The translations under genes and the position numbers were made by a program. A stretch of DNA of 45,423 nt from Acidobacteria bacterium 5-1 (GTDB taxonomy: Bacteria; Acidobacteriota; Blastocatellia; Pyrinomonadales; Pyrinomonadaceae), in NCBI GenBank assembly GCA_002050455.1, contig MWZA01000139.1, positions 1 to 45,423 of the forward strand. Direction: 5' to 3'. Below the pieces are notes generated by a model. That model did no database searches. It was given only the letters and a program-made list of their open reading frames with translations, and was not told the origin of the DNA. This document shows positions 1 to 45,423 of this stretch, in pieces. Numbering within the stretch: position 1 is the stretch's first letter; every line of letters begins with the position of its first letter.

Positions 1-884
1 ATCGTGCTTGCGCCGGGCTGTTTCTGCACCGACATAATCACGGCGGGAAGCCCGTTGCTGCCGGCATCGCCGCGTTTGATTCTGGCTCCGAATTCGACAT
101 TTGCGACATCGCCGAGGCGTATCGGCGTTTGCCCGCGGTAAGCGACAACCGTTTGCTTGAGTTCGTCAATCGTGTAAAATCTGCCTAAATTTCTAACCAA
201 GTATTCTTGACTTTGCGCGTCAACAAAGCCGCCCGTCGAGTTGACATTAGACTTTTCCAAAGCTGCCGATACTTGTTCGATAGTTACGCCGAACTGCTTT
301 AACTTATCGGGCGAAACGAGTGCCTGATACTGCTTCACGCCGCCGCCAATCGGAATCACCTGCGAGATTCCGGCAATCGTCAAAAGGCGCGGGCGAATCG
401 TCCAATCCGCCAAAGTCCGCACGTCCAAAGGGCTGGTTTTCCCGTCTTTCGAGGTAACGGAAATCAGCATAATCTCGCCCATAATTGAGGAAATCGGGGC
501 GAGAAACGGCGACGTATTCGGCGGCAATTGCTCGCGAGCTTCGGTTAATTTTTCGGCGACGAGTTGCCGATTGCGATAAACGTCCGTTCCCCAACCAAAT
601 TCAACATAGACGATTGAAAGTCCGACACCGCTTTGCGAGCGGACGCGCTCCACGCCCGGCAAGCCGTTCATCACGGTTTCAATCGGATACGAAACCTGCG
701 TTTCGACTTCTTCGGGCGCGAGTCCACTCGCTTCCGTGAGAATCGTAATCGTCGGTTTGTTGAGGTCAGGAAAAACGTCAACCGGCAGATTCATCGCCAC
801 ATAGCCGCCCCAAACGAGAAGCAGAGCCGCGAGTGCCACGACAATCAGCCGGTTTTGTAATGCCCATTTGATTAGAAAATTCAT
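1..884 (-). CDS. cusA: CusA/CzcA-type heavy-metal efflux RND permease, N-terminal part (gene runs off window)
   Basis: Inner-membrane proton-driven pump of a tripartite metal efflux system. An open frame reads leftward from ATG at 884-882 for 294 codons without a stop to the window edge. It starts MNFLIKWALQNRLIV, a first transmembrane helix typical of HME-RND pumps, followed by the family hallmarks PVDVFPDLNKPT, EEVETQVSYPIE and GLPGVERVRSQSG, then LGDVANVEFGARIKRG of the porter domain. Only about the first 28% of a usual ~1,040-residue pump is present, so the metal-binding methionines and the proton-relay helix are out of view. It is the last visible gene of the operon, behind adaptor and cupredoxin genes. 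Copper/silver is inferred from the neighbours; zinc/cobalt/cadmium is possible. Confidence 0.93.
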   Translation of the reverse strand, partial: MNFLIKWALQNRLIVVALAALLLVWGGYVAMNLPVDVFPDLNKPTITILTEASGLAPEEVETQVSYPIETVMNGLPGVERVRSQSGVGLSIVYVEFGWGTDVYRNRQLVAEKLTEAREQLPPNTSPFLAPISSIMGEIMLISVTSKDGKTSPLDVRTLADWTIRPRLLTIAGISQVIPIGGGVKQYQALVSPDKLKQFGVTIEQVSAALEKSNVNSTGGFVDAQSQEYLVRNLGRFYTIDELKQTVVAYRGQTPIRLGDVANVEFGARIKRGDAGSNGLPAVIMSVQKQPGAST

Positions 885-888
885 AAAA

Positions 889-969
889 TAGTGAAAAACT
901 AAAAGTGAAAAACTAAAAGTGAGTAGTGAATAATATTTTAGTTTTTCACTTTTAGTTTTTAGTTTTCGC
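889..969. repeat. Heptad-phased inverted repeat between the cupredoxin gene and cusA
   Basis: The left arm repeats 7-nt units such as AAAACTA and AAAGTGA, and the right arm (from about 935) repeats TTTAGTT/TTTCACT, so the two arms fold into a long AT-rich hairpin. It fills the gap between two operon genes and ends at the stop codon of the upstream one. It could act as an mRNA processing or weak termination site that lowers pump expression relative to upstream genes; that is inference. Confidence 0.75.
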
Positions 970-2229
970 TTACTGCACTAAAATTTTGCCTGTCATCATA
1001 TTCATTCCGCAGGCGAAAGCGAGTTCGCCCGCTTCCGTCGGCGTAAATTCAACCAAAATGGTTTCACCGACGGGCAACTTGCGCGTTACATTCAATTTTG
1101 GAAACACGACTTCGCCGCCGCAGTTATTAGCATCTGCACGGTAAAATGCGAGTTTGACGGGCTTGCCTTTTTCGACCTTGATTTGCGAAGGCTCGTAACC
1201 GTTGCCGCTGACTGTAACTTTAATTGCGTCCGGCGGCACAGATTGATTGTTGGCAGTTGTTGACTGTTCGCCTTTCGGCACGCGCACGACAAATGGCACG
1301 CTGATAACGTTGTTATTTCTTTGAAATTGCGCCCAAAGTTTATACAAACCGGCTCGCGGAAACGCGGTATGCGCCGAAACTTCCGACGCGCTTTCTTTGG
1401 TCGTCATGCCTTCCATTGTCGAATGGTCGTGTCCGCCGTCAGCGTGATTATCAGTTTGCTTGTCGTCCATTTTCACCGAATCCATTGATTCGCCTTTCGC
1501 CATCGGATGCGCGTGGACAAAATCCTTCATATCCTCGCTGATGATGACAAAGTGCGCGAGTTCGCCCAAATAGTTTTGCAAATCCGTCGCGGGTTTGTTT
1601 GTCTTCGCGTCAAAAGCCTGAAAATCGAGCGTCAATTCCTGTTCGGCTTTTATTCCCGCGCTCGGTTTCATCACGACGCGCAAGCCGTTAACCGTTTTTT
1701 CAAAACTCGCGTCCGGCTGTAAGGAAACTTTAGCGCGTTCCGTTCCGGCAACTTTTATATCAATTTGTTCGACGACTTGCACCGCCGCTTGAGGCGTGAA
1801 ATCGGCGTAAAGTTTATATTCGCCGCCGTTCGGAAATGTGTGCGAAACACGATAAGTTCCATCCGCTTGCTGTTCAGGATGAATGTGATAAAACTCCGCC
1901 AAATCACGAGAAACGATAAGCAAGTGCATCGGTTTTTCGTGAACAATTTGCAAATCTTTGACGGTTGTGCCCGCTTTGTCTTTAACACTAAAAGAAAGCA
2001 GTGTCGGCGTTCCCGCTTTTATTTCAGACGGTTCGCTTTTGAAATCAACTCGAAAAGTCCGATGCGAGTCAATCGTGGTCGGCGCGTCGTTCGTCGGCGC
2101 ATTATTCGTTACAACCGCCGTATCCGAGTTTTTGGCGGTTTCGGTTTGCATTACGTTATTGCAGCCCGCCAGCCACATTGCGCTCAATAAAAGCGCGATA
2201 ATTCCTGATAAAATAAATGTCTTTTTCAT
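970..2229 (-). CDS. Cupredoxin-domain lipoprotein of the metal efflux operon
   Basis: Predicted periplasmic lipoprotein: a hydrophobic signal ends in the lipobox LAGC with Cys23. Residues ~55-165 and ~185-325 are two related beta-rich domains, each with a histidine patch (MHLLIVSRDLAEFYHIHP and HFVIISEDMKDFVHAHP) and an ending FPxxGxYKLxAxF. Between them lies a His/Met-rich insert (HADGGHDHSTMEGM). The last ~85 residues look like a cupredoxin domain with NCGGEVVFP and FACGMNMMTGKI; the two Cys and the Met residues are candidate copper ligands. It lies between the adaptor gene and cusA, so a role in binding and handing over periplasmic metal is likely. Family assignment of the N-terminal repeats is uncertain. 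Confidence 0.8.
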   Translation of the reverse strand: MKKTFILSGIIALLLSAMWLAGCNNVMQTETAKNSDTAVVTNNAPTNDAPTTIDSHRTFRVDFKSEPSEIKAGTPTLLSFSVKDKAGTTVKDLQIVHEKPMHLLIVSRDLAEFYHIHPEQQADGTYRVSHTFPNGGEYKLYADFTPQAAVQVVEQIDIKVAGTERAKVSLQPDASFEKTVNGLRVVMKPSAGIKAEQELTLDFQAFDAKTNKPATDLQNYLGELAHFVIISEDMKDFVHAHPMAKGESMDSVKMDDKQTDNHADGGHDHSTMEGMTTKESASEVSAHTAFPRAGLYKLWAQFQRNNNVISVPFVVRVPKGEQSTTANNQSVPPDAIKVTVSGNGYEPSQIKVEKGKPVKLAFYRADANNCGGEVVFPKLNVTRKLPVGETILVEFTPTEAGELAFACGMNMMTGKILVQ

Positions 2230-2272
2230 AATTTTATGTTTCCTATCTCAAAAAATGCTTTATTCCCAAACT

Positions 2273-4246
2273 TTACGCCGAAGGCACAGTCGAACGAAGT
2301 TGATAAATGCCTTCGGTAACGACTCTTTCGCCTTCTTTCAATCCCGAATTAACTTCAAAATAATCTGCGCCTTCCGCACCTAACGCAACGGCACGTTTTT
2401 CAAATGTTTCGCCGCCGTCGAAAACAAAAACAAAGGTTTGTCCCTGCTCGGTAACGACTGCCGTTTTCGGCACGGCTAAAACCTGCCGTTCGCCGCTCGT
2501 GTCAACTGTCATTTCGACAAACATTCCGTCTCTCAAACGATTAAGCGGATTTATTACTTCATAAATAACCGGCACGGTGCGCGTCTGCTCATTCACCGTT
2601 TGCCCAATGGAAACAAGTCTGCCGTCGCCGTCGCCCGTGCCGATGGTATAAACTTCGCCATTCAAAGCCGCCGAAGTAAAATTCGCTCTGGTTGATTCGC
2701 GCACAACGGGCAAATCGCGCTCGAAAACTTGGGCTTCAAGCAGAACCATTGAAAGATTGACGATTGATAAAAGTTCCGTTCCCGCTTCAACCACTTGACC
2801 GCTCGTCGCTTTGATTTCGTTGACTACTCCCGTAATCGGCGCGGTTAAAGGAAAAGAGCGCGTCGGTTGATTGACACGCGGAGCGCGGAAAATGTTTTGT
2901 CCGGCGTTTGCTTGTTTGATTTGATTTTCTAACAGCACGACTTGTCTTTCCGCCGCCGTAACTTCCTGCTCGGCAACCCGCACGGCGGTGTTTGCTTCTT
3001 CCACGCGCCTTCGCGGAGCCGCGCCGACTTCCACTAGATTTTCCGAACGTCTTAATTCGCGTTGCGCTTGCGCCAGACGAGTTTTGGCTTGTTGTGCATT
3101 GGCGCGTTGTTCGGCTTGCTGTCCCTGAAGCGCAAGAGCCGTGTTTCTGAGTTCCAAACGCCGCGCTTCGATTTCGCGTTGCTGGGCTTCGACTTCGAGG
3201 CGTTGTGATTCGAGTTCGGTTTGCCCCGATACATCCAAAATCTGCTCAACCGTCCCGATTTGCTCGCCGCGCCCGACTGCCAAACCTAAGCCTAAACCTT
3301 GCCGTAAAATAATTCTGCCCGCAACCGGCGGCACAACGACAGCTTGTGCATCGGGACGCGCACGGACAATGCCCGTTGTTTTCAGTCCGCTGGTGATTTG
3401 TCTGGTTGTAACGGGCGCGGTTTTGATGCCGAACAAAATTTGTGATTCTTTTGGCACGGTCAAAACAGTTTCGGCTGTCAAAGCGTTGGGTTGTATTTCG
3501 GTTGTCGCATTCGCCGGAATTTCGGCAATCGTTCGTGTTTGGCGCGGCGGCAGAAAATATGCCAAAGCGAAAGTTCCAAAGGCAAAAAGCAAAATAGCGG
3601 CAATGGCAAGCGGCGCGAACTTTTTGAAATTGACGTTTCCGTTACGCTTTGCGGCAAAGAAAACCGCACCGAGCGCACCGAACGTCAGCAAACTCAAAAT
3701 CAAAAGCCCAATCCAAAACGAACGACGAATCGGCGCGGACACAACCGAAACAGGAAAATCAACCGAAAAACTGCGATTGTCGGCAGCCGCAACCGCGAAG
3801 ACGATTTTGTAATCGCCCGAACTTCCAAAAGTATAAGACAGGCGATAATTTCCATTTTCTTCCGCGACACTGGACAGATTTTCCGCAACCGGCGTTCCGT
3901 CGGCTTCGATAATATTTGCTGTTACGTTAGCTTTATCAAGCGGGGCGGGTTCGCTTCCGCCAAAACCGCCTTCAACCTTTTCAGCAAATCTCACAAGAAA
4001 CTGCGCGGTTTCGCCCGTGCGCGGGTCAGACGGCGAACGCCGCAAAACAACGCTGAATTGTCCGACATCGGTTTGCAGATTGCGCTCCGCCGTTACAATC
4101 GTAATGGGCGGATTCGCCGCGTCCGGCGTTGTGCCGTCTGTTTGGGCAAACGCGGAAATTGAAATGAGCAAACACCAAACGAAAGTCAACGCTATTAAGA
4201 AACGCTTTGACTTTGAATTATTCACTTTGAACTTTGAACTTTTCAT
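2273..4246 (-). CDS. RND efflux periplasmic adaptor (CusB/CzcB-like) with an N-terminal Ig-like domain and two membrane helices
   Basis: Membrane-fusion protein linking the inner-membrane pump to the outer-membrane channel. After a signal peptide (cleavage near AFAQ) comes a beta-rich domain of ~110 residues, then two hydrophobic helices (starting RRSFWIGLLILSLLTFGA and FAPLAIAAILLFAFG), and only then the usual adaptor: lipoyl/barrel half motif VVVPPVAGRIIL, a long alpha-helical hairpin (~residues 320-440, rich in Q, E, R), the second half (TSGQVVEAGTELLSIV) and the beta-barrel. At 657 residues it is far longer than the usual ~400. Its ATG overlaps the upstream stop by one base (TAATG). Its first residues MKSSKFKVNNSKSKR are encoded by a heptad repeat, so the exact start is less certain. 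Confidence 0.88.
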   Translation of the reverse strand: MKSSKFKVNNSKSKRFLIALTFVWCLLISISAFAQTDGTTPDAANPPITIVTAERNLQTDVGQFSVVLRRSPSDPRTGETAQFLVRFAEKVEGGFGGSEPAPLDKANVTANIIEADGTPVAENLSSVAEENGNYRLSYTFGSSGDYKIVFAVAAADNRSFSVDFPVSVVSAPIRRSFWIGLLILSLLTFGALGAVFFAAKRNGNVNFKKFAPLAIAAILLFAFGTFALAYFLPPRQTRTIAEIPANATTEIQPNALTAETVLTVPKESQILFGIKTAPVTTRQITSGLKTTGIVRARPDAQAVVVPPVAGRIILRQGLGLGLAVGRGEQIGTVEQILDVSGQTELESQRLEVEAQQREIEARRLELRNTALALQGQQAEQRANAQQAKTRLAQAQRELRRSENLVEVGAAPRRRVEEANTAVRVAEQEVTAAERQVVLLENQIKQANAGQNIFRAPRVNQPTRSFPLTAPITGVVNEIKATSGQVVEAGTELLSIVNLSMVLLEAQVFERDLPVVRESTRANFTSAALNGEVYTIGTGDGDGRLVSIGQTVNEQTRTVPVIYEVINPLNRLRDGMFVEMTVDTSGERQVLAVPKTAVVTEQGQTFVFVFDGGETFEKRAVALGAEGADYFEVNSGLKEGERVVTEGIYQLRSTVPSA

Positions 4247-4248
4247 TA
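4215..4248. repeat. Heptad repeat tract forming the 5' end of the adaptor gene
   Basis: Units ATTCACT, TTGAACT, TTGAACT, TTTCATT follow one another in strict 7-nt phase across the start codon of the adaptor gene. The tract encodes the unusual N-terminus KSSKFKVNNS. It has one arm only, unlike the two-armed copies elsewhere in the window. Confidence 0.6.
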
Positions 4249-4872
4249 GTGTGAATGTGCCGCGCCGTAAAGCGTTTGCATCGTCATCGAATCAATCCGC
4301 ACGGCTTGGGCAATTGCTTTGGCAGTCGCTTCATCAACGCCGTTGGTTTTTATATCGCCGCCGACCGCAAATTTATCGTCGTGACCTTTTCCGGCAAATT
4401 GCGTTAGAAACGGCGCGGGAACACCGTCAGCGCGAACTTCTTTAATCGCAGGCAAGCCTTCCTTGGTTTCATATACAATAACGATATCTTTGCCGTTGGC
4501 TTTCACGACGGTCGCCGCGCCGATTTGTCTACGCGCTCCGCCCGTCGTCGAAAATGCCAGATATGAATGATGGTCGGTGTCGGGAACTTTTCCGCCCGTG
4601 TCTTTCTCGATGTCGGCAATCGCGTCTTTCGGAATGTCTTTATGCTGTTTGGTAAATGATTGTGCGTCCGGGAAAACGGCTTTGACCGATGCCGGAGCGT
4701 CTTCTTCGGTTTTTGGCGCAGTCGCCGCATTATTGGCGGTGGTTGTGTTAGCGGCGTTAGCCGTCGTGCGATTTGTGTTCGTCGTTGTGTTTGTTGTTTC
4801 CGTTGAACAAGCCGCTGCCAAACTGATACCCAAACTTAAACCCGCAATCGTTAAAACTGTATTTTTTTTCAT
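4246..4872 (-). CDS. Small lipoprotein with a possible FMN-binding-like C-terminal domain
   Basis: Signal peptide with a lipobox-like AAAC (Cys22), then a Thr/Asn/Ala-rich linker of ~35 residues, then a ~150-residue globular domain. The segment VPAPFLTQFAGKGHDDKF followed by DIKTNGVDEATAKAIAQAV resembles the end of FMN-binding (FMN_bind) domains, where a Ser/Thr-Gly-Ala-Thr motif carries flavin. That motif is not intact here, so flavin binding is doubtful. The C-terminus ends AAHSH, a possible weak metal site. It lies 11 nt after the TolC-type gene and overlaps the adaptor gene by one base, so it belongs to the metal efflux operon. Function unknown. Confidence 0.6.
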   Translation of the reverse strand: MKKNTVLTIAGLSLGISLAAACSTETTNTTTNTNRTTANAANTTTANNAATAPKTEEDAPASVKAVFPDAQSFTKQHKDIPKDAIADIEKDTGGKVPDTDHHSYLAFSTTGGARRQIGAATVVKANGKDIVIVYETKEGLPAIKEVRADGVPAPFLTQFAGKGHDDKFAVGGDIKTNGVDEATAKAIAQAVRIDSMTMQTLYGAAHSH

Positions 4873-4883
4873 TTTTATTTCCT

Positions 4884-6431
4884 CTACCGTTGTTTTTTTA
4901 ATTCGGCGTTTTGTAAAACGCTTTTTTTCGGTATTTCAACTGTTTGAAGAGATTTCAATAATTTTTCACGGTCTATCTGCGTCGGAACTAATTCCTTATC
5001 GGGCAAAACCGAACCCGCGCCCGGCGAAAAACCCGAAGCCGGAAGCTCGCGTCCGATTGCCGTTTCGAGTTCCGTCAAAGCGTTGTAATAATCGCGCAAA
5101 ATCTGATTGTAATTAGTGATGTTTTCGGTCAGACGGCGTTGTTCATTGACAACTTCAAACACGGAAAACTCACCCAAGCCGTAAGCCGCCCGAACGCTTT
5201 GCAGATTAGCTTCGGCACGCGGCAAAATCTGCGTCGAATAAATAACGAGTGATTCCGAAGCGGCGCGATATTTACGATAAGCGACGGCGACATCGCGCTT
5301 GACTGCGCTTTCCAAAAATTCCCTCGTGCGCGTGGCTTGTAATCTTTCGCCCGTCGCCGAAGCGATTTCGCCTTGATTGCGGTTGAAAACTGGAATATCA
5401 ACCGACACGCCAAAAGTCAATTCATTGTCTTTGTTCGGAAAACCGCCGCCGAGCCGTGCCGGAAAATCTATAATCGAGTTACTTCGGGAATATCTGACTA
5501 CGGCGGCGACATTCGGAACGGCGTTTGCCCGCGCCAAATCAATCCGTGCCGCGCCAAGCTGTTCGCCGAGCCGCGCGGCTTGCAAATCGGGGCGCGTGTT
5601 GAGAGCGGTTTCGGTCAGTTCGCTCAATCCGGCGTCGAAACGCGGCGGACGTTCGGGCTGCGGCGCAAGACGAAGATTTTCGGCGATGTCTGCGCCAATT
5701 AAAGTGCGAATTTGCAAAAGCCCGGTTTCGAGTTCGCTCCGCGCCTGAATCGCCTGCACTTTTAAACGGTCGTTTTCGACTTTCACCAAATTCACGTCGA
5801 GCGGCGCGACATCGCCTTCCTTCAGACGTGCTTCCGTTACGCGAACAAGTTCTTCATCGGCGGCAATTAGTCCTTCCAGCACATCGAGTTGCCGCGCGGC
5901 GGCAAGAGCGTTGGTATAAGCCGCACGGATTTCGATAGCAAGCAAGCGTTCGAGTGCCGCGACTTGGGCGCGAATTTGATTTAACTCGAGTTCGGCAACC
6001 GCCACGCGCTTCGAGCGTTTTCCGCCGAGTTCAAAAACCTGCGTTACGCCGACGCTCAAATCTGATTCCGCTTCGCCGCCCAAAAAACGCTGGCTACCGT
6101 ATTCGGCATCAAGCGTCGGATTCGGTCTGAATCCGACTTGCCTAAGCCGTCCTTCGGCGATTGCCAGATGTTGCCGCGCCGCAAGTAAATCCGCCCGCCG
6201 ACTTCCGCCGAGTTCAATCAGCCGTTCAATCGTCAAACCGTCCTGCGCGACGAATTCGGCTGACGTTAATTTTGCTGCCGGCTGCGTCGGTGCTAAAACG
6301 GGTTGTTGTTGAGAAAAGGCGGTGGCGGTAAAAATAAAAATTACCGCCACCGCCATAGCTGGAAGAAGACATGAGAAAACGTCCGGCTTTGAGAAACTAC
6401 CCTTGTTCGATTTCTTGATTGTCAAAAACAT
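4884..6431 (-). CDS. TolC-family outer-membrane efflux protein (CusC/CzcC-like)
   Basis: Outer-membrane channel of the tripartite metal efflux system. The 515-residue protein has a signal peptide ending near TAFSQQQP and two related halves of long amphipathic helices, as in OEP-family proteins. Typical segments are LAARQHLAIAEGRLRQVGFRPNPTLDAEYG at the start of the first half, EGDVAPLDVNLVKVENDR, TRPDLQAARLGEQLGAARIDLARANAVPNV at the start of the second half, and GEFSVFEVVNEQRRLTENITNYNQ near the end. There is no lipobox, unlike E. coli CusC. It lies between the operon's first gene and the small lipoprotein gene. Confidence 0.92.
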   Translation of the reverse strand: MFLTIKKSNKGSFSKPDVFSCLLPAMAVAVIFIFTATAFSQQQPVLAPTQPAAKLTSAEFVAQDGLTIERLIELGGSRRADLLAARQHLAIAEGRLRQVGFRPNPTLDAEYGSQRFLGGEAESDLSVGVTQVFELGGKRSKRVAVAELELNQIRAQVAALERLLAIEIRAAYTNALAAARQLDVLEGLIAADEELVRVTEARLKEGDVAPLDVNLVKVENDRLKVQAIQARSELETGLLQIRTLIGADIAENLRLAPQPERPPRFDAGLSELTETALNTRPDLQAARLGEQLGAARIDLARANAVPNVAAVVRYSRSNSIIDFPARLGGGFPNKDNELTFGVSVDIPVFNRNQGEIASATGERLQATRTREFLESAVKRDVAVAYRKYRAASESLVIYSTQILPRAEANLQSVRAAYGLGEFSVFEVVNEQRRLTENITNYNQILRDYYNALTELETAIGRELPASGFSPGAGSVLPDKELVPTQIDREKLLKSLQTVEIPKKSVLQNAELKKQR

Positions 6432-6446
6432 TCTGAATTTTTTCGG

Positions 6447-7082
6447 TTACGCGGAAACTGTTTCTTCCCCGATTTGTTTTTCGTCCGCCATTCGCCACAC
6501 AAAATAAAACAAGATTCCGAATAATCCCAAAACAAACGCGCCAACCAAAAAGAGCAACGCGGTTCTTATCCAAGACGCGGCATTTTCCGCTGATTCCGTC
6601 GGCGGAAATTCAACTTTAACGCCGGAGAACGTCGCCGTATCAGTTTCGCCCGCGTAAGTAATCTTGGCGCGAATTGTGTAAGTTCCGCCTCCAAGCGCGG
6701 GGAATTTCACATTAAAACTTCCGGCATTGGCGGTTTCTTCAATCCGCGCCGGAGTTATCATGCCGTTTGCCGCTTCGATTTCAATCGCCGGATTGACACC
6801 CGCGAGTGCTTCGTTGGTTTCAAATTTAGTAATAAATAAACGCGCGTCAGTCGTCGTGTCGGGCGTAAGTGTCGGATGTTTGAGCATCACTTCCAAATCG
6901 CCGATGTGCATCGTGTGCGAAACTGTACCTTTTGTGCTTTCGGTCGTTTTCGGTTTTGCTTCGCCATGGTCTTCGCCGCCGTGCGCGAAAACTTGAGGTA
7001 AATTTCCCACCACGAAAAGAATCATCGAAAAAATTATTGCCACCTGTTTTCGTTGCTTTAAGACTACTCCAAAAACTTCCAT
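6447..7082 (-). CDS. Signal-peptide protein with Ig-like domain and C-terminal membrane anchor, first gene of metal efflux operon
   Basis: Residues ~10-35 form a signal peptide, followed by a His/Glu segment (AHGGEDHGEAKP) that may bind metal. Residues ~60-165 form a beta-rich, Ig/YtkA-like domain ending in the GGGTYTIRAKITYAG type of strand pair, and residues ~175-200 form a single membrane helix (ALLFLVGAFVLGLFGILFYFVW). The short cytoplasmic tail is ADEKQIGEETVSA. The domain plan (beta domain, then membrane helix) matches the extra N-terminal part of the adaptor protein in the same operon, so the two may be related by duplication and fusion. A GGAGAAG ribosome site precedes the ATG. Function in metal sensing or delivery is inferred only from context. 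Confidence 0.65.
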   Translation of the reverse strand: MEVFGVVLKQRKQVAIIFSMILFVVGNLPQVFAHGGEDHGEAKPKTTESTKGTVSHTMHIGDLEVMLKHPTLTPDTTTDARLFITKFETNEALAGVNPAIEIEAANGMITPARIEETANAGSFNVKFPALGGGTYTIRAKITYAGETDTATFSGVKVEFPPTESAENAASWIRTALLFLVGAFVLGLFGILFYFVWRMADEKQIGEETVSA

Positions 7083-7253
7083 AAATTACTTCTCCAAATT
7101 AACAACTCTGAGATAAAAATAAAATCTTAAAGCAATCGCCGCGCAAGGCGTGTGCCAAGGAAAAATAGCTTGGTAAAACTTGTTCCTTATGCAGCAAAAC
7201 ACAGATTAAGTATGTTTTACAACTATTTAGGAAGATAAACAACAAGTAAAAAA

Positions 7254-7293
7254 TTGTTTGATTGCAAACAAGCTATTGTCTGATATTAGACAA
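7254..7293. promoter_or_regulatory. Two tandem 18-bp palindromes, candidate operator of the metal efflux operon
   Basis: TTGTTTGATTGCAAACAA (7254-7271) and TTGTCTGATATTAGACAA (7276-7293) are each inverted repeats, agree at 13 of 18 positions and have centres 22 bp apart, two turns of the helix. A possible minus-strand promoter (TTGCAT, 18 bp, TCTAAT) overlaps the second site. They lie ~170-210 bp before the first gene of the operon. A dimeric repressor or activator binding cooperatively is the simplest reading; no regulator gene is in the window. Confidence 0.55.
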
Positions 7294-7453
7294 CTTTATA
7301 AAATGAAAATGCAAGACGGAATTTTGCTTGTATTGGAAGAAAGCCAAAAGAGAGGAATTTATTATAGTAGAAGTGAGAAAAAGCTGGATTTGTTTTTGTC
7401 TTAACAGTTAGACGCGAGATAAGAAAAAGTGTTAAGTGTTTGCAATTGAGTGC

Positions 7454-7505
7454 TTTGCGTTCTTTGCGGTCAAAAAGAATGTTAATAACCGCAAAGGAAC
7501 GCAAA
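7454..7505. repeat. Inverted repeat of the TTTGCGTTCTTTGCGGT type
   Basis: TTTGCGTTCTTTGCGGT (7454-7470) pairs with ACCGCAAAGGAACGCAAA (7488-7505) with a one-base bulge. It belongs with the other short-unit inverted repeats in this window. Confidence 0.65.
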
Positions 7506-7572
7506 GGAAAGCCGATTAGGTCTGTGAGAAGTGGCAAATAAAAGAAGTTTTGGATATTTAAATATAAAAACT

Positions 7573-8148
7573 CTAAAACTCAATTCCTTGTTGGGCAAAA
7601 ATTCCGGCGTGGAACGGATGCTTGACTTCCTTCATTTCGGTTACAAGATCAGCCTCATCAATCAATGCTTGCGGCGCGTTTCTGCCGGTTAAAACGATAT
7701 GTAAATCGGGCTGCTTTTCGCGCACGGCTCTGATTTCGCCCAAAATTTCGTTTAAATCTAGGAATTTATAATCCAAAACATAAACGAGTTCGTCAAAAAC
7801 AAGTAAATCATATTCTTCGCTCCGCATTTTTTCGACGCACAATGCCCACGTTTTGCGCGAAGTTTCAATATCCTGCGTTTTATCATTCGTGTCCCAGGTG
7901 AAACCGTCGCCCATCGTGTGAATTTCGATGCCGAGCAGTTCCGCCGCTTCGTGTTCGCCGTAGCGGTCGGTTTTCGACTTCATAAATTGAATCATACAGC
8001 AACGCATTCCGCGTCCCGCCGCCCGCATCATCAAACCTAAAGCGCAGGTCGTTTTGCCTTTGCCGTCGCCGGTGTTGACCATCAGCAAGCCGTGAGTTTT
8101 TTCCCGGTAATCTTCGCGCCGCCATTTGTATCGCTTTTCTTTTGTCAT
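7573..8148 (-). CDS. cobO: Cob(I)yrinic acid a,c-diamide adenosyltransferase (CobO/BtuR type)
   Basis: Transfers the adenosyl group of ATP to the cobalt of corrinoids, in adenosylcobalamin synthesis or salvage. The P-loop GDGKGKTT follows LLMVNTG, then GLMMRAAGRGMRCCMIQFMKSK, DLLVFDELVYVLDY (Walker B-like) and HIVLTGRNAP, the canonical order of this family at a normal ~190 residues. I chose ATG at 8148 (MTKEKRYKW); an upstream TTG at 8166 lies inside a hairpin. It is the last gene downstream of nrnA, and no cobalamin riboswitch is visible, which fits co-transcription rather than B12 control. Confidence 0.93.
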   Translation of the reverse strand: MTKEKRYKWRREDYREKTHGLLMVNTGDGKGKTTCALGLMMRAAGRGMRCCMIQFMKSKTDRYGEHEAAELLGIEIHTMGDGFTWDTNDKTQDIETSRKTWALCVEKMRSEEYDLLVFDELVYVLDYKFLDLNEILGEIRAVREKQPDLHIVLTGRNAPQALIDEADLVTEMKEVKHPFHAGIFAQQGIEF

Positions 8149-8155
8149 AAAATTC

Positions 8156-8192
8156 AATAGCCGCAAAAAAGCAGTGCCTTTTTGCGGCTATT
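8156..8192. terminator. 14-bp perfect hairpin between nrnA and cobO
   Basis: AATAGCCGCAAAAA (8156-8169) pairs perfectly with TTTTTGCGGCTATT (8179-8192) around a 9-base loop. It includes the nrnA stop codon (8188-8190) and lies 8 bases from the cobO ATG. The T-run is better on the plus strand, where no gene ends, so it may act instead as an mRNA-stabilising or initiation-limiting hairpin ahead of cobO, or as a weak bidirectional terminator. Confidence 0.6.
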
Positions 8193-9159
8193 TTTCTTTG
8201 CCGTCGTTTGCATTTCCAACCGTTTCAATCACCGCCGCCACAATTTCGCGTTCTTTCGCGTCCCAATCGCCTGTCGCATGACAGCCGGCTGCGTTTTTGT
8301 GTCCGCCGCCGCCGAATTTTTCAGCAACCCGCGCCACATTTATACCGTCTTTTGAACGCAGGCTGATGCGGAAGATATTCGGCTCAACTTCGCGCATATA
8401 AACTACCGCTTCGACTTCTTTCGCCGCCAGCGGAATGTTGACAAAACCGCTGTTGTCGCCGTCAACCGCACCCGAACTTTCCTTCATCTCAAGCGTTTGG
8501 CGCATCCACGCAACTTTGCCGCTTGGGTCACGTTTAACCGTCGCTAAAACTCGGCGCATCAATTCAATCCGGCTCCACGGATAACTGTTATAAACGGCTT
8601 GCGAAATATCTGCCGGTTTGACTCCGGCTTTGATGAGTTCGGAGGCGACTTTCAAAGTCCTTTCGGTGGTATTCGGGAAATGAAATGAGCCGGTGTCAGT
8701 AACGAGCGCCAGATAAACGCATTCGGCAATTTCTCTTGTAATGCGTCCGCCGATTGCTTTGCAGAGATTATAAATCATCTCGCCGACTGCCGAAGCTGTA
8801 GCGTCAATCCAATTGATTGTGCCGAAATGTTCGCTGGTGGCGTGATGGTCAATGTTGACTACGAATTGATTTTCTAAGCCTTTGATGCGCGGACGTTGAA
8901 TGTCGGAACATTCCATCACGAAAACTGCGTCATATTGTTTGTCAATTTCTGTTACTTTACGGATTTCGTCCGCGCCCGGAAGTTGCCGGTAAGATAGCGG
9001 AATACCGTCGCTGACAATGACTTCTGCATTTTTGCCCAAAGAACGCAACAACCAACATAAACCCAACGACGAGCCGATTCCGTCGCCGTCCGGTCTGACG
9101 TGCGTGGTAATGGCGAAATTCTGTTTGTTTTCAATTAGCTCTACTACCTGGCTTAACAT
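8188..9159 (-). CDS. nrnA: DHH/DHHA1 bifunctional oligoribonuclease/PAP phosphatase (NrnA)
   Basis: Degrades short oligoribonucleotides and removes the 3' phosphate of pAp. The DHH phosphoesterase domain shows THVRPDGDGIGSSL near residue 19, FVMECSD and the signature NIDHHATSEHFG (~residues 106-117), with metal-binding Asp and His residues intact. The C-terminal DHHA1 domain has the substrate-binding GGGGHKNAAGC. Length (323) is usual. It follows rbfA, the usual bacterial order nusA-infB-rbfA-nrnA, separated by a heptad repeat. Confidence 0.94.
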   Translation of the reverse strand: MLSQVVELIENKQNFAITTHVRPDGDGIGSSLGLCWLLRSLGKNAEVIVSDGIPLSYRQLPGADEIRKVTEIDKQYDAVFVMECSDIQRPRIKGLENQFVVNIDHHATSEHFGTINWIDATASAVGEMIYNLCKAIGGRITREIAECVYLALVTDTGSFHFPNTTERTLKVASELIKAGVKPADISQAVYNSYPWSRIELMRRVLATVKRDPSGKVAWMRQTLEMKESSGAVDGDNSGFVNIPLAAKEVEAVVYMREVEPNIFRISLRSKDGINVARVAEKFGGGGHKNAAGCHATGDWDAKEREIVAAVIETVGNANDGKEK

Positions 9160-9168
9160 CTTTAAAAA

Positions 9169-9248
9169 ATGATAAGTGAGAAGTGAGAAGTGAGAAGTTA
9201 AATTGTTTTTTACTTTTCACTTTTCACCTTTCACTTTTCACTGTTCTC
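9169..9248. repeat. Heptad-phased inverted repeat between rbfA and nrnA
   Basis: Tandem AGTGAGA units (9174-9199) face tandem TTTTCAC-type units (9211-9242), forming a long imperfect hairpin in the intergenic gap. It reaches the last codons of rbfA. Confidence 0.78.
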
Positions 9249-9606
9249 ATTCCTTTTCAATAAATTCCGCTTCCGGCGTTAAATCTTTCAGAAGTTCATC
9301 GACGCGAATCGCGTTTTCTTCGACCGTATCGCGGACGAAATTCAAAACCGGCGCGTGGCGCAGGTCAAGGTCTAACGCAACTTGCTGCCGGACAAAAGTG
9401 GCGGCGTGCTGTAATGCTTTGAGTGCTTCTTTAGTTTCCTTTTCGTCCCCTTGGACAATGACAAAAACTTTTGCTTCGCGCAGGTTGTCCGACACACGGA
9501 CATCAGTTACGGTAACGGCTATCAGGCGCGGGTCGTCAAGTTCGTAGCCGACGATTTCCGTAATTTCCGCGCGTAATGTTTCTGCTAATCTTTCGGGTCT
9601 TCTCAT
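9247..9606 (-). CDS. rbfA: Ribosome-binding factor A
   Basis: Late 30S maturation factor that binds near helix 1 and helix 44 of 16S rRNA. The 119-residue KH-like protein shows the family order MRRPERLAETLRAEITEIV, DDPRLIAVTVTDVRVSDNLREAKVFV, ALQHAATFVRQQVA and DLRHAPVLNFVRD. Its ATG at 9606 overlaps the stop codon of the decayed toxin gene by four bases (ATGA), so its translation may once have been coupled to the toxin frame. Normally it follows infB directly; here a toxin-antitoxin remnant lies in between. Confidence 0.96.
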   Translation of the reverse strand: MRRPERLAETLRAEITEIVGYELDDPRLIAVTVTDVRVSDNLREAKVFVIVQGDEKETKEALKALQHAATFVRQQVALDLDLRHAPVLNFVRDTVEENAIRVDELLKDLTPEAEFIEKE

Positions 9607-9867
9607 TTTTCGTAGTGAAATCTACACAAATGAATAATTATTTCATTGTCTTTGACTTCATAAACAAGGCGATGTTCATCAGTTACTCGCCTTGCCCAAA
9701 GACCTTTTCAATTCGTGTTTTAAGGGTTCGGGTTTGCCGATTCCCGAAAACGGATTCCGCGCAATATCTTTTATGAGTTCGGCGATTTTGGCGTGAATCT
9801 TTCTGTTTTCACTTGCCCAATCGTTATAATGTTCAAAGGCATTCTTAACGAAAGCAATCTTTTACAT
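9603..9867 (-). pseudogene. Decayed YoeB/Txe-family toxin gene
   Basis: Remnant of a ribosome-dependent mRNA interferase. Read leftward from ATG 9867 the second codon is TAA; beyond it the frame gives KIAFVKNAFEHYNDWASEN and GIGKPEPLKHEL, clear YoeB-type sequence. At an A4 run (plus 9705-9708) the frame breaks, and the next frame continues KGLWARRVTDEHRLVYEV and ends LCRFHYEK at stop 9603-9605. The family's catalytic Glu (KPEPLKH), Arg (EHRLVY) and terminal His-Tyr are preserved, so inactivation looks recent. The total of 265 nt equals 88 codons plus one base, consistent with a single inserted A. An assembly error could explain the frameshift but not easily the stop at codon 2. Confidence 0.85.
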
Positions 9868-10100
9868 AAATTCTCAATATCAATATATATTAGCTTTTTC
9901 GGGTCTTGAGCATCACGCATAGCTTCTTCCAAATGCCGACGATTAGGTTCGGTTGAAAGAAGATATTCCGTCGTGTCTTGTTCTTCTTCTTCGACTAAAA
10001 CAATCACTTCCGCCTCAACCCCAATCGGCAAATCCGATGATGAAATTTTAACTTTTCCGCCCTCTTTGACAATTGTTTTTTCTCTAATTCCGGTAATCAT
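9771..10100 (-). CDS. YefM-like antitoxin with read-through C-terminus
   Basis: Probable antitoxin partner of the decayed YoeB-like gene. The first 78 residues (MITGIREKTIVKEGGKVKIS to LIYIDIENL) look like a complete small antitoxin: a beta-rich N-terminus and a helical segment TEPNRRHLEEAMRDA, as in toxin-neutralising tails. The expected stop at 9866-9864 is TGT (Cys79) instead of TGA, so the frame now runs 31 residues further through the toxin gene out of frame. The usual ATGA overlap with the toxin is reconstructable if one A changed to T. It follows infB across a heptad repeat. DNA binding and autoregulation are inferred from the family. Confidence 0.7.
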   Translation of the reverse strand: MITGIREKTIVKEGGKVKISSSDLPIGVEAEVIVLVEEEEQDTTEYLLSTEPNRRHLEEAMRDAQDPKKLIYIDIENLCKRLLSLRMPLNIITIGQVKTERFTPKSPNS

Positions 10101-10107
10101 AAATTTA

Positions 10108-10177
10108 ATGCAAAATGGAAAATTGAAAATGCAAAATTATAAAACATTTTCCGCTTTCCATTTTTAGTTTTACATTT
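10108..10177. repeat. Heptad-phased inverted repeat between infB and the antitoxin gene
   Basis: AAATGGA/AAATTGA/AAATGCA units (10113-10140) oppose TTTCCGC/TTTCCAT/TTTTAGT units (10148-10175), giving an AT-rich hairpin that abuts the infB stop codon. Confidence 0.72.
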
Positions 10178-12949
10178 TTATAGCTCGGTCGGCGCGATTT
10201 TCTCAATCGTGAACGCTTCGATTTCATCATTTGCCTTGATGTCGTTGTAATTGACCAGACCGATTCCGCATTCAAAACCTTGGCGGACTTCGCTCGCATC
10301 GTCTTTAAATCGTTTGAGCGAATCAATATCGCCTTCCCAAACGACGACATCATCGCGGATAAGCCGCGCTTTTGCCTGCCGCCTGATAATGCCGTCGGTT
10401 ACGCGGCAACCGGCGACCGTGCCGACTTTTGAAACTTTGAACACTTCCAGAACAAGAGCTTTGCCCAGAATTGTTTCCTTTTCAACCGCGTCAAGCATTC
10501 CAATCATCGCGGCGCGGATTTCTTCTTCAACCTTATAAATGATTGAGTGCAGACGAATATCAACATCTTCCTGTTTGGCAGTATCAACGGCACGCGCTCC
10601 GGGACGCACGTTGAAGCCGATAATGACAACGGCAGTCGAGGCTTGGTCGGCTTGCGTCGCCGAAGCGAGCAGAACGTCCGATTCGGTAATTGCGCCGACG
10701 CCTGAACGAATCACGCGCACCTTTACTTTTTCGGTTGAAAGTTTTTCAAGCGTAGATTTGAGAACTTCAACCGAACCCTGCACGTCGGCTTTTAAGAGAA
10801 CCAGCAATTCTTTGACTTCGGCGAGTCCAAGCGATTCGATACCGCGTTTGGTTGTCTTGAGCATCGCCACATTTCGGGCGTGAATCTGACGTTGGCTGGC
10901 AATAGTTTGCGCTTTATCAATATCGGAAACCACTTGAAAAGTGTCGCCCGCTTGCGGAACGCCCTGCAGACCGAGAACTTCGACAGGTGTTGCGGGCGGT
11001 GCTTCGATTACTATTTCGCCGCGGTCATTGAACATTGCGCGAACCTTACCGTAAAATTGTCCGACAATAAATGGGTCGCCGACTCTCAGAGTTCCCTGCT
11101 GAACCAAAACGGTTGCAACCGAACCGCGACCTCTGTCAAGTTTGGCTTCCAAAACAACGCCCGAAGCGCGGCGCGTCGGACTTGCCTTCAAATCCAAAAT
11201 GTCGGTGGACAATAAAACTGTTTCGAGCAATGTATCAAGATTTTCGTGCTGTTTGGCAGAAACCGACACCATTTCCGTTTCGCCGCCCCATTCAATCGGC
11301 TGCAGACCTTGACCAGCCAATTCTTGTTTAACTTTGTCGGGATTTGCGCCGGGTTTGTCAATTTTGTTAATTGCGACAATAATCGGAACGTCCGCCGCTT
11401 TTGAGTGGTCAATGGCTTCAATCGTCTGCGGCATCACGCCGTCGTCAGCCGCGACCACCAAAATCACCACGTCCGTCGCTTTTGCACCACGCGCCCGCAT
11501 GAGCGTGAAGGCTTCGTGTCCGGGCGTGTCGAGAAAAACAACGCGCCGTTTTTCTTCCGCGTTGTCGGGATTCGGCACAAAAACGCTGTATGCACCGATA
11601 TGCTGCGTGATTCCGCCCGCTTCGCCTTCGGCAACATTGTCGGAGCGAATCGCGTCAAGCAGCGAAGTTTTACCGTGGTCAACGTGACCCATGACAGTTA
11701 CAACCGGCGGGCGCGGCAGTTCGACATCATCGCTGTCCGCCGCAATCAGTTCTTCAAACTCTTGCTCAATAACCATTTCTTCAAACGGCACAAAGCTAAC
11801 ATCGTAACCGAGCGTTCTGCCCAATTCCAATCCCATAGCGTCGCCGATTGGCTGGTTAAGCGTAGCAAAAATGCCGCGTTTGACGAGCAATTGGACAATA
11901 TCACGCGGCGTAACGCCGAGGGCTTCGGAAAATTCGCGGATGGTTGCGCCTTCGGTCAAACGAACAGCCTTGAGTTTTCCCGTTTCAACCTCGCCAACTT
12001 GGTCGAGAATACGTTCCTCGATTGAGCGCGGACGCGGCGCGGCAAAATCCCTTTCTTCAAACCTGCCGCCTCTGTCTTCAAATCTCTTGCCGGTTTTCTT
12101 GCCGCTTGAACGTCCAAACTTTTTGCGTTGGTCAACCGGCGGCGTGTAAGTAATTTTCGGCGTGGCGGTTTCGCCCGGTGTTGCGCGCAGTTCCGGCTTG
12201 CGTCCGCCCCGTCCGTCGAGGCGCAATTCTCTTTTGGGTTTTTCGATTTTATCGGTTTTTAACTTTCCGGTTTTGGTCGGAGTTTCGCTGGTAAAACGGT
12301 CGCCGACCTTAACACCCGCATCCCGCGCTTCTTTGGTTAAAGTAAGTTGTTTAACCTGCGTTCCGGTCGGGCGAAGAACTCTGGTTGCGGTTTTTGATTC
12401 TTTGGACTTTTCGGGCAGTTCCGCTTCAGCCTTAATTTCTTCCGCCGCTTCTACTTTTTCCTGCGGTTTTTCAGCTTCCTCAATTTCGGCTGGTTCTTCA
12501 ACAACCGGCGATTTTTCTTCTTCCAGAGGCTTTTCTTCCTGCGGAACTGCTTCGACCTTTTTTTGAAGTTTTCTGACTTTGCGAACAGTTTGGGCGGATT
12601 TATCTTCTTCGACGACGGGCGTGGCGGCTGTTTTTTCTTTCTTTTTCGGGATAATTTCCTGCGGTTGCACTTGCGGTTCGGCTTCAACCTGCGGAGTTTC
12701 TACTTCTTCTGCGGGTTTTTCCGCTTTCGCAATTTCTTTCTTTTTGATTACCTTGATTATCCGCTTCGGTGCCGCATCGACCTTTGGGAAATACTTATTG
12801 CGAACCTTATCCGCCAGCTCTTTACTGATGGAGTTGGACGGTACGGACACATCTGCGCCTTCACGCCGCAAATCTTCAATAACGCGCTTTGTGTCTTGTT
12901 TGATTTCTCGTGCCAAGTCGTAAATCCGAACTGTTGTTCCTACGGACAT
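10178..12949 (-). CDS. infB: Translation initiation factor IF-2
   Basis: GTPase that places initiator tRNA on the 30S subunit and promotes subunit joining. The 923 residues start with an IF2_N module ([25 protein letters not shown]), then a ~300-residue charged linker rich in Lys, Glu and Pro, a second IF2_N-like motif ([24 protein letters not shown]), and the G domain with GHVDHGKTS (~residue 421), DTPGHEAF and NKID, followed by domains II-IV. All G motifs are intact. It lies 87 bp after nusA in the conserved rimP-nusA-infB operon. Confidence 0.97.
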
Positions 12950-13036
12950 ATTTATCTTATTTCTAACGGATATTTTAATAATTCCAATGCAATCCGTTCT
13001 GCATACTATTATTGCTTAACCAAAAAGTCGTTGAAT

Positions 13037-14560
13037 TTATATTTTGTCTTCTTCGGTTGAATTTTCTGTCGTATTTTCCTCTATCGAATTTTCCGATGAT
13101 TCCTCAACCGTTTCTGATTCCGGCTCTTTCGCAACTGTTTCTTCCACCTGCGCCAAATCTTCCAAAATGGTTTCCGTTCCACTGTTTTCCGTTTCCGCAG
13201 TTTCAGAATTTTCTGCCGTTTCGCTTGTCTCTTCCGAAGTTTTTTCTTCGGTTGCGGGCATTTCAACCTGTAAGTTTCGTGCTTCGACAATGGATCTTGC
13301 CGATGTCAAAATTTGTTCGGCTTCGTCCAAGCTGAGGTCGAGAATTTCCACTAAATCGTCAATTGAAGTCGCCGCCAAGCCTTCAACATCAGTGATGCCT
13401 TTTTCCTTTAAGTCATCAGCCTGAGCAGGCGAAACACCTTGCAGAGCCGTAATCGGAACTGCTTCGCCCGAAGCCATCATTTTGCCCATTGTCAATGCAA
13501 TTTCTTTCTTTAAAAGATCTTCGCTGACGATGTCAATGTCCCAACCAACCAGCCGTGTCGCCAGCCGCACGTTTTGACCGCGCTTGCCGATTGCCAAACT
13601 AAGCTGGTCTTCGGTTACAATCACTTCCATTTTGCGATTGTCAATATCGGTAATCCGCACCTGCGAGACTTTGGCGGGTGAAAGTGCGTTGGCGGCAAAA
13701 ACTGAAGGTTCATCTGACCATTCAATAATATCAATTTTTTCGCCGCGCAGTTCTTTTATAATTGACTGCACGCGCGAACCTTTCATCCCGACGCACGCGC
13801 CAACCGGATCAACATCTTTTTCGTTTGAAGAGACGGCGATTTTCGCCCGGTCGCCCGGCTCGCGCACCGCCGATTTGATAACCACTGTGTCATCGTAAAT
13901 TTCGGGAACTTCCATCTCAAACAAACGCTTGAGAAGTGCCGCCGAAGCGCGTGAAACTTTGATTTGCTGACCTCGAAGGTCTTTGGAAACGTCTTCAATC
14001 ACCACGCGAACCCGTTCGCCTTGATTCCAAGTTTCGTTTCGCGCTTGTTCATTGCGCGGCAAAATTGCTTCGAGATTATTGCCCATATCAATAATCATAT
14101 CGCCGCGTTCAAAGCGTTTGACCGTTCCGTTGACGAGTGTGCCGATTTTGTCAACATATTCCTCATAAACTTTTTCGCGGATGGCTTCACGCACTTTTTG
14201 CACCAGAATCTGCTTGGCGGTTTGCGCGGCGATGCGTCCGAGTTCTTCGGTCGGCAAAGGAATTTGGAGCATATCGCCGATTTCGATTTCCTCATCGCCC
14301 GTCAGTTCTATTGCTTCTGCCAGCAATAGTTCGGTTGACGGGTTTTCCACCTCATTTACAACTGTTTTCTGTGCGGAAATTTCGATAATTCCCTCTTCGT
14401 TATTCCAGTCAACCTCAATGCTTTCGCCTGTTTTATCCTGCGATTTGAATTGCTTGCGGGCAGCGGCTTTCACCGCTTCCTTCATCGCTTCGATGACTAA
14501 ATCGCGGTCAATTCCCTGCTCGCTGACTAATGCTTCAATACTTTGTCCAATTGATGTCAT
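13037..14560 (-). CDS. nusA: Transcription elongation/termination factor NusA
   Basis: Binds RNA polymerase and nascent RNA in pausing, termination and antitermination. From ATG 14560 (MTSIGQSIEALVSEQGID) the order is an N-terminal polymerase-binding domain, S1 domain (GTLVNGTVKRFERGDMIIDMG), KH1/KH2 (VDPVGACVGMKGSRVQSII and SLAIGKRGQNVRLA), then one helix-hairpin-helix-type domain (ALQGVSPAQADDLKEKGI) and a very acidic tail of ~75 residues rich in Glu, Ser and Thr. An ATG further upstream at 14593 would overlap rimP and give residues unlike the family, so I prefer 14560. The acidic tail is unusual in length. Confidence 0.95.
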   Translation of the reverse strand: MTSIGQSIEALVSEQGIDRDLVIEAMKEAVKAAARKQFKSQDKTGESIEVDWNNEEGIIEISAQKTVVNEVENPSTELLLAEAIELTGDEEIEIGDMLQIPLPTEELGRIAAQTAKQILVQKVREAIREKVYEEYVDKIGTLVNGTVKRFERGDMIIDMGNNLEAILPRNEQARNETWNQGERVRVVIEDVSKDLRGQQIKVSRASAALLKRLFEMEVPEIYDDTVVIKSAVREPGDRAKIAVSSNEKDVDPVGACVGMKGSRVQSIIKELRGEKIDIIEWSDEPSVFAANALSPAKVSQVRITDIDNRKMEVIVTEDQLSLAIGKRGQNVRLATRLVGWDIDIVSEDLLKKEIALTMGKMMASGEAVPITALQGVSPAQADDLKEKGITDVEGLAATSIDDLVEILDLSLDEAEQILTSARSIVEARNLQVEMPATEEKTSEETSETAENSETAETENSGTETILEDLAQVEETVAKEPESETVEESSENSIEENTTENSTEEDKI

Positions 14561-14585
14561 AACTTCTAATAGTGGTAAATGAAAA

Positions 14586-15092
14586 CTAACCATTTTCCAC
14601 TTTCCGTTTTTCGTTTCTCTTAAGCTCTTTCTCTAAATCAATTTCCAAATTTGCCTTGACAACTGCGCTATATGGAAAGCGCACATTCCCTTTTGTCTTA
14701 TCGTCAAAAATAATTTCTTCGCCTTCGACACCGACGATGCGCCCGCGAAAGTTCTTTTGTCCGTTAATCGCCGTTTCGGTTTTAACTTTCGCTAAGTTTC
14801 CGGCAAATTTTTCAAAATCTTTCAGGTTGTAAAGTCCGCGCTCCAAACCGGGCGAGGAAACTTCCAGCGTGTAAGTCAATGCAACAATGTCTTCCGCATC
14901 AAGAACCGCTTCCATCTGCCGGCTGACCAGCACGCAATCTTCGTGCGTTACACCGCCTTCCTTATCAATAAAAACGCGCACCGTCAAATTTCTCTTTGTG
15001 CCGACAACTTCCGCGTGAACAAATTCTAAACCGTTTTCTTCTGCCGCCCGTGCAGCGATTTTCCTGATTTGTTCGTCAATTGAATGAATCAT
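14586..15092 (-). CDS. rimP: Ribosome maturation factor RimP
   Basis: Needed for 30S assembly. N-terminal domain with AEENGLEFVHAEVVG and VRVFIDKEGGVTHEDCVLVSRQMEAVLD, then the signature LEVSSPGLERGL, then an SH3-like C-terminal domain (GRIVGVEGEEIIFDD). It is the first gene of the nus operon. The end, KRNEKRKVENG, is encoded by a heptad tract (plus ~14590-14625), so the C-terminal tail seems to have been supplied by the repeat. Confidence 0.93.
   Translation of the reverse strand: MIHSIDEQIRKIAARAAEENGLEFVHAEVVGTKRNLTVRVFIDKEGGVTHEDCVLVSRQMEAVLDAEDIVALTYTLEVSSPGLERGLYNLKDFEKFAGNLAKVKTETAINGQKNFRGRIVGVEGEEIIFDDKTKGNVRFPYSAVVKANLEIDLEKELKRNEKRKVENG
14590..14625. repeat. Single-arm heptad tract at the rimP 3' end
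   Basis: Units ATTTTCC, ACTTTCC, GTTTTTC, GTTTCTC run in 7-nt phase through the last codons of rimP. Same style as the other heptad elements but without a visible second arm. Confidence 0.5.
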
Positions 15093-15104
15093 CGCGTCGT
15101 CTGT

Positions 15105-15135
15105 CGCCCAAATAAAAAGTGGGCGCGAAACCCAC
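15105..15135 (-). promoter_or_regulatory. Attenuator-like pair of mutually exclusive hairpins in the rimP-nusA-infB leader
   Basis: On the minus-strand transcript, GTGGG (plus 15131-15135) pairs with CCCAC (15119-15123) and is followed by TTTTTATT, a short terminator. The overlapping CGCCCA (15120-15125) can instead pair with TGGGCG (15105-15110), which puts the U-run in the loop and destroys the terminator. Both lie between the predicted promoter and the rimP start. Confidence 0.5.
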
Positions 15136-15168
15136 GGAATACGTCCACGCTTTTAGCAGGAAACGGAT

Positions 15169-15197
15169 ATCATACACGAAATTAGAGTTTAATACAA
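15169..15197 (-). promoter_or_regulatory. Predicted sigma-70-type promoter of the rimP-nusA-infB operon
   Basis: Read on the minus strand: TTGTAT (15197-15192), 17-bp spacer, TATGAT (15174-15169). Transcription would start near 15162, leaving a leader of about 70 nt before the rimP ATG. Confidence 0.65.
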
Positions 15198-15231
15198 GGC
15201 AACTATCGGACGTTCTCTTTTAGTCTGCCGA

Positions 15232-15251
15232 TTGCCGAACTAATTCGGCAA
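15232..15251. promoter_or_regulatory. 20-bp palindrome TTGCCGAA-CTAA-TTCGGCAA
   Basis: Perfect 8-bp arms with a 4-base centre, about 35 bp upstream of the rimP -35 box and downstream of the GGDEF gene end. It may be an operator for the rimP promoter or the hairpin of a terminator; the T-run lies only on the plus-strand side. Confidence 0.4.
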
Positions 15252-15387
15252 ATTTTTTCTCCACTGATTGAAATTTTCATCCGCGGCATTTGGCTCAAAT
15301 TCTTCAAGTATTAATAACCAATCTCTTGCTATAGATTGCGAAAATAAGTTGAGACGGCATTTAGTTCTGCTGAAAACCGGTATGATT

Positions 15388-16593
15388 TCAAACTTTTACA
15401 GTATTTATATTTTCATAAACCTGCACATTGTTTCTACCGTGCCGTTTTGCTTTATAGAGAGCTTTGTCTGCCGCCGCGATTATTTTTTTCGCCGAACAAA
15501 TCAGACGCGAATAACTCGACACGCCTATGCTGACCGTAACTTGCCGATTCGGAAACTTGGTTGATTCGATCTTTTCACGAATACGCTCGGCAATAATTTT
15601 TGCTTCTTCGAAAGTTGTCTGCGGCAGCAAAATTGAAAATTCTTCGCCGCCGTAACGCGCCGCCACATCCGCGCCGCGTAAAGTGTCTTTCAAACAATGG
15701 GCGATAAGTTTTAATGCCCTGTCGCCTTCAGGATGCGAAAAACTGTCGTTATACGCTTTGAAATTGTCGACGTCAATCATTATAAAACTCATCGGAAAGC
15801 CATGCCGATTTGAGCGTTTAATTTCCTCCGCAATGCGTTCTTCCAGATAACGCCGATTGAGCAAACCCGTTACAGCATCCGTTACGGAAAGCTGCTCAAA
15901 CTCACCAGCCTTGTCTTTTAACGCGGCGCGGTCAATTAAAACCGCCAGCTGCGGCGCAATCGCATTAAGAAATTCCAAATCATATTCGCTGTAAATTCCG
16001 CCGTCGGTTTTGTCCGTCAAATTTAACACGCCGATTTTCCGTGTTCCAATTGTGAGCGGACAGCTGATAAAAGACTTGGACTTGTATTTCCATTCGAGCG
16101 GCGCAGCTTGCAGACCGAGTTTATCAATGTCCGCCGCAACCAAGGATTCTCCGTTTTCCAAAACCTGCCGCGCAACTCTCTTACCCGGATTTTCCTTTTC
16201 TTTTTTGATTATGTCGGCATTATTGCCGATTGCCGCTTTGACTGTAAAAGTGTTCGATTTTTCATCGAAAAGCAGAAGCGAACTGCGCTCGGCTCGCATC
16301 AACTCGGCGGAAATTTGCGTCAGGCGCAACCAGAAATCTTCCGAATCAATCTCGCTCAGATTCTCATTAAGTTTTCGCATCGCAAGTTCTAGCCGTTCGT
16401 GCCGCGCAAGTTCTTCCCGAAGCTGCAGAATCTCAAGTTCCAAAGCGATATTTTGACAAAAACGTGCAATCCGGCACTGCATATTTTTGCTGACGGCTTC
16501 ACCGCCTAAAATTAAACCGCTTTGGACTTCACCGCCGACGGCTCCGGCTTCTTCGCTGCCCAAACGTTTTTTTCGCTGTTCGTTCATTTCCAT
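15388..16593 (-). CDS. GAF-domain diguanylate cyclase
   Basis: Makes cyclic di-GMP from two GTP. Residues ~45-75 form a coiled linker, ~85-225 a GAF domain (ending NAIAPQLAVLIDRAALKD), and ~235-395 a GGDEF domain starting with the typical DAVTGLLNRRYLEERI. The active loop is GGEEF (315-319), a functional variant. RGAD (306-309) sits five residues before it, the standard inhibitory I-site, so product feedback is expected. There is no signal peptide or membrane helix, so it senses something in the cytoplasm through GAF. It is single and divergent from the DUF2383 gene. The ligand is unknown. Confidence 0.93.
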   Translation of the reverse strand: MEMNEQRKKRLGSEEAGAVGGEVQSGLILGGEAVSKNMQCRIARFCQNIALELEILQLREELARHERLELAMRKLNENLSEIDSEDFWLRLTQISAELMRAERSSLLLFDEKSNTFTVKAAIGNNADIIKKEKENPGKRVARQVLENGESLVAADIDKLGLQAAPLEWKYKSKSFISCPLTIGTRKIGVLNLTDKTDGGIYSEYDLEFLNAIAPQLAVLIDRAALKDKAGEFEQLSVTDAVTGLLNRRYLEERIAEEIKRSNRHGFPMSFIMIDVDNFKAYNDSFSHPEGDRALKLIAHCLKDTLRGADVAARYGGEEFSILLPQTTFEEAKIIAERIREKIESTKFPNRQVTVSIGVSSYSRLICSAKKIIAAADKALYKAKRHGRNNVQVYENINTVKV

Positions 16594-16929
16594 TTAAGTT
16601 TTAGACCAATGTTTTCATTAGAAGGCTTCCGCTTGTTTTCCGGAGAGAAAACCTGTCTAAGCTGAATATAACCAATTGACTTTTATTTATCAAAAAGGTT
16701 TCTGTTAGAAATAGCGGAAACTTTTTTTCTCTGAACGTATTTGATACATAAAAGCTGTTTTAAGCTGTTTTATTATGTTTCACATGAAATTATATATTTT
16801 GCAAAAGCCTCATATTTATGAAATATTTCGGTTTGGCACACATCTTGTATCTAGTCGATTTATATGTCAAAAGCGTTTTAGATTTAATGTTAGACAAGGT
16901 TTTTATTTAAGGGAGGAATTAGAAAAATT
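16594..16929. other. Divergent intergenic region between the cyclase and the DUF2383 gene
   Basis: No gene seen in 336 bp. It holds a hairpin (AAAAAGGTTTC 16692-16702 with GAAACTTTTTT 16717-16727), a tandem AAGCTGTTTT repeat near 16753-16773, the palindrome TTTCACATGAAA (16779-16790), and a sigma-54-like promoter (16834-16849). Confidence 0.6.
16834..16849 (+). promoter_or_regulatory. Sigma-54-like -24/-12 promoter of the DUF2383 gene
   Basis: TGGCACA-N4-TTGTA has GG and GT ten bases apart and differs from the sigma-54 consensus (TGGCACG-N4-TTGCA) at few positions; the -12 GC is GT. The leader to the ATG is ~70 nt. The palindrome at 16779-16790 could be an activator site. Confidence 0.45.
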
Positions 16930-17385
16930 ATGACAAATGATGATGTTATTTCGACACTTAACAATTTAATCGAAACTTGCAAAGACGGGCAGGACGGCTT
17001 TAAGGAATCTGCCGAAAGCGTAGAAAGAAGTGATTTAAAAAGCACTTTTTATGAGTTTTCACAACAACGGTCCCAATTTGTGGGCGAATTGCAATCTTTA
17101 GTGCGTGAATTTGGGGGCAACCCGGAAAATACGGGAAGTGTTTCAGGCAGTTTGCATCGCGGCTGGATAAATATTAAATCCGCTATCACCGGACAAGATG
17201 AATCATCAATCTTAAACGAAGCCGAACGCGGCGAAGATGCGGCAAAAAAAGCGTATAAAGATGCTTTAGAGCAAGCCTTGCCCGCTAATGTAAATGCAGT
17301 TGTCCAAAGACAAGCGGAAGCAGTTAATACTGCGCACGACAAAGTGAGAAATCTTCGGGATGCGGCAAATGCAGCAACGAATTAG
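16930..17385 (+). CDS. DUF2383 (PA2169-type) four-helix-bundle protein
   Basis: Small soluble helical protein of the ferritin-like DUF2383 family, often induced by stress; its molecular role is not established. The sequence has the family pattern: VISTLNNLIETCKDGQDGFKESAE, a middle helix with FYEFSQQRSQFVGELQSLVREFGG, the loop NPENTGSVSGSLHRGWINIKSA, and ILNEAERGEDAAKKAYKDAL near the end. At 151 residues it is of normal size. A strong AAGGGAGG ribosome site lies rather far (13 nt) from the ATG. It is monocistronic, with a sigma-54-like promoter in front and a clear terminator behind. Confidence 0.85.
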   Translation: MTNDDVISTLNNLIETCKDGQDGFKESAESVERSDLKSTFYEFSQQRSQFVGELQSLVREFGGNPENTGSVSGSLHRGWINIKSAITGQDESSILNEAERGEDAAKKAYKDALEQALPANVNAVVQRQAEAVNTAHDKVRNLRDAANAATN

Positions 17386-17410
17386 AGGTTTTGATTTTTC
17401 ATTTTAATCT

Positions 17411-17437
17411 AAAAAAGGAGCATTTTGCTCCTTTTTT
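17411..17437. terminator. Bidirectional rho-independent terminator
   Basis: AAAAAAGGAGC (17411-17421) and GCTCCTTTTTT (17427-17437) form a perfect 11-bp stem with loop ATTTT and runs of T on both strands. It separates the convergent DUF2383 and oppF genes. Confidence 0.92.
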
Positions 17438-17487
17438 ATTTAGCGCATCTTCATTTTCACAAAGCTGAAAACTGCAGAATAAACATT

Positions 17488-18552
17488 TCAGTTTCCAACC
17501 GCGCCCAAACCATTTTTTTCGTTTTCCTCAATATAAGGAAATTCTGAGTTTATCCGAATACATGCCGCAAAGTGATTTGGTTTTGTTTCGGCAAGCTGCG
17601 GTTCTTGTCTTTTACATTCTTCAATTGCGTATGGGCAGCGCGTATGAAAATTGCAGCCCGCAGGCGGATTTATCGGCGAAGGCACATCGCCGGTTAAAAT
17701 AATTCGCGTCCGTTTGGCTTCAATTTCCGGGTCAGGCACAGGAACGGCAGAAATCAAGGCTTTTGTATAAGGCATTAAAGGGTCGCTGTAGACTTCTTTG
17801 CCATCAGCAAGTTCAACAATTTTTCCGAGATACATTACGGCAACTCTGTCGGAAAGATGGCGCACGGCGCGTAAATCGTGCGAAATGAAAAGATAAGTTA
17901 AATGCTTTTCGGCTTGGAGTTTTTCCATCAAGTTCATAATCTGTGCTTGAATTGAAACGTCTAACGCCGAGATTGGTTCGTCTGCCACAATAAATTCCGG
18001 GTCAACCGCCAGAGCGCGCGCGATACCGATGCGTTGGCGTTGACCGCCGGAGAATTCGTGCGGATAGCGTTTGATAAAACGACGGCTCATCCCGACGGTT
18101 TCCATTAATTCCTGAACTTTTTCTTCAACACTTTCGCCATTTGCCAAACCAAACGTGCGAATCGGTTCGCCGATAATATTTCCAACCGTCATCCGCGGAT
18201 TTAAGGAAGCATACGGGTCTTGAAAAATCATCTGCAGATTTTTGCGTTCCTCGCGCATTCGGCTTGGTGAAAGATGTGCCAAATCTTTGCCTTGGTAAAA
18301 AACCTGTCCGCCGGTCGGTTCGGTCAAGCGCAAAATCGCCTTGCCCAAGGTTGATTTTCCGCAGCCGGATTCGCCGACAAGCCCCAGAGTTTCCCCCTTT
18401 TTTATGTCGAGCGAAATGCCGTCAACCGCTTTGACTACGCGCCGCACCGGACTTCCGCCCGTGATTTTGTCCAAAATCCCGCCGCCGCCCAAATCGAAAT
18501 GGACTTTTAGATTTTGAATTGAGATTAAATTATTTCCGTTTGTTTCTGCCAT
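17488..18552 (-). CDS. oppF: Oligopeptide/dipeptide ABC transporter ATP-binding protein (OppF/DppF)
   Basis: One of two ATPases driving peptide import. Walker [11 protein letters not shown]-loop [10 protein letters not shown], signature [15 protein letters not shown], Walker [10 protein letters not shown] and the H-loop in LFISHDL are intact. The C-terminal oligo_HPY region [20 protein letters not shown] and its later Cys residues match the four-Cys cluster that binds [4Fe-4S] in some OppD/DppD proteins. An N-terminal segment of ~20 residues ([18 protein letters not shown]) between strand 1 and the Walker A loop is typical of DppF. Its start overlaps the end of the Uma2 gene by 23 bases. It is the last gene of the opp cluster and ends before a terminator. 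Confidence 0.93.
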
Positions 18553-19198
18553 TTTGTTTTTCCAATTCAGCTAATTTCTGCGCCATTTCTTCCATTGTCA
18601 TTAAAAATTCACCTGCTTCGGGATTAAACAAGCGTAAAGTTTCGCCCGTGTTCACTAACTCCAGATTTAACACCGGACTAAACACTCTATTTTGTTCCGT
18701 TTCGATGCTTACAAACTGATAATTTTTCGAATGAAAAGCAATGAACGGACTGGGTAAATACTTGTATTCGGGGTCGAAAATGTAATACTCCTTGACACCC
18801 AAACTTTCATATAAATCGTATTTCTTTTCCAAGTCTTCGCGCCACGTCGAACCGGAAGCGATTTCGATAATTAGCGACGGTACAACCTGTTCTTCCCAGA
18901 GTTTATAAATCCGACGCGGTTGTTTATCAACGCCGAACAAAACCATTACGTCCGGCGCAACAAACTTTCGCGGATTACCTTTTTGATAATAAAACATTAA
19001 ATCGCCCGAAACGTGAACGTCTTTTTGAGAAGTAAAAAAAAGATGTAAAACTTGCGCCAAATGACTAATCAACCAAAAATGTAATTCGGATTCAGGCATA
19101 TAATTTTCAACGGTTGACGGATAATAAATTTCTTCATCGTCCAAAACCGTCGGCGGATAATCTTTCTGTGTTGTAATTGTTGAAACATTAACGCTCAT
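18530..19198 (-). CDS. Uma2-family (DUF820) PD-(D/E)XK nuclease-like protein inside the opp operon
   Basis: Uma2 proteins have a restriction-endonuclease fold and are widespread in multicellular or large-genome bacteria; their role is unknown. Seen here: FVAPDVMVLFGVDKQPRRIYKLWEEQVVPSLIIEIASGST (PD, then E with a hydrophobic strand), REDLEKKYDLYESLGVKEYYIFDP and a coiled Lys/Glu-rich tail (MEEMAQKLAELEKQ). I chose ATG 19198 (MSVNVSTITTQ) with GAGAG upstream; the frame is open to 19246. It overlaps oppD by 11 bases and oppF by 23, so it is likely translated with them. A separate transfer into the operon is inferred, since opp operons normally lack it. Confidence 0.85.
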   Translation of the reverse strand: MSVNVSTITTQKDYPPTVLDDEEIYYPSTVENYMPESELHFWLISHLAQVLHLFFTSQKDVHVSGDLMFYYQKGNPRKFVAPDVMVLFGVDKQPRRIYKLWEEQVVPSLIIEIASGSTWREDLEKKYDLYESLGVKEYYIFDPEYKYLPSPFIAFHSKNYQFVSIETEQNRVFSPVLNLELVNTGETLRLFNPEAGEFLMTMEEMAQKLAELEKQNGRNKRK

Positions 19199-20216
19199 TT
19201 TTGTTCTCTCTTTCGGCAACCGATTCGGCATAAACTTCCTTGGCAAAGTGGCACAGCGAATAATGATTTTCGTTTATCTGCACAAACGGCGGAAATTCCT
19301 GTACGCAAATTTCCTGCGCCCGCTCGCAACGCTCGGCAAACGGACAGCCCGGCGGCAGATGCGCGACATCCGGCGGAAGTCCCGGAATCTGATAAAGTTC
19401 CGTTCCTTCTTCGTGCGCCGGATCGGGAACGCTTTTCAGCAAACCTTTGGTGTATGGATTGGCGGGCGTAGCGAAAAGTTCCGCTGTCGGCGCGGTTTCA
19501 AAAACTTTGCCCGCATACATCACGATAATTTTTTCGGTCATTCCCGCGACAACGCCTAAATCATGCGTAATCAAAATGACGCTTGCGCCGAATTCCGCTT
19601 TTAGATTTTTGATAAGTTCGAGAATCTGCGCCTGAATCGTAACGTCCAATGCGGTTGTTGGTTCATCGGCAATTAAAAGTTCAGGTTGACACGACAAAGC
19701 CATCGCAATCATTACGCGCTGACGCATTCCGCCGGAAAATTCGTGCGGATAACCGTTAATCCGACTTTCCGCGTCGGGAATGCCGACGGTTTTCAGCATT
19801 TTTATCGCGTGTTGATAGGCTTGCTCTTTCGTGTGTCCGAGATGAAGCTGCGTAACTTCCATTAATTGCGACGAAATTTTCAAAAACGGATTTAAGGAAG
19901 TCATCGGGTCTTGAAAAATCATCGCAATCCGTTTGCCGCGAATCTTCCGCACGTCTTCGATTGAAAGTTTGCGAATGTCAATGCCGTTAAAGATAATATC
20001 GCCGTTGACAATCTTTCCCGGCGGTTCGGGAATCAAGCGCATAATCGAAAGATTCGTAACCGATTTGCCGCTTCCTGATTCACCGACGACGCCGATGGTT
20101 TCGCCTTTTTTCAGTTCAAACGAAATGCCGTCAACCGCTTTGACCACGCCGTCTTCCGTCTGAAAATAAGTTTTTAAATCTTTGACCGATAAAATTGTGC
20201 CGTTTTGTTCGTTCAT
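19188..20216 (-). CDS. oppD: Oligopeptide/dipeptide ABC transporter ATP-binding protein (OppD/DppD)
   Basis: First ATPase of the peptide importer. Walker A GESGSGKSV, Q-loop FQDPMTSLNP, signature FSGGMRQRVMIAMAL, Walker B LLIADEPTT and the H-loop LITHDLGVV are all present. The C-terminal domain has LPPGCPFAERC, then C in EIC and SLC, the four-Cys pattern reported to hold a [4Fe-4S] cluster in related proteins. It overlaps the Uma2 gene at its end and begins at an ATGA overlap with a small candidate frame that follows oppC. Confidence 0.94.
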   Translation of the reverse strand: MNEQNGTILSVKDLKTYFQTEDGVVKAVDGISFELKKGETIGVVGESGSGKSVTNLSIMRLIPEPPGKIVNGDIIFNGIDIRKLSIEDVRKIRGKRIAMIFQDPMTSLNPFLKISSQLMEVTQLHLGHTKEQAYQHAIKMLKTVGIPDAESRINGYPHEFSGGMRQRVMIAMALSCQPELLIADEPTTALDVTIQAQILELIKNLKAEFGASVILITHDLGVVAGMTEKIIVMYAGKVFETAPTAELFATPANPYTKGLLKSVPDPAHEEGTELYQIPGLPPDVAHLPPGCPFAERCERAQEICVQEFPPFVQINENHYSLCHFAKEVYAESVAERENKNER

Positions 20217-20287
20217 TTATTTTCTTGTAACCAATTTTCAAATTCCATTAAAAGTTCAAATCGGAAATGGAACTTATCATTTTTCAA
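20213..20287 (-). CDS. Candidate 24-residue ORF between oppC and oppD (uncertain)
   Basis: A frame starting at TTG 20287, just after the oppC stop, reads KNDKFHFRFELLMEFENW and ends with TGA overlapping the oppD ATG by four bases. A shorter form starts at ATG 20245 (MEFENWLQENK). The composition is protein-like and amphipathic. It could be a small translated coupler peptide, a gene remnant, or chance. No clear ribosome site. Confidence 0.25.
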   Translation of the reverse strand: MKNDKFHFRFELLMEFENWLQENK

Positions 20288-20288
20288 A

Positions 20289-21353
20289 CTAAAATTTGCG
20301 TGTCTGCGGGTCGAGCGCGTCGCGCAAACCGTCGCCTAAAAAATTTAATGAAAATAAGGTTAAAGCCATCGTTACGCCCGGAAAAATCAATTGCCACGGA
20401 TAGACGGCGATGTTTTTAATGCCGTCTGCCGCCAAACTTCCCCACGATGCGTAAGGTGCCTGTACGCCGATTCCCAAGAATGACAGAAAGGCTTCGGTGA
20501 GCATCACGCTCGGCACGGTTAAGGTGGCATAAACAATCACGGGACCGAGCGCGTTCGGAACGAGATGTTTGAAGATGATTCCGAATGTGGAAACGCCGGT
20601 CGCCCGCGCCGCCATAACGAATTCCTGATTTTTTAAGCTAAGAATTTGCCCGCGCACGACCCGCGCCATCGTCAGCCACGACACCAAACCGAGCGCGAAA
20701 AACAGCAAAAATATCTGGTTTAAGCCTTGGTTGCCCGCCCCGCCAAACTTTTCTGACAGCCACGCAATCCAGCCCGGCGTGTTCGGTCCGCCGAAAACCG
20801 AAAGCAGAACAATAACCACCAGAATATACGGAATGGCATAAATAATATCTACAATCCGCATCATTAAATTGTCAATTTTGCCGCCCAAGTAGCCGGCGAT
20901 TGCGCCGTAACTTACACCGACAATCAAGGAAACAATTGTCGAAATAACACCGACCATCAAGGAAATTCGCCCACCCTGCAAAACTCTGGCAAGCAGGTCG
21001 CGCCCGGCTTCGTCAGTTCCCATCGGATGCTCCCAACTCGGCGGAAAAGAACTGACGAGTTCGCCGTTGCCGACATCGGACGGAATGTAGTCAGCCGTAA
21101 ATCCGGTCGTCCAACGAATAATCGCCGGTCCGATGCTGACGGCAATGACCATAATCACCATCACAATCAAACCGAAAACGGCTAGTTTATTTTTCAAAAG
21201 ACGTTTCCAAGCGTCCTTCCAAAGCGATGTTCCTTTTACTATTTCTACATTTTCTGCCATAACTTTTAATTTTCTGCGTCGTTTTCCGTCGCTGTATTTC
21301 ACAAAAATGTCGCTTGCCGTTATTTTCAAATCGGGCAATTTTTTCGATTTCAC
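20289..21353 (-). CDS. oppC: Peptide ABC transporter permease (OppC/DppC)
   Basis: Inner-membrane permease. After an N-terminal cytoplasmic stretch of ~60 residues comes the OppC hallmark SLWKDAWKRLLKNKLAVFGL and a first helix, a periplasmic segment with HPMGTDEAGRDLLARVLQGGRISL, and the permease domain with the EAA loop MAARATGVSTFGIIFKHLVPN; six membrane helices are expected. I use the GTG at 21353, preceded by AAGGTG; a later ATG at 21260 (MAENVEIVKG) has no ribosome site but would give the more usual length. It follows oppB by 33 bp. Confidence 0.93.
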   Translation of the reverse strand: MKSKKLPDLKITASDIFVKYSDGKRRRKLKVMAENVEIVKGTSLWKDAWKRLLKNKLAVFGLIVMVIMVIAVSIGPAIIRWTTGFTADYIPSDVGNGELVSSFPPSWEHPMGTDEAGRDLLARVLQGGRISLMVGVISTIVSLIVGVSYGAIAGYLGGKIDNLMMRIVDIIYAIPYILVVIVLLSVFGGPNTPGWIAWLSEKFGGAGNQGLNQIFLLFFALGLVSWLTMARVVRGQILSLKNQEFVMAARATGVSTFGIIFKHLVPNALGPVIVYATLTVPSVMLTEAFLSFLGIGVQAPYASWGSLAADGIKNIAVYPWQLIFPGVTMALTLFSLNFLGDGLRDALDPQTRKF

Positions 21354-21386
21354 TATCTGATCACCTTCAAAAATTTTGCCGACTGC

Positions 21387-22304
21387 TTACTCGTATCTGA
21401 TGCGCGGGTCTAAAAATCCGTAGGAAATATCAACCGCCAGATTAAAAATCATAATCAAAATCGAAAGAAACGCGACAATGCCCAAAATCAGCGGCTCGTC
21501 GCGGTTGAGAACCGCTTGGATAAAGATATTGCCCAAGCCAGGAATGGCAAACACCTTTTCGACGACTACCGTTCCCGCCAATAGCGAAGCCAGCGCGGGA
21601 CCTGTAAATGAAACGACCGGAACAATTCCGCCGCGCAAAGCATGTTTAAGTAAAACCTTCCATTCGGCTAAACCTTTCGCCCGCGCCGTGCGGATGTAAT
21701 CCGAGCGCATCACTTCAAGCATTCCCGCCCGCGTCAAACGCGCGATATACGCCGCATAAATCATTGACAGCGTAATAACCGGCAACACCAACGCCATCAA
21801 TCCGCCCCAACGCGCCGGCGGAAAAATAAACAGCCACAAGGAAAACACCAGCACCAGAATCGGACCCAGCACGAAGTTCGGCACGGACAAACCCAACATC
21901 GCTAAAGCCATCGAGCCGTAATCGAATGCCGAATTTTGCTTGAGCGCGGCAACGATTCCGGCGGTTAATCCGAGAATTAGAGCGAGAATATACGCCAGAA
22001 GTCCGATGGTTGCCGAATACGGAAAATGCCGTTTGATAATCTCGTTGACCGACTGCCCTTGATATTTGAGCGAATCACCGAAATCGAGCCGCAGGATATT
22101 TCCCATCATCAAACCGTATTGCTGATACCAAGGCTTATCCAAACCGTATTTTTTCTTGATGTTGGCTTCGATTGCCGGAGGAAGTTTCTTTTCCGACGAA
22201 TAAAAACTGCCGGGTGCGGCGCGAATTAGAACCCAAGTCAGAGTTACAACCAGCAACGCCATCGGAATTACCAACAACAATCTACGAATAATGAAACTTA
22301 ACAT
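21387..22304 (-). CDS. oppB: Peptide ABC transporter permease (OppB/DppB)
   Basis: Inner-membrane permease paired with OppC. Typical start MLSFIIRRLLLVIPMALLVVTLTWVLIRAAPG, then GLDKPWYQQYGLMMGNILRLDFGDSLKYQGQSV, and the EAA loop DYIRTARAKGLAEWKVLLKHALRGGIVPVV, ending RDEPLILGIVAFLSILIMIFNLAVDISYGFLDPRIRYE, the canonical OppB C-terminus. Six helices. Separated from the preceding coiled-coil gene by a heptad repeat. Confidence 0.95.
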   Translation of the reverse strand: MLSFIIRRLLLVIPMALLVVTLTWVLIRAAPGSFYSSEKKLPPAIEANIKKKYGLDKPWYQQYGLMMGNILRLDFGDSLKYQGQSVNEIIKRHFPYSATIGLLAYILALILGLTAGIVAALKQNSAFDYGSMALAMLGLSVPNFVLGPILVLVFSLWLFIFPPARWGGLMALVLPVITLSMIYAAYIARLTRAGMLEVMRSDYIRTARAKGLAEWKVLLKHALRGGIVPVVSFTGPALASLLAGTVVVEKVFAIPGLGNIFIQAVLNRDEPLILGIVAFLSILIMIFNLAVDISYGFLDPRIRYE

Positions 22305-22310
22305 ATAATT

Positions 22311-22371
22311 AGTGGTCAGTAGTCAGTGGTTGGTGGTCAGTTTTTCGTGGACCGACGACCAGCGACCGCTT
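22311..22371. repeat. Heptad-phased inverted repeat before oppB
   Basis: AGTGGTC/AGTAGTC units (22311-22340) oppose CGTGGAC/CGACGAC/CAGCGAC units (22346-22368). It touches the end of the coiled-coil gene and lies within the opp operon. Confidence 0.7.
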
Positions 22372-22699
22372 ATTGTTTTTTCTCAGAATCTCCGTTTTGG
22401 CTGCCGAAAAACTTCTCCGCCATAAAAATTACCGCATTTAAACGTTCATCGGTTTCCTTTTGAGCATCAGCCAACGCATCAACTTTATCAGCTAATCCAT
22501 CAACTTTATCAGCTAATTTATCAACGGTTTCATTAGTTTTCGTTTGCGCGTTGTAAAGATTGACGGCGGCTCTTTCCAAAACACTGACACGCTTTTCAGC
22601 TTCTTTGTTTGTTTCTTGAAGTAACTGCAAATCAGCATAAAACTGCGCCTGATTTTGCAAAATAATTTCAATCGTTTTATTTATTTTCTCTTCGTCCAT
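22370..22699 (-). CDS. Small coiled-coil protein in the opp operon
   Basis: A 109-residue, highly charged helical protein with no recognised family. The middle shows a 7-residue repeat (KLADKVDGLADKVDALAD) whose DNA repeats in 21-nt units at plus ~22478-22520, giving a clear leucine/valine heptad coiled coil. There is no signal peptide or strong membrane helix. It starts 3 nt after oppA and precedes oppB. It may be a cytoplasmic oligomeric accessory; no function can be assigned. Confidence 0.6.
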   Translation of the reverse strand: MDEEKINKTIEIILQNQAQFYADLQLLQETNKEAEKRVSVLERAAVNLYNAQTKTNETVDKLADKVDGLADKVDALADAQKETDERLNAVIFMAEKFFGSQNGDSEKKQ

Positions 22700-22702
22700 A
22701 TT

Positions 22703-24898
22703 TTATTCAGCCTTTGCCGTATTCTGTTTTTGCGCTTCTTGCGATTGTTTGAAATCTTCCTGCGTTTTCGTCAAGCGGCTGATTTGCTGTTCGACCCACG
22801 GATCTTCAATCTTCATAATATTTTTGACATCTGTGTCCCACTTGTTCGGATCGTGTTCGATGTAGACGAATTTCCAGGGATGAAGCGTTCCCGGATTCGG
22901 ATAAAAACCTTTGACATAAGGCTTTTTAATCCAATTCGTTTCGGCGGTCAAAAACGGAATAACCGGTTGGTCGCGGATCATAAAAAATTCCGCCGCCGCC
23001 AACATTTCAAACCGCTTCGTCGGGTCGAGTTCCTTATTGGCACTGTCAAGCATTTTATCGTATTCGGGCTTGTGCCAGCCGGTCGAACTGTCGTTATTTT
23101 TACCGTAGAAAAGATTCAAAAACGTGAACGGGTCAATGTAATCGCCAACCCAGCCGGCGCGTCCGAAGCCTTTGTAATCAACTTCTTTACGAACCTTTAA
23201 AAAGGTTTTCCATTCTTGATTATTGAGCGGAAGAGTCAGCCCCAAATTCTGTTTCCATTGCGCCTGAATAAATTCGGCAACCGCTTTGTTGCTTTCCGAA
23301 GTGTTGTAAAGAATATTGACTTCTTCAACCGGAAAATAACCTTTAACGGATTTGTCGGTTTCAATGATGCAGCGTCCGTCCGGTTTTTTCTCGCGGATTT
23401 TGTAACCGGCTTCTTCAAACAACCCGCACGCCCGTTTCGCATTAAAAGTCTGCGCCTGCCATTCTTCCCGCGTGATTCCTTCCTTTTTCAACAGTTCGTC
23501 ATAAACCCTCTCACGAACCTCTTCGTATTTCGGAAACGCTCCGTCGGGCGTAAAATTAATCAGCGGAAGCGAAGCGGATTTACGAAACGTAATCAGTGCT
23601 TCGCGGTTGACTGCCAGACTAAACGCGCGGCGAATTTCCACGTCGTCCATCGGCGGTTTATTGACGGCAATCGTGTAATATTCGATGGAAACTTCGGGGA
23701 AATTCAGATACTCGTCTTTATATTGTTTAACTATATCCTTCCAACCCGCCGGAACGGTATGATTATAAGTCGCGTCAATCGCGCCGGATTTATAAAGATT
23801 CATCATCGTCGTCGCTTCTTCCAACGGATAAAACTCGATGCGTTCGAGCCGCACGTTTGCCGCGTCCCAATAATTCGGATTTTTTACGGCGATAACTTCA
23901 TCATAAGGATTGTGCGCGGCGAGTTCGAAAGCACCGCTGGTAACGATATTTTCCGGTTTCGTCCAGTCTTTACCAAATTTTTCGATTGTTCCCTGATGAA
24001 CAACGCGGAAAAACTGATGTCCGAGCAGACCGATAAAAAACGGGGCGGGCTGAATCAGTTTCATCCGAAAAGTATAATCGTTAATTGCTTCAACGCCGAT
24101 GTCTTCGCCTTTTATCGGCACTAATTCACCGCTCTCGACTGCAGCTTTTATTTTGGGATTTTTCTCGAAAAGTGCTTTTTGGCTTTTCTCATCGGCGGGA
24201 ACCGTCAGGCGTTCCGGTTCGTTGATGTATTTGTGAAATTCGGTTTCCGCAACGGTAGTGTCGCCGGATTCGGCGATTTCTTCGGTTTCCAGAGGCTTTT
24301 CAACCGGAACGCCCGGTTCAATCGTGCGCGTGGCACTTTTTTCGGCTTCGGGCGCGGCTCCCTTGCTTTCCGTATTAACGTCTTTTTCCAAAACAAATGT
24401 GCCGTCCGGTTTTTTGACAAATAATTTACCGGAATTGTAGGCTTCGCCGTATTTAATGTAATAAGCCAGATAAGCGTTCTGCGCGGCAAGTTCAGGCGAA
24501 AGACCGCGGCGGAAGGTATAAACAAAATCCTTTGCGGTAATCGGTTCGCCGTTTGAAAAAGTCGCACCTTTTCGCAGATAAAAAGTATATTCCGTTCCGT
24601 CTTTGCTCGGCTCCCAACTTTCGGCAAGTGACGGAATCGGCTCCATTGTTTTCGGGTGATATTCGACCAAACTGTCGTAAAAAGCCATCAGGACGCGGGC
24701 TTCGGGCTGTCCGGTCGGAACTTGCGGGTCGAGCGATTCCGGTTCGCTGCCGGAAACATAACGCAATACCTGTCCTTCGGGTGCTTTTGTCCGCCCGAAA
24801 TATTTGCTTGTCGCTTGTGTCGAGCAACTTGCCAAAAATGAAGACAGAATGATTAAGCCTAAAACAACTCGTAATTGTTTAAAACTGATTTGCGCCAT
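22703..24898 (-). CDS. oppA: Oligopeptide ABC transporter substrate-binding lipoprotein (SBP_bac_5)
   Basis: Captures peptides outside the membrane and delivers them to OppBC. Lipobox FLASC with Cys25; then SEPESLDPQVPTGQPEARVLMAFYDSLVEY and PSLAESWEPSKDGTEYTFYLRKGATFSNGEPITAKDFVYTFRRGL, the family signature. Residues ~165-265 are an extra low-complexity, acidic insert (PEAEKSATRTIEPGVPVEKP and onward) before GVEAINDYTFRMKL. With 731 residues it is ~180 longer than usual OppA. A strong AAGGAGCG ribosome site precedes the ATG. A heptad-free 190-bp gap separates it from a second such protein upstream. A short peptide substrate is inferred. Confidence 0.9.
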   Translation of the reverse strand: MAQISFKQLRVVLGLIILSSFLASCSTQATSKYFGRTKAPEGQVLRYVSGSEPESLDPQVPTGQPEARVLMAFYDSLVEYHPKTMEPIPSLAESWEPSKDGTEYTFYLRKGATFSNGEPITAKDFVYTFRRGLSPELAAQNAYLAYYIKYGEAYNSGKLFVKKPDGTFVLEKDVNTESKGAAPEAEKSATRTIEPGVPVEKPLETEEIAESGDTTVAETEFHKYINEPERLTVPADEKSQKALFEKNPKIKAAVESGELVPIKGEDIGVEAINDYTFRMKLIQPAPFFIGLLGHQFFRVVHQGTIEKFGKDWTKPENIVTSGAFELAAHNPYDEVIAVKNPNYWDAANVRLERIEFYPLEEATTMMNLYKSGAIDATYNHTVPAGWKDIVKQYKDEYLNFPEVSIEYYTIAVNKPPMDDVEIRRAFSLAVNREALITFRKSASLPLINFTPDGAFPKYEEVRERVYDELLKKEGITREEWQAQTFNAKRACGLFEEAGYKIREKKPDGRCIIETDKSVKGYFPVEEVNILYNTSESNKAVAEFIQAQWKQNLGLTLPLNNQEWKTFLKVRKEVDYKGFGRAGWVGDYIDPFTFLNLFYGKNNDSSTGWHKPEYDKMLDSANKELDPTKRFEMLAAAEFFMIRDQPVIPFLTAETNWIKKPYVKGFYPNPGTLHPWKFVYIEHDPNKWDTDVKNIMKIEDPWVEQQISRLTKTQEDFKQSQEAQKQNTAKAE

Positions 24899-25045
24899 AA
24901 TTTTACGCTCCTTGTCGGTAATGTAAATTTTAGAAAACCCGCCGAAACAGGTTTAGGAGAGAAACGGAAAAAACTTCTTGAATACGCCCTTAACTTATCA
25001 TGTTTCCGGAAATTCGGGCAAGATTAAACTTTCCTGATAAATGAA

Positions 25046-25070
25046 AAATCCTTTTTAAAACAACGGATTT
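25046..25070 (-). terminator. Weak hairpin after the second binding-protein gene
   Basis: On the minus strand AAATCC (25070-25065) can pair with GGATTT (25051-25046) followed by TTCATTTAT, just after the stop of the upstream gene. A 6-bp stem only, so a weak candidate. Confidence 0.3.
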
Positions 25071-25087
25071 CCGGCAATTTTCAATTT

Positions 25088-27022
25088 TTATGATTCGCCG
25101 CCGGTCTTTTCCGGTTGCCAATTATAATTAATCCTGACATTTTTGAGCGAAGGCGCGTCCAAAGTATTAATTTCAAAACCCAAAATATATGGCTTGACTA
25201 AAGAATAAGAAGTCGGAAAATAAAGCGGAATGGCGGGCAGTTCGGCAAGTGCTTCGTCTTCGGTCAAAATCGCGCCGTTTTCTTCCATATTTTCAAATGT
25301 TCCCAAAGCTAAATTTTCATTGTCGAATGTTTCACCTTTTATTTGTTCGGAAACATTTTCGTTATTTTTCGGTTTTTCAATTTTTGACGTTTCATTTTCT
25401 TTATTTTTCTTCGCCGTTTTCGTTTCGGCTGCTGATTCTTTCGACGGAAAAATCGCCAGCATATTCGCTGCTTCGTCCGTTGTCGGGAGAACCACGCCGC
25501 GCCGTATCATATCAAATTCACCCGTTTTTTTCGCCGCTTCAATCTCGTCTGTTTCTTTGACTGTAATTTCCGTTTCGATATTCAGATTGTCCTTCCACAT
25601 CTTTGCTACGCTTCGTGCAATGCGCTGCTGCATATTGTTGCGATTAATCAATAATTTAATTTTCGGGAAATTTTCACTGTTGGGAAAACCCGCTTCCGTC
25701 AAAAGATTTTTTGCGCGTTCCGTGTCTTGCCTAAGTTTTATTTTAGTTTCTTCGTCAAACGGCGAAAAACTCAGCGCAGGAAGGCTTGCGCCGTCCATCT
25801 CGTCCTCGCTTAAACGCTCGCGCTCAATTGCAATCGCCAACGCTTCACGCACTTGACGGTTATCAAACGGCGCATTTTCCCGATTAAATTCGTAAAAATT
25901 CAATGCGCTGTGCATTGTGCGCTCAAAATCATCGTAAGGCGTGAGAAGTTTCAACGCCAGCGGTTCAAAATCTACATTGGTAATCGCGTCAACTTCACCT
26001 TTGCGATACGCATCCAACGCCTTTTCAGCATTTTCCGTCGGCACAAATCGCACTCTTTCAAGTTCAATTTTCCCGCTGTTCCAGTAGTGTTCGGCGCGGT
26101 CAAGCGTGATGCCGTCCTGCCCGACGCTAAAGACGCGAAACGCGCCGCTTGTAACAATATCAGCGTTTAATTTATCGCCTTCAAACTCCTTGCCGTCGCC
26201 GTAAATCGGACGGAAAATCGGGTGCGCGACCAGCGCGGGAAAGTCTTTATCAGGCTGAACGAGCGAAATTTTCAATGTGTAATTGTCAATGGCTTCCACG
26301 CCAAATTTCGTTCCGGGTTTGGTTTCTTTCTTTTCAGTAATTTTCGTTTTTACTTCTGTTTCAGATTTTTTATCGGCTTCCGATTGTTTCGGCGGCAGAG
26401 CTGGTTTTATTTCCGTTTTTTGCGCCGTGTTTGGATTCGGTTTTTTGAAAATTTGCGGAAGGTCTTGATTAAATGGAGATTTAGGAGATAAATCTGGTTC
26501 TTCCGATTCTTGAGGCGGCGTTTCTTCCTTTTCCGCAACCTGCATTCCGACGATATTGTTGAGTAATTTATAATGCGAAACTTTGTCGCCCATCTTCGCC
26601 AGACGTTTCCAGGAGCGCACGAAATCTTTTGCCGTAACCTGCTCGCCGTTTGACCATTTAGCATCGCGCCGAAGCGTGAAAGTCCAAATCTTATTATCGC
26701 CGGAAGCCGCCCAATCAACCGCAATCGCCGGAATAGTTTCCAAAGTTTTCGGATTTGTGTCGGTCAAACCTTCATAAATAGCGCGGACAACATCGGTTTC
26801 GGGCGGCGCGGCGGCGAGCGCGGGGTCAAATGATTTCGGCATTTTGCCGTTGTTCCAGCGAAATTCTTTTTTCGGCGGCGGCGCGGTTTCGGCGTAAAAA
26901 GGTTCGGGCTGCGGTTTTTCAAGTTCGGCGCAGGCAGTAATGAGCAGCACCAATATAACCAAACACAATTGTAACGGATAATTAATGGACAATTTATAAT
27001 TTTTCTCTTTAAAATTTTTCAT
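25088..27022 (-). CDS. Second peptide/solute-binding lipoprotein (SBP_bac_5)
   Basis: Same family as OppA. From ATG 27022 (MKNFKEKNYKLS) a signal leads to the lipobox ITAC (Cys31). Then KEFRWNNGKMPKSFDPALAA, DVVRAIYEGLTDTNPKTLETIPAIA and KWSNGEQVTAKDFVRSWKRL. Like the neighbour, it has a long Pro/Glu/Lys-rich insert (~residues 165-240) right before GVEAIDNYTLKISL, and a second lysine/asparagine-rich insert near residues 535-590. The frame can also start at GTG 27043, which overlaps the coaE stop (TAGTG); the codons between are heptad-repeat sequence. It probably shares the permeases encoded downstream or serves a different peptide range. Confidence 0.85.
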   Translation of the reverse strand: MKNFKEKNYKLSINYPLQLCLVILVLLITACAELEKPQPEPFYAETAPPPKKEFRWNNGKMPKSFDPALAAAPPETDVVRAIYEGLTDTNPKTLETIPAIAVDWAASGDNKIWTFTLRRDAKWSNGEQVTAKDFVRSWKRLAKMGDKVSHYKLLNNIVGMQVAEKEETPPQESEEPDLSPKSPFNQDLPQIFKKPNPNTAQKTEIKPALPPKQSEADKKSETEVKTKITEKKETKPGTKFGVEAIDNYTLKISLVQPDKDFPALVAHPIFRPIYGDGKEFEGDKLNADIVTSGAFRVFSVGQDGITLDRAEHYWNSGKIELERVRFVPTENAEKALDAYRKGEVDAITNVDFEPLALKLLTPYDDFERTMHSALNFYEFNRENAPFDNRQVREALAIAIERERLSEDEMDGASLPALSFSPFDEETKIKLRQDTERAKNLLTEAGFPNSENFPKIKLLINRNNMQQRIARSVAKMWKDNLNIETEITVKETDEIEAAKKTGEFDMIRRGVVLPTTDEAANMLAIFPSKESAAETKTAKKNKENETSKIEKPKNNENVSEQIKGETFDNENLALGTFENMEENGAILTEDEALAELPAIPLYFPTSYSLVKPYILGFEINTLDAPSLKNVRINYNWQPEKTGGES

Positions 27023-27046
27023 TTTCCACTTTCCGTTTTCCACTAA
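27015..27046. repeat. Heptad tract at the start of the second binding-protein gene
   Basis: TTTTCAT, TTTCCAC, TTTCCGT, TTTCCAC in 7-nt phase. On the minus strand it supplies GGAAAGTGGAAAATG, so the repeat itself provides a purine-rich site and start codon. It also covers the last bases of coaE. Confidence 0.6.
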
Positions 27047-27645
27047 ATTAAAAGTTTTAACTGCTCAAAAATTATAACTGTTTGTTGTTTTGCCGCTTTA
27101 AAACCTTCTGAAGTATCAATTAAAAAATCGGCGTAGCGTTTTTTCTCGGTTTGCGGCATTTGCGAGTTAATCCGTTTTAAGGCTTCTTCCGCCGTTAAAT
27201 TATTGCGTAACATCAATCTTTCTAATTGTAGCGCAGATTCGCACCAAACAACAATAATTTTGTCAAAACGCCGGTAACCGCCTGATTCTATCATCAAAGC
27301 CGCGTCAACAACAGCGATGCCTTGCGGATTTTCACGCTCGCGCTCGCACAGCCATTTGTTTTGTTTTTCGATAACCAATGGATGCACGATTGAGTTCAGC
27401 AGTTGCCGTTTTGCTTCGTCGGTAAAAACAATTGAGCCGATTTTTGCGCGGTCAAGCTCGCCGTTCGGCTGTAAAACTTCCGCGCCAAAGTTCTTGACAA
27501 TCCGGCGCAAACCTTCTGTATTTGACTGAACAACTTCCCGCGCCGTCTGGTCGGCATCGAGAACAAACGCGCCGAGTTCGCGGAAAACTTCGCAAACATA
27601 AGATTTTCCGACAGCAATCGAACCTGTTAAGCCGACTTTGAGCAT
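27043..27645 (-). CDS. coaE: Dephospho-CoA kinase
   Basis: Last step of coenzyme A synthesis: phosphorylates the 3' hydroxyl of dephospho-CoA. P-loop GLTGSIAVGKS at the N-terminus, then VLDADQTAREVV (the DAD motif binding dephospho-CoA), GSIVFTDEAKRQLLNSIVHPLV, VVDAALMIESGGYRRFDKIIVVW and RLMLRNNLTAEEALKRINSQM (lid). Size 200 is usual. It is followed at once by a binding-protein gene. Confidence 0.96.
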   Translation of the reverse strand: MLKVGLTGSIAVGKSYVCEVFRELGAFVLDADQTAREVVQSNTEGLRRIVKNFGAEVLQPNGELDRAKIGSIVFTDEAKRQLLNSIVHPLVIEKQNKWLCERERENPQGIAVVDAALMIESGGYRRFDKIIVVWCESALQLERLMLRNNLTAEEALKRINSQMPQTEKKRYADFLIDTSEGFKAAKQQTVIIFEQLKLLI

Positions 27646-27654
27646 TTTTATTTT

Positions 27655-27715
27655 GAAACAACGATTTGCACGAATTTATCTTTAATCCACGAAAATTCGT
27701 GTAAATCGTTGTTTC
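27655..27715. repeat. Inverted repeat of the GAAACAACGATT type
   Basis: A 23-base arm (27655-27677, starting GAAACAACGATTTGCACG) faces its complement (27693-27715) with one mismatch, in the gap between mazG-like and coaE. The outer ends match those bounding the GxxExxY cassette at 32907-33400. No T-run at the end. Confidence 0.8.
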
Positions 27716-27725
27716 ATTTTTAAGT

Positions 27726-28025
27726 TTAGCGATTATGACGCGCCGCCAATTTCCCAATATTAAACTCGGCAATTTCCGTCAAAGTCAAACCTAATTCATC
27801 AGCGCACGCAGAAATATACCACAACACATCGCCGAGTTCGTCTTTTAATTTAGCGCGGATTTCTTCCGTTATTTTGCCGCCAAAATCGCGTTGGATTTTC
27901 TTGACAATGTTGGCAACTTCGCCCGCTTCGCCCGCGAGTCCGAGCGTCGGATATTCGAGATTTTTCAAACGATTCGGATACAAAGCCGTCTGCTTTGCTT
28001 CCCGTTGATATTCTTCAAAATTCAT
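27726..28025 (-). CDS. MazG-like nucleotide pyrophosphohydrolase
   Basis: Hydrolyses noncanonical NTPs or dNTPs to monophosphates. A single all-alpha MazG-type domain of 99 residues: LGLAGEAGEVANIVKKIQRD provides the first EXXE-type metal site and LKDELGDVLWYISACADELG the ELGD/EXXD site. It is half the size of full MazG, as in the MazG-like family. It sits between folD and coaE on the same strand, each gap filled by an inverted repeat. The substrate is not predictable. Confidence 0.88.
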   Translation of the reverse strand: MNFEEYQREAKQTALYPNRLKNLEYPTLGLAGEAGEVANIVKKIQRDFGGKITEEIRAKLKDELGDVLWYISACADELGLTLTEIAEFNIGKLAARHNR

Positions 28026-28038
28026 AATTTTTTTTCGT

Positions 28039-28137
28039 CGCAGAGACGCGAAGACGCAGAGATTTAAGAAAAAGATTTTATCCTGTAAATCCTGTTCATC
28101 CTGTTTTATTTTTTCTCTGCGTCTTCATGTTTCTGCG
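28039..28137. repeat. Inverted repeat with a nine-base tandem core between folD and mazG-like
   Basis: Arms 28039-28061 (CGCAGAGACGCGAAGACG...) and 28115-28137 pair over 23 positions with three mismatches. The centre holds three tandem 9-base units of the ATCCTGTTC type (28080-28105). Confidence 0.8.
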
Positions 28138-28139
28138 GT

Positions 28140-29084
28140 TTAATTCTCTTTTAATCTTCTCATCTTCGCGGCTTCAACCGTATTTTTCATCAACATTGCC
28201 ACCGTTAAAAGTCCGACGCCGCCGGGAACAGGCGTAAATGCACCGGCTTTTTCCATCGCCTCTTTTGGGTTCACGTCGCCGACCAATGTAAATCCGCGTT
28301 TTTCGATTGTTTTTAAACGCTTTTCAATTTCAGATTCGTCAAAAAATTCTCGCGCTAAATCTTTATCCGAAAAATTGTTGATGCCGACATCAATCACGAC
28401 TGCGCCTTGTTTGATATGTTCGCCGCCAATAAAACCGGCACGCCCGATTGCCGCTACTAAAATATCAGCTTGGCTCGTAATTTCCGCCAGATTTTTCGTG
28501 CGCGAATGGCAAATCGTAACAGTCGCGTTTTCCCGCAGCAAAAGCATCGCCATCGGTTTGCCGACAATATTACTTCGTCCGACAATAACCGCGTGTTTTT
28601 CGGCGATTTCGATGTCGTAATATCTCAAAATTTCAATTACGCCCGCCGGAGTGCAAGGCACAAGCGCGTTTTGTCCGCTTGCCAATCGTCCGACATTGAC
28701 CGGATGAAAACCGTCAACATCCTTTTCTGGATTTATCGTTTCTAAAATTTCCTTTTCGTTTATTTGTTTCGGCAGCGGCAACTGTACAAGAATTCCGTCA
28801 ACATCGTCGCGCCGATTCAATTCTTGAACCAAATTGAGTAGTTCTTCCTGCGTAGTTTCCGCCGGAAGATGTCGGTGTTCGGAAATTAAACCAAGTTCTT
28901 CGCTCGTTCTGACTTTATTGCTGACATAAACCTTTGATGCCGCATCTTCACCGACGCGCACCGCCGCCAGACACGGGCGAAAAGGCAAATTTCTAACTTC
29001 TTCAGCGACTTTGCCCTTAATTGCCTCAGCAACTTCTTTTCCGCTCAAAATCTTTGCGCGTTTTTTTATCGTTTCTGCTATCAT
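28140..29084 (-). CDS. folD: Methylenetetrahydrofolate dehydrogenase/cyclohydrolase
   Basis: Bifunctional enzyme that interconverts 5,10-methylene-, methenyl- and 10-formyl-tetrahydrofolate with NADP. Seen: RPCLAAVRVGEDAASKVYVSNKVRTSEELG with the Tyr/Lys catalytic region, DGILVQLPLPKQINEKEILETINPEKDVDGFHPVN (the family signature), VIVGRSNIVGKPMAMLLL (Rossmann part) and KAGAFTPVPGGVGLLTVAML (C-terminal signature). Length 314 is slightly long. It is divergent from the transglycosylase gene, 49 bp away. Confidence 0.96.
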   Translation of the reverse strand: MIAETIKKRAKILSGKEVAEAIKGKVAEEVRNLPFRPCLAAVRVGEDAASKVYVSNKVRTSEELGLISEHRHLPAETTQEELLNLVQELNRRDDVDGILVQLPLPKQINEKEILETINPEKDVDGFHPVNVGRLASGQNALVPCTPAGVIEILRYYDIEIAEKHAVIVGRSNIVGKPMAMLLLRENATVTICHSRTKNLAEITSQADILVAAIGRAGFIGGEHIKQGAVVIDVGINNFSDKDLAREFFDESEIEKRLKTIEKRGFTLVGDVNPKEAMEKAGAFTPVPGGVGLLTVAMLMKNTVEAAKMRRLKEN

Positions 29085-29133
29085 AATTCAAGTTTTTGTT
29101 TCTTTATTTAGCTTACAACGGTTTTATTATTTT

Positions 29134-31644
29134 ATGCTACAAGTCAATTTATCAAAGTTGTTTCTTTTCATTTTCGTTTTTTCGCTTTCGATTTCCGCTC
29201 AGAATTTAACCGAAGCACATCAAAAAATCCAAAACGCGGTTGGAAATCGAGATTATCAAACCGCGATTGACCAATTGCAAAACCTCGAAAAATCCGACAA
29301 AAAAAATTTCACACCCAACAATTACGATTATTTGCTGGCGCGAATGGCGGAGAAGCGCGATGATTTTGCGCTTGCCGCAACAAATTATCAAGCAGTTGCA
29401 AATCGCAATTCGGTTTTGAGTGAATACGCGCTGTGGCATCTTTCACAGATTGCCCGCGCTTCGGGAAATCTGATGCTTGAAAGAATTTATTTGCAGAAGA
29501 TTTTGACGCTTGCGCCCGAAAGTCTTTTGAGCGACGCGGTTAAGATGCGAATGGCGCGAAGCTATTTTGAAAGCAAAAATTTTGATGTGGCGATTCAACT
29601 GCTTATTGATCAGCAGTCGGCAATCGGCAGTCGGCAGAATACAACGAACAACGAACAGCGAACAACGAACATTGCACAAAACCGCGAAATCCAAGTTTTG
29701 CTCGGCGAAGCGTATTTGCAAAACAATCAAATTCCGCAAGCGCGTCAGGTTTTTACGAAATTAACCAACAATCTTCCGAATCCGGCGCAACCTGACGATT
29801 TTGCGCTGGCGGGCGCGAAAAATCTTGATTTGCTTGACGGCGGAAAAGAAAATTTTGGCAAAAACGCGCCGCAGCTAGCTGACACGGAACATTACCGGCG
29901 TGCTTTGATTTATCAATTTAATCGCAATTTTCCGCTGGCGCGTTTGCATTTTCAAGCAATTGTCGAACGCTTTTCAACAAGTAATTATGTTGCTGCCGCG
30001 CTTTATCAAATCGGACGCGGTTACGCGCAGGAAGGCAATTTCGCTCAGGCGATTGGTTGGTTTGAGCGCGTCCAAGCCGAATTTCCCGATGACCTGATTG
30101 CCAGAGACGCTTTGAGTCAAACGGCTTCGGCTTACGCTCGTGTCAACAAATCGAAAGAAGCGATTTCGCGTTATCAAAAATTTATCCAAACTTATTCGGA
30201 TGCCGACAATCTGGAACGCGCTTATTTAAATATCGTGGACGTTTTGCGCGATACCGGCGAAGATTTTGAAGCCTTAAAGTGGACGGCAAAAACTCAGGCA
30301 GATTTTAAAGGGAAACTTCCTGAATCGCTCGCGCTTTTTGCCCAGGCGCGAATTCATATTTCACGAAATGATTGGACAAACGCGCTTTCGGATTTAAACA
30401 TTTTGCTGATGTTTCCCGATTTGGGCGGAACGAGAGTTCCGGGCGGCACAAACAAAGCCGAAATTACTTTTTTGAAGGGTTTCGCATTGGAAAATCTCAA
30501 ACGCTATAACGAAGCAATTGACACTTATCTTTTGATTCCTGACGGGCGCAGCGAGTATTACGGCTGGCGAGCAACTGAAAAATTAGAAGCGTTGGCGAAT
30601 GACGAGCAAACAAGGCGTTTTATCACGAAAAAAATAGGCGAATTAACAACAAATATCGAAGTCAGAAATGCCGAAGCACAGAGAAAAGCCGCGCAAGCCG
30701 TCCTGCGTTTGACAGACGCGGCGGAAATTCGCAGTAAAATGTTGGCGATCGTCCGAAAAAGTTATCCGCAGCTTCCCGATTATCAAAAAATTCCAAGCGG
30801 AAAACTGCTGGAATTCGGTCGCAAAGAAATTTTGAAGGAAAAACGCGATTCTGCAAATGAGAATTATCACAAAACTTTAGCCGACGAACTTTTATTTTTG
30901 GGACTTTATGACGAAGGAACACCTGAACTTGAAATCAGTCAACAGTCAACAGTCAACAGTTATCAGAACGACGGACAAAATAATCCAAAATCCAAAATCC
31001 AAAATCCAAAGTCGAATGATTTAGCTTATACTTTGGCTGTCTTTTACAAACGCGGCGAGATGGCAAACCGCGCTGTCGCGTATATCGAACCGCTTTGGCG
31101 AAATGTTCCCGCTGATTACCAACTCGAACTGATTCCGCGCGAGCAAATTGAACTGCTTTATCCAATGCCTTACGCCGATTCGCTTTTGAAGCTTGCGCCT
31201 GAAAAAAATGTTGACCCGCGTTTTATCTTAGCGATTATGCGGCAGGAATCGCGTTTTCGCGCCGAGGTCAAATCCAACGCGGCGGCACGCGGCTTGATGC
31301 AGTTTATTTCGACCACCGCCAATCAAATCGCATCGGAACTTGGGCGCGAAGATTTCAAACAAGATGAACTTTATAATCCGCCGACGGCAATTCTTTTCGG
31401 TTCGCAGTATTTATCGAATTTGTTCAAGCAATTTCCCAACCAACCGGCGGCAGTCGCGGCAAGCTATAACGGCGGCGAAAATAATATGATGCGATGGCTG
31501 GCGCGTGCCGAATCAGATAATCCCGACCGCTATGTTCCCGAAATTATTTATTCACAGTCGAAAGATTATGTTTATAAAGTGATGGCGAATTACCGTGTTT
31601 ATCAGATGTTTTATGACGAGAAGTTAAAATCGAATTCACGTTAA
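29134..31644 (+). CDS. slt: Soluble lytic murein transglycosylase (SLT domain) with TPR-like superhelix
   Basis: Cleaves peptidoglycan glycan strands to anhydro-muropeptides in the periplasm. I chose ATG 29134 (MLQVNLSKLFLFIFVF, signal peptide ending SISAQ); an open frame upstream reads into folD. Most of the 836 residues form helical TPR-like repeats (A-x-Y-x-x-G, for example AALYQIGRGYAQEGNFAQAIGWFERV). The SLT domain near the end has RQESRF with catalytic Glu705, SNAARGLMQ-type NAAARGLMQFI, and AVAASYNGGENNMMRWL. Two inserts (residues ~160-180 and ~602-627) are translated repeat sequence. The protein is a typical family member otherwise. Confidence 0.92.
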   Translation: MLQVNLSKLFLFIFVFSLSISAQNLTEAHQKIQNAVGNRDYQTAIDQLQNLEKSDKKNFTPNNYDYLLARMAEKRDDFALAATNYQAVANRNSVLSEYALWHLSQIARASGNLMLERIYLQKILTLAPESLLSDAVKMRMARSYFESKNFDVAIQLLIDQQSAIGSRQNTTNNEQRTTNIAQNREIQVLLGEAYLQNNQIPQARQVFTKLTNNLPNPAQPDDFALAGAKNLDLLDGGKENFGKNAPQLADTEHYRRALIYQFNRNFPLARLHFQAIVERFSTSNYVAAALYQIGRGYAQEGNFAQAIGWFERVQAEFPDDLIARDALSQTASAYARVNKSKEAISRYQKFIQTYSDADNLERAYLNIVDVLRDTGEDFEALKWTAKTQADFKGKLPESLALFAQARIHISRNDWTNALSDLNILLMFPDLGGTRVPGGTNKAEITFLKGFALENLKRYNEAIDTYLLIPDGRSEYYGWRATEKLEALANDEQTRRFITKKIGELTTNIEVRNAEAQRKAAQAVLRLTDAAEIRSKMLAIVRKSYPQLPDYQKIPSGKLLEFGRKEILKEKRDSANENYHKTLADELLFLGLYDEGTPELEISQQSTVNSYQNDGQNNPKSKIQNPKSNDLAYTLAVFYKRGEMANRAVAYIEPLWRNVPADYQLELIPREQIELLYPMPYADSLLKLAPEKNVDPRFILAIMRQESRFRAEVKSNAAARGLMQFISTTANQIASELGREDFKQDELYNPPTAILFGSQYLSNLFKQFPNQPAAVAASYNGGENNMMRWLARAESDNPDRYVPEIIYSQSKDYVYKVMANYRVYQMFYDEKLKSNSR
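29611..29673. repeat. Nine in-frame heptads inside the transglycosylase gene (first insert)
   Basis: CAGCAGT, CGGCAAT, CGGCAGT, CGGCAGA, then ATACAAC, GAACAAC, GAACAGC, GAACAAC, GAACATT: 63 bases in strict 7-nt phase, exactly 21 codons, encoding QQSAIGSRQNTTNNEQRTTN. It lies in a loop between TPR-like helices. The frame is kept because nine units equal a multiple of three. Confidence 0.85.
30931..31014. repeat. Twelve in-frame heptads inside the transglycosylase gene (second insert)
   Basis: GAAATCA, three GTCAACA, GTTATCA, three diverged units, then AAAATCC repeated and AAAGTCG; 84 bases in one 7-nt phase, 28 codons, encoding QQSTVNSYQ and NPKSKIQNPKS. The same translated motifs occur in cyanobacterial heptanucleotide repeats. 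Confidence 0.85.
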
Positions 31645-31693
31645 CATAAAAAACAAAAGATACCAAAAAATAAACTTCGCGTTATTTTAATGT

Positions 31694-32248
31694 CTAAGAT
31701 TTCTCTTTTGGACGATAATAAGCACTTCCACGCTGTGTAAGTTCGGCTTTTTTGCCCAATGTGTCAATAACCGCACTAAGCAGTTCTTTGTTGCTGAGTT
31801 TGAAATTTACCACACCTTTCGCGTTAACGTCCGGGTCGTCGTAATTGATTACCAGATAGCGGCGTTTTTCACGAATCAAGCCGCCCAAAATTGCGCCCGG
31901 AAGCGGAATTGCGCTGACAACCGTGCCGGTTGTCGAACGCACCGATCTTGACTGCGGGTAGACGACGAGCATTGATTTATAAGGAATCGAAAACATTTCC
32001 TTTTGACTTTTACCGAAAAAAACGAGTCTTTCGTTGATGTCATCAAACTTCAAAGTTCCTGTTTCCCGCTTATCAAATCCGAACATTCCGCCTTCGTATT
32101 TCGCTTGAAAAGAAGCCGGCGCGGGCGTTTTCGGCATCGAAGTTTGCTCTGGTTTCGGCTCCGTTTTTTTCTCCGTCGGACGCAGTTGCGCGTCGGTCAA
32201 AACGGAAAATGAAAGCATCAAGAAACTTAAAAATATTATTTTTTTCAT
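31694..32248 (-). CDS. Predicted exported protein, unknown function
   Basis: From ATG 32248, with AGAGGT as ribosome site, a signal peptide (KKIIFLSFLMLSFSVLTDAQ) is followed by a Pro/Lys-rich linker of ~25 residues and a ~120-residue domain: GGMFGFDKRETGTLKFDD, FSIPYKSMLVVYPQS, a small hydrophobic turn AIPLPGAILGGL, and KELLSAVIDTLGKKAE. The pattern of beta strands and a closing helix suggests a PH/GRAM-like fold, but I do not recognise the family. It is downstream of the HAS-barrel gene and convergent with slt. Confidence 0.6.
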   Translation of the reverse strand: MKKIIFLSFLMLSFSVLTDAQLRPTEKKTEPKPEQTSMPKTPAPASFQAKYEGGMFGFDKRETGTLKFDDINERLVFFGKSQKEMFSIPYKSMLVVYPQSRSVRSTTGTVVSAIPLPGAILGGLIREKRRYLVINYDDPDVNAKGVVNFKLSNKELLSAVIDTLGKKAELTQRGSAYYRPKEKS

Positions 32249-32305
32249 AAAACCTCTTTGTCGGAGAATCTCCAATCACCGATTCAAAATCTAAAAATCG
32301 TCAAT

Positions 32306-32899
32306 TTATAGACGCATTCCGCCAAAGGCGCGTTGCCACGCAAGCGTTTGTTTTAATACGCCGAGCCGTTGGTGGTCGGATTCTGAGCAATCTAAACTTA
32401 GTTGTTCGATGATTGCTTCAAGCAGCGGAACGGCGAAAAGTCCGGCGTGCGCAACAACTTGCGAATAATAATGAATCTGCAAACAATCGTTTTCGTCGGT
32501 GTGAAAATTTTTGACTTCGTTTGATTTGATTTTATAAACGTCTTGTCCGGCAGGAACGACGCGGCGCGGAACTCCGTGGGTTATTTTCTCTGAACTGTCT
32601 TTTATGCCGAGCAGCAGAATTCCAATCAAAAAACCTTGTTCGTTGAGATAATCGGGACTAAAAGAGCCGAGTTCGGGTTTCGGCGAAAGGCGCGGACCAA
32701 AACTTGCATATTCGGGATTGACGAGCATCGAATTGTAAATCACGCCGACAATCTCCATTTCAGCTTCAAGCGGTAAATTGACAAACTGCGCAAAGCCGTA
32801 ATCTTCCGCCGTCGGCGGTGTTGTCGTATCAAGTTCGTCAATCACGCGCCCGACATAATCAATATGAGAATTTGAACTGACGATTTTTGCAATTTTCAT
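32306..32899 (-). CDS. Stand-alone HAS-barrel-like protein, no ATPase domain
   Basis: The first ~90 residues (IAKIVSSNSHIDYVGRVIDE, then QFVNLPLE, IVGVIYNSMLVNPEYA) resemble the HAS barrel at the N-terminus of HerA-type DNA translocases, which contacts NurA or closes the ATPase ring. The rest (~100 residues) is helical, with NFHTDENDCLQIHYYSQVVAHAG and a charged end ALAWQRAFGG-like TLAWQRAFGGMRL. No Walker A or B motif is present, so it is not HerA itself. A NurA gene lies upstream in the same direction. A function as a NurA-associated subunit is inferred. Confidence 0.6.
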   Translation of the reverse strand: MKIAKIVSSNSHIDYVGRVIDELDTTTPPTAEDYGFAQFVNLPLEAEMEIVGVIYNSMLVNPEYASFGPRLSPKPELGSFSPDYLNEQGFLIGILLLGIKDSSEKITHGVPRRVVPAGQDVYKIKSNEVKNFHTDENDCLQIHYYSQVVAHAGLFAVPLLEAIIEQLSLDCSESDHQRLGVLKQTLAWQRAFGGMRL

Positions 32900-32906
32900 A
32901 CTTTTT

Positions 32907-33400
32907 GAAACAACGGATTAACACAGATTGACCCAGATTATTTAATCCAATTTGTATCAATTTTAGCGTTTTCGAGCGAACTTAATCTATTTATCAGCCG
33001 AAAGTGTTCAAGACTTCTTCCACCAAAATTTATGATTAACGCGATTTCCAATCCTGTGGCTTTAAGATAATTTAAAACTTGCGCTTTGTGAATATTCGTA
33101 ATCTTGTCCGTAACTTTTAATTCTAAAATAACTTTTCCTTCAACCAAAATATCGGCAATGTATTCTCCGACAATTTCGCCTTCAAAATAAACTTTAACGG
33201 CAACCTGTTGCTTGGCTGTCAGACCTGCCCGCTTGAATAGTAACATCAACGAATTTTCATAAACTTTTTCCAGAAAACCATTGCCAAGCGTTTGGTGAAC
33301 TTTCATAGCCAAACCAATAACTTGATATGTCAAATCACCATACAGCAACTTTTCCATAAAATTCCAAAGTCTGTGTTAATTCGCGTTAATCCGTTGTTTC
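32907..33400. mobile_element. GxxExxY gene bounded by inverted repeats (candidate mobile cassette)
   Basis: GAAACAACGGATTAAC begins at 32907 and its complement ends at 33400 (16 bases identical), followed inward by TTAACACAG-type 9-base units on both sides. The 494-bp unit carries only the GxxExxY gene and lies inside an otherwise tight gene cluster; its right end overlaps the stop codon of the zinc-ribbon gene (33399-33401). Confidence 0.5.
32938..33357 (-). CDS. GxxExxY-family protein
   Basis: Small 139-residue protein of the GxxExxY family (PD-(D/E)XK-like nuclease fold, function unproven). The name motif is present as G27-F-L-E30-K-V-Y33; the core ADILVEGKVILELKVTDKI gives the expected Asp and Glu-x-Lys, then HKAQVLNYLKATGLEIALIINFG, the strongly conserved C-terminal part. 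It is flanked by inverted repeats, as described for the cassette. It is unlikely to be part of the original NurA cluster. Confidence 0.9.
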   Translation of the reverse strand: MEKLLYGDLTYQVIGLAMKVHQTLGNGFLEKVYENSLMLLFKRAGLTAKQQVAVKVYFEGEIVGEYIADILVEGKVILELKVTDKITNIHKAQVLNYLKATGLEIALIINFGGRSLEHFRLINRLSSLENAKIDTNWIK

Positions 33401-33938
33401 AAATCGCTTTTCCGAGTTCGGGAATAATATAGAGAAGCCACCACAAAAATACTTGAACCGCCAATACTACAAAACTCAGCCCGAAACTGATAAGCGCGAG
33501 TTTGCGTCCGCCCAAATGCGGCTGGCGAAGTGACACAAAATAACCGAAGCCGCCGACCAGAAAAGTAAAAGGAATAAACAAAATTCCCAAATAAGGCACG
33601 AGCGAATAAACAAAACATGCCCAAGCCATCTGCGAAGCCGAATTTTCGTTTTGCTTAAATAAATCCGTAATTTCTTCTCGCGGCGGCGCGTTTTCGATTA
33701 GAAAAGACTGCCCTTGCAAATGATGAGCCGAGCGCAAAGTGTCGAGTGGTTGATAACCTTCGCGCAAAAGTTTTCCGCAAACCAGACAAAATTTTGCATC
33801 GTCGCGCTGCGCCGCCGCGCCGCACGCGGAACAAATTATTTGAACCGGAAGCGGAAAATTGAAAGTGGAAAAATTTTTGTAATCTATCTCACGTTCCTTA
33901 TTTTCCGTTTTCAATTTTTCGTTTTCCATTTCTTTCAT
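33399..33938 (-). CDS. Zinc-ribbon membrane protein next to NurA
   Basis: A short Zn ribbon, CSACGAAAQRDDAKFCLVCG (two CxxC pairs), is followed by a linker and by membrane helices (MAWACFVYSLVPYLGILFIPFTFLVGGFGYF and ISFGLSFVVLAVQVFLWWLLYI). The N-terminal ~30 residues (ENEKLKTENKEREIDYKNF) are encoded by a heptad inverted repeat (plus 33846-33935), so the original start may have been closer to the ribbon. The ATG overlaps the nurA stop by four bases (ATGA). Function unknown. Confidence 0.7.
   Translation of the reverse strand: MKEMENEKLKTENKEREIDYKNFSTFNFPLPVQIICSACGAAAQRDDAKFCLVCGKLLREGYQPLDTLRSAHHLQGQSFLIENAPPREEITDLFKQNENSASQMAWACFVYSLVPYLGILFIPFTFLVGGFGYFVSLRQPHLGGRKLALISFGLSFVVLAVQVFLWWLLYIIPELGKAI
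33846..33935. repeat. Heptad inverted repeat encoding the N-terminus of the zinc-ribbon protein
   Basis: AGCGGAA/AATTGAA/AGTGGAA (33849-33870) opposes TTTTCCG/TTTTCAA/TTTTTCG/TTTTCCA (33901-33930). The whole hairpin is inside the reading frame just after the start codon. Confidence 0.65.
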
Positions 33939-35146
33939 CTGCGTCTTCCTTTACTTGCACTTTTGCGCGACACGCTGAAGTTTAGTTTTTCACGAGCAGC
34001 AAAGTCTTGTAAAGCACCGAGAAAAACTTCCCGGTCGCGCATCGTGATAACCGCCGTTTGGTCTGCCGTTTCCAGCGCGTATGGATAACCCAAGCCAATC
34101 ACACACTCGGCGCGGACAACATCCAGAACTTCATCAAGCAGTCCTGCTTCATAAACCCACGACGGAATATCAAGCCGCGCCGGTGCGGAATCGGAAGTCG
34201 TTTGCAAATAGGTGAAACCGACGATTGATTTGTCAGATTCCGCGTCAATAAAAGCATTCAAACCGCGCCGTTTTGAATAACAAAAACAAGTTCTGTCGCC
34301 CCAAAATTTCAACACCTGCGGAAAGTTTGAAGTTTCCGCGTGAAGAATCGTTGCATCGTAAAGCGTTCTCTCGCCGGAGTTCGCGCCCGTTTCAAAATTG
34401 TCGAGCAAACTCAGCAAATCCCGCGCATAACTTCTATCTACAAACCCGACCAGCGGAACTTTCGCGGCAATCGAAAAGCGTGCGAGTTCGACGAGTTTAT
34501 TGGTAAAACTAATCTGCAAACCCGTTTTCGGATGCGGCGTTGAAAGCAGCAGCGTTCCGTCATAAAAAGCCAGTGGCATTCGCTCACCACGCGCCTGCCA
34601 GCCGCTTTTCTTTTGCAAAAACTCTTCGACCTTTTCAACTTCCGCTTCAAAACGCAATTGCCCAACCTTTGTTTCAGGAATGACAGGTTCATCCTGCGAA
34701 AGCAATTTTTCGGGAGAAAGCACGGAAAACTTGGCGTTTTTTTCATAACCTTGATTTTCGTCGTGCGGATTTTCAAACCAGCCGATTTGGATTGCCGCCA
34801 CCGGCAAGGAAGTTTCCTTTTCGGCGTAAAGTTGGCTTCCGTCCGCCGCAAACGTCGTCCGATTCTGTAAAATAAGGAATGCCCAACGCCGCGCTTCTTC
34901 GTGGTTTTGCCACTTTTCCGCGAAACTAAATGAAAAGGATTGCGCCATATCCAATTCTGCTGACGGCAACGCGCCCGTGTCATCCGTGTCGCGCAAATCT
35001 TCCCAAACCTTTCCGCTCGGCGTTTGCACGAGTTTCTGCAGTTTCTCCAAATACGCCTTTAAATCACTTGACTGTGTTGCAGAAAAACGCTGAAAATCGG
35101 CGCGTTGACTATGTAGTTCACTGGTTAAAAGTTCTCGAAAAAGCAT
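33935..35146 (-). CDS. nurA: NurA-domain nuclease
   Basis: NurA is a 5'-3' DNA nuclease that works with the HerA translocase in end processing and phage defence. Motifs: FAADGSQL with Asp102, PLAFYDGTLLLS with Asp196, and PLVGFVDRSYARDLLSLL (Asp237), the metal-binding pattern of the family; the C-terminal part has RLDIPSWVYEAGLLDEVLDVVRAECVIGLGYPYALETADQTAVIT, also typical. An N-terminal ~85-residue helical region precedes the nuclease core. No HerA ATPase is in the window, but a HAS-barrel-like protein is encoded 1 kb downstream. Confidence 0.85.
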   Translation of the reverse strand: MLFRELLTSELHSQRADFQRFSATQSSDLKAYLEKLQKLVQTPSGKVWEDLRDTDDTGALPSAELDMAQSFSFSFAEKWQNHEEARRWAFLILQNRTTFAADGSQLYAEKETSLPVAAIQIGWFENPHDENQGYEKNAKFSVLSPEKLLSQDEPVIPETKVGQLRFEAEVEKVEEFLQKKSGWQARGERMPLAFYDGTLLLSTPHPKTGLQISFTNKLVELARFSIAAKVPLVGFVDRSYARDLLSLLDNFETGANSGERTLYDATILHAETSNFPQVLKFWGDRTCFCYSKRRGLNAFIDAESDKSIVGFTYLQTTSDSAPARLDIPSWVYEAGLLDEVLDVVRAECVIGLGYPYALETADQTAVITMRDREVFLGALQDFAAREKLNFSVSRKSASKGRRR

Positions 35147-35262
35147 CTGTAGATTTTATTTTCCAAATCAGTTCTTATTTTAACACGATTGACTGAGGAA
35201 ATTTTAAAAAAGATAGAATGTAAGTTTGCTTAATTATTTTTGAGTGGTCAATTATTTTATAC

Positions 35263-36288
35263 TTACAACCGGAAATCCCGAATATCCTTGAAAGGCTTTT
35301 CCGCATCGGTAAAATCAGGACGATAATAATACGAAGCCGATTCGTATTCCTGCATAAAACCTTCTTCCATTCCTAATTCTTCTAAAATTTCAATTGCGGA
35401 AAACCACTCTCTTTCGGAAATCCGGCGCGATAATAAAATGTAACGCTCGTCGGTAGCGACTTTGTTTGTCGCGTAATACTGCGCCATCAAAGAAATTGCG
35501 GCTTTTGGCGACAATTCATCACGAATCCAGCGCAGATTTTCTTCGATTCCCGCCAAATCATTTGGCAAAACGAGCAGGCGAACGAGCAGACCTTTTTGCA
35601 GAAGACCGTTTTCGTCAAAAATGAGTTTATCATCCGTTTGCCGAAACATTTCCTTTATTGCCAGACGCGCAAAAGTCGTGTAACCACGCACTTTTGAAAA
35701 TGTAAAACCCGCATCGTTTTCGGCATATTTCAAATCCGGCAGATAAATGTCAACAATACCGTCAAGCAATTTCAAAACCTCAACCGAATCATAAGCATTC
35801 GTGTTATAAACAATCGGAAGTTTTAAACCGTTTTCCGCCGCAATCAAGATTCCGCGAGCCATCTGCGGAACAAAGTGCGTCGGGCTGACAAATCCGATAT
35901 TATGACAACCTTTCGATTGCAGTTCGAGCATCATTTCCGCCAATCGCTCAAACGAAATTTCGTTGCGTTTTTGTTGCTTCCAAGTTTGCGAAATCTGATA
36001 ATTCTGACAATAAACACAGCGCAGATTGCAGTTGCCGAAAAAGATATTTCCCGCGCCGTCAGTTCCGGAAAGGCAAGGTTCTTCGCCGAAATGCGGCGTG
36101 TAAGATGAAACAATCGGAAGCCGTCCCGAATAACACGCGGCGATTTCGTCCTTTAGACGATTATTTCCGCAATCTTTGGGACAAACTGAACAGCTTTTTA
36201 AAAGATTTTCAAGTCGTTCAACTCTCTTTTTCAGTTCGCCCGTCTTCCAGAGTTTCAGAAACTTTGGCTCTAAATCTTCTTTTTCCAT
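35263..36288 (-). CDS. Radical SAM protein of the PflA-like (COG1313) type
   Basis: Uses a [4Fe-4S] cluster and S-adenosylmethionine for radical chemistry. The cluster motif is CNLRCVYCQNY (Cys87, 91, 94 from ATG 36288). Before it are CSVCPKDCGNNR and an AACYSG Cys, the conserved extra cysteines of this family, and after it GFVSPTHFVPQMARGI and VDIYLPDLKYAEND. The substrate is unknown; the family is often annotated as a pyruvate formate-lyase activase-like protein without evidence. Its start lies 71 bases inside the preceding DUF2721 gene, in another frame; residues from EPKFLKLWKTGELKKRV onwards match the family, so the overlap looks real. Confidence 0.88.
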   Translation of the reverse strand: MEKEDLEPKFLKLWKTGELKKRVERLENLLKSCSVCPKDCGNNRLKDEIAACYSGRLPIVSSYTPHFGEEPCLSGTDGAGNIFFGNCNLRCVYCQNYQISQTWKQQKRNEISFERLAEMMLELQSKGCHNIGFVSPTHFVPQMARGILIAAENGLKLPIVYNTNAYDSVEVLKLLDGIVDIYLPDLKYAENDAGFTFSKVRGYTTFARLAIKEMFRQTDDKLIFDENGLLQKGLLVRLLVLPNDLAGIEENLRWIRDELSPKAAISLMAQYYATNKVATDERYILLSRRISEREWFSAIEILEELGMEEGFMQEYESASYYYRPDFTDAEKPFKDIRDFRL

Positions 36289-36841
36289 AAACATTATAGC
36301 TGTATTTGCCGATAATTTTTTCGGGCGCAACCGTTCGCGCCAGTTCCCAAGTAAAATCCATTTCGGCGTTGACCGTTGCGGTTGCCATTCGAGTTTCGTG
36401 CAGCATCAGAACGCTTCCGTAAAAAAGAAAAACAATTCCGACAATTCCGACCGGAATCGGCAGCCAAAGATAAGTGCTGAAAAATCCGGCGATGGCAATC
36501 GTTACGCTGGTTAAAATAAAAAATCCCAACCCGTAATAAAACGCGCCCATCGCCCGCTGCAAAATCCGCGCCCGGCTCGTTACCTTGTCAAGCAAATTTA
36601 CCACCGTATCTAAGCGTTTTTCGTAAAGCGGAATCGCGTCCTTGTCTTCAGTCGTAATCAATTCCGCTAGACGCTGTTCCAAATCGCGCACGCGGTCAAT
36701 CACGCGCCCAAGCCGCGTCGAAGTCGAAAGCACGAGCGAGCCGGTCGCCGAAATCAATAAAGTCGGCGTAACCATCGCGGTTAAAAATTCGATAGTCGAG
36801 TTCAGCGCGTTCGGATTGACGGAAAAAATTTCACCTGCCAT
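36218..36841 (-). CDS. DUF2721 membrane protein
   Basis: Integral membrane protein of unknown function. Family hallmark: a first helix with TAMVTPTLLISATGSLVLSTSTRLGRVIDRVRDLE, then a coiled cytoplasmic segment (LYEKRLDTVVNLLDKVTSRARILQRA) and two closely spaced helices (FYYGLGFFILTSVTIAIAG and WLPIPVGIVGIVFLFYGSVLML). The C-terminal ~45 residues are charged. Divergent from the esterase gene, with a palindrome in the 49-bp gap. Confidence 0.88.
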   Translation of the reverse strand: MAGEIFSVNPNALNSTIEFLTAMVTPTLLISATGSLVLSTSTRLGRVIDRVRDLEQRLAELITTEDKDAIPLYEKRLDTVVNLLDKVTSRARILQRAMGAFYYGLGFFILTSVTIAIAGFFSTYLWLPIPVGIVGIVFLFYGSVLMLHETRMATATVNAEMDFTWELARTVAPEKIIGKYSYNVYGKRRFRAKVSETLEDGRTEKES

Positions 36842-36852
36842 AAGTTTAAGAC

Positions 36853-36878
36853 TTGACGCGAAAGTTAATTCGCGTCAA
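36853..36878. promoter_or_regulatory. 26-bp palindrome between divergent DUF2721 and esterase genes
   Basis: TTGACGCGAA-AGTTAA-TTCGCGTCAA: perfect 10-bp arms around 6 bases, 12 bp from the DUF2721 start and 12 bp from the esterase start. Each arm begins with TTGACG, which could also be a -35 box for each direction. Confidence 0.5.
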
Positions 36879-36890
36879 AAATCTAATGTT

Positions 36891-37895
36891 ATGACTAGCA
36901 AAAAACAAACGCAAGGAACTATCGTAATTTTGCAGCACGAAAGCAAAGTTTTGAAAAAAAATCCGCTCGGTGATAAACACATCCGCGACGTAATAGCTTA
37001 TCTTCCGCCAAATTTTGACGAGGACAAACAATTTCCCGTCGTCTATTGTCTGACCGGATTTACCGGACGCGGCAAAATGCTTCTCAACGACAACGCTTTT
37101 ACGCCGAATCTGGCGGAAAGAATGGACAAATTAATCGCCAGAGAAACAATCAAGCCGATGATTGTCATAATGCCCGATTGTTTTACGCATTACGGCGGCT
37201 CGCAGTATATCAATTCAATCGCGACGGGCAATTACGAAGATTATTTAACGCAGGAAATTGTGCCGTTTGTTGATGAAAATTTCCGCACCATCAATAATAA
37301 AAATTCCCGCGCCGTGATGGGAAAATCAAGCGGCGGTTACGGCGCGTTGATAATGGCGATGCGCCACGCCGACCTCTTTGGTCTTGCCTGTTCGACCAGC
37401 GGCGATTGCTATTTTGAATACTGTTATTTGCCTGATTTTCCGAAGACGTTTCGCGCCGTTGACGGCGATCCGGATACGTTCGTGAAGAAATTTTGGCGAG
37501 AAGGAAAAAAGGGCAAAGATGATTTTGCGGCACTAAATATTATCGGAATGAGCGCGTGTTATTCGCAAAATGAAGAAACGTTTCTCGGCTTTGATTTACC
37601 GTTCGATTTAGAAACAGGCGAAATCCGCAAAGAGGTTTGGGCAAAATGGCTGGAACACGACCCGGTAAGAATGGTTGAAAGATACGCTGATAATTTGAAA
37701 TCGCTAAAACTTTTATACATTGACGCGGGAGCAAAAGATGAATTTTATCTGGATTTGGGCGCGAATATTTTATGCGAAAAATTAAAAGAACATCGGATTA
37801 AATACAAACGCGAAGAATTTGACGACGGGCATATGCAAATCAGTTATCGTTACAATCGCTCTTTAAAACTTATTTCGCAAAATATCAACGATTAA
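36891..37895 (+). CDS. Putative esterase (alpha/beta hydrolase, esterase D-like)
   Basis: Cytoplasmic-looking serine hydrolase of the PF00756-type. From ATG 36891 (MTSKKQTQGTIVIL), 334 residues. Segments: RDVIAYLPPNFDEDKQFPVVYCLTGFTG (oxyanion region), VDENFRTINNKNSRAVMGKSSGG with the nucleophile elbow G-K-S146-S-G, YIDAGAKDEFYLDLGA for the catalytic acid, and FDDGHMQISYRY for the histidine. A long frame extends upstream to 36642, but that part overlaps the divergent gene and is not supported. Substrate not predictable. Confidence 0.85.
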   Translation: MTSKKQTQGTIVILQHESKVLKKNPLGDKHIRDVIAYLPPNFDEDKQFPVVYCLTGFTGRGKMLLNDNAFTPNLAERMDKLIARETIKPMIVIMPDCFTHYGGSQYINSIATGNYEDYLTQEIVPFVDENFRTINNKNSRAVMGKSSGGYGALIMAMRHADLFGLACSTSGDCYFEYCYLPDFPKTFRAVDGDPDTFVKKFWREGKKGKDDFAALNIIGMSACYSQNEETFLGFDLPFDLETGEIRKEVWAKWLEHDPVRMVERYADNLKSLKLLYIDAGAKDEFYLDLGANILCEKLKEHRIKYKREEFDDGHMQISYRYNRSLKLISQNIND

Positions 37896-37932
37896 ATAAC
37901 TTAACTTTTCGAGTTTGCAGCTTTTATTTTAG

Positions 37933-38120
37933 ATAGGACTTTCTCACTGGGAGCGCGGGCATCTTGCCCGCAAAGATTGCGTCAGCAATTTCAACCGTTT
38001 GAATTAAATTCAACGTCAGCTTTAGCTAAAATCTTTGATGCCGCTCACGCGACGTTTGCGGGCAAGATGCCCGCGCTCCGACAAGAAACGCTTTTTTATT
38101 AAAATTTGAGAAAGTCCTAT
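37933..38120. mobile_element. 188-bp MITE-like element with nested inverted repeats
   Basis: Perfect 14-bp terminal inverted repeats ATAGGACTTTCTCA (37933-37946) and TGAGAAAGTCCTAT (38107-38120). Inside, a 25-bp perfect inverted repeat starts GGAGCGCGGGCATCTTGC (37950-37974) with its complement at 38055-38079. The flanks both read TAG (37930-37932 and 38121-38123), a possible target duplication. No gene inside. It lies between two convergent genes. Confidence 0.8.
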
Positions 38121-38163
38121 TAGAAAGAAAATTACATATTGGCAATAATTTCGCGGAAAAGTG

Positions 38164-38520
38164 TCAAATGATTTTGTCCGAGAAATCTTGCCGCGCTCTT
38201 TCGAGTTCCGCGTCCATTTTGCCCGTAATCATAAACCAAACCATTTTGTAATCTGAGATAAAAGACCAGAGCGGATATTTGAAAGTCGCCGGTTTATTGT
38301 GTTCGACAAAAAAATGCGAAATCCAAGCAAAAGCGTAACCGACAATCAAACAAAGCGGAAAGTAATACCAAGTCCCTCGCACAATAAACCAAACAAGTAA
38401 AATAATTCCCAAGCTCGTGCCGATAAAATGCAGATAGCGGGTTAAAGGTTCGCTGTGTTCTCGGACGTAAAAATCCCAAAACTCGTGGTAATTTTCGATG
38501 CGTTTGTTATCTATTTCCAT
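38164..38520 (-). CDS. Mpo1-like (DUF962) membrane protein
   Basis: Related to yeast Mpo1, an iron-dependent dioxygenase in alpha-oxidation of 2-hydroxy fatty acids; bacterial members are not well studied. Seen: ENYHEFWDFYVREHSEPLTRYLHFIGTSLG, and WISHFFVEHNKPATFKYPLWSFISDYKMVWFMITG, which contain the conserved histidines and the NKPATF-P-W pattern. Two to three membrane helices. From ATG 38520 it overlaps the upstream membrane-protein gene by 10 bases; an alternative start upstream at 38559 is poorer. Confidence 0.85.
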   Translation of the reverse strand: MEIDNKRIENYHEFWDFYVREHSEPLTRYLHFIGTSLGIILLVWFIVRGTWYYFPLCLIVGYAFAWISHFFVEHNKPATFKYPLWSFISDYKMVWFMITGKMDAELERARQDFSDKII

Positions 38521-38843
38521 GTCCGTATAGTCTCTGCAAGAAACAAGGCGGCAACCCATCCGGCAAACAAAATAAATATACCAAGAATCGCAAAGCTGAT
38601 AATAGCGATTGCCAAAGCTCCAAACTTGCCAAGCGAAGGATTTTCGGCAAGCCGTTTTGCCGTGTATGCGCTTGCCGCGCCAAGTCCCAAAGCGTTTAGA
38701 GAAGCCAGCGCGATATAAAAAACAAGACTTGGCGTTGCGTCAGTTTCGTTATATCCGTTTAATCCAAGCAGCAAAACAAAGAAGCCGAACGTCGCTCCGG
38801 CAGCTTGAATTAAAGCCGTTATAATAAAGACGATTATTTTCAT
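38511..38843 (-). CDS. Small membrane protein, unknown function
   Basis: A 110-residue protein with three hydrophobic helices (IIVFIITALIQAAGATFGFF, SLVFYIALASLNALGLGAAS and FGALAIAIISFAILGIFILF) and short charged loops. It overlaps the aldo/keto reductase gene by ATGA and the Mpo1-like gene by 10 bases, so the three genes are probably translated together. I do not recognise a family. Confidence 0.65.
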   Translation of the reverse strand: MKIIVFIITALIQAAGATFGFFVLLLGLNGYNETDATPSLVFYIALASLNALGLGAASAYTAKRLAENPSLGKFGALAIAIISFAILGIFILFAGWVAALFLAETIRTWK

Positions 38844-39949
38844 TTTTCCTCAAAAAGTTCCATAAATGTTTCGTTTGAAACCGGTTCGATTTTGCCCAAT
38901 TTCATATTTTCTTCAACGTGACCGGCGCGACTCATTCCGACCAAAGCGGTTGTAATGCCGGGCGCGGAACGGACAAATTGGAGGCTCGTTTGCGCGTCGG
39001 TTTCCATTTTTCCAAGTGTTTCGCTGACGTTCGGTGGCAAACCCGTGGCAAGTTGTCCTTGCGAAATCGAAGCACTGGCAACAACGGTTATATCAAGCGC
39101 GTGAGCAACCGCAACAGTTGACTGCACTTCGCCGTTAAGTGTCTGATTTTTCAAGACCAATGCTTCGGGCATCGTTAGATTGAACGGGATTTGAATAAAT
39201 TTGAAACCGTGATTTTTGCCGCCGACCTTTCGGGCGATATTCGCCATTTTTTCGAGTGAATGATAGCCTTTCTGCGATGGCGAAACGCGGAAACCGTTCC
39301 ACGTCGCCACGCCGTAAAATTTAATTTTTCCGCCTGCGCGATTTTCTTCCAGAAGCTCAAACGCCGAAGCCAGACGCTCTTCAAATTCCGCCAGTTTGAC
39401 CTCGCTGAGCTGCGCTTCGGGATTGTGAATATAATAAACATCAATGCCTTCAATCTCCATATTTTTGAGCGATTGGTCAATTTGACTTTGCATATAACTC
39501 GGTGTCATACAATGACTTCCGCCGACAATATCTTCAAAGTCAGCGATGCCCGTTTCGACAAAATTTTCGATAAAATACTGGCGCACATTGTTCGGCGGTT
39601 CATTCTCAAAAGGCAGATAACCGCCTTTCGTGCAGATGACGATCTCGTCGCGCCCGTATTTTTTCTTCCGCAAATTTTGCAGTGCTTTGCCGATGGCGCG
39701 TTCGCTGCGCTGAAACCGATAATTCGCGGCGGTGTCAATTACGTTACAGCCGAGTTCAACCGCATTTGTAATCGCTTGGGTGTAGCTTTTGTCGGTCGGG
39801 ACATTCGCTTCGCCCAAATATGTGCCGATGCCGATTGACGACAGCCATAAATCTTGAGCCTGTCGAAAATGATTTTGGACGAATTTTTTAAGAAAACGCT
39901 GAACGTAACGCGATGTTCCGTCGGAAGTGGCAAATTTTGCAGTTGTCAT
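38840..39949 (-). CDS. Aldo/keto reductase
   Basis: NADPH-dependent oxidoreductase with TIM-barrel fold. Typical motifs: LWLSSIGIGTYLGEAN, NVIDTAANYRFQRSERAIGKAL with the catalytic Asp and Tyr, EIVICTKGGYLP with the Lys, and VDVYYIHNPEAQ-type GIDVYYIHNPE with the His. The C-terminal part (VRSAPGITTALVGMSRAGHVEENM) is the cofactor-binding loop. The N-terminal ~30 residues are long and charged (KFATSDGTSRYVQRFLKK). First gene of a three-gene unit. Substrate unknown. Confidence 0.93.
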   Translation of the reverse strand: MTTAKFATSDGTSRYVQRFLKKFVQNHFRQAQDLWLSSIGIGTYLGEANVPTDKSYTQAITNAVELGCNVIDTAANYRFQRSERAIGKALQNLRKKKYGRDEIVICTKGGYLPFENEPPNNVRQYFIENFVETGIADFEDIVGGSHCMTPSYMQSQIDQSLKNMEIEGIDVYYIHNPEAQLSEVKLAEFEERLASAFELLEENRAGGKIKFYGVATWNGFRVSPSQKGYHSLEKMANIARKVGGKNHGFKFIQIPFNLTMPEALVLKNQTLNGEVQSTVAVAHALDITVVASASISQGQLATGLPPNVSETLGKMETDAQTSLQFVRSAPGITTALVGMSRAGHVEENMKLGKIEPVSNETFMELFEEK

Positions 39950-40080
39950 TTTATTTATTATATTTCATCACGGAATTTGGCACAATTAAACAACTGAATT
40001 AGAAATTAGAATGAAACTTTAAACTTTAATACGAGTGGTGAACTGAAAGTAATGCTTACAAAAGCAAAGGATATTTTTGA

Positions 40081-40698
40081 TTAGCCGCGCGGTTTAATTT
40101 TATCATCGAGCCATTCGGTTAAATTATCTACTGATTCAATGTGAACAGGTTTGCCCTGCCACGCTTTGACGGCGAAAATAATTAACATAACCGTTGTTAC
40201 AACCTGAAAAATCGCGTTTCCCAAATCCGCGAAATCAGTAATGTTGCCAACGCCGCCTAAAATCGTCGTAATAAGCAAAATTCCGATATGCGCGGCAAGA
40301 CCTTGAGCAGCGTGAAAACGCACTTTTGTTTCGCTTTTTGGCACAAAAAGAAGTTCGAGAATGCCTGCAATCAACCCGATATAAAAAGGCAGATAAGGCA
40401 AAGCAACCAAGATGTTTTCTGGCAAACCAACCTTGTCAACTTTGCGCTTCGATGAATTTCCGACATCCGCATTGAGCTTGGCGGTTTTAAAAACATTCGG
40501 AATTTGCTGACCGTCATAAGGCGACGAATAAGAAGAAAAGTTCGCTTCGTCAAAACGGCGCGTCTGCTCTTCCGTCGGAACGGTTTCGTCAAATTTCCTC
40601 GTTTCCGCGTTTTTGTTCGGCAAACTTTGTGTTTGCGCTTCCTTTACTTTACGCGGAAAATCGGGGTCGAGCGGATTTGTATCGAATTTCTTTGGCAT
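40081..40698 (-). CDS. DUF4870-like membrane protein
   Basis: From ATG 40698 (MPKKFDTNPLDPDFPRK) a ~95-residue soluble, charged region precedes a membrane domain: LVALPYLPFYIGLIAGILELLFVPKSETKVRFHAAQGLAAHIGILLITTILGG and FQVVTTVMLIIFAVKAWQGKPV. The pattern P-Y-[...]-F-I-P--K--VRFHA-QGL matches Tic20/DUF4870-type small membrane proteins. Function unknown. The frame is open further upstream to 40752, but that part has no ribosome site. Confidence 0.75.
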   Translation of the reverse strand: MPKKFDTNPLDPDFPRKVKEAQTQSLPNKNAETRKFDETVPTEEQTRRFDEANFSSYSSPYDGQQIPNVFKTAKLNADVGNSSKRKVDKVGLPENILVALPYLPFYIGLIAGILELLFVPKSETKVRFHAAQGLAAHIGILLITTILGGVGNITDFADLGNAIFQVVTTVMLIIFAVKAWQGKPVHIESVDNLTEWLDDKIKPRG

Positions 40699-40749
40699 CG
40701 TTTTGTTGTTTCTACGATATTTTACATATTTTAGTTCAAAACTTTTAGT

Positions 40750-40800
40750 CACGAATTACACAAATAACACGAATAATGCAATCTGTACTTTTAATTCGTG
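40750..40800. repeat. Short-unit repeat of the CACGAATTACAC type
   Basis: CACGAATTACACAAATAACA and a further ACGAAT (40750-40774) in 9-base-like units, with CACGAATTA (40750-40758) matched by TAATTCGTG at 40792-40800. Lies before the DUF4870 gene. Confidence 0.5.
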
Positions 40801-40826
40801 AAATGCGCGGGTAATAACGGCTAAAA

Positions 40827-40945
40827 TTATTCTGTGATTTTAATTCCCAATTCATTTAACTGTGCCGCATCAACATCGCCCGGCGAATCCATCATCAAAT
40901 CCTGCGCCGACGCGGTTTTCGGAAACGCCAGCACGTCGCGGGTTT
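40827..40945 (-). pseudogene. 3'-terminal fragment of an aspartyl-tRNA synthetase gene
   Basis: The frame ending at 40827 reads [20 protein letters not shown] and on to ELGIKITE, identical at 34 of 38 residues to the end of the intact aspS at 42357-44180. Homology stops just upstream, near 40945, where the DmpA gene region begins on the other strand. There is no possible start for a functional product. The amino-acid differences (D for A, N for D, L for V, T for I) suggest a xenologous or old copy. Confidence 0.85.
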
Positions 40946-40978
40946 TCTCATATCCCGAATTGACGTTAAAATAGGTTT

Positions 40979-42205
40979 GTGAAGATATCATTTTCAAATA
41001 TACAAAAATTTTTTGCTCTGGCGCTGATTTTTCTGATACATGCAGAAACTTTTGCCCAATCAAGTATGACAAAAAACAACCGCCCACGCGCCCGAGAAAC
41101 GGGGTTGAAAATCGGCATTTTGCCGACCGGCGTGCTAAATTCGATTACGGATGTGCTGGGCGTGCGCGTTGGTCATTCGACCGTTTTTCGCAATGAAAAC
41201 ATCCGAACGGGCGTTACAGCCATTTTGCCACACAGCGGAAATCTTTTTCAGGAAAAAGTTCCGGGCGCGGTTTTTGTCGGCAATGGCTTCGGCAAATTGA
41301 TGGGTTCGACGCAGGTTAATGAACTCGGCGAAATTGAAACGCCGATTTTGCTGACTTCGACTTTGAGCGTTCCGCGCGTCGGCGATTTTTTGCTTGATTA
41401 TATGCTCGCTCTGCCCGGCAATGAAAGTGTGCAGTCAATCAATCCGCTGGTCGCCGAAACCAACGACGGTTTTTTGAACGACATTCGCGGGCGGCACATC
41501 ACGCGCGAAGACGTTTTCGCGGCAATCAAAACGGCGCAGACGGGCAAAGTTGAAGAAGGTTCAATCGGCGCGGGAACGGGAACAATTGCTTTCGGTTTCA
41601 AAGGCGGAATCGGCACGGCTTCGCGCCGTCTGCCCGCATCTTTGGGCGGCTACACAATCGGCGTTCTTGTGCAGACAAATTTCGGCGGCATTTTGACAAT
41701 TGACGGTGCGCCGGTCGGCGTTGAACTCGGCAAGTATTATCTGAAAGACATAGTAGAAAAAAGCGAAAATTCAAAGCCGAAGGCTTCTCAAAATAAAAAT
41801 AACATCAACGATTTGGCGGACGGCTCGATTATTATTGTGATTGCAACCGACGCTCCGGTTGACGCGCGACAGTTAAAACGAATGGCGGCGCGTTCGATGT
41901 TGGGCTTGGCGCGAACCGGCGCGGCGGCGACAAACGGCAGCGGCGATTACGCCATCGCCTTTTCAACCGCGCCGGAAGCCCGCATCAAAACTTCGGGCGA
42001 CAACCGCACCCCGCGCGATGTTAAACTTTTGCCGAACGACGCGATGTCGCCGCTGTTTCTGGCTGTTATCGAAGCAACGGAAGAAGCGATTTACAATTCG
42101 CTGTTTCGCGCGACGACCGTTATGGGACGCGAAAACCGCACGGTTGAAGCCTTGCCGATTGATAAAACGAAGGAGATTTTACGGAAATATGGAAAAATAA
42201 AATAA
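40979..42205 (+). CDS. P1-family peptidase (DmpA-type aminopeptidase)
   Basis: N-terminal nucleophile hydrolase that removes N-terminal residues (L-aminopeptidase/D-esterase family). Starts with GTG 40979; signal peptide ending AETFAQ suggests export. Hallmarks: GILPTGVLNSITDVLGVRVGHST, RTGVTAILPHSGN, GSIGAGTGTIAFGFKGGIGTASR, and the autocleavage site TNGSGDYAIAFST, where cleavage before Ser321 would create the catalytic subunit. 408 residues is usual. It lies between an aspS fragment and the intact aspS. Confidence 0.92.
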   Translation: MKISFSNIQKFFALALIFLIHAETFAQSSMTKNNRPRARETGLKIGILPTGVLNSITDVLGVRVGHSTVFRNENIRTGVTAILPHSGNLFQEKVPGAVFVGNGFGKLMGSTQVNELGEIETPILLTSTLSVPRVGDFLLDYMLALPGNESVQSINPLVAETNDGFLNDIRGRHITREDVFAAIKTAQTGKVEEGSIGAGTGTIAFGFKGGIGTASRRLPASLGGYTIGVLVQTNFGGILTIDGAPVGVELGKYYLKDIVEKSENSKPKASQNKNNINDLADGSIIIVIATDAPVDARQLKRMAARSMLGLARTGAAATNGSGDYAIAFSTAPEARIKTSGDNRTPRDVKLLPNDAMSPLFLAVIEATEEAIYNSLFRATTVMGRENRTVEALPIDKTKEILRKYGKIK

Positions 42206-42233
42206 CGTGAATTCGGGGTTAAGAAATTTTTTC

Positions 42234-42347
42234 ACCACAGAGACACAGAGAAAATTAAACCACAGATGAAAGAAAAAGGTGCATTTTCACTTTGAAATCT
42301 ATGCTTCTTTGGCTGGTTTTTCCCAAAAAACTCTGTGTCTCTGTGGT
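42234..42347. repeat. 17-bp perfect inverted repeat between the DmpA-type gene and aspS
   Basis: ACCACAGAGACACAGAG (42234-42250) and CTCTGTGTCTCTGTGGT (42331-42347). Both convergent genes end nearby, so it could serve as a terminator-like structure, though the 80-base loop is long. Confidence 0.85.
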
Positions 42348-42356
42348 TCATTTTTA

Positions 42357-44180
42357 TCAAACTGACGTTACCTTATCTTCCGTGATTTTTATTCCTAATT
42401 CGTCCAACTGCGCCGCGTCAACCGCGCCCGGCGAATCCATCATCAAATCCTGCGCCGAAGCGGTTTTCGGAAACGCGACGACATCGCGGATGTTTTCCGT
42501 GCCTTGAAGGAGCATCACAATTCTTTCGATTCCGGCGGCAAAACCTCCGTGCGGCGGAGTTCCGTACTCAAGCGCGTCAAGAAAAAATCCGAATCTGCTC
42601 CGCGCTTTTTCCGGCGTTAAACCGAGAGCTTTGAAAATCAAGTTTTGGATTTCGCGTTGGTGAATGCGAATCGAGCCGCTGCCGATTTCGTAACCGTTGA
42701 TGACAATATCATAAGCGCGGGCGCGGATTTTCCCCAACAATTCTTTCTCGCCGTCTTCAATGGCGCGTTTAAAAAGCGGCACGTCTTCGTCCATCAGAGA
42801 TGTGAACGGATGGTGCATCGCGTCATAATTCCCCGTGTCTTCGTTATATTCAAACATCGGAAATTCCGTTACCCAAAGCGGTTTATAGGCATTTTTCGGA
42901 ATCAGATTTTCGCGTCGTGCAATTTCATTTCGCAACGCTCCTAAACTTTGCGCGACAACCGATTTTTTGCCCGCGACAATCAAAACTGCATCGCCCTTTT
43001 CGGCTTCGGTTGATTTTGCAAGCTGCTCGATTTTTTCTTGTCCGAGAACTTTCAAAAGCGAAGAAGTCGTTTCTTCGCCGAGTTTTATCCAAGCAAGCGC
43101 GGACGCGCCGTAACGCTTAATAAATTCCTGCAATTCATCAAGCTGTTTGCGTGAATAATCGGCTTTGCCACGCGCGACGATACATTTTATCGCGCCTTTA
43201 TTTTTTAATGTTTCCGCAAACGGCGCAAAATCCGTGTCTTTTAATTCGTCCGACAAATCTTTGAGTTCCATTTCAAAACGCAAATCCGGTTTGTCGCTTC
43301 CAAAACGGCGCATCGCATCGGCATAAGTCATTCGCGGAAAAGGTGTTTCAAAATCGGCTTCAACCAGCGCGAAAACTTGTTTCAAAACGCCTTCCATCGT
43401 CCGAAAAACCATTTCCTGATTGGCAAAACTCATTTCAATATCGAGCTGTGTAAATTCCGGTTGCCTGTCTGCCCGCAAATCTTCGTCGCGGAAACAACGC
43501 GCAATCTGATAATATTTATCAAAACCGGCAATCATCGTGATTTGTTTGAGAATCTGCGGCGATTGCGGCAGCGCAAAGAATTTTCCCGTGTGAATACGCG
43601 ACGGCACAATAAAATCGCGTGCGCCTTCGGGCGTAGATTTCAACAAAATCGGCGTTTCAATCTCCAAAAAACCGTTTAATTCCATAAACGCACGAATTTT
43701 GCTCAAGGCTCTCGCCCGCATCATCAGATTTTGCTGAAGGCGCGGACGGCGCAAATCTAAAAAACGATATTTGAGGCGCGTGTCTTCGCTTGCAAGATTT
43801 TGATTTCCGGCTGCTTCGAGTTCAAACGGCAAAGTTTTTGCATCATTCAAAACAAGAATTTTGCTTGCTTTTACTTCAATTTCGCCCGTCGGGAGTTTTT
43901 TGTTTATCGTTCCTTCTTCGCGTCTTATCACTTCGCCAAGGACTGCGACGACAAACTCGCCGCGCAGATTTTTCGCTTTCGCGTGCGCTCGCTTTGCATC
44001 TTCTTCGCTGACAACAATCTGTGTCAAACCTTCGCGGTCGCGCAAATCAATAAACGTAAAAATACCGAAGTCGCGTTTTTTCGCCACCCAACCCATCAAA
44101 ACAACTTCTTCACCGACATCTTCGGCGCGAAGTTCGCCGCACGAATGCGTCCGTTCCAAATTTCCCAAAACATCTAACAT
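42357..44180 (-). CDS. aspS: Aspartyl-tRNA synthetase, bacterial type
   Basis: Charges tRNA-Asp. OB-fold anticodon domain at the N-terminus ([48 protein letters not shown]), then class II motif 1 ([14 protein letters not shown]), motif 2 ([24 protein letters not shown]), a bacterial GAD insertion domain (~residues 290-420), and motif 3 ([13 protein letters not shown]). I chose ATG 44180 ([15 protein letters not shown]); the open frame upstream is translated repeat. The C-terminus matches the fragment at 40827-40945. Whether it is discriminating or not cannot be told. Confidence 0.96.
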
Positions 44181-44185
44181 AAAAT

Positions 44186-44254
44186 AGTGATAAGTAATAA
44201 GTGATGAGTGATAAGTGAAAGATTTCACTTATCACTCATCACTTATCACTTTTT
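44186..44254. repeat. Heptad-phased inverted repeat upstream of aspS
   Basis: AGTGATA, AGTAATA, AGTGATG, AGTGATA (44186-44213) face TTATCAC, TCATCAC, TTATCAC (44229-44249): a near-perfect hairpin immediately before the aspS start, and so in its mRNA leader. Confidence 0.8.
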
Positions 44255-44505
44255 GCTTGCAAAATAAAAAAACGCCATTCGATTTTGCGACAAACGAAAG
44301 GCGGAACGCTAAAATTAAACGCTCGCGCCAATCAATTATTATCGTCATTAAATCGAACCGCGTTCATAAAATCCTAAAAATAAAACCGTGCAAATAATAC
44401 AAGAAAGGCGCGTCGAAAAGCAAACAGCCGAGCTGTTGTTTCTGGTTTTATCAAGCAATAAATTGAGTTTTATTAAATTTAACGAACTTAGGTTACAATC
44501 GAATT
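44255..44505. other. Divergent gap between aspS and the thioesterase gene
   Basis: About 250 bp without a gene. TACAAT at 44494-44499 lies 6 bases before the thioesterase ATG, a candidate -10 box of a leaderless transcript; no clear -35 box. Confidence 0.4.
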
Positions 44506-44973
44506 ATGAACGAAAAAAAATCTCTGCAAGAAACCTTTGCGCCGAGTGGAATTTGCTTCGGCTGCGGCGTGGCGAACGAAAAAGGTTTGCGAATCAGAAG
44601 TTTTCCGAACGGCGAAGAAGTTACCGCGACGTGGAAAGCCGAACCACATCATCAAGCCTTTCCCGGAATGCTTTCAGGCGGAATCGTCGGCACTCTGCTC
44701 GATTGTCATTCAAATTGGACGGCGGCGCATTATTTGATGAAGAAAAACGGCAAAACAGAACCAGATTGCACCGTAACAGCAAATTATTCGGTGAAATTAT
44801 TGCGCCCGACACCGAGCAATGCGACAATAAAATTAGTCGCTCGTGTTGTTGATTCAACCGAAGACCGCGCCACCGTCGAAGCCGAACTCATCGCGGGCGA
44901 CAAAGTTTGCGCGACGTGCAAAGGTTTATTCGTCATCGTCAAAGAAGGACATCCGGCTTATTATCGCTGGTAA
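44506..44973 (+). CDS. PaaI-type hotdog-fold thioesterase
   Basis: Predicted acyl-CoA thioesterase. 155 residues in the hotdog fold: SGICFGCGVANEKGLRIRSF at the N-terminus (a variant with two Cys that is common in this subfamily), then FPGMLSGGIVGTLLDCHSNWTAAH, the active-site helix where Asp is in place of the usual Asp/Glu, and TVTANYSVKLLRPTPSNATIKL. Probably monocistronic. The acyl substrate is unknown. Confidence 0.85.
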   Translation: MNEKKSLQETFAPSGICFGCGVANEKGLRIRSFPNGEEVTATWKAEPHHQAFPGMLSGGIVGTLLDCHSNWTAAHYLMKKNGKTEPDCTVTANYSVKLLRPTPSNATIKLVARVVDSTEDRATVEAELIAGDKVCATCKGLFVIVKEGHPAYYRW

Positions 44974-45017
44974 AATAAAAGAAAATCTTGCATTCAGTTA
45001 AACTTGTCAAAAGATTT

Positions 45018-45045
45018 TTGCTTGTATTTGCGATTTGATTATAAT
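45018..45045 (+). promoter_or_regulatory. Predicted promoter of the methyltransferase gene
   Basis: TTGCTT (45018-45023), 16-bp spacer, TATAAT (45040-45045). The transcription start would fall near 45052, only ~5 bases before the ATG, so the mRNA may be leaderless. Confidence 0.5.
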
Positions 45046-45056
45046 GAAACAATCAG

Positions 45057-45423
45057 ATGAAACAGATAGATAATTTTTTGAATAAGATTATTTGCGGCGA
45101 TTGCCTCAAAATTATGAGGCAAATGCCTGATGAAAGTATTGATTTGGTTGTTACTTCGCCGCCATATAACTTAAAAAACTCAACCGGAAACGGAATGAAA
45201 GCCGGAACGAAATCAGGACGTTGGGCAAATAATCCGCTTCAAAATGGATATGCTCATCACGACGACCAAATGCCGCATAATGAGTATGTTGTTTGGCAAC
45301 AAGATTGTTTGACGGAAATGATGCGACTTCTGAAAGATGCCGGTGCAATTTTTTATAATCATAAATGGCGCGTTCAAGGAGGTTTAATTCAAGACCGCGC
45401 CGACGTTGTTAATAGTTTTCCTG
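45057..45423 (+). CDS. DNA methyltransferase, N-terminal part (gene runs off window)
   Basis: SAM-dependent amino-methyltransferase (N6-adenine or N4-cytosine). From ATG 45057 the frame MKQIDNFLNKIICGDCLKIM is open for 122 codons to the edge. It contains LPDESIDLVVTSPPYN-type MPDESIDLVVTSPPYNLKN, the catalytic (D/N/S)PP(Y/F) motif IV, and then HNEYVVWQQDCLTEMMRLLKDAGAIFYNH, motif V-VI. With motif IV near the N-terminus it is of the beta class. A restriction partner cannot be seen from here. Confidence 0.85.
   Translation, partial: MKQIDNFLNKIICGDCLKIMRQMPDESIDLVVTSPPYNLKNSTGNGMKAGTKSGRWANNPLQNGYAHHDDQMPHNEYVVWQQDCLTEMMRLLKDAGAIFYNHKWRVQGGLIQDRADVVNSFP

What the first reader, a model, noticed from the sequence alone, without database searches (positions are those of the whole stretch)
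889..44254. A family of heptamer-phased inverted repeats in gene junctions, gene ends and inside a gene
At least eleven places (889-969, 4215-4248, 9169-9248, 10108-10177, ~14590-14625, 22311-22371, 27015-27046, 29611-29673, 30931-31014, 33846-33935, 44186-44254) show tandem 7-nt units in one strict phase, mostly as two facing arms. The unit sequence differs between copies (AGTGAGA, AAAGTGA, AGTGGTC, AAATGGA, AGTGATA), so copying is not simple; what is conserved is the 7-nt period and hairpin form. Cyanobacteria have heptanucleotide short tandem repeats (STRR), including CAACAGT and CCAAAAT units seen here. Such a density in a non-cyanobacterial-looking genome, and its mechanism of spread, seem worth study.
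Basis: partly seen in the sequence, partly recalled or inferred. Interest (0 to 1): 0.8.

Follow-up and report, generated by a model that had tools for sequence, protein, structure and literature searches.

The report
Seven-letter repeat hairpins between genes
A bacterium of the Acidobacteria and some of its relatives carry many short runs and hairpins built from seven-letter DNA words at the ends of genes and inside some genes; the word at a given place can change between close relatives while the seven-letter rhythm stays, which suggests that DNA copying itself may keep making and spreading them.

Summary
The core observation holds. The window (Pyrinomonadaceae, Acidobacteriota) has 10 strongly 7-periodic stretches; 100 dinucleotide shuffles average 0.04, at most 1. 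Ten of the eleven named places are solid, 33846-33935 is weak. Only 5 of 11 are facing arms; the in-gene ones do not fold. In 507 kb of readable own-genome DNA, lag 7 gives 71 stretches and each of ten other lags 0-7.

The typical hairpin spans ~77 bp (arm ~29, loop ~21) and starts at the upstream stop codon between genes on one strand. Many plain arrays lie inside ORFs as open linkers. The same junction carries different words in different genomes. Against a congener (flanks ~9% diverged), 15 shared sites show point change, one exact 7-nt indel, word swaps and one clean absence. Arms are mirrored copies without G-U bias. Three sampled genomes have different dominant words. RAYT-type transposases do not track arrays in the few genomes compared.

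Best reading: a sequence-independent, replication-borne repeat (slippage in sevens, fold-back template switching, array-to-array copying). The dispersal step is inferred. Heptamer arrays are known elsewhere; this is a many-word variant.

The parts
889..969 (.). facing-arm hairpin, alternating heptamers GTGAAAA / ACTAAAA, just 3' of ORF 970-2229 (-)
   Evidence: TRF; arm 25 of 25; lag 7 0.57, 0/500 shuffles; DNA fold z -9.0; similar hairpins at other G007 places, 79-83% over 69-78 nt
4205..4248 (.). single array (CTTTGAA) at a junction of codirectional genes (HlyD-like ORF 2273-4246 / ORF 4246-4872, both -)
   Evidence: does not fold significantly
9163..9249 (.). facing-arm hairpin (GTGAGAA / TTTTCAC) between rbfA and the DHH gene (both -)
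   Evidence: fold z -3.4; ungapped orthologue in congener G007, array 10/87 against flank 21/296 substitutions
10104..10178 (.). facing-arm hairpin (AAAATGG/AAAATGC family) between infB (IF-2) stop and next start (both -); 74 bp absent from G007
   Evidence: 10 further matches in the own genome, the 7 examined are hairpins alike in the arms
14589..14625 (.). single array (AAATGGA) over the rimP stop / nusA start overlap
22311..22371 (.). array (GTGGTCA) with a degenerate second stretch between permease ORF and ORF 22370-22699 (both -); facing arms doubtful
   Evidence: no fold
27014..27046 (.). single array (TTTCCAC/TTTTCCG) at start of SBP_bac_5 ORF / coaE stop (both -)
29609..29674 (+). in-gene pair of direct arrays (GTCGGCA then ACAACGA) in the TPR/SLT gene; open in sense, does not fold
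30930..31019 (+). second in-gene pair of direct arrays (CAACAGT then CCAAAAT) in the same gene
29011..31644 (+). host gene: TPR repeats plus SLT transglycosylase domain, 877 aa
   Evidence: Pfam
33846..33935 (.). weak facing arrays (AAGTGGA / TTTTCCG) at junction ORF 33399-33938 / NurA ORF (both -)
   Evidence: lag 7 0.43, 2/500 shuffles; inverted arm 20 of 24; fold z -1.9
44185..44258 (.). near-perfect facing-arm hairpin (AGTGATA / TATCACT), upstream of aspS, divergent context
   Evidence: arm 28 of 29; fold z -10.5

Best explanation
These are copies of a sequence-independent, period-locked repeat that lives on DNA replication. Short runs of one 7-nt word, often as a 60-110-bp fold-back pair, sit where they do least harm: right after stop codons between genes on one strand, or as stop-free linkers in genes. 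Once present, a run is rewritten in place by slippage in steps of seven and, in hairpins, by the growing strand switching to the other arm, which keeps arms mirrored and units alike. Words also pass between runs elsewhere in the genome (copying between short similar arrays), so the slot persists while its word changes and lineages differ in favourite words. No dedicated enzyme and no host function are needed. Shown: period, places, in-place change at shared sites, mirrored arms, lineage-specific words. Inferred: replication as the agent, array-to-array copying, lack of function.
For: Period 7 stands alone in inverted-repeat arms found without regard to period: lag 7 0.434, lag 14 0.481, other lags 1-20 0.26-0.32, over 317 inverted repeats; 40 of 63 with arms of 25 or more are 7-periodic. 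Arms are mirrored: in-register identity 0.898 against 0.776 one unit off, better in 42 of 48. Mismatches are mutation-like (132 of 220 transition type against 143 of 472 in chance in-gene inverted repeats) with no G-U excess (58 G.T, 74 A.C). Against congener G007: 15 shared sites, array substitutions 153/893, flanks 389/4344, one exact 7-nt indel, word change in place at 3 sites with close flanks and 2 of doubtful orthology (my reading of the alignments), one 74-nt absence. Identical-word pairs within a genome are 9-17 times letter-shuffled in three genomes. (CCAAAAT)3 in 9 of 9 congeners, 5 of 15 other family genomes, 4 of 15 other class genomes; reversed control 2 matches in all. Template switching that homogenises inverted-repeat arms is an established process in yeast (PMC8604942, abstract).
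Against: Why seven is unexplained beyond the polymerase-contact idea of Mrazek 2007 (seen only as cited in PMC4692102 and PMC4679880). Array-to-array copying was not seen happening; word changes could also be loss plus new insertion, and the two L122/L304 sites have 15-20% flank divergence and may be paralogous. The unit-permutation mirror test is significant only in sum (4 of 48 hairpins singly). The G-U test has little power if arms are young. Patchiness between genera (54 of 80 public nusA loci have no lag-7 stretch) suggests some heritable factor. A frequent end (AAAATCG after (AAAATCC)n) hints at defined elements.
Confidence: 0.45

Rival explanations
1. Small non-autonomous mobile elements (MITE-like) moved by a dedicated transposase, recombinase or reverse transcriptase that recognises fold-back form or period rather than sequence.
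For: Fairly uniform size (median span 77, middle half 70-90), starts within 25 nt of the upstream stop in 52 of 60; clean presence/absence of 74 bp at one junction; lineage-specific word bursts; 10 further matches to the window's AAAATGG hairpin in the own genome, the 7 examined being hairpins alike in the arms.
Against: No conserved terminal sequence seen for the 18 words aligned apart from the AAAATCG end; words differ from copy to copy; no target-site duplication shown; plain arrays without facing arms spread as well; Y1_Tnp (RAYT-type) present in 35 of 41 family genomes but with no match in array-bearing G017 and G013 and with 9 and 13 matches in array-poor G015 and G020.
Confidence: 0.22
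2. Functional RNA elements: intercistronic mRNA hairpins or all-frame stop signals kept by selection, for mRNA stability, translation uncoupling or termination.
For: Sits between stop and start codons of operon genes in many genomes; stop codons per 7 nt above shuffles in 5' arms, 0.57 against 0.45.
Against: Mismatches in sense RNA are not biased to G.U (58 against 74 A.C; with arms of 20 or more 45 against 66); stop codons are raised in 3' arms too (0.36 against 0.25) and 17 of 54 5' arms hold none; 13 of 41 loci have the infB/rbfA junction with only 2-9 nt and no array; in-gene arrays do not fold; no Rfam match in the window.
Confidence: 0.13
3. Purely local origin: each array arises by slippage from its own junction sequence, with no transfer between sites; shared words reflect a mutational grammar.
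For: Words share a grammar: few 4-nt palindromes (17% against 34%), TGA/TCA-rich; the upstream stop codon is often in register with the array (my reading); words at one junction in different genomes are somewhat alike (distance 1 or less in 10.7% of 645 pairs against 3.8% of 2016).
Against: Composite 14-mers recur at several loci of the congener G007; exact (CCAAAAT)3 at 15 sites of the own genome and 39 of G003 but with no match in 21 of 30 non-congeners (my count of its list); in-place word changes.
Confidence: 0.13
4. Heptamers are laid down by a telomerase-like reverse transcriptase from an RNA template.
For: Strict period and phase; words that change between lineages.
Against: 38 distinct words among 71 arrays of one genome, so one template cannot serve; no reverse transcriptase search was run.
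Confidence: 0.03

Closest known systems
GGGAATC / GGGGA(T/C)T heptamer repeats of Xanthomonas and Nostoc (Rehm 2015, PMC4692102; passages and section 10 read)
   Same: 7-nt units, four units commonest, facing pairs (70 cases among 186 patterns in Xcc), mostly intergenic, nearer to the upstream ORF, length and sequence differ between species
   Different: one G-rich word type per genome there; here 38 words in one genome sample and none of those G-rich words, words differ at fixed sites between congeners, many in-gene copies
P6b stem-loop of the trnL group I intron of Nostoc (PMC4476775; section 18 and passages read)
   Same: two facing arms of degenerate heptamers; two unrelated 7-nt motifs replace one another wholesale at one site
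   Different: one locus in a folded intron where the RNA stem may matter; here dispersed genome-wide without G-U signature
TAACTGA repeats of Beggiatoaceae (MacGregor 2015, PMC4679880; abstract, part 1 of section 5 and passages read)
   Same: intergenic heptamers near start codons; TAACTGA itself occurs here (L007, L138)
   Different: there one word, nearly all direct repeats, related heptamers rare; spread mechanism also unknown
Long simple sequence repeats with heptamer excess (Mrazek 2007; not held, known through PMC4692102 and PMC4679880)
   Same: 7-nt is the commonest long unit in most genomes surveyed; slippage proposed
   Different: no facing arms, mirrored copying or site-by-site word turnover in what I could read
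REP / RAYT palindromes (PMC3733652, search listing only; RAYT link recalled)
   Same: short palindromes in extragenic DNA
   Different: REPs keep a tagged sequence; none found here, and Y1_Tnp does not track the arrays

Membership tests
Heptanucleotide long simple sequence repeats / STRR | tandem 7-nt units above chance | tested here: met
Heptanucleotide long simple sequence repeats / STRR | mainly intergenic | tested here: inconclusive
   75 of 81 7-periodic hairpins with arms of 20 or more outside genes; but 43 of 71 own-genome arrays mostly inside greedy ORFs, whose starts may be over-extended
Xanthomonas/Nostoc G-rich heptamers | word GGGAATC or GGGGAYT | tested here: not met
   none among 84 words
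REP/RAYT | conserved palindrome sequence | tested here: not met
   84 words in 152 arrays; no shared core in the 18 words aligned
REP/RAYT | cognate Y1 transposase distribution | tested here: not met
   against array counts; six genomes compared
MITE | conserved terminal inverted repeats | tested here: not met
MITE | target-site duplication | tested here: inconclusive
   one clean presence/absence; no unambiguous duplication
Intrinsic terminators | GC-rich stem plus T run | tested here: inconclusive
   none of 44 terminator-like sites in window 1-20000 lies in the five arrays there, but the scan allows loops of 3-8 only
Known structured RNA family | Rfam covariance match | tested here: not met
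   0 matches in the window at gathering scores

The most novel reading that the evidence does not exclude
What is inherited at a site is a slot (period seven, phase, arm layout), while its word is overwritten from a genomic pool of competing heptamer words: a sequence-independent replicator that copies array onto array, shapes gene junctions and protein linkers, and recurs in several bacterial phyla.
Probability: 0.3. Interest if true: 0.85.

Novelty: new variant of a known kind. Interest (0 to 1): 0.6.

Why it matters
Heptamer repeats have been noticed in bacteria for years without a mechanism (PMC4692102, PMC4679880). Orthologous sites in related genomes turn the question into one that can be measured: rates of 7-nt slippage, arm copying and word swap, and whether a gene controls them. 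If no enzyme is needed, replication itself generates a dispersed, self-spreading repeat that rewrites intergenic hairpins and protein linkers quickly.

Tried and rejected
All-frame stop signal: units often carry TGA/TAA/TAG and 7 is coprime with 3, but 17 of 54 5' arms have none and 3' arms are raised too. RNA stem under selection: no G-U bias. RAYT carrier: not supported. First reading of the 10108 hairpin as a fresh insertion: withdrawn, because G001 carries a decayed relative after IF-2, so the G007 absence may be a loss. Viral carriage: (CCAAAAT)3 in 19 stretches of viral contigs, no control run, not pursued. Unit similarity by junction is real but slight in the mean (2.86 against 2.99 differences). 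Facing arms at 22311: seen by eye, not borne out. Papers by Mrazek 2007 and Elhai 2008 not held.

Rows dropped: L001, L002 (pieces of the window) and 14 overlapping or unreadable loci before the word count (which failed before counting; repeated); L058-L082 left out of the junction counts and of the hairpin set; L137 (G005) at SLT site 1, where the anchor match was spurious, and loci lacking an anchor (L136, L138 at site 1; L142 at site 2); low-complexity stretches of period 1-3 filtered from lag counts other. The inverted-repeat set includes one overlapping pair (L048, L153) and three unreadable loci; none of these gave a 7-periodic row (for the pair).
Full report
WHAT IS THERE. The window is contig 223 of a 3.2-Mb draft genome whose closest named relatives in one scan are Pyrinomonadaceae, Acidobacteriota. 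Genes include rimP-nusA-infB-rbfA-DHH, an oligopeptide ABC operon, coaE, folD, a TPR/SLT gene, nurA and aspS. Tandem Repeats Finder and a lag test both find period-7 arrays. The window has 10 stretches at lag 7; 100 dinucleotide shuffles average 0.04 and never exceed 1; 10 of the 11 named places beat all of 500 local shuffles, 33846-33935 does not (2 of 500). Five of the 11 are facing arms; 22311, the three single arrays and the two in-gene places do not fold significantly.

GENOME-WIDE AND PHYLOGENETIC RANGE. In 41 sampled own contigs or stretches (513,658 bases, 506,901 readable) lag 7 gives 71 stretches, the lags 4, 5, 6, 8-13 and 15 give 0-7 each. Other genomes of the family differ: G022 39 in 185,481 bases, G108 17 in 296,269 bases taken without regard to hits, G015 2 and G020 4 in 119,900 each. 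Over the window and 80 public nusA loci, lag 7 gives 83 against 0-22 for ten other lags; 54 of the 80 public loci have none. Arrays or hairpins also occur outside Acidobacteriota, e.g. L068 Nitrospinota and L072 Alphaproteobacteria. The pattern (AAGGATG)3 occurs in 6 of 119 genomes of the phylum, reversed control 0.

ANATOMY. A scan for inverted repeats that knows nothing of period found 317 in 82 loci; their arms repeat at lag 7 (0.434) and 14 (0.481), other lags from 1 to 20 lie at 0.26-0.32; of 63 with arms of 25 or more, 40 are 7-periodic. In a merged set of 602 inverted repeats, 81 are 7-periodic with arms of 20 or more: 60 between codirectional genes, 8 convergent, 7 divergent, 6 in genes; median span 77, arm 29, loop 21; in 52 of the 60 codirectional cases the hairpin starts within 25 nt of the upstream stop (genes by a greedy ORF caller; this set includes 5 stretches of G108 chosen for AAGGATG hits). 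In 13 of 41 loci the infB/rbfA junction is only 2-9 nt and has no array.

ARRAYS IN GENES. In the own genome 43 of 71 arrays lie mostly inside greedy ORFs, 40 of them in ORFs of 200 aa or more, 14 of the 43 within 20 aa of an end; the caller over-extends starts, so some are really upstream of genes. They are open in sense and encode linkers such as NPKSKIQNPKSK or NNEQRTTNNEQRT. In the TPR/SLT gene two linker sites were compared: of the congeners with sound anchors, 4 of 4 carry 7-periodic DNA at site 1 and 5 of 6 at site 2 (the sixth is 8-periodic), against 0 of 13 orthologues of other genera at either site. The words differ between congeners.

TURNOVER. Congener G007 is 88-89% identical in this gene. 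At 15 array sites with both flanks found in held G007 DNA, substitutions are 153/893 in arrays and 389/4344 in flanks (the own side held 90 lag-7 stretches, some overlapping). The rbfA/DHH hairpin aligns without a gap; one hairpin differs by exactly one 7-nt unit (L360/L284); one array is identical over 44 nt (L356/L348); the hairpin at 10104-10178 is missing as 74 nt in G007. At some sites the word itself differs in place (reading of the alignments): G against T at the same position of all four units at SLT site 1, a CCAAAAT against a CAAAGGA-type array at SLT site 2, CAACGAA against CCAAAAT in L202/L344, and two changes in L122/L304, whose flanks are 15-20% diverged. The 10104 hairpin has a decayed relative in G001, so the direction is open.

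WORDS. In 114 loci, 152 arrays use 84 words; identical words in different genomes occur in 90 pairs against 16 +- 4 for letter-shuffled words. Words avoid 4-nt palindromes (17% against 34%) and favour TGA/TCA, which may explain part of the sharing. Within genomes, identical-word pairs are 3.1% (G000), 8.3% (G022) and 9.3% (G108, whose sample includes 5 of 20 stretches chosen for AAGGATG) against 0.3-0.6% shuffled; between G000 and G022 1.2% against 0.24%. (CCAAAAT)3 is in 9 of 9 congeners, 5 of 15 other family genomes and 4 of 15 other class genomes; (ACAACGA)3 only in G000, G004 and G007 of 39. At one junction in different genomes words are within one change in 10.7% of 645 pairs against 3.8% of 2016 pairs for different junctions; 13.5% of 89 pairs for different junctions of one genome. 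So words spread within lineages and are also inherited in place.

LEVEL OF ACTION. Arms match best in register (0.898 against 0.776 one unit off, 42 of 48); shuffling unit order lowers the mean match from 0.903 to 0.882 (0 of 200 shuffles reach it), though only 4 of 48 hairpins are significant singly. Mismatches are 60% transition type against 30% in chance inverted repeats, with 58 G.T and 74 A.C in sense orientation (p 0.19). This is what DNA-level copying followed by mutation gives; a conserved RNA stem should favour G.U. If arms are young the test has little power. Y1_Tnp does not follow arrays in the six genomes compared; no Rfam match in the window.

INTERPRETATION. Slippage in sevens and arm copying by template switching account for mirrored arms, unit homogenisation and phase conservation. 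Shared lineage words, composite 14-mers at several loci of G007 and in-place word changes call for transfer between arrays, which I infer. Junction and linker bias is read as tolerance. Why seven is open; slippage favoured by the length of DNA held by the polymerase was proposed by Mrazek 2007 (read only as cited in PMC4679880 and PMC4692102).

KNOWN WORK. Facing heptamers in Xanthomonas and Nostoc (PMC4692102), TAACTGA repeats (PMC4679880) and the Nostoc trnL P6b stem with repeated wholesale replacement of one 7-nt motif by another (PMC4476775) are the nearest. In the listings of searches of the held library I saw no report of these arrays in Acidobacteriota and none of many-word turnover at orthologous junctions; the listings are capped and most subscription papers are not held.

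Noticed in passing
window 28039-28137; L115 3760-3789 and 12907-12989; L116 584-696; L121 2876-2942; L132 2909-2990: Facing-arm hairpins of the same build with periods 8-10 (CGCAGAGA, CACGAATTA, CACAGATAAA words), rarer than period 7 in the own-genome sample.
   Followed up: partly
L010 (infB/rbfA junction): A period-9 facing pair (GAGTCTAGC) at the junction where some relatives carry heptamer hairpins.
   Followed up: no
L118 2976-3135: A 7-nt-word hairpin nested in the loop of an 8-nt-word hairpin (GCAAAGAC ... GCGTCTCT).
   Followed up: no
L019 16364, L032 190, L036 1951, L054 16049, L159 8980; window 37950-38079: REP/MITE-like palindromes alike between loci (GTCAGAACCRCCTGCGGTAGCG type; GGAGCGCGGGCATCTTGCCCGC type in the window, similar in L116 851), a separate family.
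   Followed up: no
L202 1591-1712 / L344: Arrays directly before a pilin-like start of a gene (GFTLLELII by my reading of the DNA), word different between congeners.
   Followed up: partly
L299-L346 (G007): (AAAATCC)n arrays often end in AAAATCG and many lie a few nt before an ATG.
   Followed up: partly
window 22466-22525: Three 21-nt tandem copies within a short ORF.
   Followed up: no
window 970-6431: Cupredoxin, CusB/HlyD-like and outer-membrane efflux genes next to each other, probably a metal efflux cluster.
   Followed up: no
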